From assembly GCA_026002875.1 (NCBI GenBank), contig BPGE01000001.1:868001-932000 (forward strand): a stretch of 64,000 nucleotides of DNA. Direction: 5' to 3'. This DNA comes from Bryobacteraceae bacterium. Lineage in GTDB: Bacteria; Acidobacteriota; Terriglobia; Bryobacterales; Bryobacteraceae. Shown here piece by piece: positions 1-64,000 of this stretch. Position numbers and translations under genes: made by a program. A model generated the notes under the pieces. It worked only from the letters and a program-made list of their open reading frames with translations, had not been told where the DNA came from and searched no databases. Within the stretch, counting starts at the first letter, position 1. Every line of letters starts with the position of its first letter.

Positions 1-1
1 A

Positions 2-220
2 CTGAAGCATCCTGAAGAGACTCATCACACGGACAACGCTCACGCCGCCGCTCCGGAGCACCACGGCAGATACCGCGCCCTGTTCAGGACGGGCGCGGCG
101 TGGGAGTTCCACTGGAAGGAACACGTCACGTTCGGTCCGGAGATCGCCGTGGACGTTCTGAAGGGTGAAAAGGTCTTCGTCTACGGCATCAACATTGGTT
201 GGGGCTTTGGCCGCCGGTAG
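2..220 (+). CDS. C-terminal end of an unidentified protein (5' end outside window)
   Basis: An open frame runs from the left edge to a TAG at 218-220 and gives 72 residues. It is His-rich near the beginning (PEETHHTDNAH) and ends GINIGWGFGRR. The alternating hydrophobic/polar tail with aromatic residues would fit the last strands of an outer-membrane beta-barrel protein, but this is only a guess from composition. No start is visible. The next gene starts 28 bp downstream on the same strand. Confidence 0.5.
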   Translation: MKHPEETHHTDNAHAAAPEHHGRYRALFRTGAAWEFHWKEHVTFGPEIAVDVLKGEKVFVYGINIGWGFGRR

Positions 221-247
221 CGGCGCCGATCCGGCTACAATCGAGCC

Positions 248-1438
248 ATGATGATTCCCCTGCTGTTGGGATTCGTGTTTGCAGCGCCGCCGTCCGGATT
301 GTGGGACGCGGCGCTGGACGTCGAGGGGCGGCGCGTGGACTTCCGGATGGAGCTGAAGATTTCAGGAGGGGAAGCGCGCGGGGCGATTCTCGACGGCGAG
401 CGGCGGATCTGGTCAACGGCGGGAAGCTTCACCGGGCAGAAGCTCGAGCTCGTGTGGGACTATTTCGATTCGCGGCTGGAGGCGGACTGGGACGGGCGCG
501 CGCTGCGCGGCGCGTATCAGCGGCGCACGCGGGCGGGGGTGACGAAGCGCGCGTTTTCCGCGCAGCCGTTTCAGCCGAAACCGGAAGACGGCGGACAGGC
601 GCCGGCGCAGGTGTCCGGGGCGTGGCGGATCCAGACCGATGCCGAGCGCGGCGTGCGGGTGATGAACGGATATTTCGCGCAGTCCGGTTCCGCGGTGAGC
701 GGCACGATCCAGAGGCTCGACGGGGATTTCGGCACGCTCACCGGGCGGATGGAAGGCAGGAAGCTGCGGCTGTCGCATTTTGACGGAATCCGCGCGACGC
801 TCATCGAGGCGGAGCTCATGGAGGACGGAACGCTGAAGGGCGTGATGGACGGCAGGACCCGGTTTACAGCGGCGCGGATCGAGAAAGCGGCCGAACTCGG
901 ACTCCCCGAACCGCCGGATCCATCGCGCTATGTGTCCGTGAAAGATCCGCTCGAGCCCGTGCGGTTCCGCGCAGCAGATCTGGACGGCCGGCCCGTGTCG
1001 TCCGAAGACCCGCAGTTTCGCGGCAGGCCGATCCTGCTGACGATCATGGGCTCGTGGTGTCCCAACTGCCACGACGAAGCCGAGCTGCTGGTGGAACTGC
1101 ACCGGAAATACTCTGCAAAAGGACTGGCGGTCGTAGCGCTGGGGTTTGAATACACGGGAGAATCCGAGCGCGACCGGAATCAGCTGCGGGCCTTTGCCAG
1201 GCGGCACGGAGTCGAATATCCGATTCTGTACGCGGGCACGACGGACGAAGGAGAAGTGCAGCGGGTGCTTCCGCAGCTGGCGAATTTCGGCGGCTTCCCC
1301 ACCACGATTTTCCTGGACCGCCAGCACCGGGTGCGGTCCGTCCATGCGGGCTTCGCCGGGCCGGCCAACGCGCAGGAGCACGCGAAGCTCAGAGAAGAGT
1401 ACGACAAGCTGGTGCGGGAGCTTCTGGAAAACCGCTGA
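248..1438 (+). CDS. Exported thioredoxin-like (TlpA/redoxin) protein
   Basis: 396 aa. The first ~17 residues are hydrophobic (MMIPLLLGFVFAAPP) and look like a signal peptide. Residues ~20-215 have no recognised family. Residues ~235-396 form a thioredoxin fold of the TlpA/AhpC-TSA type with a WCPNC active site (Cys271 and Cys274) and the cis-Pro region GGFPTTIFLD. Family members act outside the cytoplasm as thiol-disulfide reductants for cytochrome maturation or protein folding; the client here cannot be told. The ATG at 248 is the first in frame. A second TlpA-type protein with a different N-terminal region is encoded at 16078-18186. Confidence 0.85.
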   Translation: MMIPLLLGFVFAAPPSGLWDAALDVEGRRVDFRMELKISGGEARGAILDGERRIWSTAGSFTGQKLELVWDYFDSRLEADWDGRALRGAYQRRTRAGVTKRAFSAQPFQPKPEDGGQAPAQVSGAWRIQTDAERGVRVMNGYFAQSGSAVSGTIQRLDGDFGTLTGRMEGRKLRLSHFDGIRATLIEAELMEDGTLKGVMDGRTRFTAARIEKAAELGLPEPPDPSRYVSVKDPLEPVRFRAADLDGRPVSSEDPQFRGRPILLTIMGSWCPNCHDEAELLVELHRKYSAKGLAVVALGFEYTGESERDRNQLRAFARRHGVEYPILYAGTTDEGEVQRVLPQLANFGGFPTTIFLDRQHRVRSVHAGFAGPANAQEHAKLREEYDKLVRELLENR

Positions 1439-1470
1439 CCCGGCCGGCTGCCGCTGATAGAATCGCGGCT

Positions 1471-2850
1471 GTGTTGAACCTCCGCGCAAGCCTCCTCGTG
1501 CTGCTGGGCGCAGCCGCGCTGGCGCAGACTGCGCCCCGCATCGGCCCCTGGACTGCCAACCCGTTCTACTGGGAGTACGGGGGGAGGCCGGTGCTGCTCG
1601 CCGGCGCCAGCGATGATGACAATCTCTTCCAGTGGCCGGACAAGGAACTGGCCGAACACCTGGACCGGCTCGCCGCCGCCGGGGGCAACTACGTACGCAA
1701 CACCATGTCCGACCGGCGGGACATGGGCTGGGAACAGTACCCGTATCTGCGGCTTGAGACGGGCAAATACGACCTGAACCGGTGGAATCCGGAATACTGG
1801 CGGCGGTTCGAACGATTCCTCGAGTGGACGGAAAAGCGCGGCATCATCGTTCAGATCGAAGTGTGGGACCGCTTCGATTACAGCACGCAATTCTGGCAGC
1901 CGCATCCCTACAATCCAGCGAACAACGTGAATTACACGTTCGAAGAGTCCGGATTCGCGCCCGAATATCCGGAACACCCGGGCCGGAACCGCCAGCCGTT
2001 TTTCTTCACGACGCCGCGGCAGCGCAACAACACCGCGGTCTTGCCCTATCAGCAGCGATTCGTCGAAAAGATGCTGTCCTACACGCTGCGCCACGGGAAC
2101 GTGCTCTATTGCATGGACAACGAGACCAGCGGCGAGGAGGAGTGGAGCCGCTACTGGGCGCAATTCATCCGCGAACGGGCGGCAAGGGCGGGCGCCGAAG
2201 TCTACCTGGCGGAGATGTGGGATGACTGGAACCTGCGCGCGCCGCGGCACCGGCGGACGCTCGATCATCCGGAGATCTACGATTTCGTGGACATGAGCCA
2301 GAACAACCACAACAGGGGCGATGATCACTGGTACAACGCGCTGTGGGTGCGCGGGCAGCTGCTGCAACGGCCCCGGCCGATCAACACGGTGAAGACCTAC
2401 GGAGCGGATGGCAACCGCTTCGGGCATACAGACCAGGACGGCGTGGAGCGGGTGATCCGCCACGTGCTGGCCGGATTCGCAGCCGTCCGGTTCCACCGTC
2501 CGCCGTCGGGCCTGGGATTGAGCCCGAAGCCGGAAGCCGTGCTGCGGGCGCTGCGGCTGCTGGAGCCGCTGGCGAAGCCCTGGGAGATGGAGCCCGCGCC
2601 GCCCGCGCTGCTCTCCAGCCGGGAAGCAGGAGAGGCGTGGGCGGCGCACATTCCGGGGCGGGTGTGGGTGGTGTATTTCCCCGCCGGCGGGCAGGTAGAG
2701 TTGCAGACGCCTCCAGGGCGGTTTTCGATCCGCTGGATCGATGCCGACGCCGGGCGGTTCGGGCCCGAGACCGCCGCCGAAGGCCATGGATGGCTGGAGG
2801 TGTCAGCGCCGTCCCGGGGCAACTGGATCGCTGTGGTGCAGCGGCGCTGA
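1471..2850 (+). CDS. Exported glycoside-hydrolase-like TIM-barrel protein
   Basis: 459 aa from a GTG start 32 bp after the thioredoxin-like gene. Residues 1-19 form a signal peptide ending ALAQ. The N-terminal part (NPFYWEYGGRPVLLAGAS, then a stretch placing the subject in a room-like pattern of W/D/N residues) and the later KTYGADGNRFG and WIAVV C-terminus resemble putative cellulase-like proteins (DUF4038-type TIM barrels with a small C-terminal beta domain). The acid/base region MDNETSGEEEW contains clustered Glu residues. This implies secreted or periplasmic polysaccharide breakdown. The exact substrate is unknown and the family call rests on overall pattern only. Confidence 0.6.
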   Translation: MLNLRASLLVLLGAAALAQTAPRIGPWTANPFYWEYGGRPVLLAGASDDDNLFQWPDKELAEHLDRLAAAGGNYVRNTMSDRRDMGWEQYPYLRLETGKYDLNRWNPEYWRRFERFLEWTEKRGIIVQIEVWDRFDYSTQFWQPHPYNPANNVNYTFEESGFAPEYPEHPGRNRQPFFFTTPRQRNNTAVLPYQQRFVEKMLSYTLRHGNVLYCMDNETSGEEEWSRYWAQFIRERAARAGAEVYLAEMWDDWNLRAPRHRRTLDHPEIYDFVDMSQNNHNRGDDHWYNALWVRGQLLQRPRPINTVKTYGADGNRFGHTDQDGVERVIRHVLAGFAAVRFHRPPSGLGLSPKPEAVLRALRLLEPLAKPWEMEPAPPALLSSREAGEAWAAHIPGRVWVVYFPAGGQVELQTPPGRFSIRWIDADAGRFGPETAAEGHGWLEVSAPSRGNWIAVVQRR

Positions 2851-2860
2851 CAGGCTCGAC

Positions 2861-3343
2861 TCAGTGGTAGAACTCTTCGCGGGCCTTGCCGCTTTCGAAT
2901 TCGATCTCTTTGCCTGATTTGAGCGAGAGCATTTTCATCGCGCTGCGGTTGATTTCCTTGCCGAATTCGACGACGAGGCCCTGCGGCTTCCCCTGTTCGT
3001 CGGTGTAGCCGATGGTGGCGAAGTGGCGGCGCTTCTTGGAAAGCAGCATGGGCAGAGCGGCGATGCCGAGCGTGGTGGCGCCCCAGCCGATGGTGGCGCC
3101 GACGCGGCGGCCGACTTTCTGGCCGTATTCCAGGCTGGTGATGCTTGCATAGGGCAGCCTGTACTGGCGGCCCTCGAAAACAAACACGGCGGCATCGTCA
3201 TCCAGCCGGATCTTGCCCTCCGTGCCTTCCGGCACGTCCGTCCAGACGCCGCCGAGATAGCGGACCTCTTTCTTGCCGACGCCGGCGCGGGCGGCGGCGG
3301 GCGCCAGCAGCAGGATCGGGAGAACAGCTCTGCGGGTTGTCAT
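2861..3343 (-). CDS. Small exported protein of unknown function
   Basis: 160 aa from ATG 3343 (MTTRRAVLPILLLAPAAARAG), which gives a clean signal peptide with a twin Arg at the front. An in-frame GTG at 3367 would add eight residues, but AAGGAGG sits between the two, so the ATG is preferred although its spacing (14 nt) is long. After the signal the sequence is a beta-rich region (VPEGTEGKIRLDD, VFEGRQYRLPY) followed by a Gly-rich hydrophobic stretch (GATIGWGATTLGIAALPMLL). The family is not recognised. It lies convergently to the glycoside-hydrolase-like gene and just upstream of the era cluster on the same strand. Confidence 0.6.
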   Translation of the reverse strand: MTTRRAVLPILLLAPAAARAGVGKKEVRYLGGVWTDVPEGTEGKIRLDDDAAVFVFEGRQYRLPYASITSLEYGQKVGRRVGATIGWGATTLGIAALPMLLSKKRRHFATIGYTDEQGKPQGLVVEFGKEINRSAMKMLSLKSGKEIEFESGKAREEFYH

Positions 3344-3414
3344 CGGGTGGATTCGAACCTCCTTCACCCGCAGTGTGCGGGAGGCGATGGCTCACCCGAT
3401 GAGCCTGGGCGGAA

Positions 3415-4386
3415 TTATTGTTCCGCCGTCTCCCCGCCGGAGGCGCCGCGCATGGAGCGCCAGTCGAGTTCGCGCAGGAAGCGCTCGTTTTCGCGCCAGT
3501 TTTCGCTCACCTTGACGAACAATTCGAGGTAGACTTTGCGGCCGAAGATGGCTTCGAGTTCCAGCCTCGACGCCGTGCCGATTTCCTTCAGCCTCGCCCC
3601 CTGCGCCCCGATCACGATCGCCTTCTGCCCCGGGCGCTCGACGTGGATCGTGGCGAGAATCCGCAGCAGGCGCGGCTCCTCTTTCCACTCGTCGATCAGC
3701 ACCGCCACCGAGTGCGGCACCTCCTGGCGCGTCAGATGGAGCACTTTTTCGCGGATGATTTCGGCGGCGAGGAACCGCTCCGGCTGATCCGTGAGGTGAT
3801 CGGGCGGGAACCAGGCAGGGCCTTCGGGCAGGCGCGAGAGAATGGCCTTGCGGACGTCGTCGAGCCCGTCGCCGGTGAGCGCCGAGATGGGCAGATACTC
3901 TTCGAACTGATGCCATCGGCTGTACTGGTCGATCAGGGGCAGCAGCAGCGACTTGGGCTTCACCGCATCGACCTTGTTGAACACCGCGAGGGCGGGCGTC
4001 TGCGCTTTGCGGATCAGTTCGACGGTCTGCTCGTCGGCGGGCGAGAGCTTGCGCGTGCTGTCGATGACCAATAGGAGGAGGTCGCGCTCCTTCAGCGCTT
4101 CCAGCACGGAGTCCATCATCCAGCGGTTGAAGCGCGTTTCGGCGTCGTGGATGCCGGGCGTGTCGAGGAAGACGACCTGCGCGGAATCCGTCGTCCAGAC
4201 GCCCTGGACCAGCGTGCGCGTCGTCTGCGGCTTGTCGCTGACGATGGCCAGCTTGGAGCCGACAAGGGCGTTCATCAGGGTGGACTTGCCTGCGTTGGGG
4301 CGGCCGAGGATGGAAACAAAGCCCGAGACGAACTTTTTCCGCCGCCCGCGCGGGGCGGCGTCACTTTTCGTTTTCACGGTCCGCAT
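3415..4386 (-). CDS. era: GTPase Era
   Basis: 323 aa. Era is the essential GTPase that binds 16S rRNA near its 3' end during 30S assembly. The G1 P-loop GRPNAGKST is at residues 28-36, G2 region PQTTR, G3 DTPGIH, G4 NKVD and a C-terminal KH domain (VIGAQGARLKEIGTASRLELEAIFG). The start ATG at 4386 lies inside the 3' end of the upstream corC-type gene (26-bp overlap). An in-frame GTG at 4377 is possible. Last gene of the overlapping phoH-ybeY-corC-era run, a linkage common in bacteria because YbeY and Era both act on 16S rRNA/30S maturation. Confidence 0.95.
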   Translation of the reverse strand: MRTVKTKSDAAPRGRRKKFVSGFVSILGRPNAGKSTLMNALVGSKLAIVSDKPQTTRTLVQGVWTTDSAQVVFLDTPGIHDAETRFNRWMMDSVLEALKERDLLLLVIDSTRKLSPADEQTVELIRKAQTPALAVFNKVDAVKPKSLLLPLIDQYSRWHQFEEYLPISALTGDGLDDVRKAILSRLPEGPAWFPPDHLTDQPERFLAAEIIREKVLHLTRQEVPHSVAVLIDEWKEEPRLLRILATIHVERPGQKAIVIGAQGARLKEIGTASRLELEAIFGRKVYLELFVKVSENWRENERFLRELDWRSMRGASGGETAEQ

Positions 4387-5626
4387 TCTCCTGGCTGGAA
4401 GGGGCGGCGGCGCTGACGCGCACGCGGTCCACGCGGTAATCGTCGGCGGACAGCACTTCGATGCGCAGCCCGTCGCGCTCGACGACCTCGCCGGGGCGCG
4501 GCACGGAGCCGTGCCACTCGGAAACAAGGCCGCCGACGGTGGTGGCTTCGATCTCCTCGCCGGGACGGAAGCCGAAGTATTCGTCGAGGTGGTCGAGATC
4601 GAAGGCGCCGGAAACGGTGATGGAGCCGTCGGCGTTGCGCTCGACGTCGTGCTGCGGCTCGTGCTCGTCGCGGATTTCGCCGAAGACTTCTTCGACGAGA
4701 TCCTCCATGGTGACGAGGCCGGCCACACGCCCGTACTCATCGACAACGTAGGCGATGTGGATGCCGCGCTGCTGCATCTCGCGCAGCAGGACCGGGACGG
4801 GCTTGGTTTCCGGCACCGCCTCGATGGGCCGCATCAGATCGCGGATGGTCTTGCTGTGGCGGTGTTCGTCGTCGAGCTCGAACAGGTCGCGGACGTGCAC
4901 GAAGCCGATGATGCGGTCGATTTCGCCGTCGTAGATGGGGATGCGCGAAAACTGCTGCTCCTTGGCCAGCCGCCGCAGGTCTTCGAGCGAGCTGCGGACG
5001 TCCATGGCCACGATCGAGCGGCGCGGCGTCATCACCTCGCGGACGCGCTTGTCGCCGAAGGCGACGACGTTCTGGATGAGGCGCGAGTCTTCGCGCTCAA
5101 GGATGCCCTCTTCTTCGCCGGCTGAGATCAGCGCCTCGATCTCGTCGGCGCTGGAGGCGGGCGCCTCCTGCTGGCCGGGCTCGCCGAGCTCGAACAGCTT
5201 CTCGAGAAACCCCAGCGTCAGCGTGACCGGGCGGAACAGCAGCTCGACGAGCCGCAGAACGGGAACCAGCGGCGTGATCCAGCGTCCCGAGGAGCGGCGG
5301 TAGAGCACCTGCGGCAGGATGTAGGACGCGATCACCATGACGAGCCACGCCGCAGCGGCGGGCTCGAGCCGCGACAGCCACGACTGCCCGGGCGAGGCCA
5401 GCACGAGCGAGGCGCCGCACAGCACGAGCAGCGTGTGCTTGACGAAGGAAAAAACGAAAGCGCCCTGTTCTGTTTCATACCCCAGCTCGTCCTGGAGCCG
5501 CTCCTTGAACCAGACCAGCGCGGCCGTTTCCCGCGTGCGCAGGCGCAGCGATTCCAGGTACAGCAGCTGGACGAACCCCACCACGGTGAGCAGAGCCAGG
5601 AACAGGGCCGCCAGAAGGAAGATCAT
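4361..5626 (-). CDS. CorC/HlyC-type CBS-domain membrane protein
   Basis: 421 aa. Residues ~1-25 form one membrane segment, followed by two more hydrophobic stretches near 65-110 (HTLLVLCGASLVL, AAWLVMVIASYIL). Then comes a paired CBS domain (VREVMTPRRSIVAMDV ... FSRIPIYDGEIDRIIGFVHVRDL ... IRDLMRPIEAVPETKPVPVLLREM ... GRVAGLVTMEDLVEEVFGEIRDE), and a C-terminal CorC/HlyC domain (GAFDLDHLDEYFGFRPGEEIEATTVGGLV). Such proteins (CNNM/CorC family) are linked to Mg2+/Co2+ efflux. The ATG overlaps the ybeY stop by 4 bp and its end overlaps era, so translation is probably coupled. The N-terminal DUF21 part is short relative to CNNM proteins. Confidence 0.9.
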   Translation of the reverse strand: MIFLLAALFLALLTVVGFVQLLYLESLRLRTRETAALVWFKERLQDELGYETEQGAFVFSFVKHTLLVLCGASLVLASPGQSWLSRLEPAAAAWLVMVIASYILPQVLYRRSSGRWITPLVPVLRLVELLFRPVTLTLGFLEKLFELGEPGQQEAPASSADEIEALISAGEEEGILEREDSRLIQNVVAFGDKRVREVMTPRRSIVAMDVRSSLEDLRRLAKEQQFSRIPIYDGEIDRIIGFVHVRDLFELDDEHRHSKTIRDLMRPIEAVPETKPVPVLLREMQQRGIHIAYVVDEYGRVAGLVTMEDLVEEVFGEIRDEHEPQHDVERNADGSITVSGAFDLDHLDEYFGFRPGEEIEATTVGGLVSEWHGSVPRPGEVVERDGLRIEVLSADDYRVDRVRVSAAAPSSQENADRENEK

Positions 5627-6072
5627 GCGCGGCTCCGGGAGCGGCCGGTGAGCGAGTGCGGCAGCCCGAGGCGCGCGCGCCAGCGCTCTTCGGCGCGCCG
5701 CATACGGCCGCGGTCGGTCTCGTGATCGTAGCCGAGCAGATGGAGCACGCCGTGAAGCAGCAGCACGCGCAGCTCGACATCCGCGCCATGGCCCAGCGTT
5801 TCGGCCTGGCGGCGGGCGTACGGAAAGGCGATGGCGATGTCGCCGAGCGGGCCGATGCCCGAGCCGGAGGGGAAGCTGAGCACGTCCGTGGGCCGGTCGA
5901 TGCCGAGAAAGCGCCGGTTCAGTTCGCGCACTTCGCGGTCCGACGTGATGCGGCAGCAGAAGGGGCGGCCGCCGGCCACTTCATCGCGCAGGCGCCGGGC
6001 GAAGCTGCGGAGCGCGGCGCGGTCCACGCCCGGGGTGGCGGCGGCGAAAACAAGCAGCGGATCTTCGTTCAT
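5623..6072 (-). CDS. ybeY: Endoribonuclease YbeY (16S rRNA maturation)
   Basis: 149 aa, normal length. The diagnostic zinc-binding motif HGVLHLLGYDH is present (three His), together with the upstream DVLSFPSG segment typical of UPF0054/YbeY. YbeY is a metal-dependent single-strand endoribonuclease involved in 16S rRNA 3'-end maturation and 70S quality control. It overlaps phoH by 4 bp upstream and the CBS-domain gene by 4 bp downstream. Assignment is secure from motif plus context. Confidence 0.95.
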   Translation of the reverse strand: MNEDPLLVFAAATPGVDRAALRSFARRLRDEVAGGRPFCCRITSDREVRELNRRFLGIDRPTDVLSFPSGSGIGPLGDIAIAFPYARRQAETLGHGADVELRVLLLHGVLHLLGYDHETDRGRMRRAEERWRARLGLPHSLTGRSRSRA

Positions 6073-7094
6073 CCCTGTGGGGCGGTTTCGTCCTGCGGGG
6101 AATCCACGGCCGGCTGGTCCAGCCTGAGCGTCATCTGGCGGCCCGGCCCCATCAGTTCATTGTATTGCTCGTAGGCCCGTACGATGCGCTGGACGAGCGA
6201 ATTGCGCACGACGTCGCGCTGGTCGAAGTAGACGATCTGGATGCCCTCGACGCCTTTCAGCACTTCGACGGCCTCGCTGAGGCCGCAGCGCTTGCCGGGC
6301 GGCAGATCGATCTGCGTCAGGTCGCCGGTGACCACGGTCTTCGAGTTGAAGCCCTGGCGCGTGAGAAACATCTTCATCTGCTCGGCGGTGGAGTTCTGCG
6401 CCTCGTCGAGGATGATGAAGCTGTCGTTCAGCGTGCGGCCGCGCATGAAGGCAAGCGGGGCCACTTCGATGACGTTCCGCTCGAGATACTTCTCGACGCG
6501 GTCGGTTTCGAGCATGTCGAACAGGGCGTCGTACAGCGGCCGCAGGTAAGGATCCACCTTCTCCTGCAGCGTGCCGGGGAGGAAGCCGAGCCGTTCGCCC
6601 GCTTCAACGGCAGGGCGCGTCAGGATGATCCGCGTCACCTGTTTGTTCAGCAGGGCGGACACGGCCATGGCGACGGCAAGATACGTCTTGCCCGTGCCCG
6701 CCGGTCCGATGCCGAACACGAGGTCGTAGCGCTCGATGGCGTCGAGATAGGCCCGCTGGTTGGGGGTTTTCGGCACCAGCGACTTCTTGCCGAAGTTGCG
6801 CGCGCGGCCGCTTTCGAACAGCGAGCGGAGCGTGACCGTGTCGTCCGCCGTGAGGACGCGCAGGTAGCTGTTCACATCGCCGGCGGATATCTTGTGTCCG
6901 GATTCGGTGAGCGAGATGAAGTCGCGGACGATGCTTTCCGAGCGGGAAACCGCTTCAGGATCGCCTTCGATCTCGAAGGCGTCCGTCGTGAGGCGGGTGG
7001 CCACGCCAAAGCCCGATTCGAGAAGACGCAGGTTCTCGTCCCGGGTTCCGAAGAAGCTCTCGAGGCCGCGGATGAGAGGCAGGCGTACCTTCAT
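6069..7094 (-). CDS. phoH: PhoH-family ATPase
   Basis: 341 aa. N-terminal KH-like region (residues ~1-95), then the PhoH ATPase with Walker A GPAGTGKT, a stretch [18 protein letters not shown] typical of PhoH, Walker [10 protein letters not shown] and the sensor segment [13 protein letters not shown]. PhoH proteins are RNA-associated ATPases; the ybeY-linked subtype is also called YbeZ. It is the first gene of the overlapping four-gene cluster and its ATG is preceded by a short gap of 88 bp to the ECF sigma gene on the same strand. Confidence 0.93.
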
Positions 7095-7182
7095 GCGGCG
7101 AGAGCGGCGACGCCAGCGGATGCCTGGGCCGTCATCTCTTCCTACTATAGCAGGGAAGGCGCTCAGGCGCGCCGGGGAAGGG

Positions 7183-7803
7183 TCAGCTTGTCAACGTCGC
7201 CAGCCCCATCACGCCCAGATGCTTCTGCATGCGGGAACGGAGCTCGAGCCGGGCGCGCAACAGGCGGCTCTTGGCCGCCGCAATGCTGATGCCCAGCTTT
7301 TCGGAGATCTCTTCCATCGGCCGCTCCTCCACGTCGCGGAGGATGATCACCTCGCGCAGCAGCGGAGGAATGCGGCGGATTTCGGTCTGAAGCACGGAGC
7401 CCAGCTCCGACTGTCCGAGAGCCTGCTCGGGGGACGGCTTCAGGTCCGGCAGGTCCAGACGCAGATTGTCTTCGACGGAAACGGGCTCGTCGATGGAGAC
7501 CGTCCGGGCTCGCTTCTCCTTGCGCAGGCGCATCAGGCACTGGTTCACCACGATCCGGGACAGCCAGGTGGAGAATTTGGCGTCCTGCTGGAACTGCCCG
7601 ATGTGCTCGAACGCCTTCCAGAGCGCGTTCTGCACTTCATCTTCCGCGTCTTCCGCGTTCTTCAGGATCGACAGCGCCAGACGCCGGCAGGTCGTCTGAT
7701 GGCGCTCGATCAGTTCCGCGAACGCTTCATTGTCACCGCCCTGGGCCAGGACGACGAGTTCCGTATCTTCCAGCCGGCCGTATGGGGTGGTGGCCTTGCG
7801 CAT
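7183..7803 (-). CDS. RNA polymerase ECF-type sigma-70 factor
   Basis: 206 aa. Region 2 is visible (LALSILKNAEDAEDEVQNALWKAFEHIGQF, then FSTWLSRIVVNQCLMRLRKEKRAR) and region 4 (IPPLLREVIILRDVEERPMEEISEKLGISIAAAKSRLLRAR) carries the helix-turn-helix for -35 binding. No anti-sigma gene is adjacent. It is transcribed divergently from the XRE-cupin regulator with 107 bp between start codons, and away from that shared region toward phoH. The regulon cannot be deduced. Confidence 0.92.
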   Translation of the reverse strand: MRKATTPYGRLEDTELVVLAQGGDNEAFAELIERHQTTCRRLALSILKNAEDAEDEVQNALWKAFEHIGQFQQDAKFSTWLSRIVVNQCLMRLRKEKRARTVSIDEPVSVEDNLRLDLPDLKPSPEQALGQSELGSVLQTEIRRIPPLLREVIILRDVEERPMEEISEKLGISIAAAKSRLLRARLELRSRMQKHLGVMGLATLTS

Positions 7804-7856
7804 GGTTCTCTCCTTTTCCCGTCCCTCCCATCGTACGGTCTGGCTAAAACTATTTC

Positions 7857-7893
7857 AAGTCAGATTGAAAACTGACTTCAGATGTGGTAAAAA
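7857..7893 (+). promoter_or_regulatory. Inverted repeat and probable promoter of the XRE-cupin gene
   Basis: AAGTCAG (7857-7863) and CTGACTT (7872-7878) form a perfect 7-bp inverted repeat with an 8-bp centre. Overlapping it is TTGAAA at 7865-7870 and, after 17 bp, TAAAAA at 7888-7893, a reasonable -35/-10 pair. The repeat sits across the -35 box, where an operator for autoregulation by the downstream XRE protein could be. It is also in the shared intergenic region with the divergent sigma factor gene. Confidence 0.45.
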
Positions 7894-7910
7894 TACAAAA
7901 GGAGATTTCA

Positions 7911-8540
7911 ATGACAGTGAAACAGGATGAGCCGGCACCTTCTGAATCCGGCCCGGAGACGATCCAGCGCGTGCTGGGATCGTATCAGTTGGGCGAGAAG
8001 CTGAGGCGCCTGCGGCTGCGGAAAAAGATCGGGCTGGTCGATCTGGGCAAGCACACCGGGCTGTCGCCGTCCATGCTCTCGCAGCTGGAAAATGGGAAGC
8101 TGGTGCCGACGCTGCCGACGCTGGCGCGCATCGCCATGGTGTTCGACGTCGGGCTCGAGTATTTTTTCACCGACCGGAAGAAGCGCGGGCTGTTCTCGGT
8201 TGTGCGCAAAGGCGAGCGGATGCGGTTTCCGGATCGTCCGGACTCGCCGGCGCCGGCATACTGGTTCGAGGTGCTGGCCTTCTCCGCCCAGGAGAAGTCG
8301 ATGCAGGCGTATCTGGCGGAGTTCGAACCGAGAACGCCCGGGCAGGCGCAGGATCACGTCCATGACGGGGCGGAGTTTCTGCTGGTGCTGGAAGGCGATC
8401 TTGGTCTTCGTTACGAGGACGAGGAGACGGTTCTGCACGAGGGCGACAGCGTGTATTTCGACGCATCGCACCCGCACGCCTACCGCGCCATCGGCGGCAA
8501 GGCGCGGGCTGTGGTCGTGACGACGCCTCCGAGGCTTTAG
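7911..8540 (+). CDS. XRE-family transcriptional regulator with C-terminal cupin
   Basis: 209 aa. An HTH_3 domain (residues ~25-80: LRRLRLRKKIGLVDLGKHTGLSPSML) is followed by a small cupin domain with HVHDGAEFLLVLEGDLGLRYEDEETVLHEGDSVYFDASHPHAYRAIG. This is the common XRE-cupin architecture of metabolite-responsive regulators. The start at 7911 is chosen over an in-frame GTG at 7884 because AAAGGAGA lies a proper distance upstream of the ATG. Ligand unknown. It is likely autoregulated through the inverted repeat at 7857-7878. Confidence 0.85.
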   Translation: MTVKQDEPAPSESGPETIQRVLGSYQLGEKLRRLRLRKKIGLVDLGKHTGLSPSMLSQLENGKLVPTLPTLARIAMVFDVGLEYFFTDRKKRGLFSVVRKGERMRFPDRPDSPAPAYWFEVLAFSAQEKSMQAYLAEFEPRTPGQAQDHVHDGAEFLLVLEGDLGLRYEDEETVLHEGDSVYFDASHPHAYRAIGGKARAVVVTTPPRL

Positions 8541-8655
8541 CCGGCGATCTTCGGGGAACGGAACCTGCCGGGGCCGCGTCCGTGTGGACAGTGCTATTCT
8601 GGCCAATGGCCGCTTTCGCGGCCGAGATCTTTACCAAGGAGCGACTAGGCAGACT

Positions 8656-8871
8656 ATGAAAGGCCTGCGATTGATGATTCCCCTCGCCGCCGCTGCGGCC
8701 CTGCTGTTGACCGGCAGCGCTTTCGCCACGGTGGAGATGAGCAAGAAGGAGAAGAAGCCCTGCACGGTTTGCCACGAGAAGGGCAAGCCCACCAAAGAGA
8801 ATCCGCTTCTGAACGCCATCGGCAAGTATTACAAGGAGAAGGGCACGCTGGAGGGCGCGCCCAAGCAGTAA
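8656..8871 (+). CDS. Small exported protein with a CXXCH haem-c motif
   Basis: 71 aa from ATG 8656. A signal peptide occupies residues 1-23 (MIPLAAAAALLLTGSAFA). The mature part of ~48 residues is Lys-rich and contains CTVCH, the covalent haem-c attachment motif, followed by LLNAIGKYYKEKG. This suggests a minimal monohaem cytochrome-like periplasmic protein. No distal Met ligand is present downstream, so redox use versus a simple CXXC role is open. A longer upstream GTG start exists but gives no signal peptide. A small hairpin (GGCCGC-TTTC-GCGGCC, 8608-8623) lies in the leader. Confidence 0.65.
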   Translation: MKGLRLMIPLAAAAALLLTGSAFATVEMSKKEKKPCTVCHEKGKPTKENPLLNAIGKYYKEKGTLEGAPKQ

Positions 8872-9481
8872 GCCTCCCGTTTGCCCCGGGGCGGGAGCGG
8901 GGGGATTCCGCCCCGCCAGATTCCCTGCTGTGCAGGAATAACGCGTCCGCAGCTTCCAGCCTGCCTGTCCGCGGCGCCGCCAGCCGGTTGCCGCAGTGTC
9001 TCGCCTGCCCCTGAACCGTCCGCACTGGTTCGGACGCGCTGCCGCGCGAGGGATGATTTCCGTCATTGCGCGCGAGCCGGGCGCTGCGCCGGTACACTTC
9101 GAATGCGGCACGCGGCTCCACAGCATGGATCGCTGCCTCTGAAATCGCACTCCAGCAGGAGGATGCGACCGGCGATGCAGGAGGCGTCTTCCTCCGCTTG
9201 CGGCCAAAGTCGCCGCCGGCGGCAATGAACCCTCAGCAGGGCGGGGCGGCTTCCCTCCGCAATCATGCACCTCCGGTCGAAGCCCGCTTCCGGCAGCCGG
9301 TGGAAGCCGGCGCAGCACGCCTCCATGTCCTGTCGGAATCCGCGCCCGCTTCGTCCGAGTCTGGCGAATCAGGCAGCGGCGGGACCCTGAAGCTTGCGTT
9401 TCGCGGCATTCAGGCTGAGAGCTTTTGCGCCCGGGCCGCACTTGTGTCAATGTGGAGGTTTTTCCCGGCGCACTGACATGG
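8872..9481. other. Intergenic region without a supported gene
   Basis: About 610 bp. No open frame here has a recognisable family or good start. A 7-bp GC stem (GGGGCGG at 8888-8894 with CCGCCCC at 8908-8914) just after the haem-protein gene could act as a terminator but lacks a T-tract. A second short hairpin is CGTCCG/CGGACG at 9017-9036. Nothing else is seen. Confidence 0.4.
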
Positions 9482-11359
9482 ATGGACCTGCACTGGGCGG
9501 CTCTGGCGCCGCCCGTGCTGGCAGGACTGGCCGTCTACATTCTTTTCAGCGGGCTCGATGATGCCGTTCTGGACGTGCTGTGGCTGCGGGCGAGGAAGAG
9601 GCTCTCCCGGCGCTGGCACGATTCGGCTGCGCCGGAAAAGCGCATCGTCATTCTCGTGCCGCTGTGGAAAGAGGCGGCCGTCATCGAAACGATGCTCGAG
9701 CACAACACCCGGTCCATCCGCTACGGCAATTACGAAATCCTGGCCGGCGTGTACGCCAACGACGGGGAGACCCGCAGGGCGGTAGAGAGGGCTGCGGCGC
9801 GGTTCCCGCAGGTGCATGTCGCCGAGGTTCCGCACGACGGGCCGACCTCCAAGGCGGACTGCCTGAACTGGATCTATCAGCGGCTGCTGGAACGGGAGAT
9901 GGACGGGCGCCCTCCTGCCGAAGTGATCATGGTTCACGATGCCGAGGACCTGATCCACCCCGACTCGCTGAGGCTGGTCAGCCGGCTGACGGACGAGGCG
10001 GACATGGTGCAGGTGCCTGTGCTTGCCTTGGCCACCCCGATGCATGAGCTGACGCACGGGGTCTATTGCGACGATTTTGCCGAGAGCCAGACAAAGGATC
10101 TGGCGGTGCGGGCGGAGCTGGGCGCGTTTCTGCCCGGATGCGGCGTCGGCACGGCGTTCCGCCGGGATGCTCTGGAGAGGCTCGCCGAGAGAGAGTCGAA
10201 CCGCCTGTTCGACCCGTTCGCGCTCACAGAAGACTACGACAACGGTCTCAGGCTTCACGAGCTGGGCTGCAGGCAGCTGTTCGTGCCCCTGCAATGGAGA
10301 GGACACGAGCCTGTGGCGACGCGGGAGTATTTTCCGCGCAGCCTGCGGGCGGCGGTGCGGCAACGGACCCGGTGGGTGACGGGAAACTGCCTGCAGGCCT
10401 GGCAGCGGCACGGCTGGGGACGGGGACTGCGGCGCCCGTGGCTGCAGGCATGGTTCTTCTGGCGGGACCGGAAGGTGCTGTGGGGAAGCTGGATCGGCCT
10501 GGCGACCAACCTCCTGTTTCTGTGGGCCGCGGCTGGCTGGGCGGCTGCAGCCGCTACGGGCGCGCCGTGGCGGATGCCCGAGGTTGTCGCCAGCCTTCCA
10601 TGGCTCGGCCCTCTTCTCGCCGTGAATCTCCTGCTGTGCTGTGAGCGGCTCGCCGTGCGGATGTACTGCAGCGGGCGGATCTACGGATGGTGGTTCGCCG
10701 CAGGCGCGCCCGTGCGGATGCTGTGGGGCAATCTGATCAACGCGGCGGCTTCCGCCCGGGCGGTCTGGCAGTTCGCACGCTCGCTGTGGACAGGCCAACC
10801 GCTGCGGTGGCTGAAAACGGAACACTGCTACCCGTCGCTGGCGAGCCTCCGGACGGCGGCGAACCCGGCGGGCTACGCCGCCGTTGCGGCGGCTGCGGCA
10901 GCCGGCACGTCAGCCGCGCTCTTCCAGACCCGCACGGAGCCGACCCATGACTTTGACCGGGCTGCCCGGGAAACGGTGGAAGATTGGGCGGCAGCTGAGG
11001 AGTCCGCTGGCTGGCCGGAGTCTCCCGCCGCGCTTCCCCAGGCGTCCCCTGCGGTCCACGACCAGAGCCTGCTCCGCGCCCTTCCACCAGAGCTGTGCGA
11101 GAAATTTGGCGTCGTTCCCCTGCGGCTGAACGGCGGGTGCGTGGAAGTTGCGGCGTCCGCCGAGTTCGGATCGATGAAACAGCGCGCCTTCCTGAAGCGC
11201 GCTGGCGTGCCGGTCCGCTTTGTCACGGTGCCTGCGGCCGCGCTGGAAGGGCTCGCCCGCAAACGTGAAGCTCCGTCCCGGCGCACGAGGAGGTGGGCGC
11301 CGCTCCCGGGGTCTCCCGGCCAGTGGCTGCAACCATTGGCGGACGAAGCTCAGGACTGA
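9482..11359 (+). CDS. NfrB-like membrane glycosyltransferase with C-terminal MshEN-like region
   Basis: 625 aa from ATG 9482; a further upstream in-frame start is less likely because the frame before it is not hydrophobic. Residues ~5-30 form a membrane segment. A family 2 glycosyltransferase domain follows (VILVPLWKEAAVIETMLEHN, HDGPTSKADCLNW, the DXD-type VHDAED, and the QRTRWVTG form of the QXXRW motif). Four or so membrane segments occupy ~360-440. Residues ~530-600 (LPPELCEKFGVVPLRLNGGCVEVAASAE is split here as EKFGVVPLRL and VEVAAS) resemble an MshEN domain, which in NfrB binds cyclic di-GMP. It probably makes an exported polysaccharide under c-di-GMP control; no partner NfrA-like gene is adjacent. 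Confidence 0.75.
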   Translation: MDLHWAALAPPVLAGLAVYILFSGLDDAVLDVLWLRARKRLSRRWHDSAAPEKRIVILVPLWKEAAVIETMLEHNTRSIRYGNYEILAGVYANDGETRRAVERAAARFPQVHVAEVPHDGPTSKADCLNWIYQRLLEREMDGRPPAEVIMVHDAEDLIHPDSLRLVSRLTDEADMVQVPVLALATPMHELTHGVYCDDFAESQTKDLAVRAELGAFLPGCGVGTAFRRDALERLAERESNRLFDPFALTEDYDNGLRLHELGCRQLFVPLQWRGHEPVATREYFPRSLRAAVRQRTRWVTGNCLQAWQRHGWGRGLRRPWLQAWFFWRDRKVLWGSWIGLATNLLFLWAAAGWAAAAATGAPWRMPEVVASLPWLGPLLAVNLLLCCERLAVRMYCSGRIYGWWFAAGAPVRMLWGNLINAAASARAVWQFARSLWTGQPLRWLKTEHCYPSLASLRTAANPAGYAAVAAAAAAGTSAALFQTRTEPTHDFDRAARETVEDWAAAEESAGWPESPAALPQASPAVHDQSLLRALPPELCEKFGVVPLRLNGGCVEVAASAEFGSMKQRAFLKRAGVPVRFVTVPAAALEGLARKREAPSRRTRRWAPLPGSPGQWLQPLADEAQD

Positions 11360-11639
11360 GCCGCGCCGATCCTCCGGGAAATCTTCCTCGATGGGGGCCG
11401 TGGCGGGTGTTGTCTCGCGGACGCCGGTAGCATCAGCCGCCGGAAATGGAGGATGCCCTGCGCGGCCTCCCGCCCGGCGGGAGAATTTCAGGGGAATCGC
11501 CCGCGCAGCGAAAGCTGCTTTGCCGCTCAACACTGATGAGGCGAATGCCCGCCGCTCTACGGGCGGGGCCTGCCCTGACATCCTCCCTGAGCGCAGGCCC
11601 CGTCCGCTCCTCCGCTTCCGGCTCGAATTCCTCCGCCGG

Positions 11640-12155
11640 TCAGGCCGCCATCAGCACCGGGACGGAGGCCACCTGGAGCAGCCTCCGCACGAGCGTCGCC
11701 TGGGTCCGGGCGCCCACTTTGTGATACAGCCGCTTGAGATAGGTTCGGACTGTATGAATCGTAACGCCAAGAGCTTCAGCGGCTTCCGAGGGACGCCTGC
11801 CCTGCAGCAGCTGCTCCGCCAGGCGAACCTCGGCCGGAGTCAGCCGGAAGACATTCTGCAGGAGGGCGCGCGAGACAGCCGTCTGGCTGTCCGGATCGAA
11901 GACAAAGCAGAGAGCCACGCCGTTTCTCCCCGATTCGAACTCGTACAGAGGCGTCATCCAGACCACCCACGGGGCGCATTCGCCGCCACGACGGATCGAA
12001 AACACCGAAGGGATGGAGGATCTGGAGCCGAGCCGTTGCTCGACCTCCGGCTGCAGCAGGCTCCACTCTGCCGAGCGGATGAATCGGGCGCCCAGCGAAT
12101 TAAAAGCGAAAGGGACGGCATCCTGCCTGAGGACGATGGCGGCGGCAATTTCCAT
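11640..12155 (-). CDS. LuxR-type HTH transcriptional regulator
   Basis: 171 aa. The C-terminal ~65 residues are a LuxR/GerE helix-turn-helix (LTPAEVRLAEQLLQGRRPSEAAEALGVTIHTVRTYLKRLYHKVGAR read in segments LTPAEVRLAEQL, ALGVTIHTVRTYL). The N-terminal ~100 residues look like a degenerate PAS-type sensor domain (FNSLGARFI, WVVWMTPLYEFESGR) with no receiver aspartate, so it is not a classical response regulator. Ligand and targets unknown. Encoded downstream of, and on the same strand as, the aminotransferase gene. Confidence 0.75.
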   Translation of the reverse strand: MEIAAAIVLRQDAVPFAFNSLGARFIRSAEWSLLQPEVEQRLGSRSSIPSVFSIRRGGECAPWVVWMTPLYEFESGRNGVALCFVFDPDSQTAVSRALLQNVFRLTPAEVRLAEQLLQGRRPSEAAEALGVTIHTVRTYLKRLYHKVGARTQATLVRRLLQVASVPVLMAA

Positions 12156-12194
12156 GCCGCTATGGTAGATTCCATCCCCGAACGGGGGGAATAT

Positions 12195-13394
12195 TTAACC
12201 CGTTACGGTTCGCATGGATTCGCTTTTTTTCGCATTCTGCCGCACGAACCGGTCGATCCTCCGGGCTGCCTCCAGGAGGTTGCCCATTGAATTTGCATAA
12301 CTGAAACGCAGGTAACCCTCGCCATACTGCCCAAATGCAGTTCCACTGAGGCAGGCGACGCCCGCTTCGCTCAGCAGGGCATCGGCGAGAGGACGGGACT
12401 GCCACCCGGTTTCCGCGATGTTGGCGAAGGCATAAAACGCACCTTCGGGTAACGGGCAACGAAACCCCGGAATTCTGTTGAGTTCTTCAACAAATGCATC
12501 CCTTCGGCGCTGAAATTCGCGCACCATCTCCTCGACCGGGGACTGGTCGCCTGTCAGAGCGGCGATGGCGGCACGCTGGGTGAACGACGCCGTGCAGGAA
12601 TTCGAGTTGACCATCAGCTTGTTGACGGCGTCGACCAGAAAGGAGGGCAGCACCCCGTATCCGATGCGCCAGCCGGTCATGGCGTATGTTTTGGAGAACC
12701 CGTCGAGGATGATGGTCTTGTCGAGCATTCCCGGTTCGGCAGCGATGGAAGCGGGCGCCTGCCCGTAGTAGATGCGGCTGTAGATTTCATCGGAAAGCAC
12801 AACCAAATCCCGGTCGCGCACCCAGTCGGCGATGGTTTTCACGTCCTCCCGGCTCAACACGCCGCCGGTGGGATTGGCGGGGGAGTTCAGGACGATCATC
12901 CGGGTTCGCGGAGACAGCCGGGCGCGGAAATCCTCGAGATCGAACGCGAAGCCGCGTGCTTCCAGCAGCGGCACGGGCACGGGGGTGGCGCCGCAGTAGC
13001 GGATCATCGACTCGTAAATCGGGAAGGAGGGGTTCGGGTAAATCACCTCGTCGCCCGGCTCGAGCAGGGCGAGCATCGAGAAGAAAATGATCGGCTTGCC
13101 GCCGGGAACGACGCATACCCGCCCCGCGTCCACCTCGATGCCTCGCGTGCGGGAGACGTATGCAGCAATGGCTTCCCGCAGCTCGGGCAGCCCCTGGGTG
13201 GGGCCGTAGTGGGTCCAGCCCTGGTCGAGCGCAGCCTTGGCCGCCTCGCGGATGTGGACGGGGGTGTCGAAGTCGGGTTCTCCGATTTCGAGGTGGATGA
13301 CGTCCCTGCCCTGGGCTTCGAGTTGGCGCGCCCGGACAAGGACCTCGAAGGCCGTTTCGGTGCCGATCCGGCCCATGGCCTGGGTCAACTGCAT
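12195..13394 (-). CDS. Class I/II PLP-dependent aminotransferase
   Basis: 399 aa from ATG 13394, preceded by GAAAGGAA; the longer frame above it is non-coding in character. Typical fold-type I features are EIGEPDFDTP, the YGPTQGLPELREAIAAY stretch, NSPANPTGG, DEIYSRIYYG and the PLP lysine in SKTYAMTGWRIGYG. The family includes aspartate aminotransferases and similar enzymes of amino acid synthesis. Substrate specificity cannot be read from the sequence. A weak GC hairpin (CCCC-GTTC-GGGG) follows the stop. Confidence 0.88.
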   Translation of the reverse strand: MQLTQAMGRIGTETAFEVLVRARQLEAQGRDVIHLEIGEPDFDTPVHIREAAKAALDQGWTHYGPTQGLPELREAIAAYVSRTRGIEVDAGRVCVVPGGKPIIFFSMLALLEPGDEVIYPNPSFPIYESMIRYCGATPVPVPLLEARGFAFDLEDFRARLSPRTRMIVLNSPANPTGGVLSREDVKTIADWVRDRDLVVLSDEIYSRIYYGQAPASIAAEPGMLDKTIILDGFSKTYAMTGWRIGYGVLPSFLVDAVNKLMVNSNSCTASFTQRAAIAALTGDQSPVEEMVREFQRRRDAFVEELNRIPGFRCPLPEGAFYAFANIAETGWQSRPLADALLSEAGVACLSGTAFGQYGEGYLRFSYANSMGNLLEAARRIDRFVRQNAKKSESMRTVTG

Positions 13395-13458
13395 GGTTGT
13401 GTTCCTTTCACCGTGGAAAGTGGAGCCGCGACTGGGCGGCCTCGCGGCGGCCCGGCGG

Positions 13459-13487
13459 TTTTCAGCGCCGCGCCGCTCTCTTACAAT
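13459..13487 (+). promoter_or_regulatory. Possible promoter of the sigma/anti-sigma cluster
   Basis: TTTTCA (13459-13464), 17 bp, TACAAT (13482-13487) lies 66 bp upstream of the sigma factor start, between divergent genes. The -10 box is a good match and the -35 is weak (four of six). Confidence 0.35.
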
Positions 13488-13552
13488 TTGAGCATAGAGC
13501 CGATGGATGAGTATGCACGCCTGCGGGCCGGGCAGCGTCATGAATAACAGGT

Positions 13553-14170
13553 ATGCAGCTGCCGCTGTCAAACGGGCCGCTCAAGCGGGCCGCGCAGGCC
13601 GTGCGGAGACGGGCTTCCATGGCTGATGGGGGCAGGCCGCGGGCGAACGAGGCCGGCGAGCTTTGGCAAGCCGGGCAGGAGGAGTTTGTCCAGGCCCATC
13701 TGAAGCGGATTTACGTCCTGATTCACCGGCTGGTGGGAAACGCCGCCGATGCCCAGGATCTGACGCAGGAGGTCTTCATCAAGGCCCTTCAGCGGCAGGA
13801 GCAGCTCCGTGATCTGGACAAAGCGGCGCACTGGCTGTCCCGCATCGCCACCAACACGGCGATGGATCACCTGCGCCGCCGCAGCCGCCGGGCCGAGTCG
13901 GATCTGGAGAACCTGCCCGGTCCGCTGCCGGCGCCGGACGGGGAGAGCCCCGAAGACCGCCTCCTGCGCGCCGAAAGAGCGGCGCTGCTCGAAGAAGGGC
14001 TCAGCCGGCTCACCCCGCGCGAGCGCGCTGCGCTGGTCCTGCGCGATCTCGAGGATCTGCCTGCGGAAGAGGTCGCCCGCCTGCTGAATTGCGGCAAGGC
14101 CACCGTGCGTTCGCATATCGCCAACGCGCGGATCAAATTCCGGCGGTATTGGGAGAAGCGCCAGCCATGA
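13553..14170 (+). CDS. ECF-type RNA polymerase sigma factor
   Basis: 205 aa as drawn; an ATG at 13619 is an alternative start since neither has a strong ribosome site. Region 2 (KRIYVLIHRLVGNAADAQDLTQEVFIKAL, WLSRIATNTAMDHLRRRSRR) and region 4 (LTPRERAALVLRDLEDLPAEEVARLLNCGKATVRSHIANARIKFR) are complete. It overlaps its anti-sigma gene by 4 bp (ATGA), so the two are co-translated. Signal and regulon unknown. Confidence 0.9.
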   Translation: MQLPLSNGPLKRAAQAVRRRASMADGGRPRANEAGELWQAGQEEFVQAHLKRIYVLIHRLVGNAADAQDLTQEVFIKALQRQEQLRDLDKAAHWLSRIATNTAMDHLRRRSRRAESDLENLPGPLPAPDGESPEDRLLRAERAALLEEGLSRLTPRERAALVLRDLEDLPAEEVARLLNCGKATVRSHIANARIKFRRYWEKRQP

Positions 14171-14742
14171 AGAAGCATCCCTCGCCCCCGGATCTGGCCC
14201 TTTACGCTGGCGGCGACCTTCCGTTGTGGCAGCGCCTGCCGCTGGCCTGGCACGTCAACCGCTGCGAGCAGTGCCGGCGCGAGGTGGAGATGTTCCGGCA
14301 GGCGCTGCAGGCGCTTCACGAGGCGGACGTGGAGTTGCCGGATCCGGATTGGACGCTGCTCGAAGCCGAGATGCGGGCCAATATCCGCCTAGGCCTCGCT
14401 GCTGGGGAGGCGGTCCGGCGCGGCGCCCGGGTGGAAGGTCCGCCTCGGAACGACTGGCGGGCGCTGGCGGTGGTTGCGGCTTCGCTGGCCGTCGTTGCCG
14501 TGGTGGGCTGGACGCTGCACCGTCCCGGCGCGGACGGACCCGGCGGCGCGGCATGGGGAGAGTTCACTCTGCAGACGACGGCGGAAGGGCTGTCGGTCAG
14601 GCTGGGACCTCAGGATGCGGCGGTGCTGGGCGGAGGACGCGCCCCGGTCGCTGCGGCGGTGAGCTGGGATGGCAGCGTGCGCGCGCCGTTCCTGGATGAA
14701 GAGACCGGACAGGTGACGATCTACAATGTGGCGGCGCAGTAG
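14167..14742 (+). CDS. Anti-sigma factor (zinc-finger type, membrane-anchored)
   Basis: 191 aa starting within the ATGA overlap with the sigma gene. The N-terminal ~45 residues contain WHVNRCEQCRREVEMF, a putative zinc-finger (zf-HC2) anti-sigma domain with the CXXC pair. One membrane segment is at residues ~100-118 (ALAVVAASLAVVAVVGWTLH). The remaining ~70 residues would be outside the cytoplasm and are not recognised. It probably sequesters the sigma factor encoded just upstream. Confidence 0.82.
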   Translation: MKKHPSPPDLALYAGGDLPLWQRLPLAWHVNRCEQCRREVEMFRQALQALHEADVELPDPDWTLLEAEMRANIRLGLAAGEAVRRGARVEGPPRNDWRALAVVAASLAVVAVVGWTLHRPGADGPGGAAWGEFTLQTTAEGLSVRLGPQDAAVLGGGRAPVAAAVSWDGSVRAPFLDEETGQVTIYNVAAQ

Positions 14743-15826
14743 AAACATGGTGATGGCGGTGTGCCTGGCGGCCTTCTCCGGCTGGGCGCAGCCGGGGCCG
14801 TTCCGCGCCGTGCTGCCGGAAGGCGGGCCGGTGGAGCTGGTTCAGGCCGACTGGGGCAACTCCGCCGCATCCCCGCGGGGCGGCGCCATGCTCGTCGATC
14901 TGCATGCCAATCTGACGCTGCGCAACGTTTCGCCCCGCCGGATCCGCGCCGTGTCGCTTCAGGTGGTGGCCCAGGAGCTGGCCCCCGGGGGACGGGGCGC
15001 GGTTACCCGGCCCGCGCTCGACGTTGCGCCGCGCGAAGAGTTTTCCATCCGGATCGACATGCGCCTGATGCGGCCGCTCGCCCCTTCCGGCGGCGCCCTG
15101 GCTGAAGTCGCCTTGGACGGCGTGCTGTTCGACGATCTGACGTTCTTCGGCCCCAACCGCATGAACGCCCGCCGCACCATGCTGGCATGGGAGATGGAGG
15201 CGCAGCGGGACCGCCAGATGCTGGCGCGGATCCTGGAAAGCCAGGGTCCGGAAGCCGTCCGCGCACGGCTGCTCGATGCACTGGCCCGCGGCTCGGCGGG
15301 CGCGATGATGCCCGTGCAGGTGGTCCGCGGCTCGGCCCCGGCCACGGCCGAGCCCGCCCGCGCCGTGGAGCTGGCCGCCCTCAAGCTTCCCGATGCTCCG
15401 GTCGAGGTGCTGGCCGGAGAAGCGCAGGTGGCGGGCGCCGAGGTTCGCGCGCCCAGGGTGGAGATTGCGAACCGCGGCCGCCGGGCGGTCCGTTTTGTCG
15501 AACTCGGCTGGCTGGCCCCCGACGCCTCGGGACGCCTGCAGCCAGCTGGCACGCTGCCCTCCGAGATTCACCTGCCGCCGGGCCAGCGCACGAATCTGCG
15601 GGCGGAAACGCGGGTCCGCTTCTCCCGTCCTGTGGAGGCGCTGAGCGTGTATCCGGCGCTGGTCGAGTTCGAAGATGGCGGCGTGTGGGTGCCCGGCGCG
15701 CCGGCATGGACTCTGCCGGGTTTGCGCGATGCGCTGCCCGCCTCGGGCGAGATGATGCGCCTGGCCGAGCTCTACCGCAAACGCGGCCTCGACGCGGTTC
15801 TCCAACAGATCCGCGCGATGCGCTAA
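14726..15826 (+). CDS. Exported protein of unknown function in the sigma/anti-sigma operon
   Basis: 366 aa. The ATG at 14726 overlaps the anti-sigma stop by 17 bp; an ATG at 14747 is also possible. Signal peptide MVMAVCLAAFSGWAQ. The mature protein is beta-rich with two similar-looking segments (LTLRNVSPRRIRAVSLQVVAQELAPGG and VEIANRGRRAVRFVELGWLAPDASG, here cited in part) that resemble Ig-like folds in which a tail such as PREEFSIRIDM or PPGQRTNLRAE follows. Family not recognised. The overlap implies the product belongs to the response controlled by the sigma factor. Confidence 0.65.
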   Translation: MWRRSRNMVMAVCLAAFSGWAQPGPFRAVLPEGGPVELVQADWGNSAASPRGGAMLVDLHANLTLRNVSPRRIRAVSLQVVAQELAPGGRGAVTRPALDVAPREEFSIRIDMRLMRPLAPSGGALAEVALDGVLFDDLTFFGPNRMNARRTMLAWEMEAQRDRQMLARILESQGPEAVRARLLDALARGSAGAMMPVQVVRGSAPATAEPARAVELAALKLPDAPVEVLAGEAQVAGAEVRAPRVEIANRGRRAVRFVELGWLAPDASGRLQPAGTLPSEIHLPPGQRTNLRAETRVRFSRPVEALSVYPALVEFEDGGVWVPGAPAWTLPGLRDALPASGEMMRLAELYRKRGLDAVLQQIRAMR

Positions 15827-15837
15827 GATCTTGAGCG

Positions 15838-16059
15838 ATGGACACGGCCAAAGTGATCGGGCGCTCGCCGGAACGTCTCACTCTCGCGGAGCGCAGCCGG
15901 CTGGCGGGCTGGTGGGTGGCGTACGAAGTGTACACGCCGCAGACCCTGCCGCTGAAACGGATTGAAGCGGTCGGCCGCGATGTTCCGGCCTGCATCCAGC
16001 AGCTGGAAAGCCGCGGCCTGGATCCGCGCCAGTTCGAGTTCGAGCTGTTCCAGCCTTAA
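15838..16059 (+). CDS. Small conserved-looking protein of unknown function
   Basis: 73 aa beginning 11 bp after the previous gene. Sequence is balanced and protein-like (LTLAERSRLAGWWVAYEVY, then IEAVGRDVPACIQQLESRG and FEFELFQP at the end). No signal peptide or known motif. The first ATG is used. Fourth gene of the sigma/anti-sigma run. Confidence 0.6.
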   Translation: MDTAKVIGRSPERLTLAERSRLAGWWVAYEVYTPQTLPLKRIEAVGRDVPACIQQLESRGLDPRQFEFELFQP

Positions 16060-16077
16060 CCGCGCGCTGGCAGACTT

Positions 16078-18186
16078 TCACTGTCCGCTCTGCCGCGCCG
16101 CTTCCATCTTCCGCAGCATCGCGTTCACCCAGTCCTTCTCTGCGGCGTCAAAGCCGATCTGCGCGGCGACCCATCTGCCCTTCGCGTCGACGATCCAGTT
16201 CTGCGGAATGACGACCGTGTCGAGCATCTGGTGCACCAGATCATAGGCCGGCAGGACTGGAAATGTGTAGCCATTCTCTTTGACGTACGGCGCCACGAGT
16301 CCCGCCTCCCTATCGATGTTGAACGTGATTACCTGGAGATCCGTGCGGTCTTTGGTCTGCTCGTAGAGCTTCTGCAACAGAGGCAATTCCGCGCGGCACG
16401 GGCCGCACCAGGTGGCCCAGATGTTGATCAGCACCGCCCTGCCTGCCAGATCTTTCAACCTCCACGCCCTGCCCTGCATGTCGGAGAGCTCGAAGGCGGG
16501 CAACTCCTTCTCTGGAGTCTCCCACTGTCCGCCGGCGCGCTCCTCTGCTTTGGATTGCCTCGGCGTCGACCAGAGCGCGAACGCCTCCTCGCTGCCGCCG
16601 CTCGACAGGAAATAGGCCTTTGCGTCGTCGAACAGCGGATCGATTCTTCTTCCGCGGTACATCCCCGGCGGCTTGCCGCGGGCAAGCAGGGCTTGCTGGA
16701 AAAACGCAAGCGCATCGGCCCGCCGGCCCTCGATCGCCGCCAGCCGCGCACGCAAGGTATAGTGGCGGGGCAGCAAGTCCGGATTGGAAGGCGCCGGCCG
16801 CTCCACCCATTCCCGCAGATAACGCGGCACTCCGCGCTCGCCCGCCGCCTGGGCTGCCCTGAGCCACACGCAGGCCACCTGACCGCGGTAGCCGCCTGAC
16901 TCCAAACGCCTGCGCCGCTCCTGATCCGTGAGCGTATCGTCTTGTTCGAACTCGTCCAGCCGGGCCGCCTCGCGCCAAGCCCTCTCCATCCAGGGAATTG
17001 TCCGGGCCGCATTCCAGCCGTTATCCAGCACCAGGGTCGCGGCCTCGACGTACGTCCAGAACACATTGGCGTGCTGACGGCGTTCCTTGTCCGCAATCCG
17101 CCGGGCCAGCAGCGACACAACCTGCTTCTCCGAAAGCAGCTTCAGTTCAGCGCCCAATGAGAGCCAGTCGTTTTCGAGGAAGCTCTGCTCCGGATATTGA
17201 TCTTTCCACTCCGAAAGCGCAGCGAACAACGCCCGCTTCCATTGATTCCACGCTTCGGTGTCTTCGTGGCTTTCCGGCTCTTTATGCTGCTGGCGCCAGT
17301 CCTCCCAGGCCAATTTATAGGCGGCGTAGGACCGCGGCGCCACGCGGCGGATCCTCTCGTCGATTCTCGCGATTTCTTCTTTCGGCAGCCCAGCCAGTTT
17401 GGCGCCGCTTTGCAGCACCTGCAGAATTTGGTCGTCCGGAGAGGGAAACCGCTTTTCGATTCGCGCCACGTCGGCCGCCACCTGCTGGCGGAGCGCGTCG
17501 TGCTCCGCAGGCGGGCGGGTGCGGAATTCGAGGTTCCAAAGGGTCTTATACGACGGCATGTCTTCCGGCTCCGCGGAGCGTTCCAGCCTCTGCCGAAGAG
17601 CCCGGGCCATGCGGGCCTGTGTCTCTTGCGAAGCCGCGCGGCTCATGATCCAGTCCGCCGGCCATTCCAGGAATCCAGGACAGCCCTCCGCGTAAATCTC
17701 GAAAAAAGACCTCGTCTTTTCCTTGTCCGCGAACCGCCCGGACTGGTAAATCTGCGCCAGCAGGAGAGCCGAAATCGGGTCGCCCGGCTCGGCGGCCTGC
17801 GCCTGTTCGAGAAACTGGATGGCCCGCGGCGTGTCCTCGCGGTGGAGCGCCATGGCCGCCACGGTCAGCGCCAGCGGATCCCGCGGCCGCGCCTCGGCCT
17901 CGCGCAGAATCTCCGCCCGCCGCGCGAGCCAGAGATTCCTGTCGCTAAACCGGAGTTGACGCAAATAGGCGTCCCGCAGTTCGAACACGCGCGGGTGCCG
18001 CGCCACCTGCCGTTCCAGTTCCTGCCGGGCCTGAGCGGGCGTCAGAGCTTCATTCGACCGCGGCTCCCGCAGGAACCTGCGCACTTCGACCGGCGTCCCG
18101 CACTCGAACCCCGTACCGCCAAACGAGGCCACGGCCGCGAACAGAACAAACACACAGAGAACCGCGCGAGCTGCCGTTCCGCGCAT
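16078..18186 (-). CDS. Large TlpA-type thioredoxin protein with TPR-like N-terminal region
   Basis: 702 aa. Signal peptide at 1-22 (VLCVFVLFAAVASFGG). Residues ~25-540 are alpha-helical with TPR-like repeats (PLALTVAAMALHREDTPRAIQFLEQAQ, LLLAQIYQSGRFADKEK). The C-terminal ~150 residues are a TlpA/ResA domain: FELSDMQGRAWRLKDLAGR, WATWCGPC with Cys594 and Cys597, and cis-Pro region TVVIPQNWIVD. It would work in the periplasm or on the outer membrane face as a thiol-disulfide protein. Convergent with the small gene 15838-16059. Confidence 0.82.
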   Translation of the reverse strand: MRGTAARAVLCVFVLFAAVASFGGTGFECGTPVEVRRFLREPRSNEALTPAQARQELERQVARHPRVFELRDAYLRQLRFSDRNLWLARRAEILREAEARPRDPLALTVAAMALHREDTPRAIQFLEQAQAAEPGDPISALLLAQIYQSGRFADKEKTRSFFEIYAEGCPGFLEWPADWIMSRAASQETQARMARALRQRLERSAEPEDMPSYKTLWNLEFRTRPPAEHDALRQQVAADVARIEKRFPSPDDQILQVLQSGAKLAGLPKEEIARIDERIRRVAPRSYAAYKLAWEDWRQQHKEPESHEDTEAWNQWKRALFAALSEWKDQYPEQSFLENDWLSLGAELKLLSEKQVVSLLARRIADKERRQHANVFWTYVEAATLVLDNGWNAARTIPWMERAWREAARLDEFEQDDTLTDQERRRRLESGGYRGQVACVWLRAAQAAGERGVPRYLREWVERPAPSNPDLLPRHYTLRARLAAIEGRRADALAFFQQALLARGKPPGMYRGRRIDPLFDDAKAYFLSSGGSEEAFALWSTPRQSKAEERAGGQWETPEKELPAFELSDMQGRAWRLKDLAGRAVLINIWATWCGPCRAELPLLQKLYEQTKDRTDLQVITFNIDREAGLVAPYVKENGYTFPVLPAYDLVHQMLDTVVIPQNWIVDAKGRWVAAQIGFDAAEKDWVNAMLRKMEAARQSGQ

Positions 18187-18320
18187 TCGACAAGCCTATC
18201 ATCCGGGCGCGGGCTGTTCCAGCGCCGGCGCGGCTTCCGCACGCTTCACCTTCACAGGCAGAAATCTCGGGCGGCGTGCCGGCCGGGCGCATGGCGTGCA
18301 ACTGGATGCGCCAGCCTGTC

Positions 18321-19523
18321 TTACGTCTTGCGCTTCCTCCGTGGACGCGCCATCCCGCCGTTCAGTTCATCGAGAAATTCCTGTACATCGAGCGCTTCGA
18401 CTTGCGGGGCCACTGTCCTCATTGGCCCAGGGCTTGCGGCCTTGGGATGGATGATGGCCGCACGGACTGGCTCGCGCTTTCCCATCGCGCGGCGAAGGGA
18501 CTGCAGGGGGCCAGCCATTGCGGGCTGAACCGTTTTCGACGCCTTGCACTCCACCATCCACAGGCTGCCCGTTTCGCCCGTAAACAGGAAGTCAACTTCC
18601 AGCCCTTGCTGGTCGCGGAAGTAGTAAAGCTCCTTGCGACGGCCGCGGTTCACCTGGTGTTTCAGGATCTCGGCCGCAACGAACCCTTCAAAGAGAGGCC
18701 CGAGGAACGGTGACCGGTTCAGCTCGGCCTGCGTCCTGATTCCCAGCAGATGACACGCCAGTCCCGAGTCCAGAATGTAGACCTTGGGCGACTTCAGGAG
18801 CCGTTTGCCGAAGTTCTCGTAATAAGGAGGCACCAGGATGATCTGCCCGGTGATCTCCAGCACGTGAAGCCATTCGTTGATCGTGGGCACCGAGACGCCT
18901 AGCGGAGCAGCGAGGTCTGTCCGGTTCAGGATCTGGCCGTGCCGGCTGGCGAGAAGGGCCAGGAAACGCCGGAACGTCGCGAGATCACGGACATTGACAA
19001 CGGCCCGGACGTCGCGCTCCAGGTAGGTCTGGATGTAGGAGCTGAACCACAAGTCTCTTGCCTTCGGGCGGGCCAGCGCCTCTGGATAGCCGCCGGCCAG
19101 AAGAGTCGCCCGGTCCGTTTCCGCCAGGCTGAGCGGCAAGAGGTGGAGGATTGCGGCGCGGCCTGCCATCGATTCGACGACCCCCTGCATTAGAGGAGAC
19201 TCTTGAGATCCGGTCAGCAGCCACCGCCCTCTCATGGAGGGACTCTCGTCGATCCGGGTTCGAATGTAGGCGAACAGCTCGGGCACGTTCTGAATCTCGT
19301 CGAACAAAGCTGGCAGCCGGAGCCCGTCCAGCAGGCCTCGCGGATCGGCACGTGCACGGGCCTGGATGTCGGGATCCTCCAGCAGGACGTAGCTGGCGCG
19401 GGGGAACAGCCGGCGCAGCAGCGTGGTCTTCCCGGCGCGCCGCGGCCCCGTTACCACCACGGCAGGGAAGTTCCGTGCCGCCTCGAGGACCGTTGGCCGG
19501 ATGGCGCGTGCAATGAAGCGCAT
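18321..19523 (-). CDS. AAA ATPase with C-terminal DUF4143
   Basis: 400 aa. Walker A GPRRAGKTTLL near residue 30, Walker B LPALFDEIQNV, then LLTGSQESPLM (sensor), and a C-terminal DUF4143 (YYFRDQQGLEVDFLF, the PD-(D/E)XK-like core with D and VECKA). These proteins are widespread and often act with mobile elements or toxin-like loci, but the cellular role is not settled. A perfect 15-bp palindrome lies 11 bp upstream of the start. Normal full length for the family. Confidence 0.88.
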   Translation of the reverse strand: MRFIARAIRPTVLEAARNFPAVVVTGPRRAGKTTLLRRLFPRASYVLLEDPDIQARARADPRGLLDGLRLPALFDEIQNVPELFAYIRTRIDESPSMRGRWLLTGSQESPLMQGVVESMAGRAAILHLLPLSLAETDRATLLAGGYPEALARPKARDLWFSSYIQTYLERDVRAVVNVRDLATFRRFLALLASRHGQILNRTDLAAPLGVSVPTINEWLHVLEITGQIILVPPYYENFGKRLLKSPKVYILDSGLACHLLGIRTQAELNRSPFLGPLFEGFVAAEILKHQVNRGRRKELYYFRDQQGLEVDFLFTGETGSLWMVECKASKTVQPAMAGPLQSLRRAMGKREPVRAAIIHPKAASPGPMRTVAPQVEALDVQEFLDELNGGMARPRRKRKT

Positions 19524-19533
19524 ATGAGTATTT

Positions 19534-19548
19534 TAAACTGACAGTTTA
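19534..19548. promoter_or_regulatory. Perfect 15-bp palindrome upstream of the AAA-DUF4143 gene
   Basis: TAAACTG-A-CAGTTTA is a perfect 7-1-7 palindrome that ends 11 bp from the start codon of the ATPase gene. Its position over the expected translation start/late promoter suggests an operator. No regulator gene is adjacent. The rest of the 19.55-19.87 kb interval shows nothing. Confidence 0.4.
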
Positions 19549-19873
19549 GATTTCTCAAAACTTGAGATGGACGGTCCCGGCGATTCCCACCGCCGCGTTC
19601 TGGACTCGAACGGTCATCACGCATCACAGACCCGTAGGGATCACCGGTATTCGTTCTGCGGGAGTGGCCTACCGGACCCGGCGGCGCCGCCCGGGCGCTC
19701 GCGCAGCCCTGGATGCTGCGCCTGTACGCCCCAGACCCGCATCTCCGGCGCGGGAGATGCGTCCCGACGCGAAGAGTGGACCGAGAACTCAGTGGTCAGG
19801 GCAGGGAATACAGCCCTCCGAAGCCGCCCGCCCGCAGTGGGGATGCAGAATTTGGCGTAGAGCTTGGAAGAGA

Positions 19874-19950
19874 TGGTCGGGGCGGCAGGATTTGAACCTG
19901 CGACCCCCTGCGCCCAAGGCAGGTGCGCTACCAGGCTGCGCCACGCCCCG
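19874..19950 (-). tRNA. tRNA-Pro(TGG)
   Basis: The minus strand reads as a full cloverleaf. The acceptor stem CGGGGCG pairs with CGCCCCG, followed by A and an encoded CCA. The anticodon stem CCTGC/GCAGG encloses CTTGGGC, giving anticodon TGG. T-loop GGTTCAAATCC. The 5' end is at 19950. Confidence 0.95.
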
Positions 19951-20072
19951 ACAATGCGTGCTTCCTCGATTTTAGCAGGCCGCCCCCGTCGGTCCCCGGC
20001 CCGGGCGCAGCGTGGAACCGCCATTCGCGGATCCGTTCGCGACGTGCTATAGTGTAAGTGTCCAACCCAAGC

Positions 20073-20149
<77 letters not shown>

Positions 20150-20315
20150 TTTTCTTATCCGCCCGCTTCCTCTCCTCAGTTTTCTGCAAAACGAAGCGAA
20201 AGCCGAAGCCGGACGCCCGGCTCGGCCATGGCATCGGAGCCTGCCAAGCCTCAGCGTCAGACAGACCTGCTCAACGGAGAACCCCGAAGCGCGCCTGGCA
20301 GCTCCACCGCGAGTC

Positions 20316-20675
20316 TCAGCTCTCTTCTTTCCGCAGAATCTTCTCCATCGGCCGCCCCTTGGCCAGTTCGTCAATCAGCTTGTCGAGATAGCGGATCTCC
20401 CGCATCAACGGATCCGTGATGTCCTCCACCCGGACGCCGCACACGGCGCCCCGGATCAGCCGGCGGTTCGGATGCAGGGCCGGGGCTTGGGCAAAGAAGG
20501 TCTCAAAATCGATTGCAAGCTTGATCTGCTGCTGGAGTCCAGCCTGGTCGTAGCCAGTGAGCCAGCAAATGATCTGATCGACCTCCTGCTGCGTCCTGCC
20601 CTTCCGCCGAGCCTTCTGCACGTAAGCCGGATAGACTTTCGCGAACGGCATTGAGAAAATCCGGTGCGTCGTCAA
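20316..20675 (-). CDS. DUF2200 family protein
   Basis: 119 aa. The N-terminal signature [20 protein letters not shown] and the following [16 protein letters not shown] are typical of DUF2200, small soluble proteins with no assigned function. The C-terminal [20 protein letters not shown] is also characteristic. Length is normal. Lies between tRNA-Asp and the Gfo/Idh oxidoreductase. Confidence 0.85.
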
Positions 20676-21055
20676 TGAGACCTCTCCCCGGCCTGCGCCG
20701 AATACTCCATGCTAGCAGCCAGCTGGCGCCGTGCGGCCCGGTTTCGTCCCCCACACGGCGCCGGATGGCTTCTGCACCGGAAATGCTGTTCCCGCATTCG
20801 TGAGCGCTCGCGCATGCGCCGCCGGCGGGCGCGCCCGGCCGCGCTCCGGGAATTCGGAACAAGCTCCGCCAGAGACGCGCTTGCCTCCTTCGCCTGCCTT
20901 GAACGGGAAGCGGAGACGGACAGACCGTCCAAGGCCGAATTTCAGGCGAGTCCGCGTCCCCTGATGAAAGCCTCCAGCGGAGAGAACTCGAAGCCGAAGG
21001 CCGCACGCTCCCTTCATCCCGTCCTGAGGCTGCGGGGGCTCCCATGCATGAGCGG
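20676..21055. other. Intergenic region without a supported gene
   Basis: About 380 bp of very GC-rich sequence between the DUF2200 gene and the 3' end of the Gfo/Idh oxidoreductase gene. All frames here are short, Arg/Ala/Pro-rich and without recognisable motifs. No clear terminator or promoter is seen. Confidence 0.4.
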
Positions 21056-22393
21056 TCATCGGGAATACGCTTCCCCCGCCGCCCATTCCCACCCGCGCCT
21101 TGGCGTCCGGGCCAGCCATCGCGACGCCTCCGGCTGTCCTGCGAAGTCCTCGCGCTGCGCGTTCCACTTCAGCTTCAGCCCGGTGAGGAAAGCGATGTTG
21201 CCCAGATGCGCCACCGTGGTGGACCGGTGGCCAGTCTCGGCGTCTGCCGGCGGCGGGCGTAATCCGCGCACGGCTTCCAGAAATGCCCGCGCGTGTTCCG
21301 GCGTCGCGTCCCGCACGTTTTTCCATCGCCGCTCCCCCCGGAACTTCGGCGGCGTTCCCGGCGGAGGCGGCGCGCCGGGCGCCAGTTCCGGCAGGATCTC
21401 GTACCCGATACGGTCGGCCATCAGCGTCCCCTCCGTGCCGTAGAACGCGATCCCGTTCGGCCGGTCCAGCGGTCCGCGCGCGTTGTAATACTGCATCCCC
21501 GGGTCGCGCAGCCCCAGTCCCAGCCCGTTCAGATTGATCCCCTCGTACTGAAGCACGAACCCCGCATATTCGTAAGTCACAATCAGCACGTCCGGCATCT
21601 CGCCGGCGTCTTTCAGTGCAAACCGCCCGCCCGCGGCGCTCACCGTCTCCGGCGCCGTCACCCCCATCACTTGCTGCACAGTATCCAGCCGGTGTGTGCC
21701 GAAATCCGTGATGTAGCCGCCCGAATAATCCCGGAACCACCGGTACGTGCCGAGGAAACGTTTCCTGTCGAACGGAACCAGCGGCGCCGGTCCGCAGTAC
21801 ATGTCCCAGTCAAGACCCGCCGGCGGTTCGCCCGGCTCCGGCCCGTCGATGCCCCGCGGCGTCATATTCAGCCAGTTCCACGCCCGCACGAAATGAACCT
21901 TCCCGATCACGCCCTCGCGGACCATCGCCTCGCACTCGCGGAAGTGTTCCGCCGAACGGTGCTGCATCCCCGGCTGGACGATCCGCGAATATCGTTTGCC
22001 CGCCTCCACCACCGCCCGTCCCTCGCGGATCGAGTACGTGAATGGCTTTTCGAGATACACATGCTTGCCGGCTGCGCAGGCTGCTGCCGCTGCGCCCGCA
22101 TGCCAGTGGTCAGGCGTGGCAACCAGCACGGCATCGATGTCCGCGCGGTCCAGCATCTTGCGGAAGTCCTGGCAGGTGATGCAATCGCTGCCGGACTCCT
22201 CCCTCAGCCGCTCTGCATTCGGCAGATACACGTCCGCTGCGCCCACGATGTGCGCTCCCGCTTCACGCATCCATCGCGCTACATACCGGCCGCGCGCCCC
22301 GCAGCCGATCACGCCGATCCGGACACGGTCGTTCGCCCCAGCCACGCGCGCCGCCGACGCCGCCGCCAGCTCCAGCACTGTCCGCCGCCTCAT
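21056..22393 (-). CDS. Gfo/Idh/MocA-family NAD(P)-dependent oxidoreductase, probably exported
   Basis: 445 aa. MRRRTVLELAAASAARVAG resembles a twin-arginine signal. The Rossmann fold begins RIGVIGCGARGRY, followed by VLVATPDHWHA and the family motif EKPFT, and a C-terminal GFO_IDH_MocA substrate domain (GGYITDFGTHRLDTVQQVMG). Acidobacteria encode many Tat-exported members that act on sugars or sugar acids in the periplasm; the substrate here is unknown. Its 5' end faces the tRNA-Ser gene and the integrated element. Confidence 0.85.
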   Translation of the reverse strand: MRRRTVLELAAASAARVAGANDRVRIGVIGCGARGRYVARWMREAGAHIVGAADVYLPNAERLREESGSDCITCQDFRKMLDRADIDAVLVATPDHWHAGAAAAACAAGKHVYLEKPFTYSIREGRAVVEAGKRYSRIVQPGMQHRSAEHFRECEAMVREGVIGKVHFVRAWNWLNMTPRGIDGPEPGEPPAGLDWDMYCGPAPLVPFDRKRFLGTYRWFRDYSGGYITDFGTHRLDTVQQVMGVTAPETVSAAGGRFALKDAGEMPDVLIVTYEYAGFVLQYEGINLNGLGLGLRDPGMQYYNARGPLDRPNGIAFYGTEGTLMADRIGYEILPELAPGAPPPPGTPPKFRGERRWKNVRDATPEHARAFLEAVRGLRPPPADAETGHRSTTVAHLGNIAFLTGLKLKWNAQREDFAGQPEASRWLARTPRRGWEWAAGEAYSR

Positions 22394-22595
22394 GATCCTC
22401 AGATCCTATAACGAAACTTCCCCGACGGATGCGGCCGTTCACCGCACTTTGATTCTGGAAGACAACGGAGCCCTCTCTGAAACCCATCCAGTCCAGCAGG
22501 CAGAGGTTCACGCAAGGTCTTCCTCCCCGCGCCGCCGGTGGCAATGCAGCGGCCCACGTTGCGGCATTCAGCCTTCATCCGCTACATTGGTGTAC

Positions 22596-22685
<90 letters not shown>

Positions 22686-22738
22686 CGCGTTCTAAAACTC
22701 TTTCCATTGCAATCACTTGAGCTTCATGCTAGGGTCTG

Positions 22739-22768
22739 GGTGTCGGTGAAAACGCGATTTTCGACACC
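22739..22768. promoter_or_regulatory. Inverted repeat just upstream of the integrase gene
   Basis: GGTGTCG (22739-22745) and CGACACC (22762-22768) form a perfect 7-bp inverted repeat with a 16-bp centre that itself contains AAAA and TTTT. It ends 11 bp before the integrase ATG. It could be a recombinase or regulator site, or a leader hairpin that limits integrase translation. Confidence 0.35.
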
Positions 22769-22779
22769 AGGCTCTGGCC

Positions 22780-24162
22780 ATGAAACTCCGTCCCCGCATC
22801 CGCATTTTCAAGAAAGTCCGCCTCGCTCCGGGCCGGTGGCAGTTCGTCTCGCTGCCGCGGAAAGGCAACACGTGGATCTGGGATCCGCGCCCCGGAACGT
22901 ATTACATCGAGTGGTGGGAAGGGCCGCAGCGGCGGCGTGAGTCCGCCGGATCGACGCCCGCCGAGGCGCTGAACGCGGTGAGGCGCAAGCAATGGGAACT
23001 CGCCGGGCAGGCGGTGATTGGCGATCAGACAGACGCTCAAGTCACGCCTGAGGTCGACTCCGGTGCTGCCCCTATCGGCCATGTCGATTCGGCGCAGGGC
23101 GCAGGGGTCCGCGCAGGACTGCGCGGCGCCGGTGCTGCTCCGGTTTTCAGTGCCTTCAGCCGTGCGGACGCCGGCCGCGTCCTGATCGGCACGCCGCTGC
23201 GCGACGCCGTGGCTGAGTATCTCGAGCACATCCGGGTTCACTCGCCGGACAAGCCACGAACCCTGGAGAGGTATCGCATCGTCATGGAGCATTTCCTGCG
23301 GCTACTCGGGCATAGAAGGTATGTGGAGGCGGTGACGCGTGCTGATATCGAGGAATACAAAATGGCCCGCGTGCGCGAGCCTGCGGCGCAGAAGCGCAAA
23401 GGGCGCACGATCAAGCCCTCGACGGTGAACTTCGAGCTGGGCGCCATCCGGAGTCTCTACAACTTCCTGCGGCGCGAGCTGGGGCTTGAGATCGAGAATC
23501 CCTGCGGCTCGTTCCGCCCGCTGCGGGACATGGTGACGATGGGCCGCGCGCGCCGGCCGGTGTATTCGAACGAAGAGCTCGAGAAGCTGTTCGCTGCCTG
23601 CGATGGCGAAGACCGGCTGGCCTTCCAGACGCTGCTGATGACGGGGCTGCGCGAGAGCGAGTTGTGCTGGCTCACCTGGGACGACGTCTGCCTCGAACCC
23701 GGCCGAGAGCATCTCGTCGTGCGCGCCAAGCCGGGTTTCACGCCCAAAGACTACGAACAGCGCGAGGTGCCGCTGCCGCCGGCACTGGCGGCGCAGCTGC
23801 GCGCTCTTTCGAAACGGGACGAATACGTTTTCCCCGCGCGCCGCGGCGGCCGGGAGGGTCACCTGCTGCGGCGGCTGAAGCAGGCGGCGAAGCGGGCAGG
23901 GGTCGACGGGGCGACACTGCACAAGTTCCGGCACACCTACGCGACCCGGCTGCTCGAACAGGGCGCCGACGTCGTCACCGTGCAGCGGTTGCTCGGCCAC
24001 AGCGATCTCGAAACCACGCAGCGCTACCTGAACCCGGACATCGACCGCAAGCGCGCCGCCGTGCTGCGGCTGGAACAGGCCGTGCCGGTGCTGGACATCC
24101 CCCTGGGCAGGAGCTCCGTTGGTGGTCGAGCCGCTTCCCCCCGCCCCATCCAACGCAGATGA
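22780..24162 (+). CDS. Tyrosine recombinase / integrase of the island
   Basis: 460 aa. An unusual N-terminal ~130 residues (arm-type DNA-binding start WQFVSLPRKGNTWIWDPRPG, then a low-complexity linker) precedes a SAM-like core-binding domain (~137-240) and a catalytic domain with Arg291 (TGLRESEL), His381 and Arg384 (LHKFRHTYATR), His407 (LLGHSD) and Tyr416 (TQRYLNPD). All active-site residues are present. It lies directly downstream of tRNA-Ser, the usual arrangement for tRNA-integrating islands. It probably catalyses integration and excision of the element carrying the BREX locus. Confidence 0.92.
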   Translation: MKLRPRIRIFKKVRLAPGRWQFVSLPRKGNTWIWDPRPGTYYIEWWEGPQRRRESAGSTPAEALNAVRRKQWELAGQAVIGDQTDAQVTPEVDSGAAPIGHVDSAQGAGVRAGLRGAGAAPVFSAFSRADAGRVLIGTPLRDAVAEYLEHIRVHSPDKPRTLERYRIVMEHFLRLLGHRRYVEAVTRADIEEYKMARVREPAAQKRKGRTIKPSTVNFELGAIRSLYNFLRRELGLEIENPCGSFRPLRDMVTMGRARRPVYSNEELEKLFAACDGEDRLAFQTLLMTGLRESELCWLTWDDVCLEPGREHLVVRAKPGFTPKDYEQREVPLPPALAAQLRALSKRDEYVFPARRGGREGHLLRRLKQAAKRAGVDGATLHKFRHTYATRLLEQGADVVTVQRLLGHSDLETTQRYLNPDIDRKRAAVLRLEQAVPVLDIPLGRSSVGGRAASPRPIQRR

Positions 24163-24323
24163 GCGGCGAGTGGATGCTATCTGGGTCGGTGCCGGGCTCC
24201 ACTTGGTGATCAGAACACACATAACCGCCGATGCGAGTCGTTCCTCGGCTTCCGCTACTCAGCACACAACTCGCATGTCCGCGTCCACCGCTTAGGACAT
24301 GCCGAGGAATTTCGCGCATCCTT

Positions 24324-24837
24324 CAATGGACAAGTGCCCATCTTCGCCATGATCGACCACTGCTCGGCCTGCTGACTGGGGATCCACGTGGCCTGTCGCG
24401 GCACGCGCTTCGAGGCGCTCGAGCCGGTGCGCCAGGCCGTGCGCGAACAGTTCGGCGGCTTCAGTGAAGGCATCGCCCTGAGCGTCAAGCTGCGTCATGA
24501 CCACGGCTCGCAGTTCATGAGCGACGACTTTCAGCGCGAGATCCGCTTTCTCGGCCTGGAGTCTTCACCGGCCTTCGTGCGCGAACCCGAAGGCAACGGC
24601 TGCATCGAACGCTTCTTACGCACTCTCAAGGAGCAGCTTCTCTGGATGCGCCATTTCGAGACCGTGGAGGAGTTAGCCGAAGCGCTCGAAGAATTCCGCT
24701 AGCGCTACAACGACCGGTGGCTGGTCGAACGGCTCCGCTTCCAATCCCCGTGGGAGGCTCACCAAGCCCTGCTTGGCCTCGAGCCTGCCGCATGACGATA
24801 ATTCAAAAAACTGTCCAGGAAATCGGGGGCGGTACAC
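24324..24837 (+). pseudogene. 3' fragment of the IS3-like element (orfB remnant)
   Basis: About 510 bp nearly identical to the 3' part of the IS at 26288-27660, from IFAMIDHCSAC of orfB to the right end CGGGGGCGGTAC. It carries two in-frame stops (TGA after CSAC; TAG after EEFR), so it is inactive. Everything 5' of this point is missing. It lies just downstream of the integrase in the same orientation as the intact copy 1.9 kb away, so recombination between them could delete the trlF 3' half. Confidence 0.85.
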
Positions 24838-25129
24838 TCACCCAGCCTGTCAACAAACGCGGAGCTGTCAACGGAGAAAACGGAGAGTTGGAAGGGCTGA
24901 GAGAGCCCGGCGAACCGAACCGCGGCGGTTGAGCGCGCGGCCCGGTTGCGAGTGTTTCCAACTGGAGAACCGCGCCGAAACGCAAGTTCACGCGAATGGT
25001 TGGGATATCGCGCTGGCGCCATCGGCGATGGCGTCAAGCAGAACGGGGTGGCGGGGAATTACAGATCTGGGCTGTGGTTCCCCTCTCTCAACCCTGCTCG
25101 AACTTTCTCCACAGCCGTGCTGTCTCTGG

Positions 25130-26287
25130 CTAACCCCCGGCCGACCGGGTGATCGGAGCCACTCCGCGAGTTGGCCGCTCCAGCGAGATGCGGCGATACC
25201 GACGCTCGAAGGCCTCACGACCGCCCTCCATGATGTTACAGATCGTGTCTCGCACTCCTTTCTCCTGCAAACTGCCCTGGGCCTCGATCTGGGTCTGTCC
25301 GCCCCGAGCCGCCAACGCCACAACGAGCTCGGCATCGCCGTTCACTACGATATTGGCGTTGTGTGTGATCACGATGACCTGCCGGCGCTGCTTGATGGTG
25401 CGCAGTTGCTGAACGATAAGGTCATAGATCAGATGGTTGTCCAGGTCGTCCTCGGGCTGGTCCAGAATGATCGGCTCCTCTCCGTAGGACAGGAGGAACG
25501 CCAAGAGCGCGGCGGTCTTCTGTCCCGGTGAACCTTCCTGGATCGATCGGAAGGAAGAACCATTCGCCCCGGTGCTGTACTCGACCTGCAGGCTGTCTTC
25601 GGGAAACCAAACGTCCAAGCGATCCAGGGCCTCAGGCGGGAGTTTGCCCATGTGCGTCGCAAACCGCTGATCCTTTAGGTCGAATGCATTGTGCGTTCCG
25701 CCGGCAATAGCCCGAAGGTTGGCCTTCAACGATTGAAGCCGTGTCTCAAATTCGGCCGCGTCCGGGTTCCCTTGATACAGCTTGCCCAGCATGCTGTCGC
25801 CGCCCTCGGGCGATCCAATGTCCTTCTCGAAGCCTCCAGTTTCTCTCTGCAATGTCTTCCGCAGTTCCTGCTCAACCGCCTTGCGGGCGCCGTACGGGAC
25901 GACGCGGATGCGGACGTATGGATTCTGCGCCAATGGATTCTGCGCCAAAACGGTCTCGATGAAAGCTTTCCTTCGGCTGGTCAGGTCCTGGCGAAGTTTC
26001 AGCAGCCGGTCCAGGGAGGCGCTGGCCTGCTTACGGATGCGGTCCAGCTCCTCGCGGCGCTTGCGAATCTCATCCAGCCGACTCTCAACCTCCTGGCGAC
26101 GCTTGACAAGGTCGCCGTACAACGACGGATCGCCGGCACCCTGGGCCTTGAGCTTCTCCTGAAGCTTACGATACGCGTCCGCCGTGGATTTCACAGCTTC
26201 GTTCCACGGTGACGAGTCTCGGTCCTCCGACCACTGCTGAGAAAGTCTCTCGACTTCATTGGCGAGCTCATTCAAGCGCTCTTGGAC
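25130..26287 (-). pseudogene. trlF: trlF-type gene, C-terminal half (split by IS)
   Basis: Continues the frame of the N-terminal half at 27661-29357. It supplies a coiled coil (RLDEIRKRREELDRIRKQA) and the second half of an SMC/ABC-type ATPase: signature SPGQKTAALLAFLL, Walker B PIILDQPEDDLD, and the switch VIVITHNANIVVN. On its own this piece lacks Walker A and cannot be a functional ATPase. The 14 bp AAGCGCTCTTGGAC at 26274-26287 is repeated at 27661-27674. Removing the IS and one repeat gives 2841 bp, exactly 947 codons. An ATG inside this half could in principle allow a partial product. Confidence 0.88.
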
Positions 26288-26340
26288 CTCCCCCGCCCCA
26301 CGATTTCCTTGGACACTGATTTGCGATAAGGAGAATCAGG

Positions 26341-26730
26341 ATGTCCAACACGAAACACTCGGATTCCGGGCCCGCGCAAGGAGCCCGGAGGGCGACTGAA
26401 GCGGGACCGGAATCCGGCCGCGGCGGCAAGGGCCGCTGGTCTGCCAAGCGCAAGATGAGCGTCGTTCTGGAGCTGCTCCGCGGCGCCGACCTGGAGACTA
26501 CGAGCCGCAAGTACGGTGTGACGGCGGCGACCCTGTCGGAGTGGCGGGAAGCTTTTCTGGCCTCTGGCGAAGAAGGCCTCAAGATCCGGCAGGAGGATCT
26601 GGTCGACGAGCAGGGCCGCCGGATGAAGTCGGTCATCGCCGAGCTCGCGATGGAGAACGAGCTGCTGAGGGAGCGCATCCGGCGGATGGAGGACAAGGAG
26701 CCTTTTCTGCGGTGGAGGTCGAAGCGATGA
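26341..26730 (+). CDS. Transposase OrfA, IS3-like
   Basis: 129 aa. HTH region KRKMSVVLELLRGADLETTS with KYGVTAATLSEWREAFLASG, then a Glu/Arg-rich helix (AELAMENELLRERIRRMEDK) resembling the leucine-zipper part of IS3-type OrfA. It ends in ATGA overlap with orfB, so OrfB is probably made by coupled reinitiation here rather than by a -1 frameshift. Confidence 0.88.
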   Translation: MSNTKHSDSGPAQGARRATEAGPESGRGGKGRWSAKRKMSVVLELLRGADLETTSRKYGVTAATLSEWREAFLASGEEGLKIRQEDLVDEQGRRMKSVIAELAMENELLRERIRRMEDKEPFLRWRSKR

Positions 26731-27620
26731 GCCGTGCCCGGTCGATCTCCACGGGACGCTGCTACGGGCGGGCTCGGGTGCTCAAGGCCTGGGGCCTGCC
26801 GCGGTCGACCTTCTACCAGCGGCGCCGCCTGCATGCCTCGCCTCGCCCGCCCGCCAGGCGCGGCCCGAAGACGCACTACACCGATGAGCAGCTCGCCGGG
26901 GAGATCCGGCGCACGATTCACGAGTCGCCTTTCCACGGCGAAGGCCACCGCAAGGTGTGGGCGCGGCTGCGGCTGGCCGGCGTGCGGACGTCGTTGCGGC
27001 GCGTGCTGCGGCTGATGCGCCAACACCAGCTGCTGGCGCCGCAGCGGCAGCCGCAGCCGGTGGAGCCGAAGCGCCACGAGGGAACGATCCTCGCCGGGCG
27101 GCCCAACCAGATGTGGGGCATCGACGCCACGGCGGGCTTCACTCTCCGGGACGGACAGGTGCCGATCTTCGCCATGATCGATCACTGCTCGGCCTGCTGC
27201 CTGGGCATTCACGTCGCCAGGCGCGGCACGCGGTTCGAGGCGCTCGAGCCGGTGCGCCAGGCCGTGCGCGAACAGTTTGGCGGCTTTGCCGAAGGCATTG
27301 CCTTCGGCGTGAAGCTGCGTCATGACCACGGCTCCCAGTTCATGAGCGACGACTTTCAGCGCGAGATCCGCTTTCTCGGCCTGGAGTCTTCACCGGCCTT
27401 CGTCCGCGAGCCGGAAGGCAACGGCTGCATCGAACGCTTCTTCCGCACCCTCAAGGAGCAGCTACTCTGGGTGCGGCACTTCGAAACCCTGGAAGAACTG
27501 GCCGAAGCGCTCGAAGAATTCCGCCAGCGCTACAACGAACAGTGGCTGGTCGAACGCCTCCACTTCCAATCCCCGCGGCAGGCTCACCAGGCCCTGCTTG
27601 CCCTCGAGGCTGCCGCATGA
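26727..27620 (+). CDS. Transposase OrfB (DDE integrase), IS3-like
   Basis: 297 aa. An HTH_21-type segment (HGEGHRKVWARLRLAGVRTS) precedes the rve integrase core: first Asp in MWGIDATAGFT, second Asp in VKLRHDHGSQFMSDDF, and Glu in EGNGCIERFFRTLKEQ. All three catalytic acids are present, so the element may be active. Confidence 0.88.
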   Translation: MSRARSISTGRCYGRARVLKAWGLPRSTFYQRRRLHASPRPPARRGPKTHYTDEQLAGEIRRTIHESPFHGEGHRKVWARLRLAGVRTSLRRVLRLMRQHQLLAPQRQPQPVEPKRHEGTILAGRPNQMWGIDATAGFTLRDGQVPIFAMIDHCSACCLGIHVARRGTRFEALEPVRQAVREQFGGFAEGIAFGVKLRHDHGSQFMSDDFQREIRFLGLESSPAFVREPEGNGCIERFFRTLKEQLLWVRHFETLEELAEALEEFRQRYNEQWLVERLHFQSPRQAHQALLALEAAA

Positions 27621-27660
27621 CGATAATTCAAAAAACTGTCCAAGAAATCGGGGGCGGTAC

Positions 27661-29357
27661 AAGCGCTCTTGGACCCGCGCAAAGCCGCTTACCAGGTTGG
27701 AAGACTTGGCGAGGAGGTCCTCGGCCGCAGTGTCACTCGCATCGGACAGTTCGCGGTCAAGCGGTGACGGCACGATCGATTGCGCCGTCTCCCGGATGCG
27801 ACCTGCGGCGCCTTGCCACTTCGATTCCCACTTCTTAACCGCGCCGGCTTCGCGTTGGCGGCGCTGATATTCTTTGAGGACCGCGGCGTGGTCCGTGCCT
27901 TCAAACGCTTCAAGCTTCCTCTTGACATCCTCCAGCTCGCCGAGCAGCCGCCCTTCGTCTCCCAGCTCAGCTTCCCGCCTGCGAGCCTCAGCCCGCAAGG
28001 ACAGATAGCGGTTTTCCTCTACTCGCCAATCTTCTTCCCACTTCGAACGGTCCACTGCGGATGCTTCGTCGACAATCCGCAAGAGCGCCAGTGGATCCTT
28101 CGCCAGTTCGAAGATCTGCTTCTGGCTGTAGATTCGGACTGGGAATCGCTGGGCGACGTCACCTTGCTCTTCCCGCCATCCACCCACACCGTCATCGACA
28201 TGGATGCTGCTCGACCTCGAGGCACTGGTCCAACGGACTTTGTAGCGCGTTCCATCTTTGCGGTAGATCACATCGAATTGAGAGTGCTGCGTCAGGAGGC
28301 CTTCATCGCCACGACTCTCATACAGCTTTCGGTACTTCTCGTAATCGGGCTTCAGAGCTTCCGGCAGTTCGCGTTCGCGATCCAGCGCTGTCCGGACGAA
28401 TTCAACGACCGTCGATTTCCCTGTCCCGCGTCCACCGATCACGGCGTTCAGCCAAGGATTCAGGGCGATGCTGAAGCTGCGACTCCTGTCCCCACTGGAT
28501 GACCGGCCCATATAGCGCGCTTCTGCGATCTCGACGTTTTCGATGACCAACGCCCCGTGATCATTGGGGTCATCCGACGTTTGATCGGAGCGTTTCACAG
28601 AGAGGCTGCCGTCGAGCAGCGCTAATCGAAGGCCTTCGATGCTCGGGTGACCCATCTTCACCCAAGTGAACCGGCTACCCGGATATTTCTGGCCGGCGTT
28701 GCCTGCCGGGTGGTGCGAGTCTGATCCCAGAACCTCGGTCCATGCAGCCTTGGTGTCGGTATAGAGGGCAGGCTTGGCCCACGCAGGATCGACCACTTCC
28801 ATAGCGACGATGTCAGCGCACTCGATCGCCTGCTTCAGAGTGGTGCCAGTGAACGTCGCCAGGAGGCCGCTGTTCTCGTCCACGTGGGCGGGAATCGCAA
28901 CTCCACCGACGCGGGTGATTTCACTGACTACCTCAGTGAACGACCTGGTCGTTACGTCGTCGCTCCGGCCGGTTGTTCCGGTGAAGCCAACAGCACCCAA
29001 GAGCGCCGTGATTTTCTCGCCAGCCACGCTTGGATCGAACAACGCCAGCACATGCACACCGCCGTTGACCGAGATCTCAACGCCAGGAAACAAGAACAAC
29101 TCTCTGAAGCCCTCTGGCCGTTCGTGGCCAAGCTCTTCCAGGGCATCCTTCAGGCCATCGATCCATGCCCCTGAATTGTGGTCCGTGACCGCCACGCAAT
29201 CGACGCCCGCCCGCATAAAGTCGAGCAGCCATTCGCGGGGCGTCCGAGAGCGGAGCTGAGCCTGATCGGGGCCCTTGCCATAGTCTTCCGAGGCGGGCGT
29301 GTGCGCGTGGAAATCGAACTTCCACCAACGTGCGCCATTCCAGTTCCAGGTGGCCAT
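27661..29357 (-). pseudogene. trlF: trlF-type gene, N-terminal half (split by IS)
   Basis: Starts at ATG 29357, 8 bp after the brxL stop, so it is the seventh gene of the BREX operon. Residues ~10-260 form a PHP phosphoesterase domain with intact metal ligands: HAH (17-19), TDH (59-60), Glu94 in PGVE, His158 in PAHVDE, and GSDSHH (211-216). Walker A of an SMC/ABC-like ATPase follows at 308-316 (GGRGTGKST). The frame is then interrupted after VQERL; beyond that the frame reads into the IS end (YRPRFLGQFFE). The family, annotated as TrlF-type AAA-like ATPase, is thought to pair a PHP nuclease-like activity with a DNA-end-sensing ATPase. Confidence 0.88.
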
Positions 29358-29365
29358 ACTTCCCC

Positions 29366-31420
29366 CTACTCCACCAGCGCTTTGAACACCGCATCTGCGG
29401 CGTCTTTGTAGAACTCAATGCTGATGCGGGTCCAGAGGTCGTCGGGCAGGTCGTTCAACTGCCGGCGGGCGGCGACGGGCATTAGCAGCGTCTGCGCCTG
29501 CTTGTCGATGGCGAGTTCGGCGATCTGGACCGCATTGGGGATCAGGTCGATCGAGCCGCCCAAGTTCAGCGCGCCGACGACGATCGTGCCGCCGCGGGTG
29601 TTCTTGCCGAGCAGGGCTCCGCACAAGGCCACCAGCACTGGCAGCCCCAGGCCGGCGCCGGAGCGGTCCGAATCGATGGCGCGCATCTGGATGGAGAATT
29701 CGTGCTCGCGCGGGTCGCGGTCGCCCACCAGTTCCTTCGCCCGCGCGTAGAGGTTCTGCTCGCCAATGCGAACACTCTCGCGGAACGCTGGCGGCACGGG
29801 CTGATTCAGAATCTTCACACCACTGCCCGGTCCCGAAGTGACCTCCAGGCGATACAGGCCCGCGCCCGTCTCGGGCGACCCCATGCCGACCGCCCACACC
29901 TGCCCGGGCGGCAGCGGATCGCTTTCAATCGCCTCATCGCTGTGCAGTTCCGGCGTCGAGACAAACTGCTCCACGCCATCCACGCCCAGCGTGTAGCTGA
30001 AGTGCGTGTTGCGGAACTCGCTCTTGAACACCCGCTTCTGCTGTTCCTTCACGCGCCGGCGCGACTCGAGCGCCAGCCGCGCCATCCACTCCAGGTCCTC
30101 GTCAGGAACCGGCATCGAAGGGTCGGGATACAACAGCTTCAGCAGACCGCTGACGGTCTTGTTTACCGCTTCAATGTCGCGGCCGCTCAGTGCGCCTCCC
30201 CAGTAGAGCCGTCCCTGAAGGACGTTCACTCGCGTTCCCGCGCGCAGCTTGTTCCAGCACTCGCTCAGGAAATCGCTCACCAGCCCGAAATGGTCGGTCA
30301 GGTGCTCGTCCACTTTGAGTTTCGGGAAGTCCCAGCCCGGCGCATACGCGTGCAGGCGGTCCATGAACGCCGTGTCGTTGCGCATCTCCGGCGGCAACGG
30401 GCTCAGCAGGTGGCCGAGGCGCTGTTGCTGCTGGACGTCCACATCCAGGTTCCCCAGCATGACGATGCTGCCATCGGCCCGGATGTTCTCCTTGCCCCGG
30501 CTGAACTGGCCCGAAGCCATGTAGCCCTTCATGATGTTGACGCCGTCTTTCTGGTCGAACGAGATCCCGGAGACTTCGTCGAAGCAGACCACGTCGTACT
30601 GGCAGACCAGGCCGCGCTGCCCCGTAGCCATGTTCACAAACATCTTCGCCACGGTCGCCTTGCCGCCTGAAATCAGGTGCGAGTAGGGCGAAATCTGCTG
30701 GTAGAGGTGGCTCTTGCCCGTTCCGCGCGGTCCCAGCTCCACAAAGTTGTAGTTGCGCTCGACAAACGGGACCATCCGCAGCAGCGCCACCCGCTTGGCG
30801 CGCTCATCGAGACTGGCCGGCTCCAGCCCCACGCTCCGGAGCAACAGGTCGATCCACTCCGCGCACGTGAACTTCGCCCGACCGCGCGCCAGCACCTCCA
30901 GCACGTCCGACTTTGACATCTGGATGGGTCGCAGGGCGTCGATGGCAAACGGCCGCCCGCCGTACTCCTGGGCCACCACGGCGTCATAGGAGAGCGTCGC
31001 CTCGGCGTAGAAGCCATCGGTGAGCATGCGCTCGTTCTCGCGGACCAGCTCATCGGCGATCCGCACGTCGTTCAAGGCCAGGCTCGGCAGTTCGGCAATG
31101 TAGCAGTCGCGCCGCGCGTCGAGCCTGGCGCGCACGATGTCGATCAGCTTCACCGAGCCCTGCTCTTTGGCGCGCGCCTTGAACAGCTCCTCTTCGCCGG
31201 TGCGCACCGTGCGGTCGCGGAGCTGTTTCTCCACAATCGCCAGGCCCTCCTGGATCTCCTGCTCATCGACGCTCGCACAATACCGCCCCAGCAGGAACTC
31301 GACCACGTAGGTCGGCACCGGATACTGCCGCGCGTACTTGCGCACCAGGTCTTTGCGCACCAGGTAGCCGTCAAAGGCCTCGGCGGCCTTCCGGTCCAGG
31401 CTATCCATTGTGATCGTCAT
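29366..31420 (-). CDS. brxL: BREX protein BrxL (AAA ATPase with Lon-like domain)
   Basis: 684 aa. Residues ~1-200 are the BrxL N-terminal region. The AAA part has Walker A GPRGTGKS (230-237) and Walker B VCFDEVSG (around 278-284), with IVMLGNLDV downstream. The C-terminal ~150 residues are Lon-like, with a serine in DSDRSGAGLGLP (Ser587). The usual Lon GGLKEK segment reads GGSIDLIP here (621-628), so the classical catalytic lysine is not evident. BrxL forms AAA+ ring assemblies on DNA in BREX-1. It overlaps the pglZ stop by 4 bp. Confidence 0.92.
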   Translation of the reverse strand: MTITMDSLDRKAAEAFDGYLVRKDLVRKYARQYPVPTYVVEFLLGRYCASVDEQEIQEGLAIVEKQLRDRTVRTGEEELFKARAKEQGSVKLIDIVRARLDARRDCYIAELPSLALNDVRIADELVRENERMLTDGFYAEATLSYDAVVAQEYGGRPFAIDALRPIQMSKSDVLEVLARGRAKFTCAEWIDLLLRSVGLEPASLDERAKRVALLRMVPFVERNYNFVELGPRGTGKSHLYQQISPYSHLISGGKATVAKMFVNMATGQRGLVCQYDVVCFDEVSGISFDQKDGVNIMKGYMASGQFSRGKENIRADGSIVMLGNLDVDVQQQQRLGHLLSPLPPEMRNDTAFMDRLHAYAPGWDFPKLKVDEHLTDHFGLVSDFLSECWNKLRAGTRVNVLQGRLYWGGALSGRDIEAVNKTVSGLLKLLYPDPSMPVPDEDLEWMARLALESRRRVKEQQKRVFKSEFRNTHFSYTLGVDGVEQFVSTPELHSDEAIESDPLPPGQVWAVGMGSPETGAGLYRLEVTSGPGSGVKILNQPVPPAFRESVRIGEQNLYARAKELVGDRDPREHEFSIQMRAIDSDRSGAGLGLPVLVALCGALLGKNTRGGTIVVGALNLGGSIDLIPNAVQIAELAIDKQAQTLLMPVAARRQLNDLPDDLWTRISIEFYKDAADAVFKALVE

Positions 31421-33738
31421 GACTTCTCTCCCACGCAGGTGGTTTGCGTTGTAATCACCTTGCCGTCGCGATCGAGCACCACGACCGAAGCCGCGGCCCC
31501 TTCATACTGGTCGTCGGGCACGGCCAGGCTCACTTCGCCGCCGGCGCCCACTTCTTTCACCGCCGCCGCGATGCTCGAACCTGCCTGCTTCCAATTCGTC
31601 CGCAGGTCGACCTTCACCAGAGGATCGTTGGTCTCAACGCGCACACGGCACCTCATCCCGCGCCATTCGACCGACTGGATCGACGCATACGTCGCGCCGA
31701 ACCCGCGCTCCACTTCGAGCACCGGCACCACGCACTCCTGCGGGCTGATGCCCCCATGTGCGTACGTTTCTCCGGCGCGGAAGCAGGCGATGCCAGGCGG
31801 CGAGGCGATCCGCACGGTTTCGTTCCAGTGCCAGGCGGCCACCGGCACGGCCAGATCCGGCTGGCCCTTCACCAGGGCGCACCGCGCCCACCTGGTTTCG
31901 GTGAGATAGGCCGGCAGTTCCACCTTGGGCAAACCGCCTGGCAGCAGCAGCCAGCCGTGATCCGTCACCACGCGAACCCGCCGCCAGCCGGCATCGAGCA
32001 GCGCCGCCACGCGCCCGGCCACCCGCTCCAGTTCTGCCGCCAGCTGATGGGCGAGATCGGCCTGAAGCGTGTGGCCCAGGCTGTCGATGGAACCGCACTC
32101 GGCCCAGCCGCCTCCGGCTGCACCCGTCGGGATCCGCGCCTCATCGGAATCCAGCACCTCGACGCCCGCCGCCTCCAGCCGCTCGCGCAGCAGCGGCGCG
32201 GTCAGGGGTTTCCACCCGGTCCTAGTCTCGACCAGGGGCGTGAAGTCCACGCCATAGCCGCCGCGAATCCCGTTGCCTACGGGGGCCGCCGCGGGCTTGG
32301 CTGTCGGCGTCACCGTGGGCAGCGCCGCCATGCGCCAGGTGAGGTTCACCTTCATGGATCGCTCTTCGAGCAGCGCCGCCAACTTCCCAGCCAAGTCGAA
32401 CCGCAGCCCATCGACGAAAAGCAGGCAGGTATCGGCCTCCGCCGGCGTTGTTCCCACAGCCTCGCGCGCGGCCTTGGCATCGCTGGCCGCGAGCGCCTGG
32501 AAGTGCCGCGCCGAGGCTTCGAGCCACGGCTCATACAGCGCCCGCACCACCTGCGCCATCAGCGCCGCTTCCGGGCCCGAGCGGAACAGCGCCAGCGCTT
32601 CCATCGCCGCGGCATCGCACCGCCAGCCGGATTCCGCATACGCCGCCGCAGCAGCCGCCAGCGTCCCGCCGCCCACTGGCGTTTGCGCCACGCGCGCCAG
32701 CCGAGCCAGCGGTTCCAGCGCTTTCGCCCAGGGGCTCCAACCGAGCCGCGCCCACACCCAGCCGCGGCGCTCGCCGTGCCGGGCTTCGAGTTCCAGCACC
32801 TTTACGCACGCGGCCGCATGAGCCAGGCGCGGGACGGCTTCGAGCGCCTGCCGGAGCTCGCCCTCCTCGCGCTCATTGATGCGCGGGTCGCGCGCCGGCT
32901 CAAGCGTCAACAGGCCCTGGCCCACGCCGGCGGGCTCGCGCAGCAGCTTCGCCACGCCCTGATACAGCTGCGGAGCCTCTACAAACCGTGTCCAGACGCG
33001 ATCCAGGCCCAGCTCGGCGCGCAACAGGAGGCCGGCGACCTCCGAGGGCGATGTCTTCTCCGGGTCCAGCCCGAACTCGCTCTTGACCACGGAGCGGAAA
33101 CTCTCCCAGCGCGCTCCTTTGGCTCCCGCTTCGAAGGTCTCCGGGTGATTCAGCCACAACAGGAGATCGCGGACCGGGTCCTGCACCGAGAGCTTGTCGA
33201 AGTCGTCCGCATCGAGACGCCGCCCTCTGAGCGGCGTCAGGTCGATTTCCGCGAGCAGCGGCAGCGCCCTCAGCATGGCTTCCTCGGTGCGGCGGTCGGC
33301 GGCGATGTCGAGGCCCAGGCCGTCGTCCGAAACCAGGAACGCCCGCACCGTCCAGTCGTGGCCGTTCGACTGATGCCAGACGCGCCCGCGGTATTGCAGC
33401 TCGACCAGCGGCTGCAACTGCGGCGGGCAGTCACCCGCGGCGCGCAACTCCTGCCGGCGGACATGCGGCAGGTACAGGACCGGCGTTTCGCCCGACGGCG
33501 GCGCTTCCGGCAGCGTGCGGTCCACAATGCACTTCAGCCAGATCGCTGGCCCGGTCTTTGTGTCGGGGTTGTACTTGCCGAACGTATAGACCCAGGGGAA
33601 GACGGCGCGCAGCGCGGGCAACAGGGGGAGCCACTGCCCGTCGGCGTCGGTCCAGAGGATGGCCACCGGCGTGACGTGCCCTTCGGGCGCAAGCATCGCC
33701 GCGCGGAAGGAAGCCATCAGGCGGTCGATCAGTTTCAT
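31417..33738 (-). CDS. pglZ: BREX phosphatase-like protein PglZ
   Basis: 773 aa, close to the shorter (type B) BREX-1 PglZ form. Visible alkaline-phosphatase-superfamily elements are TCLLFVDGLRFDLAGKLAALL (cut here: LFVDGLRFD), VVTDHGWLLLPGGLPK, and YAHGGISPQECVVPVLEVER near the C-terminus. PglZ is a core BREX component required for both phage restriction and methylation. Overlaps pglX by 4 bp upstream and brxL by 4 bp downstream. A 783-aa open frame on the opposite strand is a GC-bias shadow. Confidence 0.92.
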   Translation of the reverse strand: MKLIDRLMASFRAAMLAPEGHVTPVAILWTDADGQWLPLLPALRAVFPWVYTFGKYNPDTKTGPAIWLKCIVDRTLPEAPPSGETPVLYLPHVRRQELRAAGDCPPQLQPLVELQYRGRVWHQSNGHDWTVRAFLVSDDGLGLDIAADRRTEEAMLRALPLLAEIDLTPLRGRRLDADDFDKLSVQDPVRDLLLWLNHPETFEAGAKGARWESFRSVVKSEFGLDPEKTSPSEVAGLLLRAELGLDRVWTRFVEAPQLYQGVAKLLREPAGVGQGLLTLEPARDPRINEREEGELRQALEAVPRLAHAAACVKVLELEARHGERRGWVWARLGWSPWAKALEPLARLARVAQTPVGGGTLAAAAAAYAESGWRCDAAAMEALALFRSGPEAALMAQVVRALYEPWLEASARHFQALAASDAKAAREAVGTTPAEADTCLLFVDGLRFDLAGKLAALLEERSMKVNLTWRMAALPTVTPTAKPAAAPVGNGIRGGYGVDFTPLVETRTGWKPLTAPLLRERLEAAGVEVLDSDEARIPTGAAGGGWAECGSIDSLGHTLQADLAHQLAAELERVAGRVAALLDAGWRRVRVVTDHGWLLLPGGLPKVELPAYLTETRWARCALVKGQPDLAVPVAAWHWNETVRIASPPGIACFRAGETYAHGGISPQECVVPVLEVERGFGATYASIQSVEWRGMRCRVRVETNDPLVKVDLRTNWKQAGSSIAAAVKEVGAGGEVSLAVPDDQYEGAAASVVVLDRDGKVITTQTTCVGEKS

Positions 33739-36700
33739 CGTTTCCCCTCTGCCTGCTTGCGCTCCCGCGCCTGCTTCCTGGTTTTGAGCGAGTAGTGCAG
33801 GTCGTTCCAGCGGGCGCCGTCGAAGGTGTCGTTGCCGAGAAAATCTTCGGTGCGCTCGTCCCAGTTACAGAACCAGGGGTAGTCTTCCTTGGCGCGGTGC
33901 GGTTCCTTGCCGCGGTCTTTGCCGTAATTGATCTTGGGCGTCACGCGCAGCACGCAGGCGCCCTTCCTGGGTTTGGTGATGGGCGCGAGCGTCGTCTGGA
34001 GCCACGGGCGGATGTTCAGCCGCACGCCGTCATTGATGTCCGGTTCCCAGCCGATGGGTTGCTGGTGGAGCGGTTTCCAGCGAATGAAGAGATCGTAGGG
34101 TTTTTCGCCCTCGAGGATCTTTTCGAGTTCGGCTTTGAGATGCAGCGCGACGGTGAGGCGGGCGTCCGCGCCTTCTTTGCCGGCTTTCACTTCATCCTGC
34201 TGGCGCTCGATCCAGCGGCCCAGGTACGTGTAGATCAGCTTTTCGAGCGTCTTGCGCCCTTCGCCGTTGGGCCCGGCCAGCTTGTGATAGTTGACCAGGG
34301 CATGGAAGCCGTCCTTGCGCCCGTCCCAGATGTGCCAGACGAAGGGGCGCTGATGGAAGATCTTGCAGTGCTCTTCGAAGAACCCGTCGCGGAGCCAGTC
34401 TTCGAGCGAATCCCAGTCGCCGAGGAGTTCCTTGAGCTTCGCGGCGGACCATTCTTCGCCGTAGGCATCGGCGAGCAGGGCGCGGAGGCGGTCGGCAGCC
34501 GAGGCTTCGCCGCCGATCGAGGCGAGCGGCACGATGCCGTCCGCATCGGCGTGTTTTTCCAGGCCATCGGGGCCGAGCGCGGGGCAGTCTGGGAAACTCG
34601 AGCCGGTCTGCCGCGGCCAGCGGTAGCCGACCAGCCGGGCGACGGCGACCTGAAGCGGGTGATCGGAGCCTTTCGGGTGGCCGTTGAACAGCCACTGCGT
34701 GGGGTCGTCGGAGTGCGGCTTGGGCAGACCGTTGGGGTATTTCTCGGCGGCGACGCGTTGCCAGTGGGCGAGGTCAAACCGAACTTTCGCAAACGACGAC
34801 TCGGTAACGCTAAGCGCCTGGTCAACCTCGCGAACAAGATCGGGAAATTCATTGGAATGAATGCACGCTGCGATCGGAAGCAGGTTCCCATCGTTGTTTG
34901 GAATGACTGCTGCCAACGTGCCATCGAATCGATTCCCGTAAAAGAAGCTTCGGTAAAGTTGCCGGGTGACAGCCACTGCAACTCCACGCCTCCCGACCAC
35001 CTGCAAGCCTTTTTGCGCTGTTCCGATCTGGGCCAATTCACCATTGCCCTTCTGCCAGAAAAGCAGGCCGCAGAAGTCACTAATCCCGTTACGACTTGGA
35101 GCCATTTGGAAGTACTCCCAGTCGTCGCTCATCACTGGCTGTTCCCAGAAAAATTCAACGAACCGTGGCATGTCTGTTGTACTCACGCCCTGGTACACGG
35201 TTGCGTACTGCCCCAGTCTTGTTTGGCCTTTTCCCGAGCTTCCAAAGGCTATCGAGCTATCTGGATTCTCTCTTTGGTCCGACTGGCAGCACACAACGGT
35301 GGGGAAGTCGTATAGCCCCTCCGCCTTCTCCTCGGGCGTGCTTGCCTCTCCCACATCCCACCCCGCGAAGGTGTGGTCGGGCGCGGGGGCGCGGCGGGTC
35401 AGGCCCAGCAGCGCCACATTGACCACCTCGCCGCTGATGGTCTCGAAGGCGCGCGGACCCAGGCGCGCCACGAAGTCCCACTGCTCGCCCTTCAGCAACC
35501 GCTCGCGCAGCCTCCTGTAGCTCGTCAGGAACAGCCAGTTCTGCGGCGTCACCAGCGCCACCGAGCCACCGTCGCGTGCGAAGCGTAGGCAGCGGTCGAC
35601 AAAGCAGGTGGCCAGGTCCGCCTTGGCGTCGGGGTGAAACTCGGCGCAGTAATCGGCCAAGACCTTGTCCTGTTTTCCTCGCCCCAGGTAAGGCACATTG
35701 GTCGCCACCAGCGTGAAGCGGCTGGCCAGAATCCGGAACGCCGCCAGCACCCCTTGAGCGGCGATGGCGAGTTCGCGGGTCTCCTCGGATTGTTCTCGCG
35801 CCAGCGCCTCCTCAATCAGCGGCAGCACGTGCTCGGCGCCCGCGGAGTACACCGACTTTTCGAGCCGCAGCGGGTCAATCAGGCTGCCCAAGGTGGGCGC
35901 GTCCTTAAACAGGAAATAGAGCCGCCGCATCTCCTCACGCGCCAGGCCATCTTCACCGGCCAGCTTCACCCAATCCGCCTCGGAGGCATGGATGCCCAGC
36001 CCCGAGGAGGCGAAGTTCAGCTCGGGCAGAGGGAAATGCCCGCCGGCCATGCGCCACGCGGCCAGCGCCAGGTTGAATGCGGCGATCTGCGCGCAGCGGG
36101 CATCGATCTCGAGGCCATAGAGATTCTCTTTGAGCACGGCGGCGAGCGCGTCTTTGAGCGAAAGGCCCTCTTCCTCCATCCGCATGCGCGCGAGAATCGG
36201 CAGCGCAAAGACCAGGAAGTGCCCGCTGCCCATGCAGGGGTCAAGCACGCGCAGGTCGCGCGCCGCACGGGGCCAGCCGTCAAAGGAGCCGGCCGCCGGC
36301 GAGCCGTCTTCGTTCAAGCGCAGGTAGGTCCAGGTATAGCCCGCGAGCGTCGGGTCTTTGCCCTCGGCGCGGCGCCTGGCCGTCCACCAGGCGCCGAGCG
36401 TGTTTTCGAGCAGGAAGAGGACCATGTAGTCCTCGGTGAAAAGCTGCGTCACCGCCGGCAGTTCGTCGGCGCCGATTTTGACTTCGGCCTTGTTGACGCG
36501 GTCCTTTTCATCCCGCTGCCAGAACTGGTAGACCCAGCCGAGGCTGTCGTCGGCCAGGAAGATCTCGCGGGGCAACGAGGCGAGCTTCTCTTCGAGCTGC
36601 TGCCGTGTCTCTGGCGGAAGCTGGACCTTCAGCACCGGGTCATCTGGGCGGAAGACGGCGAGCAGCATCCGCTGGGCGAGCGAGGCGGCCAGATCCATCC

Positions 36701-37085
36701 AGTCGCGCCCCTGCTCGCGGGCGAGCTCTCGGACTTCCTCGAGCGACATCGCCACGCCGTGCTCGGCGTCGAGCAGCAGGTCGTTCTCGGCGAGGAACCG
36801 GGCAAACAGCATCCGGTGCCAGTGCTCGTAGGCGGCAGCCTGGACGAGGTGGTCGATTTCTTGCGTTTCGCGCCGGGAGTCGCGCGAGTCGCCCACCTGC
36901 CGGCCATGGGCGCGAAGCTGGTTGCGCAGTTCGCGCTCTTCGGCGCTCATGTGCGGCCAGGGCTCGTGGTGATGGACGGCATACTGGTCCGCGAGGACTT
37001 TGCGCGCGCCCTCTTCAGCGATACGGCGGGCTTCGGCGACGGTCTTCTCTAACAGGCGGCGGTGTTCGCGGCTGAGCGTGCTCAT
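33735..37085 (-). CDS. pglX: BREX adenine-specific DNA methyltransferase PglX (BrxX)
   Basis: 1116 aa. Long N-terminal region, then the methyltransferase with motif I LDPCMGSGHF (281-290) and an acidic motif II region (NLYGLEIDARCAQ). Motif IV reads TNVPYLGRGKQ (462-472) instead of the canonical (D/N)PP(Y/F). The C-terminal half would hold target recognition regions. PglX modifies adenine in the BREX recognition sequence of host DNA and is needed for restriction. It follows brxC by 15 bp. A stretch around 34750-35330 has lower GC than its flanks, within the likely recognition part (WEYFQMAPSRNGISDF, SSFAKVRFDLAHWQ), consistent with domain exchange. Confidence 0.92.
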   Translation of the reverse strand: MSTLSREHRRLLEKTVAEARRIAEEGARKVLADQYAVHHHEPWPHMSAEERELRNQLRAHGRQVGDSRDSRRETQEIDHLVQAAAYEHWHRMLFARFLAENDLLLDAEHGVAMSLEEVRELAREQGRDWMDLAASLAQRMLLAVFRPDDPVLKVQLPPETRQQLEEKLASLPREIFLADDSLGWVYQFWQRDEKDRVNKAEVKIGADELPAVTQLFTEDYMVLFLLENTLGAWWTARRRAEGKDPTLAGYTWTYLRLNEDGSPAAGSFDGWPRAARDLRVLDPCMGSGHFLVFALPILARMRMEEEGLSLKDALAAVLKENLYGLEIDARCAQIAAFNLALAAWRMAGGHFPLPELNFASSGLGIHASEADWVKLAGEDGLAREEMRRLYFLFKDAPTLGSLIDPLRLEKSVYSAGAEHVLPLIEEALAREQSEETRELAIAAQGVLAAFRILASRFTLVATNVPYLGRGKQDKVLADYCAEFHPDAKADLATCFVDRCLRFARDGGSVALVTPQNWLFLTSYRRLRERLLKGEQWDFVARLGPRAFETISGEVVNVALLGLTRRAPAPDHTFAGWDVGEASTPEEKAEGLYDFPTVVCCQSDQRENPDSSIAFGSSGKGQTRLGQYATVYQGVSTTDMPRFVEFFWEQPVMSDDWEYFQMAPSRNGISDFCGLLFWQKGNGELAQIGTAQKGLQVVGRRGVAVAVTRQLYRSFFYGNRFDGTLAAVIPNNDGNLLPIAACIHSNEFPDLVREVDQALSVTESSFAKVRFDLAHWQRVAAEKYPNGLPKPHSDDPTQWLFNGHPKGSDHPLQVAVARLVGYRWPRQTGSSFPDCPALGPDGLEKHADADGIVPLASIGGEASAADRLRALLADAYGEEWSAAKLKELLGDWDSLEDWLRDGFFEEHCKIFHQRPFVWHIWDGRKDGFHALVNYHKLAGPNGEGRKTLEKLIYTYLGRWIERQQDEVKAGKEGADARLTVALHLKAELEKILEGEKPYDLFIRWKPLHQQPIGWEPDINDGVRLNIRPWLQTTLAPITKPRKGACVLRVTPKINYGKDRGKEPHRAKEDYPWFCNWDERTEDFLGNDTFDGARWNDLHYSLKTRKQARERKQAEGKR

Positions 37086-37100
37086 CGTCGGCAGATCTCC

Positions 37101-40100
37101 TTACTGCACCTGCACGGGGCCGTCTTTCAGGGCCTCGACGAGTTTCCTGCGCTGGCCGGCGAGCCAGGAGTCGACGTCGGCTTCGGTCTTCAGCAGGGCG
37201 CGGTCGACGGCGACGAATTGAACTTTGGGTTCGAGCAGTTGCGCCGCCTGCTGAAGGGCTTTTTCGACGCGCGCCGGGATGGCTTCGGCTTCGGTGCGCC
37301 GGGCGGCGAGACTCTTGGCTTCGAGCGCAGCGACGAGTGCGGCATCCGTCCCAAGTTCGGGTTTCACGGGGGCCTCGAGACCCACTTCTTTGAGAAGGCG
37401 GCTTTGGTCGGCTGGCGTGATCCTGTTCCAGACCTCGTCCGCGGCGAGCTTTGCCATGGCTGCCTGGTAGGCCGTCTCATGTGCGCTGTGAGCTGCGTTG
37501 AGCGCATGGCGCAGCAGATCGGCGAGTCCTTTGAGGACGGGCGCGACGGGGTCGGGCTCGGCCAGAAGCAGGCGGCCCGCGCGGATCGCATCACACTCGT
37601 CAAGCCGGGACTTCGCTTCCGGGAGCGCGACGGCGTGAGCGGCCAGGCGCTCCAGGGTCTGCCAGACAGGCAGGCGTTTCGTGATGAGCTCGCGCGTCTT
37701 CTTCCAGGCGGCGATGCGGGATTTGAGGTCATCGACCCTGGCGCGGAGCGCCGCGAGACGGTCGTTGCCGAGGCGGGCCTCGATGTCTTCGATGTCCGTG
37801 AGGCCGGGGCGCGCCGGCGCGGGCGGATCGCCGCCGGCTTCCTCGGCCAGCTTCTTGAGGGCCGTGAAGAATTCCGGGGCTTTCCCGTCCACTTCGCCGG
37901 GCTTGGCCGTGATGTCGAGTTCCTTATACAGGCCGGCCAGGGCAAGCCGGTCCTGCACCGAAAGGGTGATGGTTTCGACGCGGAACTCCGACTTCGAGAT
38001 CTTGTTCTGGTCAAGCTGCCCGGGCGCGACGGCGACGCCATTCAGGGTAGCCGTGACGTGCTGGCTGCGGTGGAGCGCGATGAGAGCGGCGTCGACGGCG
38101 TCGCGCGGCCAGCCGTAGGGGGAGCGCTCGAGCTCCTTGCGGACCTCCGCGCCGGTCTTGCCGGAACCGATGGCGGCAAGCACCTGCTTCGAGACGGCGT
38201 GCTGCTCGATAGGCCCCTGGTAGCCGAGCGGCGAGAAGGGCTGATCGGCGCCGTCGCGGGCGCGCTTGAGGGCGGCTTCCCAGGCGGAACTGGAGAAATC
38301 AGCCTCCTTGAAGCGCGGGAAGAGGCGGGCGAGCGATGCTTCGGCTCCGGTGCGGAGCTTCTCTTCGAGGGTCAACTGGAGCAGTTCGTTGCCGCCGCCC
38401 TGGAAGACTTTGGCCGCGGAGACGATCTCGGCCACCAGCAGTTCCCGTTGGCGCTTGGCGAGCTGGTAGCGGCTCTCCATGCTCTGGCGGGCGAGCTGGC
38501 CTTCGGGTGTGGAGGGAACTCCTTTCGCGTTGAGCGTTTGCTCGGCCGCCTGCTCGGTGGCGATGGCGTTCAAGAGCTCATCGCGGGACTTGCGCGGGAT
38601 GAAGACAAACAGGACGGGGCTGGAGACGCCGGCGGCGCGGGCAGCGTTGAGGACTTCCTTTTCCGAGATGGTGAAGCCGTCTCGGAGCCAGAGGGGGATG
38701 GACTCGCCATCCGAGACGGGGGGCTCCGCGGTGCGATGCGTGACCAGAGAGCGGGGCACCTTGGCTGCGCCGTGCAGGAGCTTCACTTTGGCGACGGTCT
38801 TGGCGACGTCGTCGGCGAGGTAACGGTCGCGGTGCTCGTCAAAGAAGGCGGTATCGTTCTTGAGCCTGGCCTCGCGCTTGCGGAACTCGTCGTCCCAGTT
38901 GCGGCCCTCTTCGGTCTGGATGCGGAACTCGTCGCCGACGCGCATCAGGACGCCCTCTTCGGCGAGCTGGTCGAGCACGCGGGCGACCTCGGCGCGGAGC
39001 TTGCCGTTGTCGGCGGCGAGGTCGTCTACCATTAAGTCGGCGATGTGTTCTTTGGTGGCGCGGACGCCCGTGTCGGCGCCAGCCTCTCGCGGCAACTGGC
39101 CGATGAGGAAGACCAGGCCGCAGATGCGCTGGCGCAGGCGGTCTTCGGGCTTGCCCGTGCGGCCGAGGGCGACAATGCGCTCGTTGATTTCGCGAGGGAG
39201 CGCGCCGGTGGTGACCATTTCGGGCGCAAGGGCCTCGTAGAGATCGTCGCCGGGAATCAGGCGGCCAAGAGGTTCGCCCGAAAGTCGGGCCAGGCAATCA
39301 TGGATGATGCGCAACTGCGAGCGGAGCTGGCTCTGCGTGCCCGCAGTATCCACCTGCCGGAAGCAGTGCTCCCAGAAACGGCGCCGGACGGGCAGGAGCG
39401 GGTAGTCTTCGACGATGACGGCCTTGTCCTCCTGGCGTTCGCCGATGCCCGTGCCCTGGAGCTGGCGCGAGATCTCGCCGGCGTGGGTGTCGAGCAGCTC
39501 GGCGATGGTGTTGACGGCGGTGGCGCGTTTGCGCAGCAGGACCTTGCGGGTGACCGCTTCGACGTCGGTGTCGGAAAGCTGAATGCGGATGGTGAAGCGA
39601 TCGAGCAGCTTGTGGAGGAGCTTGACGCCGGTGAGCGCGGACTGGCCGGCGGCGACCAGCATGACCTGGCTATCGAGCTGCTTGCAGACCGCCTCGGCGA
39701 TTTCGGTGATCAGAACCGAGCGGGTTTCCGAGTCGCCGATGTACTGCTGGGTCTCGTCGAGGATCAAGAGAGTGCAGGGGAGCTGCCCGTCTTTGCCCGC
39801 GCGGCTCAGCACGCGCTTGAACATGGCGAGGAACTCTTCGGTGGTGAGGTCGGTGGTGCGCAGAGGGAATTGCGACTTGAGCAGCTCCTTGGCTGCGGCG
39901 TCGCTGGTGGCGAAGTCGGGATCGGCGGCGCGGAGGGCTTTGGCGATGAGCGGGCTGACATAGAGGTTGTTGAGCTCCTGCGCCCAGGTCTTGCCAGCCG
40001 CTTCGACGGCGCCCTTCACTTCGGCGAGCAGCCCGCGCTCCTCAAGCCACAGGTGGAACTGCGCCTGGGGATACTGCGTCGGCAGTCCGCAGGCGCGCAG

Positions 40101-40574
40101 CAGGATGCTCAGCACGCTGAGCCGGACGTTTTCCGTGGTGCCGGCGGGCAGCGTGCCAGCGGCCGCGAGCAGCCCTCCGGAGCGCTTGCCGGCGACGTCG
40201 AGCTCGCGCAGCAGGTCGCGGACCTCTTCCGGGAGTTCGGGCACAAGGCTGCGCGCCGTGGCGCCGTCCGGGAACTGGGTGTCCACCCAGAGGTGCGCGA
40301 GCATCTTGAGCAGGTGCGACTTGCCGCTGCCGAAGAAGCCGCTGACCCAGGCGGCCTTCTGGTTGGTCTGGCTGCGGTTGGCGAGATACGAGGAAAGGAT
40401 CTTGATGATGCCTTCGGCATACTGGCCTTCGCAAACGAACGTGGAAAGTTCGCCGCGCAGCTCGGCCAGCACGCGGTCGTCGGCCAGTTCGTTCGTGATG
40501 CGGGCCTGGCCGTTGTTGACCAGCCCTTCCCTGGCCGGGTCGCGCAGCAGGGTGTCTCGAATCAGAGTCGGCAT
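37101..40574 (-). CDS. brxC: BREX P-loop ATPase BrxC
   Basis: 1157 aa, a typical BrxC length. The diagnostic Walker A GFFGSGKSH is at 79-87, with the Walker B-like LLILDETQQY later. Segments such as MPTLIRDTLLRDPAREGLVN at the start are typical for BREX-1 BrxC. The long C-terminal half is helical (LEAKSLAARRTEAEAIPARV). It probably acts as the central ATPase of the BREX complex. The start ATG shares one base with the brxB stop. Confidence 0.93.
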   Translation of the reverse strand: MPTLIRDTLLRDPAREGLVNNGQARITNELADDRVLAELRGELSTFVCEGQYAEGIIKILSSYLANRSQTNQKAAWVSGFFGSGKSHLLKMLAHLWVDTQFPDGATARSLVPELPEEVRDLLRELDVAGKRSGGLLAAAGTLPAGTTENVRLSVLSILLRACGLPTQYPQAQFHLWLEERGLLAEVKGAVEAAGKTWAQELNNLYVSPLIAKALRAADPDFATSDAAAKELLKSQFPLRTTDLTTEEFLAMFKRVLSRAGKDGQLPCTLLILDETQQYIGDSETRSVLITEIAEAVCKQLDSQVMLVAAGQSALTGVKLLHKLLDRFTIRIQLSDTDVEAVTRKVLLRKRATAVNTIAELLDTHAGEISRQLQGTGIGERQEDKAVIVEDYPLLPVRRRFWEHCFRQVDTAGTQSQLRSQLRIIHDCLARLSGEPLGRLIPGDDLYEALAPEMVTTGALPREINERIVALGRTGKPEDRLRQRICGLVFLIGQLPREAGADTGVRATKEHIADLMVDDLAADNGKLRAEVARVLDQLAEEGVLMRVGDEFRIQTEEGRNWDDEFRKREARLKNDTAFFDEHRDRYLADDVAKTVAKVKLLHGAAKVPRSLVTHRTAEPPVSDGESIPLWLRDGFTISEKEVLNAARAAGVSSPVLFVFIPRKSRDELLNAIATEQAAEQTLNAKGVPSTPEGQLARQSMESRYQLAKRQRELLVAEIVSAAKVFQGGGNELLQLTLEEKLRTGAEASLARLFPRFKEADFSSSAWEAALKRARDGADQPFSPLGYQGPIEQHAVSKQVLAAIGSGKTGAEVRKELERSPYGWPRDAVDAALIALHRSQHVTATLNGVAVAPGQLDQNKISKSEFRVETITLSVQDRLALAGLYKELDITAKPGEVDGKAPEFFTALKKLAEEAGGDPPAPARPGLTDIEDIEARLGNDRLAALRARVDDLKSRIAAWKKTRELITKRLPVWQTLERLAAHAVALPEAKSRLDECDAIRAGRLLLAEPDPVAPVLKGLADLLRHALNAAHSAHETAYQAAMAKLAADEVWNRITPADQSRLLKEVGLEAPVKPELGTDAALVAALEAKSLAARRTEAEAIPARVEKALQQAAQLLEPKVQFVAVDRALLKTEADVDSWLAGQRRKLVEALKDGPVQVQ

Positions 40575-41134
40575 CAGTATCCTCCAGAAGAGTGCACGGT
40601 GATGGGCACCGCCAGGTAGTTCCAGCCATCGCGGGCGTCGAGCAGGCGGTAGTTGTTTTGGTCGTAGACGCCCGGAAAGAACACGACCAGGCGGCCGCGA
40701 ATGTAGGGTTCAAGCAGCTTGAGAACGCGCGAGACGCGGGTGAAGCCAAACAGCGCGCCGACGCCGAAGACAGCGGTCACCGATGTGGCAGTAGCCTCCG
40801 GCTTCTCGAGGACGGCGCGGATGCGGGCGGCGACGGATTCCGCGAACTCAGACTCGAGCTTGAGTTGCAGGTCGTCGGGCGATTCAAAGTAGGCGTCGCG
40901 GTATTCGTCGGCGGCCATCCAGCGCGCGAAAGAGTCGGCGACATCGATCTCCAGCCATTCATGCCCGGTTTCGCGCGTCGCCAGTTCGAAGAGCTGCTTG
41001 CGGGCGAGCAGGGCGCGCTCGAGTTCTTTGTCGTAAACCACCAGGATGACGCGCTGCGCGCCGGCCACGGTCTGTTGCCAGGGGAGGCCGATGTGCTGGC
41101 GATACTTTTCGGCGAGGTGTTCGATGCGTCCCAT
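40574..41134 (-). CDS. brxB: BREX protein BrxB (DUF1788)
   Basis: 186 aa, normal for BrxB. DUF1788 features are visible: VILVVYDKELERALLARKQL near the front, the conserved GVGALFGFTRVSRVLKLLEP, and the C-terminal GRLVVFFPGVYDQNNYRLLDARDGWNYLAVPI. BrxB is required in BREX-1, probably as a scaffold with BrxC and PglZ. It lies 3 bp after brxA and touches brxC, so translation is coupled. Confidence 0.92.
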   Translation of the reverse strand: MGRIEHLAEKYRQHIGLPWQQTVAGAQRVILVVYDKELERALLARKQLFELATRETGHEWLEIDVADSFARWMAADEYRDAYFESPDDLQLKLESEFAESVAARIRAVLEKPEATATSVTAVFGVGALFGFTRVSRVLKLLEPYIRGRLVVFFPGVYDQNNYRLLDARDGWNYLAVPITVHSSGGY

Positions 41135-41137
41135 GGA

Positions 41138-41938
41138 TTACCTCGCTTGCGGGGCGGCCGCGTAGGCCGGGTCGAGACGGTCGAGGTTGAGGTCGATCAC
41201 GTCGCCGGCCATGCGGAGGTCGATCAGGCCAAGCCGCTTGGCCGCGGTGGCCAGCTCGAGGGCTGCCGAGGCGGAACAGTCCAGCACTTTGACCCAGCCG
41301 GAGGAAAGACTCTCTTCGACGGCCAGCCCGGCGGCGTGGGCCAGATACAAAGCGAACGCCACGGCGGCGGGGGTGGGCCGGACCTGGCGGCGGAACTTGA
41401 ACGTGCGGCCTTCGAGGTGGCCAGATTGCGACCAGGAACTGGCGGCGTTGCGGACGACTTTGTTCAAGGTGGATTCGTTCAGGCGGTCTTCGACAGCTTT
41501 GGCGAGCGCCTCGCGCATGGCCGTGCGCTGGAACTCGGCGCCTTCGGGAAGGCTCAGGACGACATCGGCTGTGGCGAGCAGAAGAGGATCGCGGGCGAGG
41601 CTGGTTAACAGTGCCAGCAGAGGGCGGCCTTGCTCGTCCAGGTCCCAGAGACGGCGCAGAATCCGGAAGACCGGCACGGCAGGGTCCAGGGCGTAGAGCT
41701 CGCGGAGCCGCTGCAAGGTGAGCCGGCGCGTGGAGACAGTCTGCTTGCCGAGGCAGTTTTCTTCGACGATGGCGGCGACGTACTCGTCCGGCTTGCCGTT
41801 CAGGGGAACGGCAGCCAGAACGGCTGTCAGTTCCTCGAGCATGATGGTTCGGCTGGTATGAGTACCAATGTGGCCGAAGCGGAAGCCGGCCGCGCTGGCG
41901 TCGGCTCGATCAGTAGTGGGAGGGAAGAAGGTCAGCAT
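41138..41938 (-). CDS. brxA: BREX protein BrxA (DUF1819-like)
   Basis: 266 aa. The THTSRTIMLEELTAVL segment and CLGKQTVSTRRLTLQRLRELYALD match the DUF1819/BrxA pattern, and position as first gene of a brxA-B-C-X-Z-L series supports the call. BrxA is a small DNA-binding protein in BREX-1. The ATG at 41938 has no clear ribosome site; the stop of a 51-codon upstream ORF overlaps it, which could provide translational coupling. Confidence 0.88.
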   Translation of the reverse strand: MLTFFPPTTDRADASAAGFRFGHIGTHTSRTIMLEELTAVLAAVPLNGKPDEYVAAIVEENCLGKQTVSTRRLTLQRLRELYALDPAVPVFRILRRLWDLDEQGRPLLALLTSLARDPLLLATADVVLSLPEGAEFQRTAMREALAKAVEDRLNESTLNKVVRNAASSWSQSGHLEGRTFKFRRQVRPTPAAVAFALYLAHAAGLAVEESLSSGWVKVLDCSASAALELATAAKRLGLIDLRMAGDVIDLNLDRLDPAYAAAPQAR

Positions 41939-42087
41939 GGGATCTTGAGACGAACAGAAGATGGATCGAAGGTCTCCCAGGTATCAGAGGGCCTTGAATC
42001 GACTCGGGGTTGAGGGCTGGGCGCAAGGCTGTGGAGGGTGGCCAACGGGTTGCCGGAGCTCGGCAGGCTTAAGTTGCTTGAGCGCAT
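41932..42087 (-). CDS. Possible 51-codon leader ORF in the BREX transcript
   Basis: ATG at 42087 to TGA at 41932, reading MRSSNLSLPSSGNPLATL and ending VRLKIPC. It begins about 50 bp after the expected transcription start and its stop overlaps the brxA ATG (ATGCTGA). The product is Ser/Pro-rich and unlike known proteins, and its own ribosome site is weak. If translated it could couple or attenuate brxA translation. Confidence 0.3.
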   Translation of the reverse strand: MRSSNLSLPSSGNPLATLHSLAPSPQPRVDSRPSDTWETFDPSSVRLKIPC

Positions 42088-42109
42088 GGACGATATATCC
42101 GAATGATTT

Positions 42110-42127
42110 GCCGGCAGAATCGCCGGC
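42110..42127. promoter_or_regulatory. Imperfect GCCGGC dyad downstream of the BREX promoter
   Basis: GCCGGCAGAATCGCCGGC has two palindromic GCCGGC hexamers 12 bp apart (start to start), the same layout as the perfect dyad at 42188-42205. It covers roughly +8 to +25 of the predicted BREX transcript, a position suited to repression. Confidence 0.5.
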
Positions 42128-42141
42128 GGACATTTAAAGAC

Positions 42142-42170
42142 ATGATAATTCAAAGCCGACAGCCTGTCAA
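42142..42170 (-). promoter_or_regulatory. Sigma-70-type promoter of the BREX operon
   Basis: On the minus strand, TTGACA (42170-42165) is followed after exactly 17 bp by TATCAT (42147-42142). This is the best promoter match in the window. It directs transcription to brxA, whose start is about 200 nt downstream. GCCGGC dyads lie 18 bp upstream of the -35 and 14 bp downstream of the -10. Confidence 0.75.
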
Positions 42171-42187
42171 GACCAGATGGGAATACT

Positions 42188-42205
42188 GCCGGCAAACTTG
42201 CCGGC
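42188..42205. promoter_or_regulatory. Perfect GCCGGC dyad upstream of the BREX promoter
   Basis: GCCGGCAA-AC-TTGCCGGC is a perfect 8-2-8 inverted repeat. Together with the dyad at 42110-42127 it brackets the BREX promoter, centre to centre 78 bp apart, consistent with operator pairs used for looping repression. A single GCCGGC half-site follows at 42308-42313, inside the 3' flank of the 592-aa gene. No BrxR-like regulator gene is seen nearby. Confidence 0.55.
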
Positions 42206-42324
42206 GAAATGGAAGCCTAGGTCAGCGCAGCCCGGGAATCGGCGTCCCGTCCACCTTCGGCTGGGGCTGACGTCCGTCCGTTCTGTCAGGAGATTGGCCC
42301 CCAAGCTGCCGGCGAGGTCTTCTG

Positions 42325-44103
42325 TCAGACTTCGGCATGCAGCGTTGATAGAAAATCACGGCATAGATCAAACACCTTCAGAGCGCTTGGTCCACCAGCA
42401 GAAGGTGGGTGCAACTGTTTGTTCCGAGCTTGAGCAATCACCTTCCATTTGTCCGACTGCAGCGCGGAGAGATTCCTGCCTAGCCGGTTCTTGAGGTAGT
42501 GGTGAAATGCTGCGGTGAGGGGCTCTTGCGCCCCGTCGCGGGCCATCTGGAGTACTGCCAGCATCGAGCCCATGGTCAGCCTGTAATCGCCGCTCAGGAA
42601 CAGGGCGAATTCAGAGAGTCGCTTATCCTGGCACTTCACCGCCGCCTCAGCCAAGCGGGCTCCCTGGTTCTCCTTGAAGGGCACAAACAGGAACGTGAAG
42701 AGCTGGCACTCGACCGCCACCGCCAGGTCCACGACCGCGTACCAGAAGCGATCATCCTGCGACCAGTCCTGCGCTCTGTGATCGCCGAAAAGCCAGAAGC
42801 AACCGTTTACCCACCTCCGTTTCGCTTCCTGGTGCAGAGTTCGAAACACAGGCCAGTACGCGACGATGGTTCGCTGAATCGCGTCCTTGGCAGATCCCGA
42901 AGCGTTCTCATACTCTCCCTTTTGTCTGTCCCGGTCTAAGCCCAACATTTCGAATTCGCGGTGTACGGTGGCCGCGATATTCCTGATGGGATCCTTCCAC
43001 GCTTCGTCTTCGGGGTCGAGCTCCCGCTCCAGGGCCAGATGCCGCGTGGCCTCGATGAATTTCTGCTCCCGTGCATACAGCTCTGCCGCACGGCGATGCC
43101 ATCCTTTCATTTCAGGGCATAGGGCGATCGCCTCTTCCATCCGCCCTATGGCCTCAGTGGCCCTTCCCGCGGCGGCGAGGCACTCGCCGATATACTTGGC
43201 TACCAGGCCTTTTTCATCATTCCGCGTTGTATCGGCATCCTGGGATGCATCTGATCCCGGTTCAGAACTCAACTGACTCAGGATTCTGTAAAACTCATTA
43301 TTGACAAAGGCAAAGGTTTGCAGCCCGAACTGCTCAGCAACCCGCGCAGCTTCCTCAAACCGGCCGCAAGCCGTGAGCAGATCGCACTGGATTGCCCTGG
43401 AGGCGACAGGGATGTCAGCCTTGCGTTCAAAAGCGTTCTCCAGATACACCAGGGCTTGCCGCACCACAGGGAGACTCGATTCCGTCGCGCAAGCATGAGG
43501 TTCGCTGAACAGTCGGGGCGAAAACAGGTCCCACCAATCGAATGCGATTCGTCGCCGGTTGACGGAAGGAAAAGTGTTGTGGATTTCGCGAAGCCACACC
43601 AGGCGGACGAAGAAGAGCTTCGGATCGCAGAGGTCCTGGGGTGGAAAGCATTCGAGACGCTCGCACACTCGCTGGGCCCTGGGCCAGTGCCTTGCCAGGC
43701 ACGCCTGAATCATCTCCCAGAGCAGTTGCTCGGGATCCTCGATGGCATCGATGGTCGGCGGTACGTCGAGGAAATACCGTAGATCTTCCGCGCACATCTT
43801 GCGGGCAGCCTCCCACCGTTCCCGGTCCATCATGGCCTCGTCGGGCGGTATGTCCGCAAGACCGTCGTAGTAGAAGCATAAGACGACGAATCGGGCAATG
43901 CGGTAGTCCGACGCTGACAGCAAGTACTGTTCGAATTGGTTCCTCAGAGTAACCCGGTCTTCCTCATCTGTAGGAAAGTCAAAAAAGTAATGTACATGTA
44001 CTCGATCGGGGCAGTCGATGTCCGGAAGAGCTGAAGCCTGGCGGGCGTAGGACTCGTATGTCTGGATCCACTTCTGCACATCAGCAATGAAACGTATTTC
44101 CAT
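42325..44103 (-). CDS. Unknown 592-aa TPR-like protein upstream of BREX
   Basis: 592 aa from ATG 44103, preceded by AAAGGAGG at a suitable distance. There is no signal peptide or catalytic motif that I recognise. Residues ~1-110 look alpha/beta (FIADVQKWIQTYE, IARFVVLCFYYDGL). Residues ~230-365 contain TPR-like helix pairs (VAKYIGECLAAAGRATEAIG, ELYAREQKFIEATRHLALE). The C-terminal part is helical (HYLKNRLGRNLSALQSDKWK). It is on the same strand as the BREX genes, 386 bp upstream of brxA, with the BREX promoter in between, so it is a separate unit. GC content is lower than in the core genes. It may be a BREX accessory or an unrelated cargo gene. Confidence 0.7.
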   Translation of the reverse strand: MEIRFIADVQKWIQTYESYARQASALPDIDCPDRVHVHYFFDFPTDEEDRVTLRNQFEQYLLSASDYRIARFVVLCFYYDGLADIPPDEAMMDRERWEAARKMCAEDLRYFLDVPPTIDAIEDPEQLLWEMIQACLARHWPRAQRVCERLECFPPQDLCDPKLFFVRLVWLREIHNTFPSVNRRRIAFDWWDLFSPRLFSEPHACATESSLPVVRQALVYLENAFERKADIPVASRAIQCDLLTACGRFEEAARVAEQFGLQTFAFVNNEFYRILSQLSSEPGSDASQDADTTRNDEKGLVAKYIGECLAAAGRATEAIGRMEEAIALCPEMKGWHRRAAELYAREQKFIEATRHLALERELDPEDEAWKDPIRNIAATVHREFEMLGLDRDRQKGEYENASGSAKDAIQRTIVAYWPVFRTLHQEAKRRWVNGCFWLFGDHRAQDWSQDDRFWYAVVDLAVAVECQLFTFLFVPFKENQGARLAEAAVKCQDKRLSEFALFLSGDYRLTMGSMLAVLQMARDGAQEPLTAAFHHYLKNRLGRNLSALQSDKWKVIAQARNKQLHPPSAGGPSALKVFDLCRDFLSTLHAEV

Positions 44104-44179
44104 GGCGCCACTTGCCTCCTTTCATCATCCGCGGCCTGTTGAGCCGGGCGAACACTGAGCCGCTGGTTCGGTCGTTTAG

Positions 44180-45499
44180 CAGGTCGCTGAAAAACTCCGG
44201 AACAAGACACCTCGGAAATGTTTGATGCGTCTTTCCTAGTGTAGGGACGCCATGAGAGGAGAAGACCGTCAGCAGCAAGAGATGTTCCTGTACGCGAGCC
44301 TGGAGGATCTGGTGCCGGCCGATCACCCGCTGCGGCCGATCCGGGCGATGGTGGACGAGGCGCTGCAGAGGCTGGACGACACCTTCGATGAGATTTACGG
44401 AGAAGTGGGGCGGCCGTCGATCGCGCCGGAGCGGCTGCTGCGGGCGCAGTTGCTGATGCTGCTGTACACAATCCGGAGCGAGAGGATGCTGGTCGAGCAG
44501 CTGCGCTACAACCTGCTGTTCCGGTGGTTCGTGGGTCTGGGGATGAGCGAGGAGGTCTGGCACGCGACGGTGTTCACGAAGAACCGGGACCGGCTGCTGG
44601 AAGGGGACGTAGCGCGGCAGTTCTTTGGCGAGATCGTGCGGCAGGCGAAGCAGCAGGGGCTGATGTCGAGCGAGCATTTTTCGGTGGACGGGACGATGGT
44701 GGAGGCGTGGGCGAGCCAGAAGAGCTTCCGGCCGAAACAGGAGAAGTCGGATGAGGACGAACCGAAACAGGGTGGGCGGAATCGGGAAGTGGACTTCCGG
44801 GGGCAGCAGCGGTCGAATGAGACGCACGAGTCGGTGACGGATCCGGAGGCGCGGCTGTGGCGGAAGAGTCAGACGGCGGAGGCGAAGCTGAGCTATCTGG
44901 GACACGTGCTGGGAGAGAACCGGCACGGGCTGATCGTGAACGTGCGGGTGACGAAAGCCTACGGGCGGGCGGAGCGGGAAGCGGCGGTGGAGATGGCGCG
45001 GGAGATTCCGGGAGGGACGAAGCGGGTGACGCTGGCCGGAGACAAGGGGTACGACACGCGGGAGTTTGTGGAGCAGATGAAGGATCTGAACGTGACGCCG
45101 CATGTGGCGCAGAACGTGAGCGGACGGCGCAGCGCGGTGGATGGGAGGACGACGCGGCATGAAGGCTACTGGATGAGCCAGAGGAGGCGGAAGCTGGTGG
45201 AGGAGTTCTTCGGATGGGCGAAGGTGGTGGCGGGGCTGAGGAAGGTGAAGCTGAGGGGGCGGGAGAAGGTGGGATGGCTGTTCACGCTGGCGGCAGCCGC
45301 ATACAATCTGGTGAGGATGAGGAACCTGATGGCGGCGGCGACTGCCTGAGGAGCGCGGAAACAGCCTTCCGGCGGCCTTCCAATGGCCGCTGGAAGGCGA
45401 GTGGGCAGGGGGGCGATCCGTTCCCAGGGCTTCCTCTTGGGCGGAAATCGAAAAACAGAACAATTTTCGGCTCCGCGCGGGCGTTTTTTCAGCGACCTG
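44180..45499 (+). mobile_element. IS5-type insertion sequence, copy A (1320 bp)
   Basis: The inverted ends are CAGGTCGCTGAAAAA on both sides (right end read on the minus strand as CAGGTCGCTGAAAAAACGCC). A 4-bp TTAG duplication flanks it (44176-44179 and 45500-45503). The sequence appears identical to copy B at 52908-54227. It sits 76 bp upstream of the 592-aa gene and may have separated that gene from its original promoter. Confidence 0.93.
44252..45349 (+). CDS. IS5-family transposase (copy A)
   Basis: 365 aa. N-terminal DUF772-type region (LVPADHPLRPIRAMVDEALQ) and a DDE domain with SVDGTMVEAWASQKSF, ADKGYDT-like AGDKGYDTREFV and the Glu in EEFFGWAKVVAG. All three catalytic acids are present. 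The open frame is intact. It starts 72 bp inside the left end. Confidence 0.92.
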   Translation: MRGEDRQQQEMFLYASLEDLVPADHPLRPIRAMVDEALQRLDDTFDEIYGEVGRPSIAPERLLRAQLLMLLYTIRSERMLVEQLRYNLLFRWFVGLGMSEEVWHATVFTKNRDRLLEGDVARQFFGEIVRQAKQQGLMSSEHFSVDGTMVEAWASQKSFRPKQEKSDEDEPKQGGRNREVDFRGQQRSNETHESVTDPEARLWRKSQTAEAKLSYLGHVLGENRHGLIVNVRVTKAYGRAEREAAVEMAREIPGGTKRVTLAGDKGYDTREFVEQMKDLNVTPHVAQNVSGRRSAVDGRTTRHEGYWMSQRRRKLVEEFFGWAKVVAGLRKVKLRGREKVGWLFTLAAAAYNLVRMRNLMAAATA

Positions 45500-45718
45500 T
45501 TAGTGTCAGTGGCAGGCTCCGGGCGGAGTTCGCTGGCTGTTTGGCCCCGTGCACGAAGCTGCTCCTGGCCGGACCTGCCTTAACAGTTTCCCGACGCCAT
45601 CTCAGACCCATCCCCGCAGCTCTCCCTCCTGGGCTCCTGAAGGGCTGTCCGGCTGGACTCGCTCATCGCCAGCATGGCCGGCTCCTAAATCCTCTGCATC
45701 CGCTACTGGTTGATTGAG

Positions 45719-45925
45719 CTACTCCGCGAATCCTTCCAGGCACCTGATCAATTCATTGGCAGTTCGACGAGTCTTGCACACCTTCTGGTGGCGGACCACG
45801 CCATTCGTGGTCTGAGTGACGATCCAGCGCCCACGCCCCTCACGCCTGGCGAAGACCTCGATCACAGCGCCGTCGGAGGTATTTATTCGGAACTGCCGAG
45901 GCGCTCGTTCAATCCTCTGTCTCAC
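45719..45925 (-). CDS. Possible small protein, unknown
   Basis: 68 aa from a GTG start, reading FRINTSDGAVIEVFARREGR and ending ANELIRCLEGFAE. The amino-acid mix is protein-like and amphipathic at the C-terminus. It starts 5 bp after the stop of another short frame (ending VWGGCEIQVPKKGGCDR at 45931), which could be its operon partner, with AAAGGAGG between them but too far from the GTG. Family not recognised. Confidence 0.3.
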   Translation of the reverse strand: MRQRIERAPRQFRINTSDGAVIEVFARREGRGRWIVTQTTNGVVRHQKVCKTRRTANELIRCLEGFAE

Positions 45926-46424
45926 TGTTCCTATCGGTCACACCCTCCTTTCTTTGGAACCTGAATCTCACACCCGCCCCATACCAGCCCAATAAGACCC
46001 TGTCCAACCCGAATATCGGCTATTGCTTCCGGCCGAGGCTCCAACCTGGCGTTGTATTTCTTGCGGCAATGACACCTGAGGAGGCAGAGAATAAACTGAA
46101 AACTTCCGGTCACACTCTGCTGAGCCGCCACATTTCCAACGTGCCACCCGAGAAGGGTTCTGCCAGGCGTTTCATCCCGGGCAACTGCGGCACCCCCCTT
46201 GCTGGGCCTCTCCGCCACCGCGGATACCGAATCGACCCAGTGGGGGCATGAGGCAGCAATTGGAATGCGCTGCGGCTTCCGGCGGCGTGGCCCAATCGTA
46301 CTCCTGTTGTACTGTAAAGGCAAGACCTTGACAGCGCACTAAGGAGGCCGATGGGGGCAACAATGGCACTCTTCGAACGTGATCTATCAGACCTTCCCGG
46401 AGTATTATTATCATCCTCAATCTA

Positions 46425-46529
46425 TCATCTATATAGACTGTCGTTTGAACTTTCTTGCCGAAATACTTGAGCGCGGTTGATATTGCGCTGTATGCATTGT
46501 GTGTTTTCTATCATTTTGTCTCTGTTCAT
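46425..46529 (-). CDS. Possible 34-aa small ORF with strong ribosome site
   Basis: MNRDKMIENTQCIQRNINRA continues to a TGA at 46425. GGAGGAG lies 4-5 nt before the ATG, one of the best ribosome sites in the window. Its ATG overlaps the stop of the 47-aa frame upstream (ATGA). An inverted repeat CTCCAT/ATGGAG (46537-46556) would pair with the ribosome site in the mRNA. The segment is AT-rich. Product unknown. Confidence 0.35.
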   Translation of the reverse strand: MNRDKMIENTQCIQRNINRAQVFRQESSNDSLYR

Positions 46530-46669
46530 ACTTCTCCTCCATTTTTCCGGATGGAGTTGTTTACAGATGAACTCCACTTCTCAAGTCGACCGATGTCCGC
46601 CACTGCGTGTCTTGCTTGACGCACCGCCTCGCCTAATCGGTTGACGTCACGTGGTTTACCCTGGAGCAT
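46526..46669 (-). CDS. Possible 47-aa small ORF
   Basis: Reads MLQGKPRDVNRLGEAVRQAR and ends SIRKNGGEV. The open frame continues upstream of the ATG to a stop near 46752 with an Arg/Cys-rich stretch, so it may be the C-terminal remnant of a longer decayed gene. Its stop overlaps the start of the 34-aa frame. Helical, hydrophilic, no recognised family. Confidence 0.3.
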   Translation of the reverse strand: MLQGKPRDVNRLGEAVRQARHAVADIGRLEKWSSSVNNSIRKNGGEV

Positions 46670-48185
46670 TACCCTCGGCGCTCGTCGTGTCCCGACTGTA
46701 CAGCGGGGCCGGCGATAGCACCGTGGTCGGCGACTTGGCCCGATGCCGTGTCACATGAGAGGCATTCCAGAATTGCCACATAGTCTGCTCCCGCAGGCCT
46801 TCTGGCTCGTCGGCGAACAGCGCTTGAGTATCCTCAAGCTCCGCCCCATCGGTGGAGGCACAGGTAGTGGTTCGCCCTGTTGCATGTTTCCAGATGAAGA
46901 ATTGTCCGTTCGCTCAACGGTCTTTCTCCCGGTGTGAGATCTTCACCGCCTCTTGATCTTTACCCCTCCCCACTTACCTGTGATGGAGTTCGCTGACTAG
47001 GGCCATTCCATGCCGAGAACCGGAGAGCAAACGGGGATGCTCTGGGTGGCGGGATCGACGACGATCGCAGGTGCTCCCAGGAAGTACCCGCACTCATGTC
47101 TGCCGCTCCTCCGGTCAGCTCCAAGCCACTCGGCGCGTGGATCGCGCAGCCTGTCCGGCACAGCACTGTGCGATCTGGACTCCAAGAACTTAGGCCTGCC
47201 TGACTTGCGCCTGACCGCTCCCCATTCGATGAGCGCTACAGAGCCCTACTGCGCCCGGTGAAATTGGTGAAACGTGTCCCGCAGGTGCTTACCCCTGAAT
47301 TCGCTTGCGGAGGCCCCACTTTGGCGTGCAACTCCAGGGGAATCAGTGAGTTACTGCGGCTCGCAACTTGTGGTGCCACGTCGGGGCTGTTTCGAGTCGT
47401 GGAATAGCATTAACATTACAATGAAGATGTTGCATTTGGGCCGCTCTGAGGAGCGTGTTGTTGGCTAACCCCGCACGCCGTATTATGGCCGGATCGCGCT
47501 TCTGGGTGGGCCACGAGTCGACCTTCGCCATGCTGGGTCATGCCTCTCCGGCGCCGACGGGCGGCTCCACGATGGCGATGGTGGCTGCCGGAGAAGGAAG
47601 GGGACTATCGAATGGTCGCCCCTCGCGCAGGAATGGCCCGTAGAAGGGCGCGACCATCGGGGGTAGGGCGAGGAAGCTCAGAGGTGGAAGACTTAGGTAA
47701 GAACACATCCTCTGCGCTTTCCCGCCAGACCTGGCGGACAGAGGACGGCTGTAGAGCCCCTAAACCATGCTAAAGAAGGCCAGCGACCAGGTCGAGGCAC
47801 TCATGCCAGCGTTGCCGCCATGCCTGCGTGATTGTACCCACTGGCGGGCCGCCCCGCACGCACGGGGTGGCGTTCGACTCGCAGATTGCCTTGGCCAGAC
47901 TCAGGCTGGGTGTCTTGGAACCCCCGTCTTCGAGCGGTCAACCTTGGCTGTCGTACGATCGCCGGTTCCCGTTCGCGCCATGACACGGAATCGCCCCGGC
48001 GCGATCTGCAATCGATTGCATTTCGGGGTGGCGTGGAGCGATTCAGTCCCAGAAACTCGACTTGCCCGCAGCTCCTGCGCCATCGTCAGAGAACGATTTC
48101 GAACGGGAGCCGGGGAGTGAGTCCGCCCCTGCAGGTTCAGCACCGAATCAAACTCACCGACGACAGTAAGCTCCCATACCCATAC

Positions 48186-48710
48186 GGGACATCAGCATGC
48201 GTGAGAATAGCCGCTACCAGAGCAGGTTCGGTGCCGCGCACGGAGGCTGGTATACGCCAGAATTCCGGCCGCAGTAACCGGTCATCCGCGCAGCCCGCCA
48301 CGGCACCCGCCTGAGTGCGATCTTCGAGGGGGCCGTCATGACCCCGCGGACCATCAGCATGGATGAAAATCGCCACGCCTTGCGGCGGTTTCTGTGCCGC
48401 GCGTTGGGCGCCAAAGGAGCTTTGAGAGACGCGACTGAAGGGCGCGAAGCGCCCGGAATGAGCGGCCCCCCACGCGGCAGAGCGCCCGCGGCCGATTTTC
48501 GAGCGAGCTCCCATTGGCCTCCGGGAAATCAGCGTGGATGAAAATCCCCGCGGGTTCGGAGCCGCGCGGGAGCAGCCCGAAGGGCTGCGACCAAGCGGTC
48601 AACAATAATCCCCAACTCTCCGACACCTCCCCGTCGCGCCGAAGGCGCGGCCGGGCGCCACGCGCCCGGCCCCTCGCGGAATAGCGATTTTCGAGGGAGC
48701 GGAATCAGCG
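48186..48710. repeat. Degenerate ~180-bp tandem repeats with internal inverted repeats
   Basis: A motif of the form ATCAGCATGGATGAAAATC occurs at about 48194, 48350 and 48526 (the first diverged), and GCGATTTTCGAGGGAGC-like motifs at about 48316, 48491 and 48686. In two units the second motif precedes the first by ~35 bp, so that GATTTTC and GAAAATC face each other as an inverted repeat around ~50 bp. Spacing between units is 175-195 bp. The array ends at the 3' end of the excisionase-like gene. Function unknown; it resembles a mobile-element end or recombinase site cluster. Confidence 0.5.
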
Positions 48711-49379
48711 CCTGAGCGGATGCACAGTCTGCTGTTGGATCCAGCGCTCCAGATCTTCGCGCCGGAATCGCACGCTGCGCCCCAGCCGGACGTGCGGAAC
48801 TCTGCCCAACGCCGCCATCCGGTAGAGCTTCTTGGCAGAGATCGTGAGCAGCTTCACTGCATCCCTGACGGTCAGCAGTTCTTCAGCGTGCCTGCCCTCG
48901 CCCGGCGCAGTCGGGGAATCCGGCATGTCGGCAACCGGCTGCTGGAGCAGTTGAAGCGCCTCTGTCAGCGCCTGGCGGGCCCGCAACACGATGAGCTGCA
49001 TTTGTTCCGGCCCGCGTTGCCACCACAGCCGCAGGTCCTGCGCTCTCTCCGCTACCGGAAGCAGCCGCGGCTCCAGCCGTGCGCCACTGAGCACAAGCTG
49101 CCGGGCTCTATCGATCCAATCGGCCACGGAGGCCCTTGCTCTTTCGGCCTGCGGACGCATCTTCTCGATCCGTTCCTGCAGCTCCGAAGCCCTTCTCTCC
49201 GTGCCCTCCGGCTGAGGGGAGAGGTTCGCGAGGGCATCCATCTCGCGCCCGAGCTGCTCCATCTTCCGCTGCAGCTCTTCCCGCTCGCCGATCCGGTCCA
49301 TCATCCGGTCGGCCTCTGCCGCCAGCCGCGCCAATCGCCGCTCGAGAATCCGCAATTGACCGACTGAAGCCATCACCAT
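48705..49379 (-). CDS. Excisionase-type HTH protein with N-terminal coiled coil
   Basis: 224 aa from ATG 49379 (MVMASVGQLRILERRL); ATG 49373 is equally possible. Residues ~5-80 are a coiled coil (ILERRLARLAAEADRM, RKMEQLGREMDALANL). The C-terminal ~55 residues are a HTH_17/excisionase domain (LLTVRDAVKLLTISAKKLYR, then VRFRREDLERWI). Such proteins bind DNA for excision or repression in mobile elements. No recombinase is adjacent; the degenerate repeats at 48186-48710 abut its 3' end. Confidence 0.7.
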   Translation of the reverse strand: MVMASVGQLRILERRLARLAAEADRMMDRIGEREELQRKMEQLGREMDALANLSPQPEGTERRASELQERIEKMRPQAERARASVADWIDRARQLVLSGARLEPRLLPVAERAQDLRLWWQRGPEQMQLIVLRARQALTEALQLLQQPVADMPDSPTAPGEGRHAEELLTVRDAVKLLTISAKKLYRMAALGRVPHVRLGRSVRFRREDLERWIQQQTVHPLRR

Positions 49380-50237
49380 CTGGCCCCAGAATACCGGGAC
49401 CGGCGAAAAAAACAAGCCGGTGTGGTCCTGTTCCGGCGCAGGTGCGTGGGGATGGCGCCAGCCCGCAGGCATCCTCAACCATCCGCGCGACGGACAATGG
49501 CCCGCGTTTCAAGTCCTTCTCTCCTTCTGACACTGTCCCGGCTACAGCCTGACGCAGTTGTTCAGTCCATCCACAAAGAGCGAGTGACTCCTGATTGCTA
49601 GATTGCCAATGCGCTTGCCAGCAGCCCTCATGCAGGTTGCTGAATATCGATGCTGCTCATGATTTACAGGGCTTGTCAGTCGATTCTCACCGCTGTGACA
49701 GATTTCGAGTTCCACCTTCCAGTCCGACGGGATTGGTGCCAGGCCGATCACAGCCCCCATGCCCACGCGAAGAAAACGAGATCGAGCGCTCCCTGTCGTG
49801 AATAGCCTCGCCTACCTGAGCACGGCCGAGGAGACGCCATGAGCCGGCAATAGACGTGCGCAAGTTCACGGCGCCCGCCGCAAGGTAACCGGTCGCTGAG
49901 ATCACCTGAAGGCACAACCCGCGTTGATACCTGCACGCGGCTCATGGCACGGCCGGGTACGAAACACCCTTTTTTCGACCCCGCCTTCCCGTCATCATGC
50001 CCAACTGGTGACATACGGTCGGCCTGCGCCTGAATCGTGGCGTGCCCATCCCGGTGAGGATGCCCGGCGGAGCGTAGAAAGTAACGACTCTCACCCCGGA
50101 AGGCGTGATGGCCTTCTGGGAAATTCTTTTGCGAGAAGAAAGGAGAGAGTCGCCTGGAAAGACCATACCAAATCGAAGACCGCCGCGCGATGTAGCGGTT
50201 CGAAGCTGCCCTGGGCAGCCGCCAGGGGGCAGTCCCG
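49380..50237. other. Intergenic/decayed region
   Basis: About 860 bp between the excisionase-like gene and the broken IS256-type transposase. Only short, unsupported frames are present. The final ~130 bp probably belong to the left end of the IS256-type element (in-frame text AALGSRQGAVP precedes the listed start and is interrupted by TAG). Confidence 0.4.
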
Positions 50238-51366
50238 TTGGTGCTGCCGGCCGTCGAGATCGTGGCAGCGATGCGTGCGGGCGTCGGCGAATTGATCCGG
50301 CGGGCGGGCCTGGAATGGATGTGCCTGCTGATGGAGCAGGACGTGGAAGAGCTGGTCGGCAAGCGGAGTGCGCCGTCGAAGCAGCGTACGGCGTACCGCT
50401 GGGGCAGGGACGATGGCTGGTGCCGGATCGACGGGCAGAAGGTTCCGCTGAAGCGGCCGCGGGCGCGGCGGGTGAACGGCAAAGAGGTGCCGCTGGGCAG
50501 CGATTTGTGCTTCCAGCAGGATCCGCAGTTGGGTCCGAAACTCTGGCGGGAAGTGTTGCGCGGGCTGTCGACGCGGAATTACGGGCGGACGGTGCGGCGG
50601 TTCGCCGAGGCCTACGGGATCGGGAAATCGGCCGTGAGCGAGCAATTCATCGAGGCCAGCCGGAGGAAGTTGCGGGAGTTGCTGGAGCGGGATCTGAGCC
50701 GGTTGGAGTTGTGCGCGGTGATGCTGGAGGGGATCCGTTTCGACGGTGAGACGTTCGTGGTGGCGCTGGGCATCGGGCAGGACGGGTGCAAGACGGTGCT
50801 GGGGCTGCGGCAGGGCGCCAGCGAGAACGCAGCGGTGGCCGACGAGCTGTGCGCGGATCTGGAGCGGCGCGGGCTGGATTTCCAGCAGGGGCGGCTGTGG
50901 GTGCTGGACGGGGCCAGGGCGCTGGTGGCGGTGGTGAGGAAACGGACCGGGCAGGGCGCCTTGATCCAGCGCTGCCAGTTGCACAAGCGGCGGAACGTGC
51001 TGGGGCATCTGCCGGACCAGCACCAGCCGTTCAATGAGCAAAAGCTGATTGCGGCCTGGGCGATGTCGAGCTACGAGGAGGCCAGGAAGGTGCTCGACAG
51101 CGTCCGGCTGGAGCTGGAGCGGATCAACCCGAGCGCGGCCCGCAGCGTGGCCGAGGGCCTGTAAGAGACGCTGACAATCCACCGGCTGGGAGTGCCGGAG
51201 GCGGCCGCGCAAGACGCTGTTCTCGACCAACCCGATTGAGTCGGCCTTGTCGGTGGTGGAGGACAAGTGCCGGCGTGTGAAGAAGTGGCAGGGCGGCGAC
51301 ATGAAGCTGCGCTGGGTGGCCAGCGGCCTGCTGTTTGCGGAGGAACAATTCCGGCGGGTGAAATGA
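50238..51366 (+). pseudogene. Broken IS256/Mutator-type transposase
   Basis: The 308-aa open part contains the Mutator-type features GKRSAPSKQRTAYRWGRDDG (N-terminal), LSTRNYGRTVRRFAEAYGIG, DGETFVVALGIGQDGCKTVLG (first Asp region) and LWVLDGARAL (second Asp). It stops at TAA after SVAEGL. The expected C-terminus continues after a frame change as KTLFSTNPIESALSVVEDKC and RWVASGLLFAEEQFRRVK, ending at 51366. A premature stop plus frameshift make it inactive. An IS481-type element is inserted directly after its stop codon. Confidence 0.85.
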
Positions 51367-52574
51367 ACTTAGCGGGGGTTGAGCGGACACTCGGGTAACG
51401 CGGGTGCGGTGCCCGAGGCGGCGTTCCGGTGGTAGATTTTGGGTCTCTCCAGACTCAGATCACCACGAAAGGAACTGACCGCCCCATGAGCACCAGAGAA
51501 AAGCTTATCAAGGCCCGGCTCGAGCTTCTGGCCCTGGCCCAGGAACTCGACAACGTCCGGCTGGCCTGCAAGCGTGCCGGCATCAGCAGGAGCCACTTCT
51601 ACGAGATCAAGGAGGCCTATGAGAAGTACGGGGCCGAGGGTCTGGCGCCGCAGCCGCGGCGTCGCCCTCGGATGCCCAACCAGACGCCCCCGGAACTGGA
51701 ACAGCGGATCCTGGAGATGACCGAGCAATTCCCCACTTATAGCTATGTCCGCATCAGCGGCCAGCTCCGCCTCATCGGCGTTGGTGTTTCGCCGTCGGCC
51801 GTGCGCACCGTCTGGCAGCGCCACGGACTCACCCTGCGCATCCACCGCCTGCTCTGGCTGGAGCAGAAGACCGCCGAACGCGGCGGCGTGCTCACCGAAC
51901 GCCAGATCCGGCTCCTCCAGCTCCACCGCCGGCGCACGGTCGATCCCGAGCAGCACGTCGAAGCGCCTTATCCAGGCTATTTGCTGTGCCAGGACACCTG
52001 CTTCGTCGGCACGATCAAGGGCGTCGGCAAGATCTCCATGCAGAGCGTCGTCGATGCCCACTGCTCGCTGGCCTTCGCCAGACTGGCTCTGTCGAAGGCG
52101 CCCATGACGGCCGTGGACACCCTCTACAGCCGCGTGCTGCCCTTCTATGAGGAGAACGGCGCCGAGGTCGAGCGTGTCCTCACCGACAACGGGCGCGAGT
52201 ATTGCGGCCGCCCGCTCCAGCACTTCTACGAACTCTTTCTGGCCCTGAACCAGATCGAGCACCGCCGCACCGAGGTCCGCTCGCCAGCGACCAGCGGATT
52301 CTGCGAACGATTCCACCGCACCGTCAAGGAAGAGTTCTTCGCCGTGGCCTTCCGCAAGACCTTCTACGGAAGCCTCGATCCGCTCCGGGCCGATCTGGAC
52401 CGCTACCTCGACTTCAACAACCGCGAGCGCGCCCACCAGGGCTACCGCACGAAGGGGAGAACGCCCTGGCAGGCCTTCTCAGATGGTTTGGCTTTGCGGC
52501 CTCAGCGGGAGGCTGCCTGATGTAATATCATTCCACCGGAACACCGCCTTGTGTCCGGCAATCTCCCGCTAAGT
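51367..52574 (+). mobile_element. IS481-type insertion sequence (~1208 bp)
   Basis: Ends are ACTTAGCGGGGGTTGAGCGG at the left and, inverted, ACTTAGCGGGAGATTGCCGG at the right. The transposase is intact. It abuts the 3' end of the IS256-type pseudogene on the left and truncates an IS3-type orfA on the right; no target duplication is obvious. A related 5' end remnant is at 61292-61584 on the minus strand. Confidence 0.8.
51486..52520 (+). CDS. IS481-family transposase
   Basis: 344 aa from ATG 51486 (MSTREKLIKARLELL). N-terminal HTH region (RLACKRAGISRSHFYEIKEA), then the rve core with Asp in LLCQDTCFVGTIKG, Asp in VERVLTDNGREYCG and Glu in TSGFCERFHRTVKEEF. Intact and possibly active. Confidence 0.88.
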   Translation: MSTREKLIKARLELLALAQELDNVRLACKRAGISRSHFYEIKEAYEKYGAEGLAPQPRRRPRMPNQTPPELEQRILEMTEQFPTYSYVRISGQLRLIGVGVSPSAVRTVWQRHGLTLRIHRLLWLEQKTAERGGVLTERQIRLLQLHRRRTVDPEQHVEAPYPGYLLCQDTCFVGTIKGVGKISMQSVVDAHCSLAFARLALSKAPMTAVDTLYSRVLPFYEENGAEVERVLTDNGREYCGRPLQHFYELFLALNQIEHRRTEVRSPATSGFCERFHRTVKEEFFAVAFRKTFYGSLDPLRADLDRYLDFNNRERAHQGYRTKGRTPWQAFSDGLALRPQREAA

Positions 52575-52635
52575 ACACTCCATCTGCTTGACGGCCTCGA
52601 TCATCTGCTCTTGAAGTGTATCGGCTTCGCTTCAT
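52575..52635 (-). pseudogene. N-terminal fragment of an IS3-type OrfA
   Basis: From ATG 52635 (preceded by GAGGAGC) the minus strand reads MKRSRYT and then, after a frameshift, LQEQMIEAVKQME, matching the typical start of IS3-group OrfA proteins. The IS481-type element cuts it at 52574. The rest of this IS is absent here; an IS3-type OrfB fragment at 61585-62113 may come from a similar element. Confidence 0.5.
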
Positions 52636-52754
52636 GGATTGCTCCTCTTCGCTGTTCGTTCGAGGGCTCCCCAAATTATCGCTGGCCGAGTTTTCGGGGA
52701 GCAGGTTAACGTATCATGTTCATCACAGACTACCTCGTCTGCGCCACACTAGAT

Positions 52755-52907
52755 TTAGTTACTTCTAGGAACTACGGGCAGTGTCGTAAACGGCCCAGCA
52801 AGATTAAAGCGGAGCCCCAACGCGACTATCCGCTTGCCCGGTTCAGCTCGGATCTCCAGTAGCCCCGATCTGGCAGCAAGCCCGGAAGGGGCACCATCTG
52901 TTCCTAG
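52755..52907 (-). pseudogene. C-terminal 50 codons of an exported protein split by IS5 copy B
   Basis: Reads ALGTDGAPSGLAARSGLLEI and ends FTTLPVVPRSN before TAA at 52755. This continues the frame of the gene at 54228-55335: with the IS and one CTAG removed the whole is 1257 bp, exactly 419 codons. The segment corresponds to the end of the repeated C-terminal domain also found in the protein at 55671-59918 (there ending GEAFTSIPVHHH). Confidence 0.85.
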
Positions 52908-54227
52908 CAGGTCGCTGAAAAACTCCGGAACAAGACACCTCGGAAATGTTTGATGCGTCTTTCCTAGTGTAGGGACGCCATGAGAGGAGAAGACCGTCAG
53001 CAGCAAGAGATGTTCCTGTACGCGAGCCTGGAGGATCTGGTGCCGGCCGATCACCCGCTGCGGCCGATCCGGGCGATGGTGGACGAGGCGCTGCAGAGGC
53101 TGGACGACACCTTCGATGAGATTTACGGAGAAGTGGGGCGGCCGTCGATCGCGCCGGAGCGGCTGCTGCGGGCGCAGTTGCTGATGCTGCTGTACACAAT
53201 CCGGAGCGAGAGGATGCTGGTCGAGCAGCTGCGCTACAACCTGCTGTTCCGGTGGTTCGTGGGTCTGGGGATGAGCGAGGAGGTCTGGCACGCGACGGTG
53301 TTCACGAAGAACCGGGACCGGCTGCTGGAAGGGGACGTAGCGCGGCAGTTCTTTGGCGAGATCGTGCGGCAGGCGAAGCAGCAGGGGCTGATGTCGAGCG
53401 AGCATTTTTCGGTGGACGGGACGATGGTGGAGGCGTGGGCGAGCCAGAAGAGCTTCCGGCCGAAACAGGAGAAGTCGGATGAGGACGAACCGAAACAGGG
53501 TGGGCGGAATCGGGAAGTGGACTTCCGGGGGCAGCAGCGGTCGAATGAGACGCACGAGTCGGTGACGGATCCGGAGGCGCGGCTGTGGCGGAAGAGTCAG
53601 ACGGCGGAGGCGAAGCTGAGCTATCTGGGACACGTGCTGGGAGAGAACCGGCACGGGCTGATCGTGAACGTGCGGGTGACGAAAGCCTACGGGCGGGCGG
53701 AGCGGGAAGCGGCGGTGGAGATGGCGCGGGAGATTCCGGGAGGGACGAAGCGGGTGACGCTGGCCGGAGACAAGGGGTACGACACGCGGGAGTTTGTGGA
53801 GCAGATGAAGGATCTGAACGTGACGCCGCATGTGGCGCAGAACGTGAGCGGACGGCGCAGCGCGGTGGATGGGAGGACGACGCGGCATGAAGGCTACTGG
53901 ATGAGCCAGAGGAGGCGGAAGCTGGTGGAGGAGTTCTTCGGATGGGCGAAGGTGGTGGCGGGGCTGAGGAAGGTGAAGCTGAGGGGGCGGGAGAAGGTGG
54001 GATGGCTGTTCACGCTGGCGGCAGCCGCATACAATCTGGTGAGGATGAGGAACCTGATGGCGGCGGCGACTGCCTGAGGAGCGCGGAAACAGCCTTCCGG
54101 CGGCCTTCCAATGGCCGCTGGAAGGCGAGTGGGCAGGGGGGCGATCCGTTCCCAGGGCTTCCTCTTGGGCGGAAATCGAAAAACAGAACAATTTTCGGCT
54201 CCGCGCGGGCGTTTTTTCAGCGACCTG
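52908..54227 (+). mobile_element. IS5-type insertion sequence, copy B (1320 bp)
   Basis: Same ends and same length as copy A at 44180-45499 and apparently identical in sequence. A CTAG target duplication flanks it (52904-52907 and 54228-54231). It is inserted in the 3' part of an exported protein gene on the opposite strand. Confidence 0.95.
52980..54077 (+). CDS. IS5-family transposase (copy B)
   Basis: 365 aa, with the same deduced sequence as the transposase at 44252-45349. The DDE residues are intact. Both copies are therefore recent and may be active. Confidence 0.92.
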   Translation: MRGEDRQQQEMFLYASLEDLVPADHPLRPIRAMVDEALQRLDDTFDEIYGEVGRPSIAPERLLRAQLLMLLYTIRSERMLVEQLRYNLLFRWFVGLGMSEEVWHATVFTKNRDRLLEGDVARQFFGEIVRQAKQQGLMSSEHFSVDGTMVEAWASQKSFRPKQEKSDEDEPKQGGRNREVDFRGQQRSNETHESVTDPEARLWRKSQTAEAKLSYLGHVLGENRHGLIVNVRVTKAYGRAEREAAVEMAREIPGGTKRVTLAGDKGYDTREFVEQMKDLNVTPHVAQNVSGRRSAVDGRTTRHEGYWMSQRRRKLVEEFFGWAKVVAGLRKVKLRGREKVGWLFTLAAAAYNLVRMRNLMAAATA

Positions 54228-55335
54228 CTAGAGCAAAGGCCGTGTGTCCTCTGGCCTGCAAAGAAAGCTGTGCACGTCCCACTTCTTCTCCCATGGCGTC
54301 TCTATGAACCAGAAGTACGTTTTGCGGACTATCTTCTGGATTGGCGATTGCGAGGCCCGTGGTTAACTCGTTGGTAACAGACACTGGAAGCAGCACGTTT
54401 TGTTGCAGCCCTTCGAGCAAGACACTCGCCTCAAATTGCGGACGGCCAGGAACCTCCAGCCGAAATACTGCCAACGCCTGAATATTAACAGAACCGGTCA
54501 CCTGGCACCATCCTTGATCAATATTGTCATTTCCGGTCAATTCTATTGAAGCAGAGGAACCCTCACGCAAGGCACCTTCTAAGGGCGCCGAAGCGCTCGC
54601 TAAGGACGGCGCGTACTCAGCGCCATTGTCTTTGAAGAAGCGCACCTTATATGCACCGGACGCATTTCCCGCATTGAATAAAAGAATTGATGTACTCCAA
54701 CCCCCTCCGTGAGCAATCTGGGCAAGATATCCGCGAGTGTCATTAATGCTTACTTTAACACGAAATGACCCGGTTGGAGCGTCCCCAAGCAAAGCCAAAC
54801 CCACGTAGAGTTTTCTCGCACCGTCAGGTACGATGAACTTCTGAGGCACGCCCATTGCGGTTTTACCATCGCCAATGAAAAAGATTTGCTGCAAGAGAGG
54901 ACGGACAGTTTCCAGTTCGAGAGCGGCACCGTCAAAAGTCAACATTGGCGGCTTCGTCGACAAGATGGAATCGCCGAGAAAGACTCCAGCTAACCCATAT
55001 TGTGGGCCTTTATAATCGCTCGGAATACCGTACATAAACATGCGCAAGCTACTTGGATTTGTATCCCCGTCAGGCGTGAAAGAACCAAAATATGGCACTT
55101 TTACAGAACCAGAGGCATCGAAGAACAGCTCCTCTCCATCGCGAAACGGAAGCTTCACCTCCACTGGGTCGTTGAGAGGCGACACCCAAATACCAAGTTT
55201 CTGTCCAGGCGATGCACCCGCTAAACCAATAAAACTTACACCTGAGACATCAACGCCCACTGTCTGTCCCTGAGCGCGATGAGACAGGCATATCAGTGTG
55301 ATCAACAGGAGTGAGCGATGCAAGTTCCTGTTCAT
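54228..55335 (-). pseudogene. Exported protein, N-terminal ~370 residues (gene split by IS5 copy B)
   Basis: Start ATG 55335 (MNRNLHRSLLLITLICLSHR) with AAGGAGG 9 nt upstream; the signal peptide ends near AQG. The first ~190 residues are beta-rich and unrecognised. From residue ~200 (YLAQIAHGGGWSTSILLFNA) the protein matches one unit of the tandem C-terminal domain in the neighbouring 1415-residue protein. The frame now ends in the IS end (ALAGR then TGA) and lacks the last 50 residues, found at 52755-52907. The restored protein would be 418 aa. Confidence 0.8.
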
Positions 55336-55384
55336 GATCCCGAACCTCCTTGTGTTTCGAATTTCAGGTACTCTGCCAAGTGCA

Positions 55385-55579
55385 CCCGCCAAAGGATTTC
55401 GATGGACACTGACTTGCGATAAGGAGTGTCGGTATGTCCAACTTGAAACGAGTGGATTCCGGGCTTGGGCAAGGAGCCCTGACGGCGACTGATGGGGGCC
55501 AGAATCCGAGTGTTTCGTGTTGGACATCCTGATTCTCCTTATCGTAAATCAGTGTCCGAGGAAATCGTGGGGCAGGGAA
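55385..55579. mobile_element. Two head-to-head left-end fragments of the IS3-like element
   Basis: 55385-55491 (+) matches the left end and first ~20 codons of orfA (GGACACTGACTTGCGATAAG, then MSNLKRVDSG), somewhat diverged. 55495-55579 (-) is a second, better conserved left end (reading MSNTKHSDSG). They face each other with almost no spacer. Neither contains a usable transposase gene. The 3' end of the 1415-residue protein gene follows 90 bp later. Confidence 0.75.
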
Positions 55580-55670
55580 CCTGCCTCGTACATCCATCTC
55601 TAAGTTCGGATAACGTGTGTCTCTTCAGTTCCTTAGTCACAGAATCGGACATGAGTCAAAAGCGCATTCC

Positions 55671-58600
55671 TTAATGGTGATGAACCGGTATTGAGGTGAA
55701 AGCTTCTCCTCCGAATCTGAACCCGAGCACCGCGATCTCTCCACTTTGGACTGTCAGTCGGATCCGGCCGCGCCTTCCGATGACGCCGCTATGTTCCACC
55801 AAGTCTCGAATGACGTAAGCCCGCTTGGCCTGCGGTGGCAAGGGAACTTGGCTGGTACCGATCACTTTCCCGTCATCCGCTATGGAAGTTATTGTGAGCA
55901 GAGCTGAAACGTACGTTGGATTCAGTACCGCCATGGTAGTTGTCAACCCAATGTCATCGAATGAGAATTCGGCAAACCTGCCGTTTGCCTTCGTCAGCGG
56001 AACAACGGCTTCCTGGTCGGCTCTCCCCACAACCGACTGACGAAAGACTGCGTGACCGATCACGCCGGCGGGCAAGTTGGCCTCTGCCCATCCTTGGAAC
56101 AGGACCGGTCCACCCATCGTTACCAGACGCACTGTCGCGCCGGGTGCCAGACTCAGGACTTGCATCTGAGACTGGCTCATCCCACGGAACGGAACCATGA
56201 GAGGGCCTCCCAAGTCACTGAAGAAACTGACAGGAAATTGCACCGGCTGGCTGGTCGTATTAACAAAGTAAACCTCGGTGGTCCACCCACCGCCATAAAC
56301 GAGCTGCGGAAGGACAAACCGTGTCGTCACTGCCTCGTAAGAGTGAAAAACAGGAATCGAAGTAAAGGCTTCTCCGCTGAAACGCAGCCCGAGCACGGAA
56401 ACCGCACTGCTCGAGGTCTCGACCTGCACGCGCCCGTAGCGCCCATTAACACCGCCCAATCCAGAGAGAGCTCGGAGCACGGCTACCGTCTTCGACCTTG
56501 GACCCAGATTGACGTCTGCGCTCCCAAGAAGCGAGTTGTCAGAGCCGTAGGCCACGATCCTGACACTCGCTGCCTGTGTCGACGGATTCACAACAGCGAT
56601 GGCCGTGGTGGCCCTCTCGTCATCGAACGCGAAATGGGCGTAGCGGCTGCTTTCCGGCACCAGCGGCACGACAGCCTCCTGATCAGCCCTGCCTGGCATG
56701 GACTGCCGGAACACGGCGTGGCCGCCGACTCCAGGCGGCAAAGCAGTCTCCGCCCATCCTTGGACCAACTCTCCCGTGTTCGGAGCCAGTAGCCTGATGG
56801 AAGCTCGAGGCCCCAACGTCACGATGCGAGAACTGACGGGCGAACCGCCGTCAAGAGGGACAGATAGAGGTCTTCCGTCTTGACTGATGAAGTTCACCGG
56901 AAAACTGACGGAGCTATCCGTCGTGTTGTAGAAGTACAGCGACGTCTGCCAACCGCCTCCGAAGGCCAGTTGTGGCAACGCGGCCGTGCCCGAAGGACTC
57001 ATATCTGGCGGCCCGGCAGGAACGTTCCCCCCAAATGCCGGCTGGATGGCAATGGTTTCCCTCACAATCACAGCAGCCGAGCCACCACCGCTCACATTCG
57101 CAAGAACCACCTGAGGCGAGGTTGCATTCGCCGCTATGTCCACCGTCACGCGAATTGGTTCAAGTACGCTACCGACAGCAGAGTTGGCCGTTGTTACGCA
57201 GTGCATTCCGGTGCAATACCAGCCGGATCCCTGCATGGATACGAGACTCATGCCAGATGGCAGCATCAGGTTGACTTCTACATTTCCGGCAATGCCTGGA
57301 GAACTGGATGAACCGGAGACCAGAATCTGGAACTGCGCTTCGCGCTGGCCCTGGCGGAATTCGCCGGATCTTGTGACGCTCGCTGTCAGAACCGGCGTCG
57401 CAGCGGACTCTTCTGCGAGGAGCACTTTGAAATCCTTCAGTTCGAAGGCGAAATTCCGCTCGCCCCCGCCCAGCAGACCGACCGTCAACACGCGGCTACC
57501 AGTCATGTCCCCAATCGGGATCGGGCCCGACTCGAACTCCTCACCAGAAGGAACCAAGGAACTCTCAAAGGTCCAAATGGGGGTGTTGTCAATACTGACC
57601 ACCGCGGTATCTGCGTCCCCCTGCGATTCGACGCGCACCAGGAAGGAAATCGCCCGTGCGTTGCGAGGAATATCCACGGTCACCGCCGAGTAAGCTGACG
57701 ACTGTTCTTTGCAGGAGATGGCTCCAACGACGTTCTCCGAAACGCCACCCGTGCCACTCCGAACAGAACACTCCGAATAATTCGGAGCAATTGGGAGTGT
57801 TGAGTTCACCATCACAAGAGAATCTGCGCGATACGCATTTGTTGAGAAGTTCATCTTCAGGGGAGTCTCAGTTTTTCCAAGGAGAATCGACTCGTGAAAC
57901 CCTCCGCTGCACGGATTCAGACTGCCGTCTAACACATATCCTGGCGGCATTCTCCAAGCGCCAGAGGAATCACACACTTTAGTCTTTTCATCTGGCATGG
58001 ATTCGACCGGAACATACGGCCAGATTGTCCACCTATACCATTGATGAACTCCGGTGTGATCATTCCCTGTTTCTGAAAACACTGGCTTAGGGACAAAAAA
58101 CATTTCGTGTTCGAGCATTGTTGTGATGTATGCTGCAGAGTTGGAGCCGAGCAGTGAAGGATGGGATAGCTCTTTCTCGATCACTCCGCAGCCCCCTCCG
58201 CCCGCACACCAGCTCTCCCCCGTGCCAAATCCGGTTTTAGCGTAGTAATTGTCGATCCGAAGTTTTCCCTCTTGAAGTGGACCTATCAGTATATTATGGA
58301 ACCACGTATTTTCGAGGAACGGGAGGAACGAATTCTTGCGAACTGGTCGGTCGAGTGCAGTGTACTGCGCTAGCGTTACCCGTGGTGCTCTTTTCAAGAA
58401 TTCATTCACAGCGATCGCATTGACAACCGTGCCGAGAGAATGGCCTATGAAATGGACTTTGCCAGTGTATTTGCAACCCGAGTCTCTCCATTCGGGACAG
58501 AGACTATCGAGCAGCCGTATTGCGAGAGATGTTCCTGCTGGGAGCGCGGCTGTCCAAGCGCTGGGGTAGTTGAATATCCCAACAAAGGCTTGCCTCCAGA

Positions 58601-59918
58601 TGAATTGGAGGATATTAACTGACCGGCCAGTTGCTTCCAGACGTCGTTGGATAAGAAATCCGGCGTGTTGAGAGCCCAAGCCTGTCCATATTGTGCTCAC
58701 GTCTTGGTCAGGTTCTTGAAGCCCATGGGTCAGGACCACAGTGTCCCTGTCAGGGTATACAGAACCGATGAGAAATGTCTTGTCGTGTTCTTCCTTGTCT
58801 GCTCGTGGTGGCGGAGTGTATGCGGTAACTTCGAGTCTGATTGCAATTGGCACCGGCTCTGTCTCAGGAGATAAAACTTGAAGTTTCGCTTCATACATTC
58901 CTCTTTTCATTCCAGCTGTGGCACCGATGACAACGCTGCCAGGAGTGCTCGAACTGTTTTTTTCTATGGTTAACCAGTTGACACTCGAAGACTCGATTCT
59001 AATGTCGTACGGCACCGGTTTGCCGGAGCTTCGAATAGAGAGCGTGGCTGGTGCGGAGGCGGCCTGGCCCTCCATATAAGAGAAAGTCAGGGTCATCGGG
59101 GACACGATCAATTTCAGAGGCGCGGAAACAGTCACACTGGCCCGAAGCATTTGTGCCTGTCCAATAGGGATTGTTCCCCGAGGCCCATAAAACTGCCAGG
59201 ACTGAGAATTTTCCCCGCTTACCTGCGGCGCTCTGCAGGCAAGCGAGAAGGTGAAAGTCTGCCCAGGCGCGACGAGTCGATCCAGTGCCACAGGCGTCCG
59301 CGGACATCCCATGTCTCCGGACAGATACTCCAGGCGATAGGAGGCGTCCCACGTTGTAGTCCCGGAGTTCCGCAACGTCCAGGACTGCACGAAAGCAGCC
59401 CCGGCAGCGAGTGTTCCGGCGGGACCGTCGGAGACGATCAGCTCGGCGCTGTCCGCTGGAGCCGTTTCACTCTGACAGGATGCATCGCGTACGACCCTCT
59501 GGGCCAGAGCGGTGGAGGCGATGTGACGAGGAACGTCCAGAGCTTCAACGCCCCATACGCCTATGGGATCCTGGCAGCTGGGTCGGAAGTCCCACACGAA
59601 CGTACCTGAGCTGTCGGCCGGGAACGGCCCGATTTCCTGCACCGGACGCCCAGGCGCCGCAACGAACAACCGAACCAATCCATTCGGCGAGAATTGGGAA
59701 CCCGTGATGAAAGCGACGCCGCGCTGCGACACCTGGGCAGCACTGGTGGTGAGCTGCGGGTTCAGCCTGCATTTCTCTGCTTCCAGCAGGGTCACCGCGA
59801 AGCTTGCCTGACGATTTTTGGACAGATCGCGGGCCTCCATCTGCCATACGCCAGCCGGGTCCGTGCAAGAGGTTACCCACGCCCAGGTGAGGCGTCCATC
59901 TGCATCTGCGCTAACGGT
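55671..59918 (-). CDS. Giant exported protein with NBR1-type Ig, hydrolase and tandem C-terminal domains (5' truncated by IS)
   Basis: 1415 codons remain; the true start and signal peptide are cut off at the end of IS copy 2 (59919). In order: two Ig/IPT-like repeats with CTDPAGVW and CQDPIGVWGVEALD (first one truncated); an NBR1-type Ig domain at ~160-250 (WTLRNSGTTTWDASYRLEYL); a BACON-like beta domain; an alpha/beta-hydrolase region with the nucleophile elbow FIGHSLGT; a long beta-rich middle; and two ~205-residue C-terminal repeats, each starting PQL(A/V)(F/Y)GGGW and ending GEAFTSIPV. Cysteines are frequent in the middle, fitting an extracytoplasmic location. No promoter or start remains, so it is probably not expressed as such. 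Confidence 0.75.
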   Translation of the reverse strand, partial: TVSADADGRLTWAWVTSCTDPAGVWQMEARDLSKNRQASFAVTLLEAEKCRLNPQLTTSAAQVSQRGVAFITGSQFSPNGLVRLFVAAPGRPVQEIGPFPADSSGTFVWDFRPSCQDPIGVWGVEALDVPRHIASTALAQRVVRDASCQSETAPADSAELIVSDGPAGTLAAGAAFVQSWTLRNSGTTTWDASYRLEYLSGDMGCPRTPVALDRLVAPGQTFTFSLACRAPQVSGENSQSWQFYGPRGTIPIGQAQMLRASVTVSAPLKLIVSPMTLTFSYMEGQAASAPATLSIRSSGKPVPYDIRIESSSVNWLTIEKNSSSTPGSVVIGATAGMKRGMYEAKLQVLSPETEPVPIAIRLEVTAYTPPPRADKEEHDKTFLIGSVYPDRDTVVLTHGLQEPDQDVSTIWTGLGSQHAGFLIQRRLEATGRSVNILQFIWRQAFVGIFNYPSAWTAALPAGTSLAIRLLDSLCPEWRDSGCKYTGKVHFIGHSLGTVVNAIAVNEFLKRAPRVTLAQYTALDRPVRKNSFLPFLENTWFHNILIGPLQEGKLRIDNYYAKTGFGTGESWCAGGGGCGVIEKELSHPSLLGSNSAAYITTMLEHEMFFVPKPVFSETGNDHTGVHQWYRWTIWPYVPVESMPDEKTKVCDSSGAWRMPPGYVLDGSLNPCSGGFHESILLGKTETPLKMNFSTNAYRADSLVMVNSTLPIAPNYSECSVRSGTGGVSENVVGAISCKEQSSAYSAVTVDIPRNARAISFLVRVESQGDADTAVVSIDNTPIWTFESSLVPSGEEFESGPIPIGDMTGSRVLTVGLLGGGERNFAFELKDFKVLLAEESAATPVLTASVTRSGEFRQGQREAQFQILVSGSSSSPGIAGNVEVNLMLPSGMSLVSMQGSGWYCTGMHCVTTANSAVGSVLEPIRVTVDIAANATSPQVVLANVSGGGSAAVIVRETIAIQPAFGGNVPAGPPDMSPSGTAALPQLAFGGGWQTSLYFYNTTDSSVSFPVNFISQDGRPLSVPLDGGSPVSSRIVTLGPRASIRLLAPNTGELVQGWAETALPPGVGGHAVFRQSMPGRADQEAVVPLVPESSRYAHFAFDDERATTAIAVVNPSTQAASVRIVAYGSDNSLLGSADVNLGPRSKTVAVLRALSGLGGVNGRYGRVQVETSSSAVSVLGLRFSGEAFTSIPVFHSYEAVTTRFVLPQLVYGGGWTTEVYFVNTTSQPVQFPVSFFSDLGGPLMVPFRGMSQSQMQVLSLAPGATVRLVTMGGPVLFQGWAEANLPAGVIGHAVFRQSVVGRADQEAVVPLTKANGRFAEFSFDDIGLTTTMAVLNPTYVSALLTITSIADDGKVIGTSQVPLPPQAKRAYVIRDLVEHSGVIGRRGRIRLTVQSGEIAVLGFRFGGEAFTSIPVHHH

Positions 59919-59958
59919 GTACCGCCCCCGATTTCTTGGACAGTTTTTTGAATTGTCG

Positions 59959-60852
59959 TCATGCGGCAGCCTCGAGGGCAAGCAAGGCTTGGTGAGCCTG
60001 CCGCGGGGATTGGAAGTGGAGCCGTTCGACGAGCCACTGTTCGTTGTAGCGCTGGCGGAATTCTTCGAGCGCTTCGGCGAGTTCTTCCAGGGTTTCGAAG
60101 TGCCGCACCCAGAGAAGCTGCTCTTTGAGGGTGCGGAAGAAGCGTTCGATGCAACCGTTGCCTTCCGGCTCGCGGACGAAGGCCGGTGACGACTCCAGGC
60201 CGAGAAAGCGGATCTCGCGCTGGAAGTCGTCGCTCATGAATTGGGAGCCGTGGTCATGACGCAGCTTGACGCCCAAGGCGATGCCTTCGGAGAAGCCGCC
60301 GAACTGTTCACGCACGGCCTGGCGCACCGGTTCGAGCGCCTCGAACCGCGTGCCGCGTCTGGCGACGTGGATGCCCAGACAGCAGGCCGAGCAGTGGTCG
60401 ATCATGGCGAAGATCGGAACTTGTCCGTCCTGGAGAGTGAAGCCGGCCGTGGCGTCGATGCCCCACATCTGGTTGGGCCGCTCAGCAAGGATCGTTCCCT
60501 CGTGCCGCTTCGGCTCGACCGGCTGCGGCTGCCGCTGCGGCGCCAGCAGCTCATGCTGGCGCATCAGGCGCAGCACGCGCCGCAGGGAGGTGCGCACGCC
60601 GGCCAGCCGCAGCCGCGCCCACACCTTGCGGTGGCCCTCGCCGTGGAAGGGCGATGTCTGGATCGTACGGCGGATCTCCCCAGCGAGCTGCTCATCGGTG
60701 TAGTGCGTCTTCGGACCGCGCCTGGCAGGCAGGCGAGGCGAAGCCCCATGGCGGCGCCGCTGGTAGAAGGTCGACCGCGGCAGGCCCCACGCCTTGAGTA
60801 CCCGAGCCCGCCCGTAGCAGCGTCCCGTGGAGATCGACCGGGTACGGCTCAT
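59959..60852 (-). CDS. Transposase OrfB (DDE integrase), IS3-like, copy 2
   Basis: 297 aa, nearly identical to OrfB at 26727-27620 (differences include ERPNQMWGIDATAGFTLQDG and GFSEGIALG). The DDE residues in GIDATAG, LRHDHGSQF and GCIERFFR are intact. Its ATG overlaps the orfA stop (ATGA). Confidence 0.88.
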   Translation of the reverse strand: MSRTRSISTGRCYGRARVLKAWGLPRSTFYQRRRHGASPRLPARRGPKTHYTDEQLAGEIRRTIQTSPFHGEGHRKVWARLRLAGVRTSLRRVLRLMRQHELLAPQRQPQPVEPKRHEGTILAERPNQMWGIDATAGFTLQDGQVPIFAMIDHCSACCLGIHVARRGTRFEALEPVRQAVREQFGGFSEGIALGVKLRHDHGSQFMSDDFQREIRFLGLESSPAFVREPEGNGCIERFFRTLKEQLLWVRHFETLEELAEALEEFRQRYNEQWLVERLHFQSPRQAHQALLALEAAA

Positions 60853-61238
60853 CTCTTCGACCTCCACCGGAGAAAAGGCTTCTCGTCCTCCATGCGCCGG
60901 ATGCGCTCCCGCAGCAGCTCGTTCTCCATCGCCAGCTCGGCAATGACGGACTTCATCCGGCGGCCCTGCTCGTCGACCAGATCCTCCTGCCGGATCTTGA
61001 GGCCCTCCTCGCCGGCCGCCAGAAAAGCCTCGCGCCACTCCGACAGGGTCGCCGCCGTCACACCGTACTTGCGGCTCGTGGACTCCAGATCGGCGCCGCG
61101 GAGCAGCTCCAGCACCACGCTCATCTTGCGCCTGGCCGACCAGCGGCCCTTGCCAGCGCGGCCGGAATCCAGGCCCGCTTCAGTCGCCCTCCGGGCTCCT
61201 TGCGCGGGCCCGGAATCCGAGTGTTTCGCGTTGGACAT
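60849..61238 (-). CDS. Transposase OrfA, IS3-like, copy 2
   Basis: 129 aa, nearly identical to OrfA at 26341-26730 (ARRKMSVVLELLRGADLEST, KYGVTAATLSEWREAFLAAG). Intact open frame with ATGA coupling to orfB. Confidence 0.88.
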   Translation of the reverse strand: MSNAKHSDSGPAQGARRATEAGLDSGRAGKGRWSARRKMSVVLELLRGADLESTSRKYGVTAATLSEWREAFLAAGEEGLKIRQEDLVDEQGRRMKSVIAELAMENELLRERIRRMEDEKPFLRWRSKR

Positions 61239-61291
61239 CCTGATTCTCCTTATCGCAAATCAGTGTCCAAGGAAATCGTAGGGCGGGGGAG

Positions 61292-61584
61292 TAATAGTGG
61301 CTGCGGTTGATGCCGGCCAGCTTGCAGGCTTGCTTGACGTTCTGCAGTTGCTCGGCCAGGGCCAGCAGCGCTAGCCGGGCCTTGATCAGCTTCTCTCTGG
61401 CGTCCGCAGTGGGGGGCCTTTCAGTCTTGTTTTTGAGTCAGCAAACCCAGAAATTTACCACCGGAGGCACCCCTGTGGGCGCCGCTCAGGAGGGCCTGCT
61501 ACGGTCGGGCTACGCCCTCCCTTCGCCGGCCCTCCTGCTACAGCTCTCAGCACCCCTCGGTGTCCGCTGATCTCCCGCTAAGCT
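61292..61584 (-). pseudogene. 5' remnant of an IS481-type element
   Basis: Read on the minus strand from 61584, the terminal repeat CTTAGCGGGAGATCAGCGGA is followed by a leader and then the transposase beginning EKLIKARLALLALAEQLQNV and ending GINRSHYY, where the IS3-like copy 2 cuts it. It is homologous to, but distinct from, the intact IS481-type transposase at 51486-52520. Confidence 0.75.
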
Positions 61585-62113
61585 CACCTACATCAACATC
61601 AGCGGGACGTTCTACTACCTATGCAGCGTTCTGGATGGCTACAGCCGGTTCATCGTGCATTGGGAACTGAGGGAATCGATGCGGGAAGCCGACGTCGAGA
61701 TCATCCTGGAGCGGGCCAAGGAAAAGTACCCGCAGGCCAGACCGCGGATCATCTCCGACAACGGCCCGCAGTTCATCGCGCGCAACTGCAAGGAGTTCAT
61801 TCGGATCTCGGGCATGACGCACGTGCGAACCTCGCCGTCGTATCCCCAGTCGAACGGAAAGATCGAGCGCTGGCACAAGTCGCTGAAAGGCGAGTGCATC
61901 CGGCCCGGCACGCCGCTGTCGCCCGAGGACGCACGGCGCCTGATTCAACGGTACGTGGACCACTACAACACCGTGCGGCTGCACAGCGCCATTGGGTACG
62001 TCACGCCCCAGGACATGCTGGCGGGACGGCAAGCGGAGATCCACGCCGCACGGGACCGCAAGTTGGAGGAGGCTCGCCGACAGCGGCAACTACGCCGTCA
62101 GAAGGCAGCCTGA
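61585..62113 (+). pseudogene. C-terminal fragment of an IS3-family OrfB
   Basis: The frame starts at the edge of the IS481-type remnant (LTYINISGTFYYLCSVLDGY) and runs to a stop at 62113. It retains SDNGPQFIARN (second Asp) and SNGKIERWHKSLKGE (Glu), but the first catalytic Asp region is missing, so it is inactive. Not close in sequence to the two-ORF element at 26288. Confidence 0.82.
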
Positions 62114-62314
62114 CAAATGGAGTTAGAATGATCGTGCCAGGTGAAACGGAAGCGGGCTCTGCTGGGAAGCAACCACGCCGAGGGATAGCCTGGTGGGCTC
62201 ATCGAGACGATGAGGCGGGGGCGTGCGGGAACAACCCTGCGCCCCTTCCAAACTTCATCGGATCGAAAGACCCCGATGCCTCGAAAATCCCCGCCCGAAG
62301 GGCGGAATACTCGC

Positions 62315-62644
62315 TTACGGAGAACGCCGGTTCTCCATTTCCGGCTGAGCCAGCACAGAACGTCCGTGCCGGGCCCACCAGGACCTCTCCGGAGAAGGAG
62401 AAGAACTATGTGAGTCGATGAGCCTTGCTCGCATTCCGGTTCGGCTGATAGCCTCCAGCAGGCGTGCTACTTGGGCTTCATCGGCGAGGCCAGCGACGCT
62501 CATGACACCGTTGAGAACATCGAAGGTGAGGAGTTCTTCCCCTCCCACGATAGGTCCAACTTCCCGTTTCAGGATTGCCACCTCCTCGGCGCAATCCACG
62601 CCCTCGATCTTGAATCTGCGTGGCTGCTCACTCGACGGCCCCAT
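62315..62644 (-). pseudogene. N-terminal fragment of a heavy-metal P-type ATPase
   Basis: The ATG at 62644 overlaps the czcA-type stop by 17 bp. The first ~75 residues are a metal-associated domain of the Cd/Zn P-type ATPase kind (FKIEGVDCAEEVAILKREVG, VLNGVMSVAGLADEA, TGMRARLID), followed by SWWARHGRSVL, the usual lead into the first membrane helix. The frame then changes to unrelated text (AQPEMENRRSP) and stops. The membrane and ATPase domains are missing, replaced by IS-derived DNA from about 62350 leftwards. Confidence 0.75.
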
Positions 62645-64000
62645 CTGGTTCCTCCTTTCTTCGCGATGCCCAACTGAGCACTAGCGTCGGCAGCACCAGC
62701 AGTGTCAGCAGAGTCGAAGTGGCCAATCCACCAATCACAACTGTGGCAAGAGGGCGCTGCACCTCCGCTCCGGCGCTCGTCGACAGGGCCATGGGCAGGA
62801 AGCCCAGGCTCGCGACCGCGGCCGTCATCAACACGGGCCGAAGCCTGGACGCCGCACCGTTTCGCACAGCCTCGGCCCAGGCCATGCCGGACTGCCGGTT
62901 CTGATTGATGAAGGCCAACATCACAACCCCGTTCAAGACCGCAACACCCGACACAGCGATGAAGCCGATGCCTGCGCTCATTGACAATGTCATCCCGCGC
63001 GCCAGCAGCGACAGCACACCGCCCGTGACGGCAAAGGGGATTCCCGTGAAAACCAGAGCGGCTTGGCCGGCGGAGTGAAAGGTGATGAACAGGAGGACGA
63101 AGATGAGCAGAAAAGTGAGCGGTACAACCACCATCAGACGCGCTCTGCCGGACTCAAGGTGTTCCCACAGCCCACCCCACACCATCAGGTATCCAGGCTT
63201 GAGTCTGACGGACTGCTCGACTCGCGCCTGCGCTTCTTCGACGAAGCTCCCGATGTCCCGCCCCCGCACGTTCACTTCAACCGAGATACGGCGCTGGCCG
63301 TTCTCCCGGCTCACCTCCAACGGGCCTTCCTCGCTCCGCAAGCTGGCGAGTTGAGCCAGAGGAATGTTCCGCCCGCTGGGCGCGCTGACAAGCAGGTTCG
63401 CGAAATCGCTGGCGCTCGAGCGTACCGCGGGATCGAGCCGGACCACCAGGCCGAAGCGCTTGAATCCTTCGAGTATGCGCCCGGCTTCCGAGCCGGCGAT
63501 CGCGGTTTGAATCAGGTGTTGCACGTCGGCGACGTTGATGCCGTGACGTGCGATCGCCTCGCGGTCGGCCTTGATGCTGAGCACTGGCTGCCCGCTCAAC
63601 TGCTGTACTTTCAGATCGGCCACCCCGCGTACGCCCGACATCACCTCCGCGACCCGATCCGCCTGGGCCCGCAGTTCGTCGAGATCATCTCCGAAGATCT
63701 TGACGACAACGTCGGAACGCGAGCCGACCCCCTCGATCAGCTCCATCATTCGAAACTCAATCGGCTGGGAGAACGTGTAACGCATCGTGGGAAGCTCCTG
63801 CCTTAGTTTCGCTTCCATCTTCTCCACGAGCTCCTCGCGCGACCCGGCGGAGGTCCACTCTTCATGTGGCTTCAGAAGCACGTAGGTATCGCTGAGATTC
63901 ACGCCCATCGGATCGGTGGCAATCTCTGGTCGTCCGATGCGCGTGAACGTCCTGGTGACCTCGGGGAATTCCTTCAGCGCCGCCTCCAGAGAACTCGTCA
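62628..64000 (-). CDS. CzcA/CusA-type heavy-metal RND efflux pump (5' end outside window)
   Basis: At least 456 residues, open to the right edge. Periplasmic porter domain text (GVNLSDTYVLLKPHEEWTSA, MRYTFSQPIEFRMMELIEGV, DVVVKIFGDDLDELR) is typical for the heavy-metal efflux subfamily. Several membrane helices follow (LMVVVPLTFLLIFVLLFITF, GIGFIAVSGVAVLNGVVML, LATSTLLTLLVLPTLVLSW). The pump exports Cu/Ag or Co/Zn/Cd across the envelope with MFP and OMF partners that would be encoded upstream, outside the window. The linked P-type ATPase gene supports Zn/Cd rather than Cu/Ag. Confidence 0.9.
   Translation of the reverse strand, partial: TSSLEAALKEFPEVTRTFTRIGRPEIATDPMGVNLSDTYVLLKPHEEWTSAGSREELVEKMEAKLRQELPTMRYTFSQPIEFRMMELIEGVGSRSDVVVKIFGDDLDELRAQADRVAEVMSGVRGVADLKVQQLSGQPVLSIKADREAIARHGINVADVQHLIQTAIAGSEAGRILEGFKRFGLVVRLDPAVRSSASDFANLLVSAPSGRNIPLAQLASLRSEEGPLEVSRENGQRRISVEVNVRGRDIGSFVEEAQARVEQSVRLKPGYLMVWGGLWEHLESGRARLMVVVPLTFLLIFVLLFITFHSAGQAALVFTGIPFAVTGGVLSLLARGMTLSMSAGIGFIAVSGVAVLNGVVMLAFINQNRQSGMAWAEAVRNGAASRLRPVLMTAAVASLGFLPMALSTSAGAEVQRPLATVVIGGLATSTLLTLLVLPTLVLSWASRRKEEPDGAVE

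What the first reader, a model, noticed from the sequence alone, without database searches (positions are those of the whole stretch)
25130..41938. Complete BREX type 1 operon with a TrlF-type PHP/ATPase as seventh gene
Six BREX-1 core genes in canonical order (brxA-B-C-pglX-pglZ-brxL) are joined by overlaps or gaps up to 15 bp, and the trlF-type gene follows brxL by 8 bp. That spacing indicates one transcript and suggests the PHP-SMC/ABC protein was part of the defence unit rather than a passenger.
Basis: partly seen in the sequence, partly recalled or inferred. Interest (0 to 1): 0.75.

Follow-up and report, generated by a model that had tools for sequence, protein, structure and literature searches.

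The report
BREX operon with a disrupted nuclease
An acidobacterium carries a six-gene phage-defence operon (BREX) whose seventh gene, a predicted nuclease that bears the mark of past selection, has been cut in two by a mobile element; related genomes show that this kind of nuclease has joined BREX operons more than once.

Summary
In detail: six BREX-1 core genes, gaps -4 to +15 bp, and a TrlF-type PHP/ABC gene 8 bp after brxL. This trlF is split by a 1371-bp IS3-like element with 16-bp direct repeats, yet its pieces keep 114 of 115 residues invariant in 24 relatives. A second locus, L117, has brxL-9 bp-trlF; trlF dN/dS between the two is 0.14. In 396 genomes of the phylum, BrxL and TrlF co-occur in 8 (1.7 expected), in 6 of them in one BREX locus, usually between pglX and pglZ and followed by a Schlafen/HATPase gene. 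The window's trlF descends from TrlFs outside BREX (one BREX clade rejected, p 4e-12) and lacks the Schlafen gene. In a Pseudomonadota sample, 0 of 16 BrxL genomes show linkage, the chosen centre left out. Best reading: a recurrent, independently recruited add-on nuclease of one BREX-1 subtype, inactivated here. PHP, TrlF and Ppl do not occur in the main text of a 2026 BREX effector catalogue.

The parts
41138..41938 (-). brxA (266 aa)
   Evidence: PADLOC BrxA 321 bits
40574..41134 (-). brxB (186 aa)
   Evidence: PADLOC BrxB 253 bits; Pfam PF08747
37101..40574 (-). brxC (1157 aa), Walker A GFFGSGKS at residue 79
   Evidence: NF033441 781.5 bits, cut-off 400
33735..37085 (-). pglX/brxX adenine methyltransferase (1116 aa), motif IV NVPY
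   Evidence: PADLOC PglX 1442 bits; NF033452 333 of 500 bits
31417..33738 (-). pglZ type B (773 aa)
   Evidence: NF033450 847 bits, cut-off 400
29366..31420 (-). brxL (684 aa)
   Evidence: PADLOC BrxL 977 bits; TIGR02688 448.5, cut-off 329.3; TIGR02653 629.3, cut-off 628.25
27660..29357 (-). trlF-type gene, N part: PHP domain, Walker A, first coiled coil; starts 8 bp after brxL. The mechanical ORF runs on to 27462 inside the insert.
   Evidence: NF045780 331.8 bits over profile 1-574; 56 of 57 invariant residues kept
25130..26288 (-). trlF-type gene, C part: second coiled coil, ABC signature, Walker B (longest ORF 25130-26275, TTG start)
   Evidence: NF045780 299.9 bits over profile 586-943; 58 of 58 invariant residues kept
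26289..27659 (+). IS3-like element with OrfA-like (26341-26730) and OrfB-like (26541-27620) frames, inserted in trlF
   Evidence: Pfam HTH_Tnp_1, HTH_21, rve; 93% identical to a second copy at 59918-61291; L117 lacks it
26273..26288 (.). 16-bp target-site duplication, copy 1
   Evidence: the two aligned blocks of L117 overlap by 17 bp there
27660..27675 (.). 16-bp target-site duplication, copy 2
24328..24837 (+). truncated further copy of the same IS, 292 bases beyond the trlF stop codon
   Evidence: 91% identity to the IS in trlF
42142..42170 (-). promoter-like site about 0.2 kb before the brxA start, 11 of 12 consensus matches
   Evidence: 2 promoter-like sites found in the region, 1.5 expected by chance: weak evidence
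22596..22685 (+). tRNA-Ser(cga), likely integration site of the island (inferred)
   Evidence: ARAGORN; followed at 22780 by a tyrosine integrase
22780..24162 (+). tyrosine integrase (460 aa)
   Evidence: Pfam Phage_integrase 102 bits

Best explanation
This is a complete BREX-1 (PglZ type B) operon in an acidobacterium, probably of the order Bryobacterales, to which a TrlF-family PHP/ABC gene had been added as last gene. Shown by sequence: gene order and spacing, the same brxL-trlF junction in a second genome, low dN/dS of trlF, recurrent embedding of TrlF in related BREX loci, and disruption of this copy by an IS. Inferred: one transcript, and the mechanism. BREX marks self DNA with PglX and blocks unmarked phage DNA with the rest of the core; TrlF is a single-chain nuclease with a Rad50/SMC-like coiled-coil ATPase that gates a PHP nuclease domain, as described for E. 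coli Ppl, and acts as a back-up effector on phages that outlast or inhibit BREX. Co-transcription keeps guard and main system together. TrlF was recruited into BREX at least twice: between pglX and pglZ, mostly with a Schlafen/HATPase partner, and separately after brxL, without the partner (window and L117). In this strain the IS separates Walker A from signature and Walker B, so TrlF is most likely inactive while the BREX core genes look intact.
For: Order and spacing. L117: brxL 95% identical over 428 residues, TrlF 78-79%, gap 9 bp. dN/dS brxL 0.047, trlF N part 0.144, C part 0.145. TrlF and BrxL together in 8 of 396 genomes, 1.7 expected, p 8e-5; without the window 7 of 395, p 4e-4. In 6 of those 8 they lie in one BREX locus. 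Order pglX-trlF-SLFN-pglZ-brxL in L173, L174, L187, L190, and with further genes in L176, L180, L188, L189; again in L260. In L262, of the window's family, TrlF is full length (945 aa) in that slot while the Schlafen gene is a remnant. Model of the intact sister L118: mean pLDDT 86.8; Foldseek lists SMC, Rad50, RecN and Wadjet heads, and Endonuclease Q and a metal-dependent phosphoesterase. PHP and ABC residues kept. Ppl biochemistry from a review (PMC12904381 section 5).
Against: No transcription or phage data. 70 of 80 near TrlF relatives show no BREX gene in the stretch held (many stretches are short, and only BREX genes similar to the window's would be seen). No linkage in 16 BrxL genomes of a Pseudomonadota sample. 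In L174, L180, L188 and L189 the frame-to-frame gap from pglX to trlF is 0.4 to 4 kb, so not every case is tightly joined. Only two loci show brxL-trlF, and the L117 copy has an in-frame stop at codon 32 (the record's title gives coverage 1.6, so a sequencing error is possible). dS of trlF (0.83-0.93) exceeds that of brxL (0.59), so the two genes may not share all their history. Nothing shows that TrlF responds to failure of BREX. Ppl-like activity is by analogy: the Ppl cut-off is not met (561 of 1000 bits for L118).
Confidence: 0.5

Rival explanations
1. TrlF is an autonomous defence gene that merely uses the BREX operon as a place to be expressed and spread (defence-island hitch-hiking). 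It protects in parallel and has no functional tie to BREX.
For: 70 of 80 close TrlF loci show no BREX gene; the window's TrlF lies among such TrlFs; the Schlafen gene follows TrlF in 60 of 79 evaluable loci, in and out of BREX; E. coli Ppl is a single-gene system (PMC12904381); no linkage in the Pseudomonadota sample.
Against: In several loci the insertion is inside the gene string with overlaps or a few bp (L187, L190, L173; 8-9 bp in the window and L117). One BREX subtype in the phylum is favoured (5 of 11 loci). BREX-linked TrlFs group on the tree (6 label changes against a shuffled mean of 13.3), though near-copies add to that.
Confidence: 0.35
2. The present locus is a BREX operon with a dead end: trlF is a remnant with no remaining role, and only the six core genes matter.
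For: IS insertion splits the ATPase core; no Schlafen partner was found in the whole genome (without a positive control); four congeners have no TrlF match.
Against: This is true of today's allele but does not explain the shared junction or the dN/dS of 0.14. 114 of 115 invariant residues remain, so the break is recent.
Confidence: 0.12
3. The two trlF pieces are still made and fold together as a two-chain Rad50-like nuclease, the IS having only split the coiled coil.
For: By position the break falls in the coiled coil between the two ATPase halves (L118 model helix 538-580); the C-part ORF has a purine-rich stretch from the IS end upstream of its TTG (read by eye); in a few relatives TrlF also lies in two ORFs (L120, L166, L182, L184, L191).
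Against: The N-part ORF gains foreign residues from the IS; the IS genes run antisense; no expression evidence. The two-ORF relatives may be frameshifts or draft errors. Alignment A3 holds single chains, but they were chosen as such.
Confidence: 0.03

Closest known systems
BREX type 1 (PglZ type B)
   Same: Six core genes in canonical order; PglZ-B, BrxC and BrxL pass NCBIfam cut-offs.
   Different: PglX scores 333 of 500 bits on the NCBIfam BREX-1 model and has NVPY in place of NPPY; trlF is appended.
TrlF family AAA-like ATPase (NCBIfam NF045780)
   Same: The two pieces cover nearly the whole profile (1-574 and 586-943 of 944); the sister L118 scores 601.9 bits, cut-off 350.
   Different: This copy is split; 70 of 80 near relatives show no BREX gene.
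Ppl (E. coli single-gene PHP/NTPase, ssDNA 3'-5' exonuclease)
   Same: PHP + NTPase layout; L118 aligns to the Ppl model end to end.
   Different: Below the Ppl cut-off (561 of 1000 bits for L118); sits in BREX or beside a Schlafen gene, whereas Ppl is described as a single-gene system.
BREX loci with embedded auxiliary effectors (PARIS, GmrSD, Schlafen and others; PMC12839542)
   Same: A nuclease-type accessory gene inside or directly after the core operon; the Schlafen + minimal histidine kinase gene described there resembles the SLFN partner seen here.
   Different: PHP, TrlF and Ppl do not occur in that paper's main text (word search; section 35 read whole; supplements not read).
PrrC inside a type I restriction locus
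   Same: Works-like comparison only: an accessory effector embedded in a modification-based defence locus that is activated when the main system is inhibited (PMC12707154 passages).
   Different: PrrC is a tRNA anticodon nuclease; TrlF is a PHP/ABC protein; no trigger is known for TrlF in BREX.

Membership tests
BREX type 1 | brxA-brxB-brxC-pglX-pglZ-brxL in this order on one strand | tested here: met
BREX type 1 | PglZ of a type-1 class | tested here: met
   NF033450 PglZ type B, 847 bits, cut-off 400
BREX type 1 | PglX over the NCBIfam BREX-1 cut-off | tested here: not met
   NF033452 333 bits, cut-off 500; PADLOC PglX model 1442 bits. I therefore speak of a subtype of BREX-1 by its other genes.
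BREX type 1 | Site-specific adenine methylation and phage protection | not testable with these tools
   needs methylome and plaque assays
TrlF family (NF045780) | Whole protein over the curated cut-off | tested here: inconclusive
   pieces 331.8 and 299.9 bits, cut-off 350; the intact sister L118 601.9
TrlF family (NF045780) | PHP metal-site residues and ABC motifs (identity of the motifs recalled) | tested here: met
   19 of 19 chosen positions identical; 114 of 115 invariant columns
Ppl (NF042955) | Curated cut-off of 1000 bits | tested here: not met
   window pieces 352.8 and 224.5; L118 561.2, L053 491.7, L187 550.2
Ppl (NF042955) | ssDNA 3'-5' exonuclease released by NTP depletion | not testable with these tools
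   stated for E. coli Ppl in a review
BREX-embedded auxiliary effector | Encoded within or directly adjacent to the core locus, recurrent across taxa | tested here: met
   6 of 25 BrxL-positive genomes of the phylum sample, 5 genera; L173, L187, L188 outside it
BREX-embedded auxiliary effector | Same linkage in a sample of a second phylum | tested here: not met
   0 of 16 BrxL genomes, chosen centre excluded; single cases exist (L187, L188)

The most novel reading that the evidence does not exclude
TrlF is a regular, exchangeable seventh component of an acidobacterial BREX-1 subtype: a single-chain, Mre11-Rad50-like PHP nuclease that guards BREX. It has been recruited independently at two places of the operon (between pglX and pglZ; after brxL), and twice stands without its Schlafen partner (window/L117 and L262), which points to TrlF itself, not the pair, as the part that BREX uses.
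Probability: 0.35. Interest if true: 0.65.

Novelty: new variant of a known kind. Interest (0 to 1): 0.5.

Why it matters
How BREX restricts DNA is still unsettled, and embedded effectors are proposed as its back-up layer (PMC12839542 section 35). PHP/ABC proteins do not occur in the main text of that catalogue. If they are regular partners, BREX operons of Acidobacteriota offer natural with/without sets (for example L260 with TrlF + Schlafen, L262 with TrlF and a Schlafen remnant, L047 with neither) to test what the add-on does.

Tried and rejected
Considered that the 353-aa minus-strand ORF at 26268-27329 is an extra operon gene: it lies antisense to the transposase frame and hits no family; rejected. 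Considered that the IS removed the Schlafen partner in the window: not the simplest account, because L117, which lacks this IS, shows no Schlafen gene in the 605 bases held behind trlF either; a truncated IS copy does lie 292 bases beyond the trlF stop. Considered one single entry of TrlF into BREX: rejected by the AU test for the 11 close BREX-linked rows. Looked for a second attachment site of the tRNA-Ser island: only the tRNA itself matches without mismatch in the whole genome. PDB sequence search with the L118 TrlF found nothing at E 0.001. The search of two genomes for the Schlafen partner has no positive control. I ran no control with another defence gene for the linkage counts. Of 38 papers holding 'TrlF' 15 were listed, none by title on phage defence. 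Paper searches behind the statement on print. Papers: PMC12839542 - outline, passages and section 35 whole; PMC12904381 - passages and section 5; PMC12707154 - passages; all others search listings only. Supplements were not available.

Thresholds and rows dropped: in the phylum sample BrxL was counted at E 0.001 and TrlF at E 1e-25; in the Pseudomonadota sample both at 1e-40. In the 5 of 11, partial BrxL loci of this type at contig edges (L058, L060) and the window itself were left out. For the tree, TrlFs with under 250 profile positions covered were left out (L046/L093, L097, L109, L113; so G203's TrlF is in no C-part tree), then seven rows that duplicate other rows (L129, L136, L174, two of L176, L180, L190; 107 to 100), then 12 distant rows without BREX (100 to 88). 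In one search seven distant rows more (L096, L106, L111, L112, two of L090, L091_5311) were left out, leaving 81. Four of the ten BREX-linked loci among the 80 (L174, L176, L180, L190) are contigs already met in the phylum sample.
Full report
Observation. The six core genes of a type 1 BREX system lie on the minus strand from 41938 down to 29366 in canonical order. Gaps are +3, -1, +15, -4 and -4 bp, and a TrlF-type gene starts 8 bp after the brxL stop. The six core genes have no internal stop; BrxC and BrxL keep Walker A motifs. NCBIfam cut-offs are passed by BrxC, PglZ (type B) and BrxL (TIGR02688 448.5 of 329.3 bits; TIGR02653 629.3 of 628.25); PglX falls short of the BREX-1 model (333 of 500 bits), so I speak of a subtype. 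In all 12 PglX proteins aligned from such loci, methyltransferase motif IV reads NVPY or NVPF, whereas four PglX proteins of other BREX loci read NPPY or NPPF.

State of trlF. The gene is interrupted. Its N part matches positions 1-574 and its C part 586-943 of the 944-position TrlF model. Between them lies a 1371-bp element on the plus strand with IS3-like transposase frames, flanked by 16-bp direct repeats at 26273-26288 and 27660-27675. The same element is present at 59918-61291 (93% identity) and, truncated, at 24328-24837 (91%). Walker A is in the N part, the ABC signature and Walker B are in the C part, so the ATPase core is divided. Apart from the insertion the gene looks fresh: of 115 columns invariant among 24 relatives, 114 are kept (56 of 57 in the N part, 58 of 58 in the C part), and the ten PHP-type positions that I chose are all present.

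The junction has a history. A short contig of another acidobacterial MAG (L117; Acidobacteria bacterium isolate YF4.bin40) holds the end of brxL, 9 bp, and a trlF gene without the insert. BrxL is 95% identical over the 428 residues compared and TrlF 78-79%. Between window and L117 dN/dS is 0.047 for brxL, 0.144 for the N part and 0.145 for the C part of trlF (Nei-Gojobori counts, one pair of sequences). So trlF was under purifying selection over most of the divergence of these two copies, which stand at the same place. Caveats: the L117 copy has an in-frame stop at codon 32 (the record's title gives a coverage of 1.6, so a sequencing error cannot be excluded), and dS is higher for trlF (0.83-0.93) than for brxL (0.59), so a partly separate history is possible.

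Is TrlF enriched with BREX? In 396 genomes of the window's phylum, BrxL is found in 25 (E up to 0.001) and TrlF in 27 (E up to 1e-25); both occur in 8, with 1.7 expected (Fisher p 8e-5; without the window 7 of 395, p 4e-4). In 6 of these 8 (G000, G005, G024, G184, G203, G392; five genera) the two genes lie in one BREX locus; in G065 and G349 they do not. Of 11 other loci with a full-length BrxL of the window's subtype, 5 contain TrlF. In the window's own class, 8 of 399 genomes hold a close TrlF (E up to 1e-40) and 3 of the 8 have it in a BREX locus (the window, G865 and G848). By contrast, a sample of 398 genomes of the phylum of L188 (named a Pseudomonadales MAG, so Pseudomonadota) has BrxL in 17 and TrlF in 39 (E up to 1e-40), both in 3; in two of the three they lie on different contigs, and the third is the sampling centre, which I chose because it is linked. 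That leaves 0 of 16; co-occurrence there is not above chance (3 against 1.7, p 0.23). The link is thus real in this phylum, with single cases elsewhere (L187, L188). 5 of 24 against 0 of 16 gives p 0.07, so the difference between phyla is only suggestive. I ran no control with another defence gene.

Where TrlF sits. Except in the window and L117, TrlF in the type-1 loci that I looked at lies between pglX and pglZ, and in most it is followed by a gene of about 420 aa with a Schlafen AlbA_2 and a HATPase_c_4 domain. G005 holds two TrlFs in a more distant BREX locus in which my queries found no pglZ. In L187, L190 and L173 the genes overlap or lie a few bp apart, but in L174, L180, L188 and L189 the gap from pglX to trlF is 0.4 to 4 kb. 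The TrlF-Schlafen pair is common without BREX: 60 of 79 evaluable TrlF loci out of 80 found in named genomes have the Schlafen gene directly downstream, while 10 of 80 show BREX genes, four of them on contigs already met in the phylum sample. Many stretches are short and only BREX genes similar to the window's were sought, so 10 is a lower bound. No Schlafen gene or remnant was found behind trlF in the window or in the part of L117 held, nor in either genome (no positive control). L262, from the window's own family, has the most similar BREX core of the three loci compared that hold all six genes (L262, L260, L047; brxC 77%, pglX 71%, pglZ 70%, brxL 86%), yet its TrlF is in the pglX-pglZ slot, is only 40-46% identical to the window's, and its Schlafen gene has shrunk to a remnant. 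So similar BREX cores carry different TrlFs at different places, and TrlF twice stands without its partner.

Descent. In a tree of 88 C parts the window and L117 are sisters (support 100), next to L118 (96), inside a set of 28 rows of which 26 are not BREX-linked (95); the slot TrlFs lie in a different part of the tree, mixed with a few unlinked ones. Holding all 11 close BREX-linked rows together is rejected (81 rows, p 4e-12). A tree of 77 N parts again joins window and L117 with support 100, but has no further starred set around them. These are quick searches with SH-aLRT support only.

What TrlF probably does. The intact sister L118 was modelled from 24 relatives (mean pLDDT 86.8, pTM 0.71). 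The 50 Foldseek matches shown are mostly SMC, Rad50, RecN, cohesin, condensin and Wadjet heads; among them are also a metal-dependent phosphoesterase (3o0f), Endonuclease Q, AriA-AriB and a Lamassu complex. TM-scores are low (query-normalised 0.17-0.29) and the aligned ranges are not shown; that the phosphoesterase and Endonuclease Q match the PHP domain is my inference. The layout recalls a Mre11-Rad50 machine in one chain. E. coli Ppl is described as a ssDNA 3'-5' exonuclease with PHP and NTPase domains that is held back by NTPs and released when phage depletes the nucleotide pool and makes 3'-OH ends (PMC12904381, section 5). The window's TrlF is not a Ppl equivalog by NCBIfam's cut-off, so this activity is an analogy. 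As a back-up effector in the BREX locus it would resemble PARIS or PrrC in role (PMC12707154 passages; PMC12839542 section 35). That role is inferred and untested.

Known or new. A 2026 survey lists HNH, HKD, PD-(D/E)XK, TOPRIM/OLD, HEPN, PIN and Schlafen effectors with BREX. The words PHP, TrlF and Ppl do not occur in its main text. I could not read its supplements. My paper searches for BREX with TrlF, with a PHP domain, and for PHP-SMC returned none; BREX with Ppl and PHP returned two, a review that treats BREX and Ppl separately in the passages I saw and an unrelated study of poplar bacteria seen as a listing only. I therefore call the TrlF-BREX link a new variant of a known kind, namely embedded BREX effectors.

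Setting. The operon lies beside a tRNA-Ser and a tyrosine integrase. Three of four congeners keep the oxidoreductase-tRNA-Ser neighbourhood, and none of the four has a match to the L118 TrlF.

Noticed in passing
window 33735-37085 (pglX): Methyltransferase motif IV reads NVPY; NVPY/NVPF in 12 of 12 PglX aligned from this BREX subtype, NPPY/NPPF in 4 of 4 of other BREX loci. Possibly a subtype marker.
   Followed up: partly
window 26273-27675: The IS3-like element has a 16-bp target duplication, longer than I recall for the IS3 family.
   Followed up: no
window 44177-45503 and 52905-54231: Two copies, 99.9% identical, of a DUF772/DDE_Tnp_1 transposase element upstream of the BREX operon; further transposases (Mutator at 50238-51164, rve at 51429-52520) make 44-61 kb rich in such elements.
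   Followed up: partly
L091 / L176 (G184): Two different TrlF genes, each followed by a Schlafen-type gene, in tandem between pglX and pglZ of one BREX locus.
   Followed up: no
L120, L166, L182, L184, L191: TrlF lies in two ORFs in these five of the 80 loci; frameshifts, draft errors or true splits were not told apart. L182 is also a decayed BREX locus with brxC and pglX fragments.
   Followed up: no
L092 9639-14368: Between brxC and pglX of the G024 BREX locus lie an AAA_15/AAA_21 ATPase gene and a SIR2-like gene, a further accessory slot.
   Followed up: no
window 55671-59981: Large ORF of 1436 aa in a stretch of lower GC with one Ig-like (N_BRCA1_IG) match in Pfam and no PADLOC hit.
   Followed up: no
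window 18321-19523: AAA_14/DUF4143 ATPase gene that matches PADLOC candidate PDC-S01 models, on the other side of the tRNA-Ser from the BREX operon.
   Followed up: no
L262 8219-8632: Schlafen partner reduced to a remnant while the TrlF gene before it is full length.
   Followed up: partly
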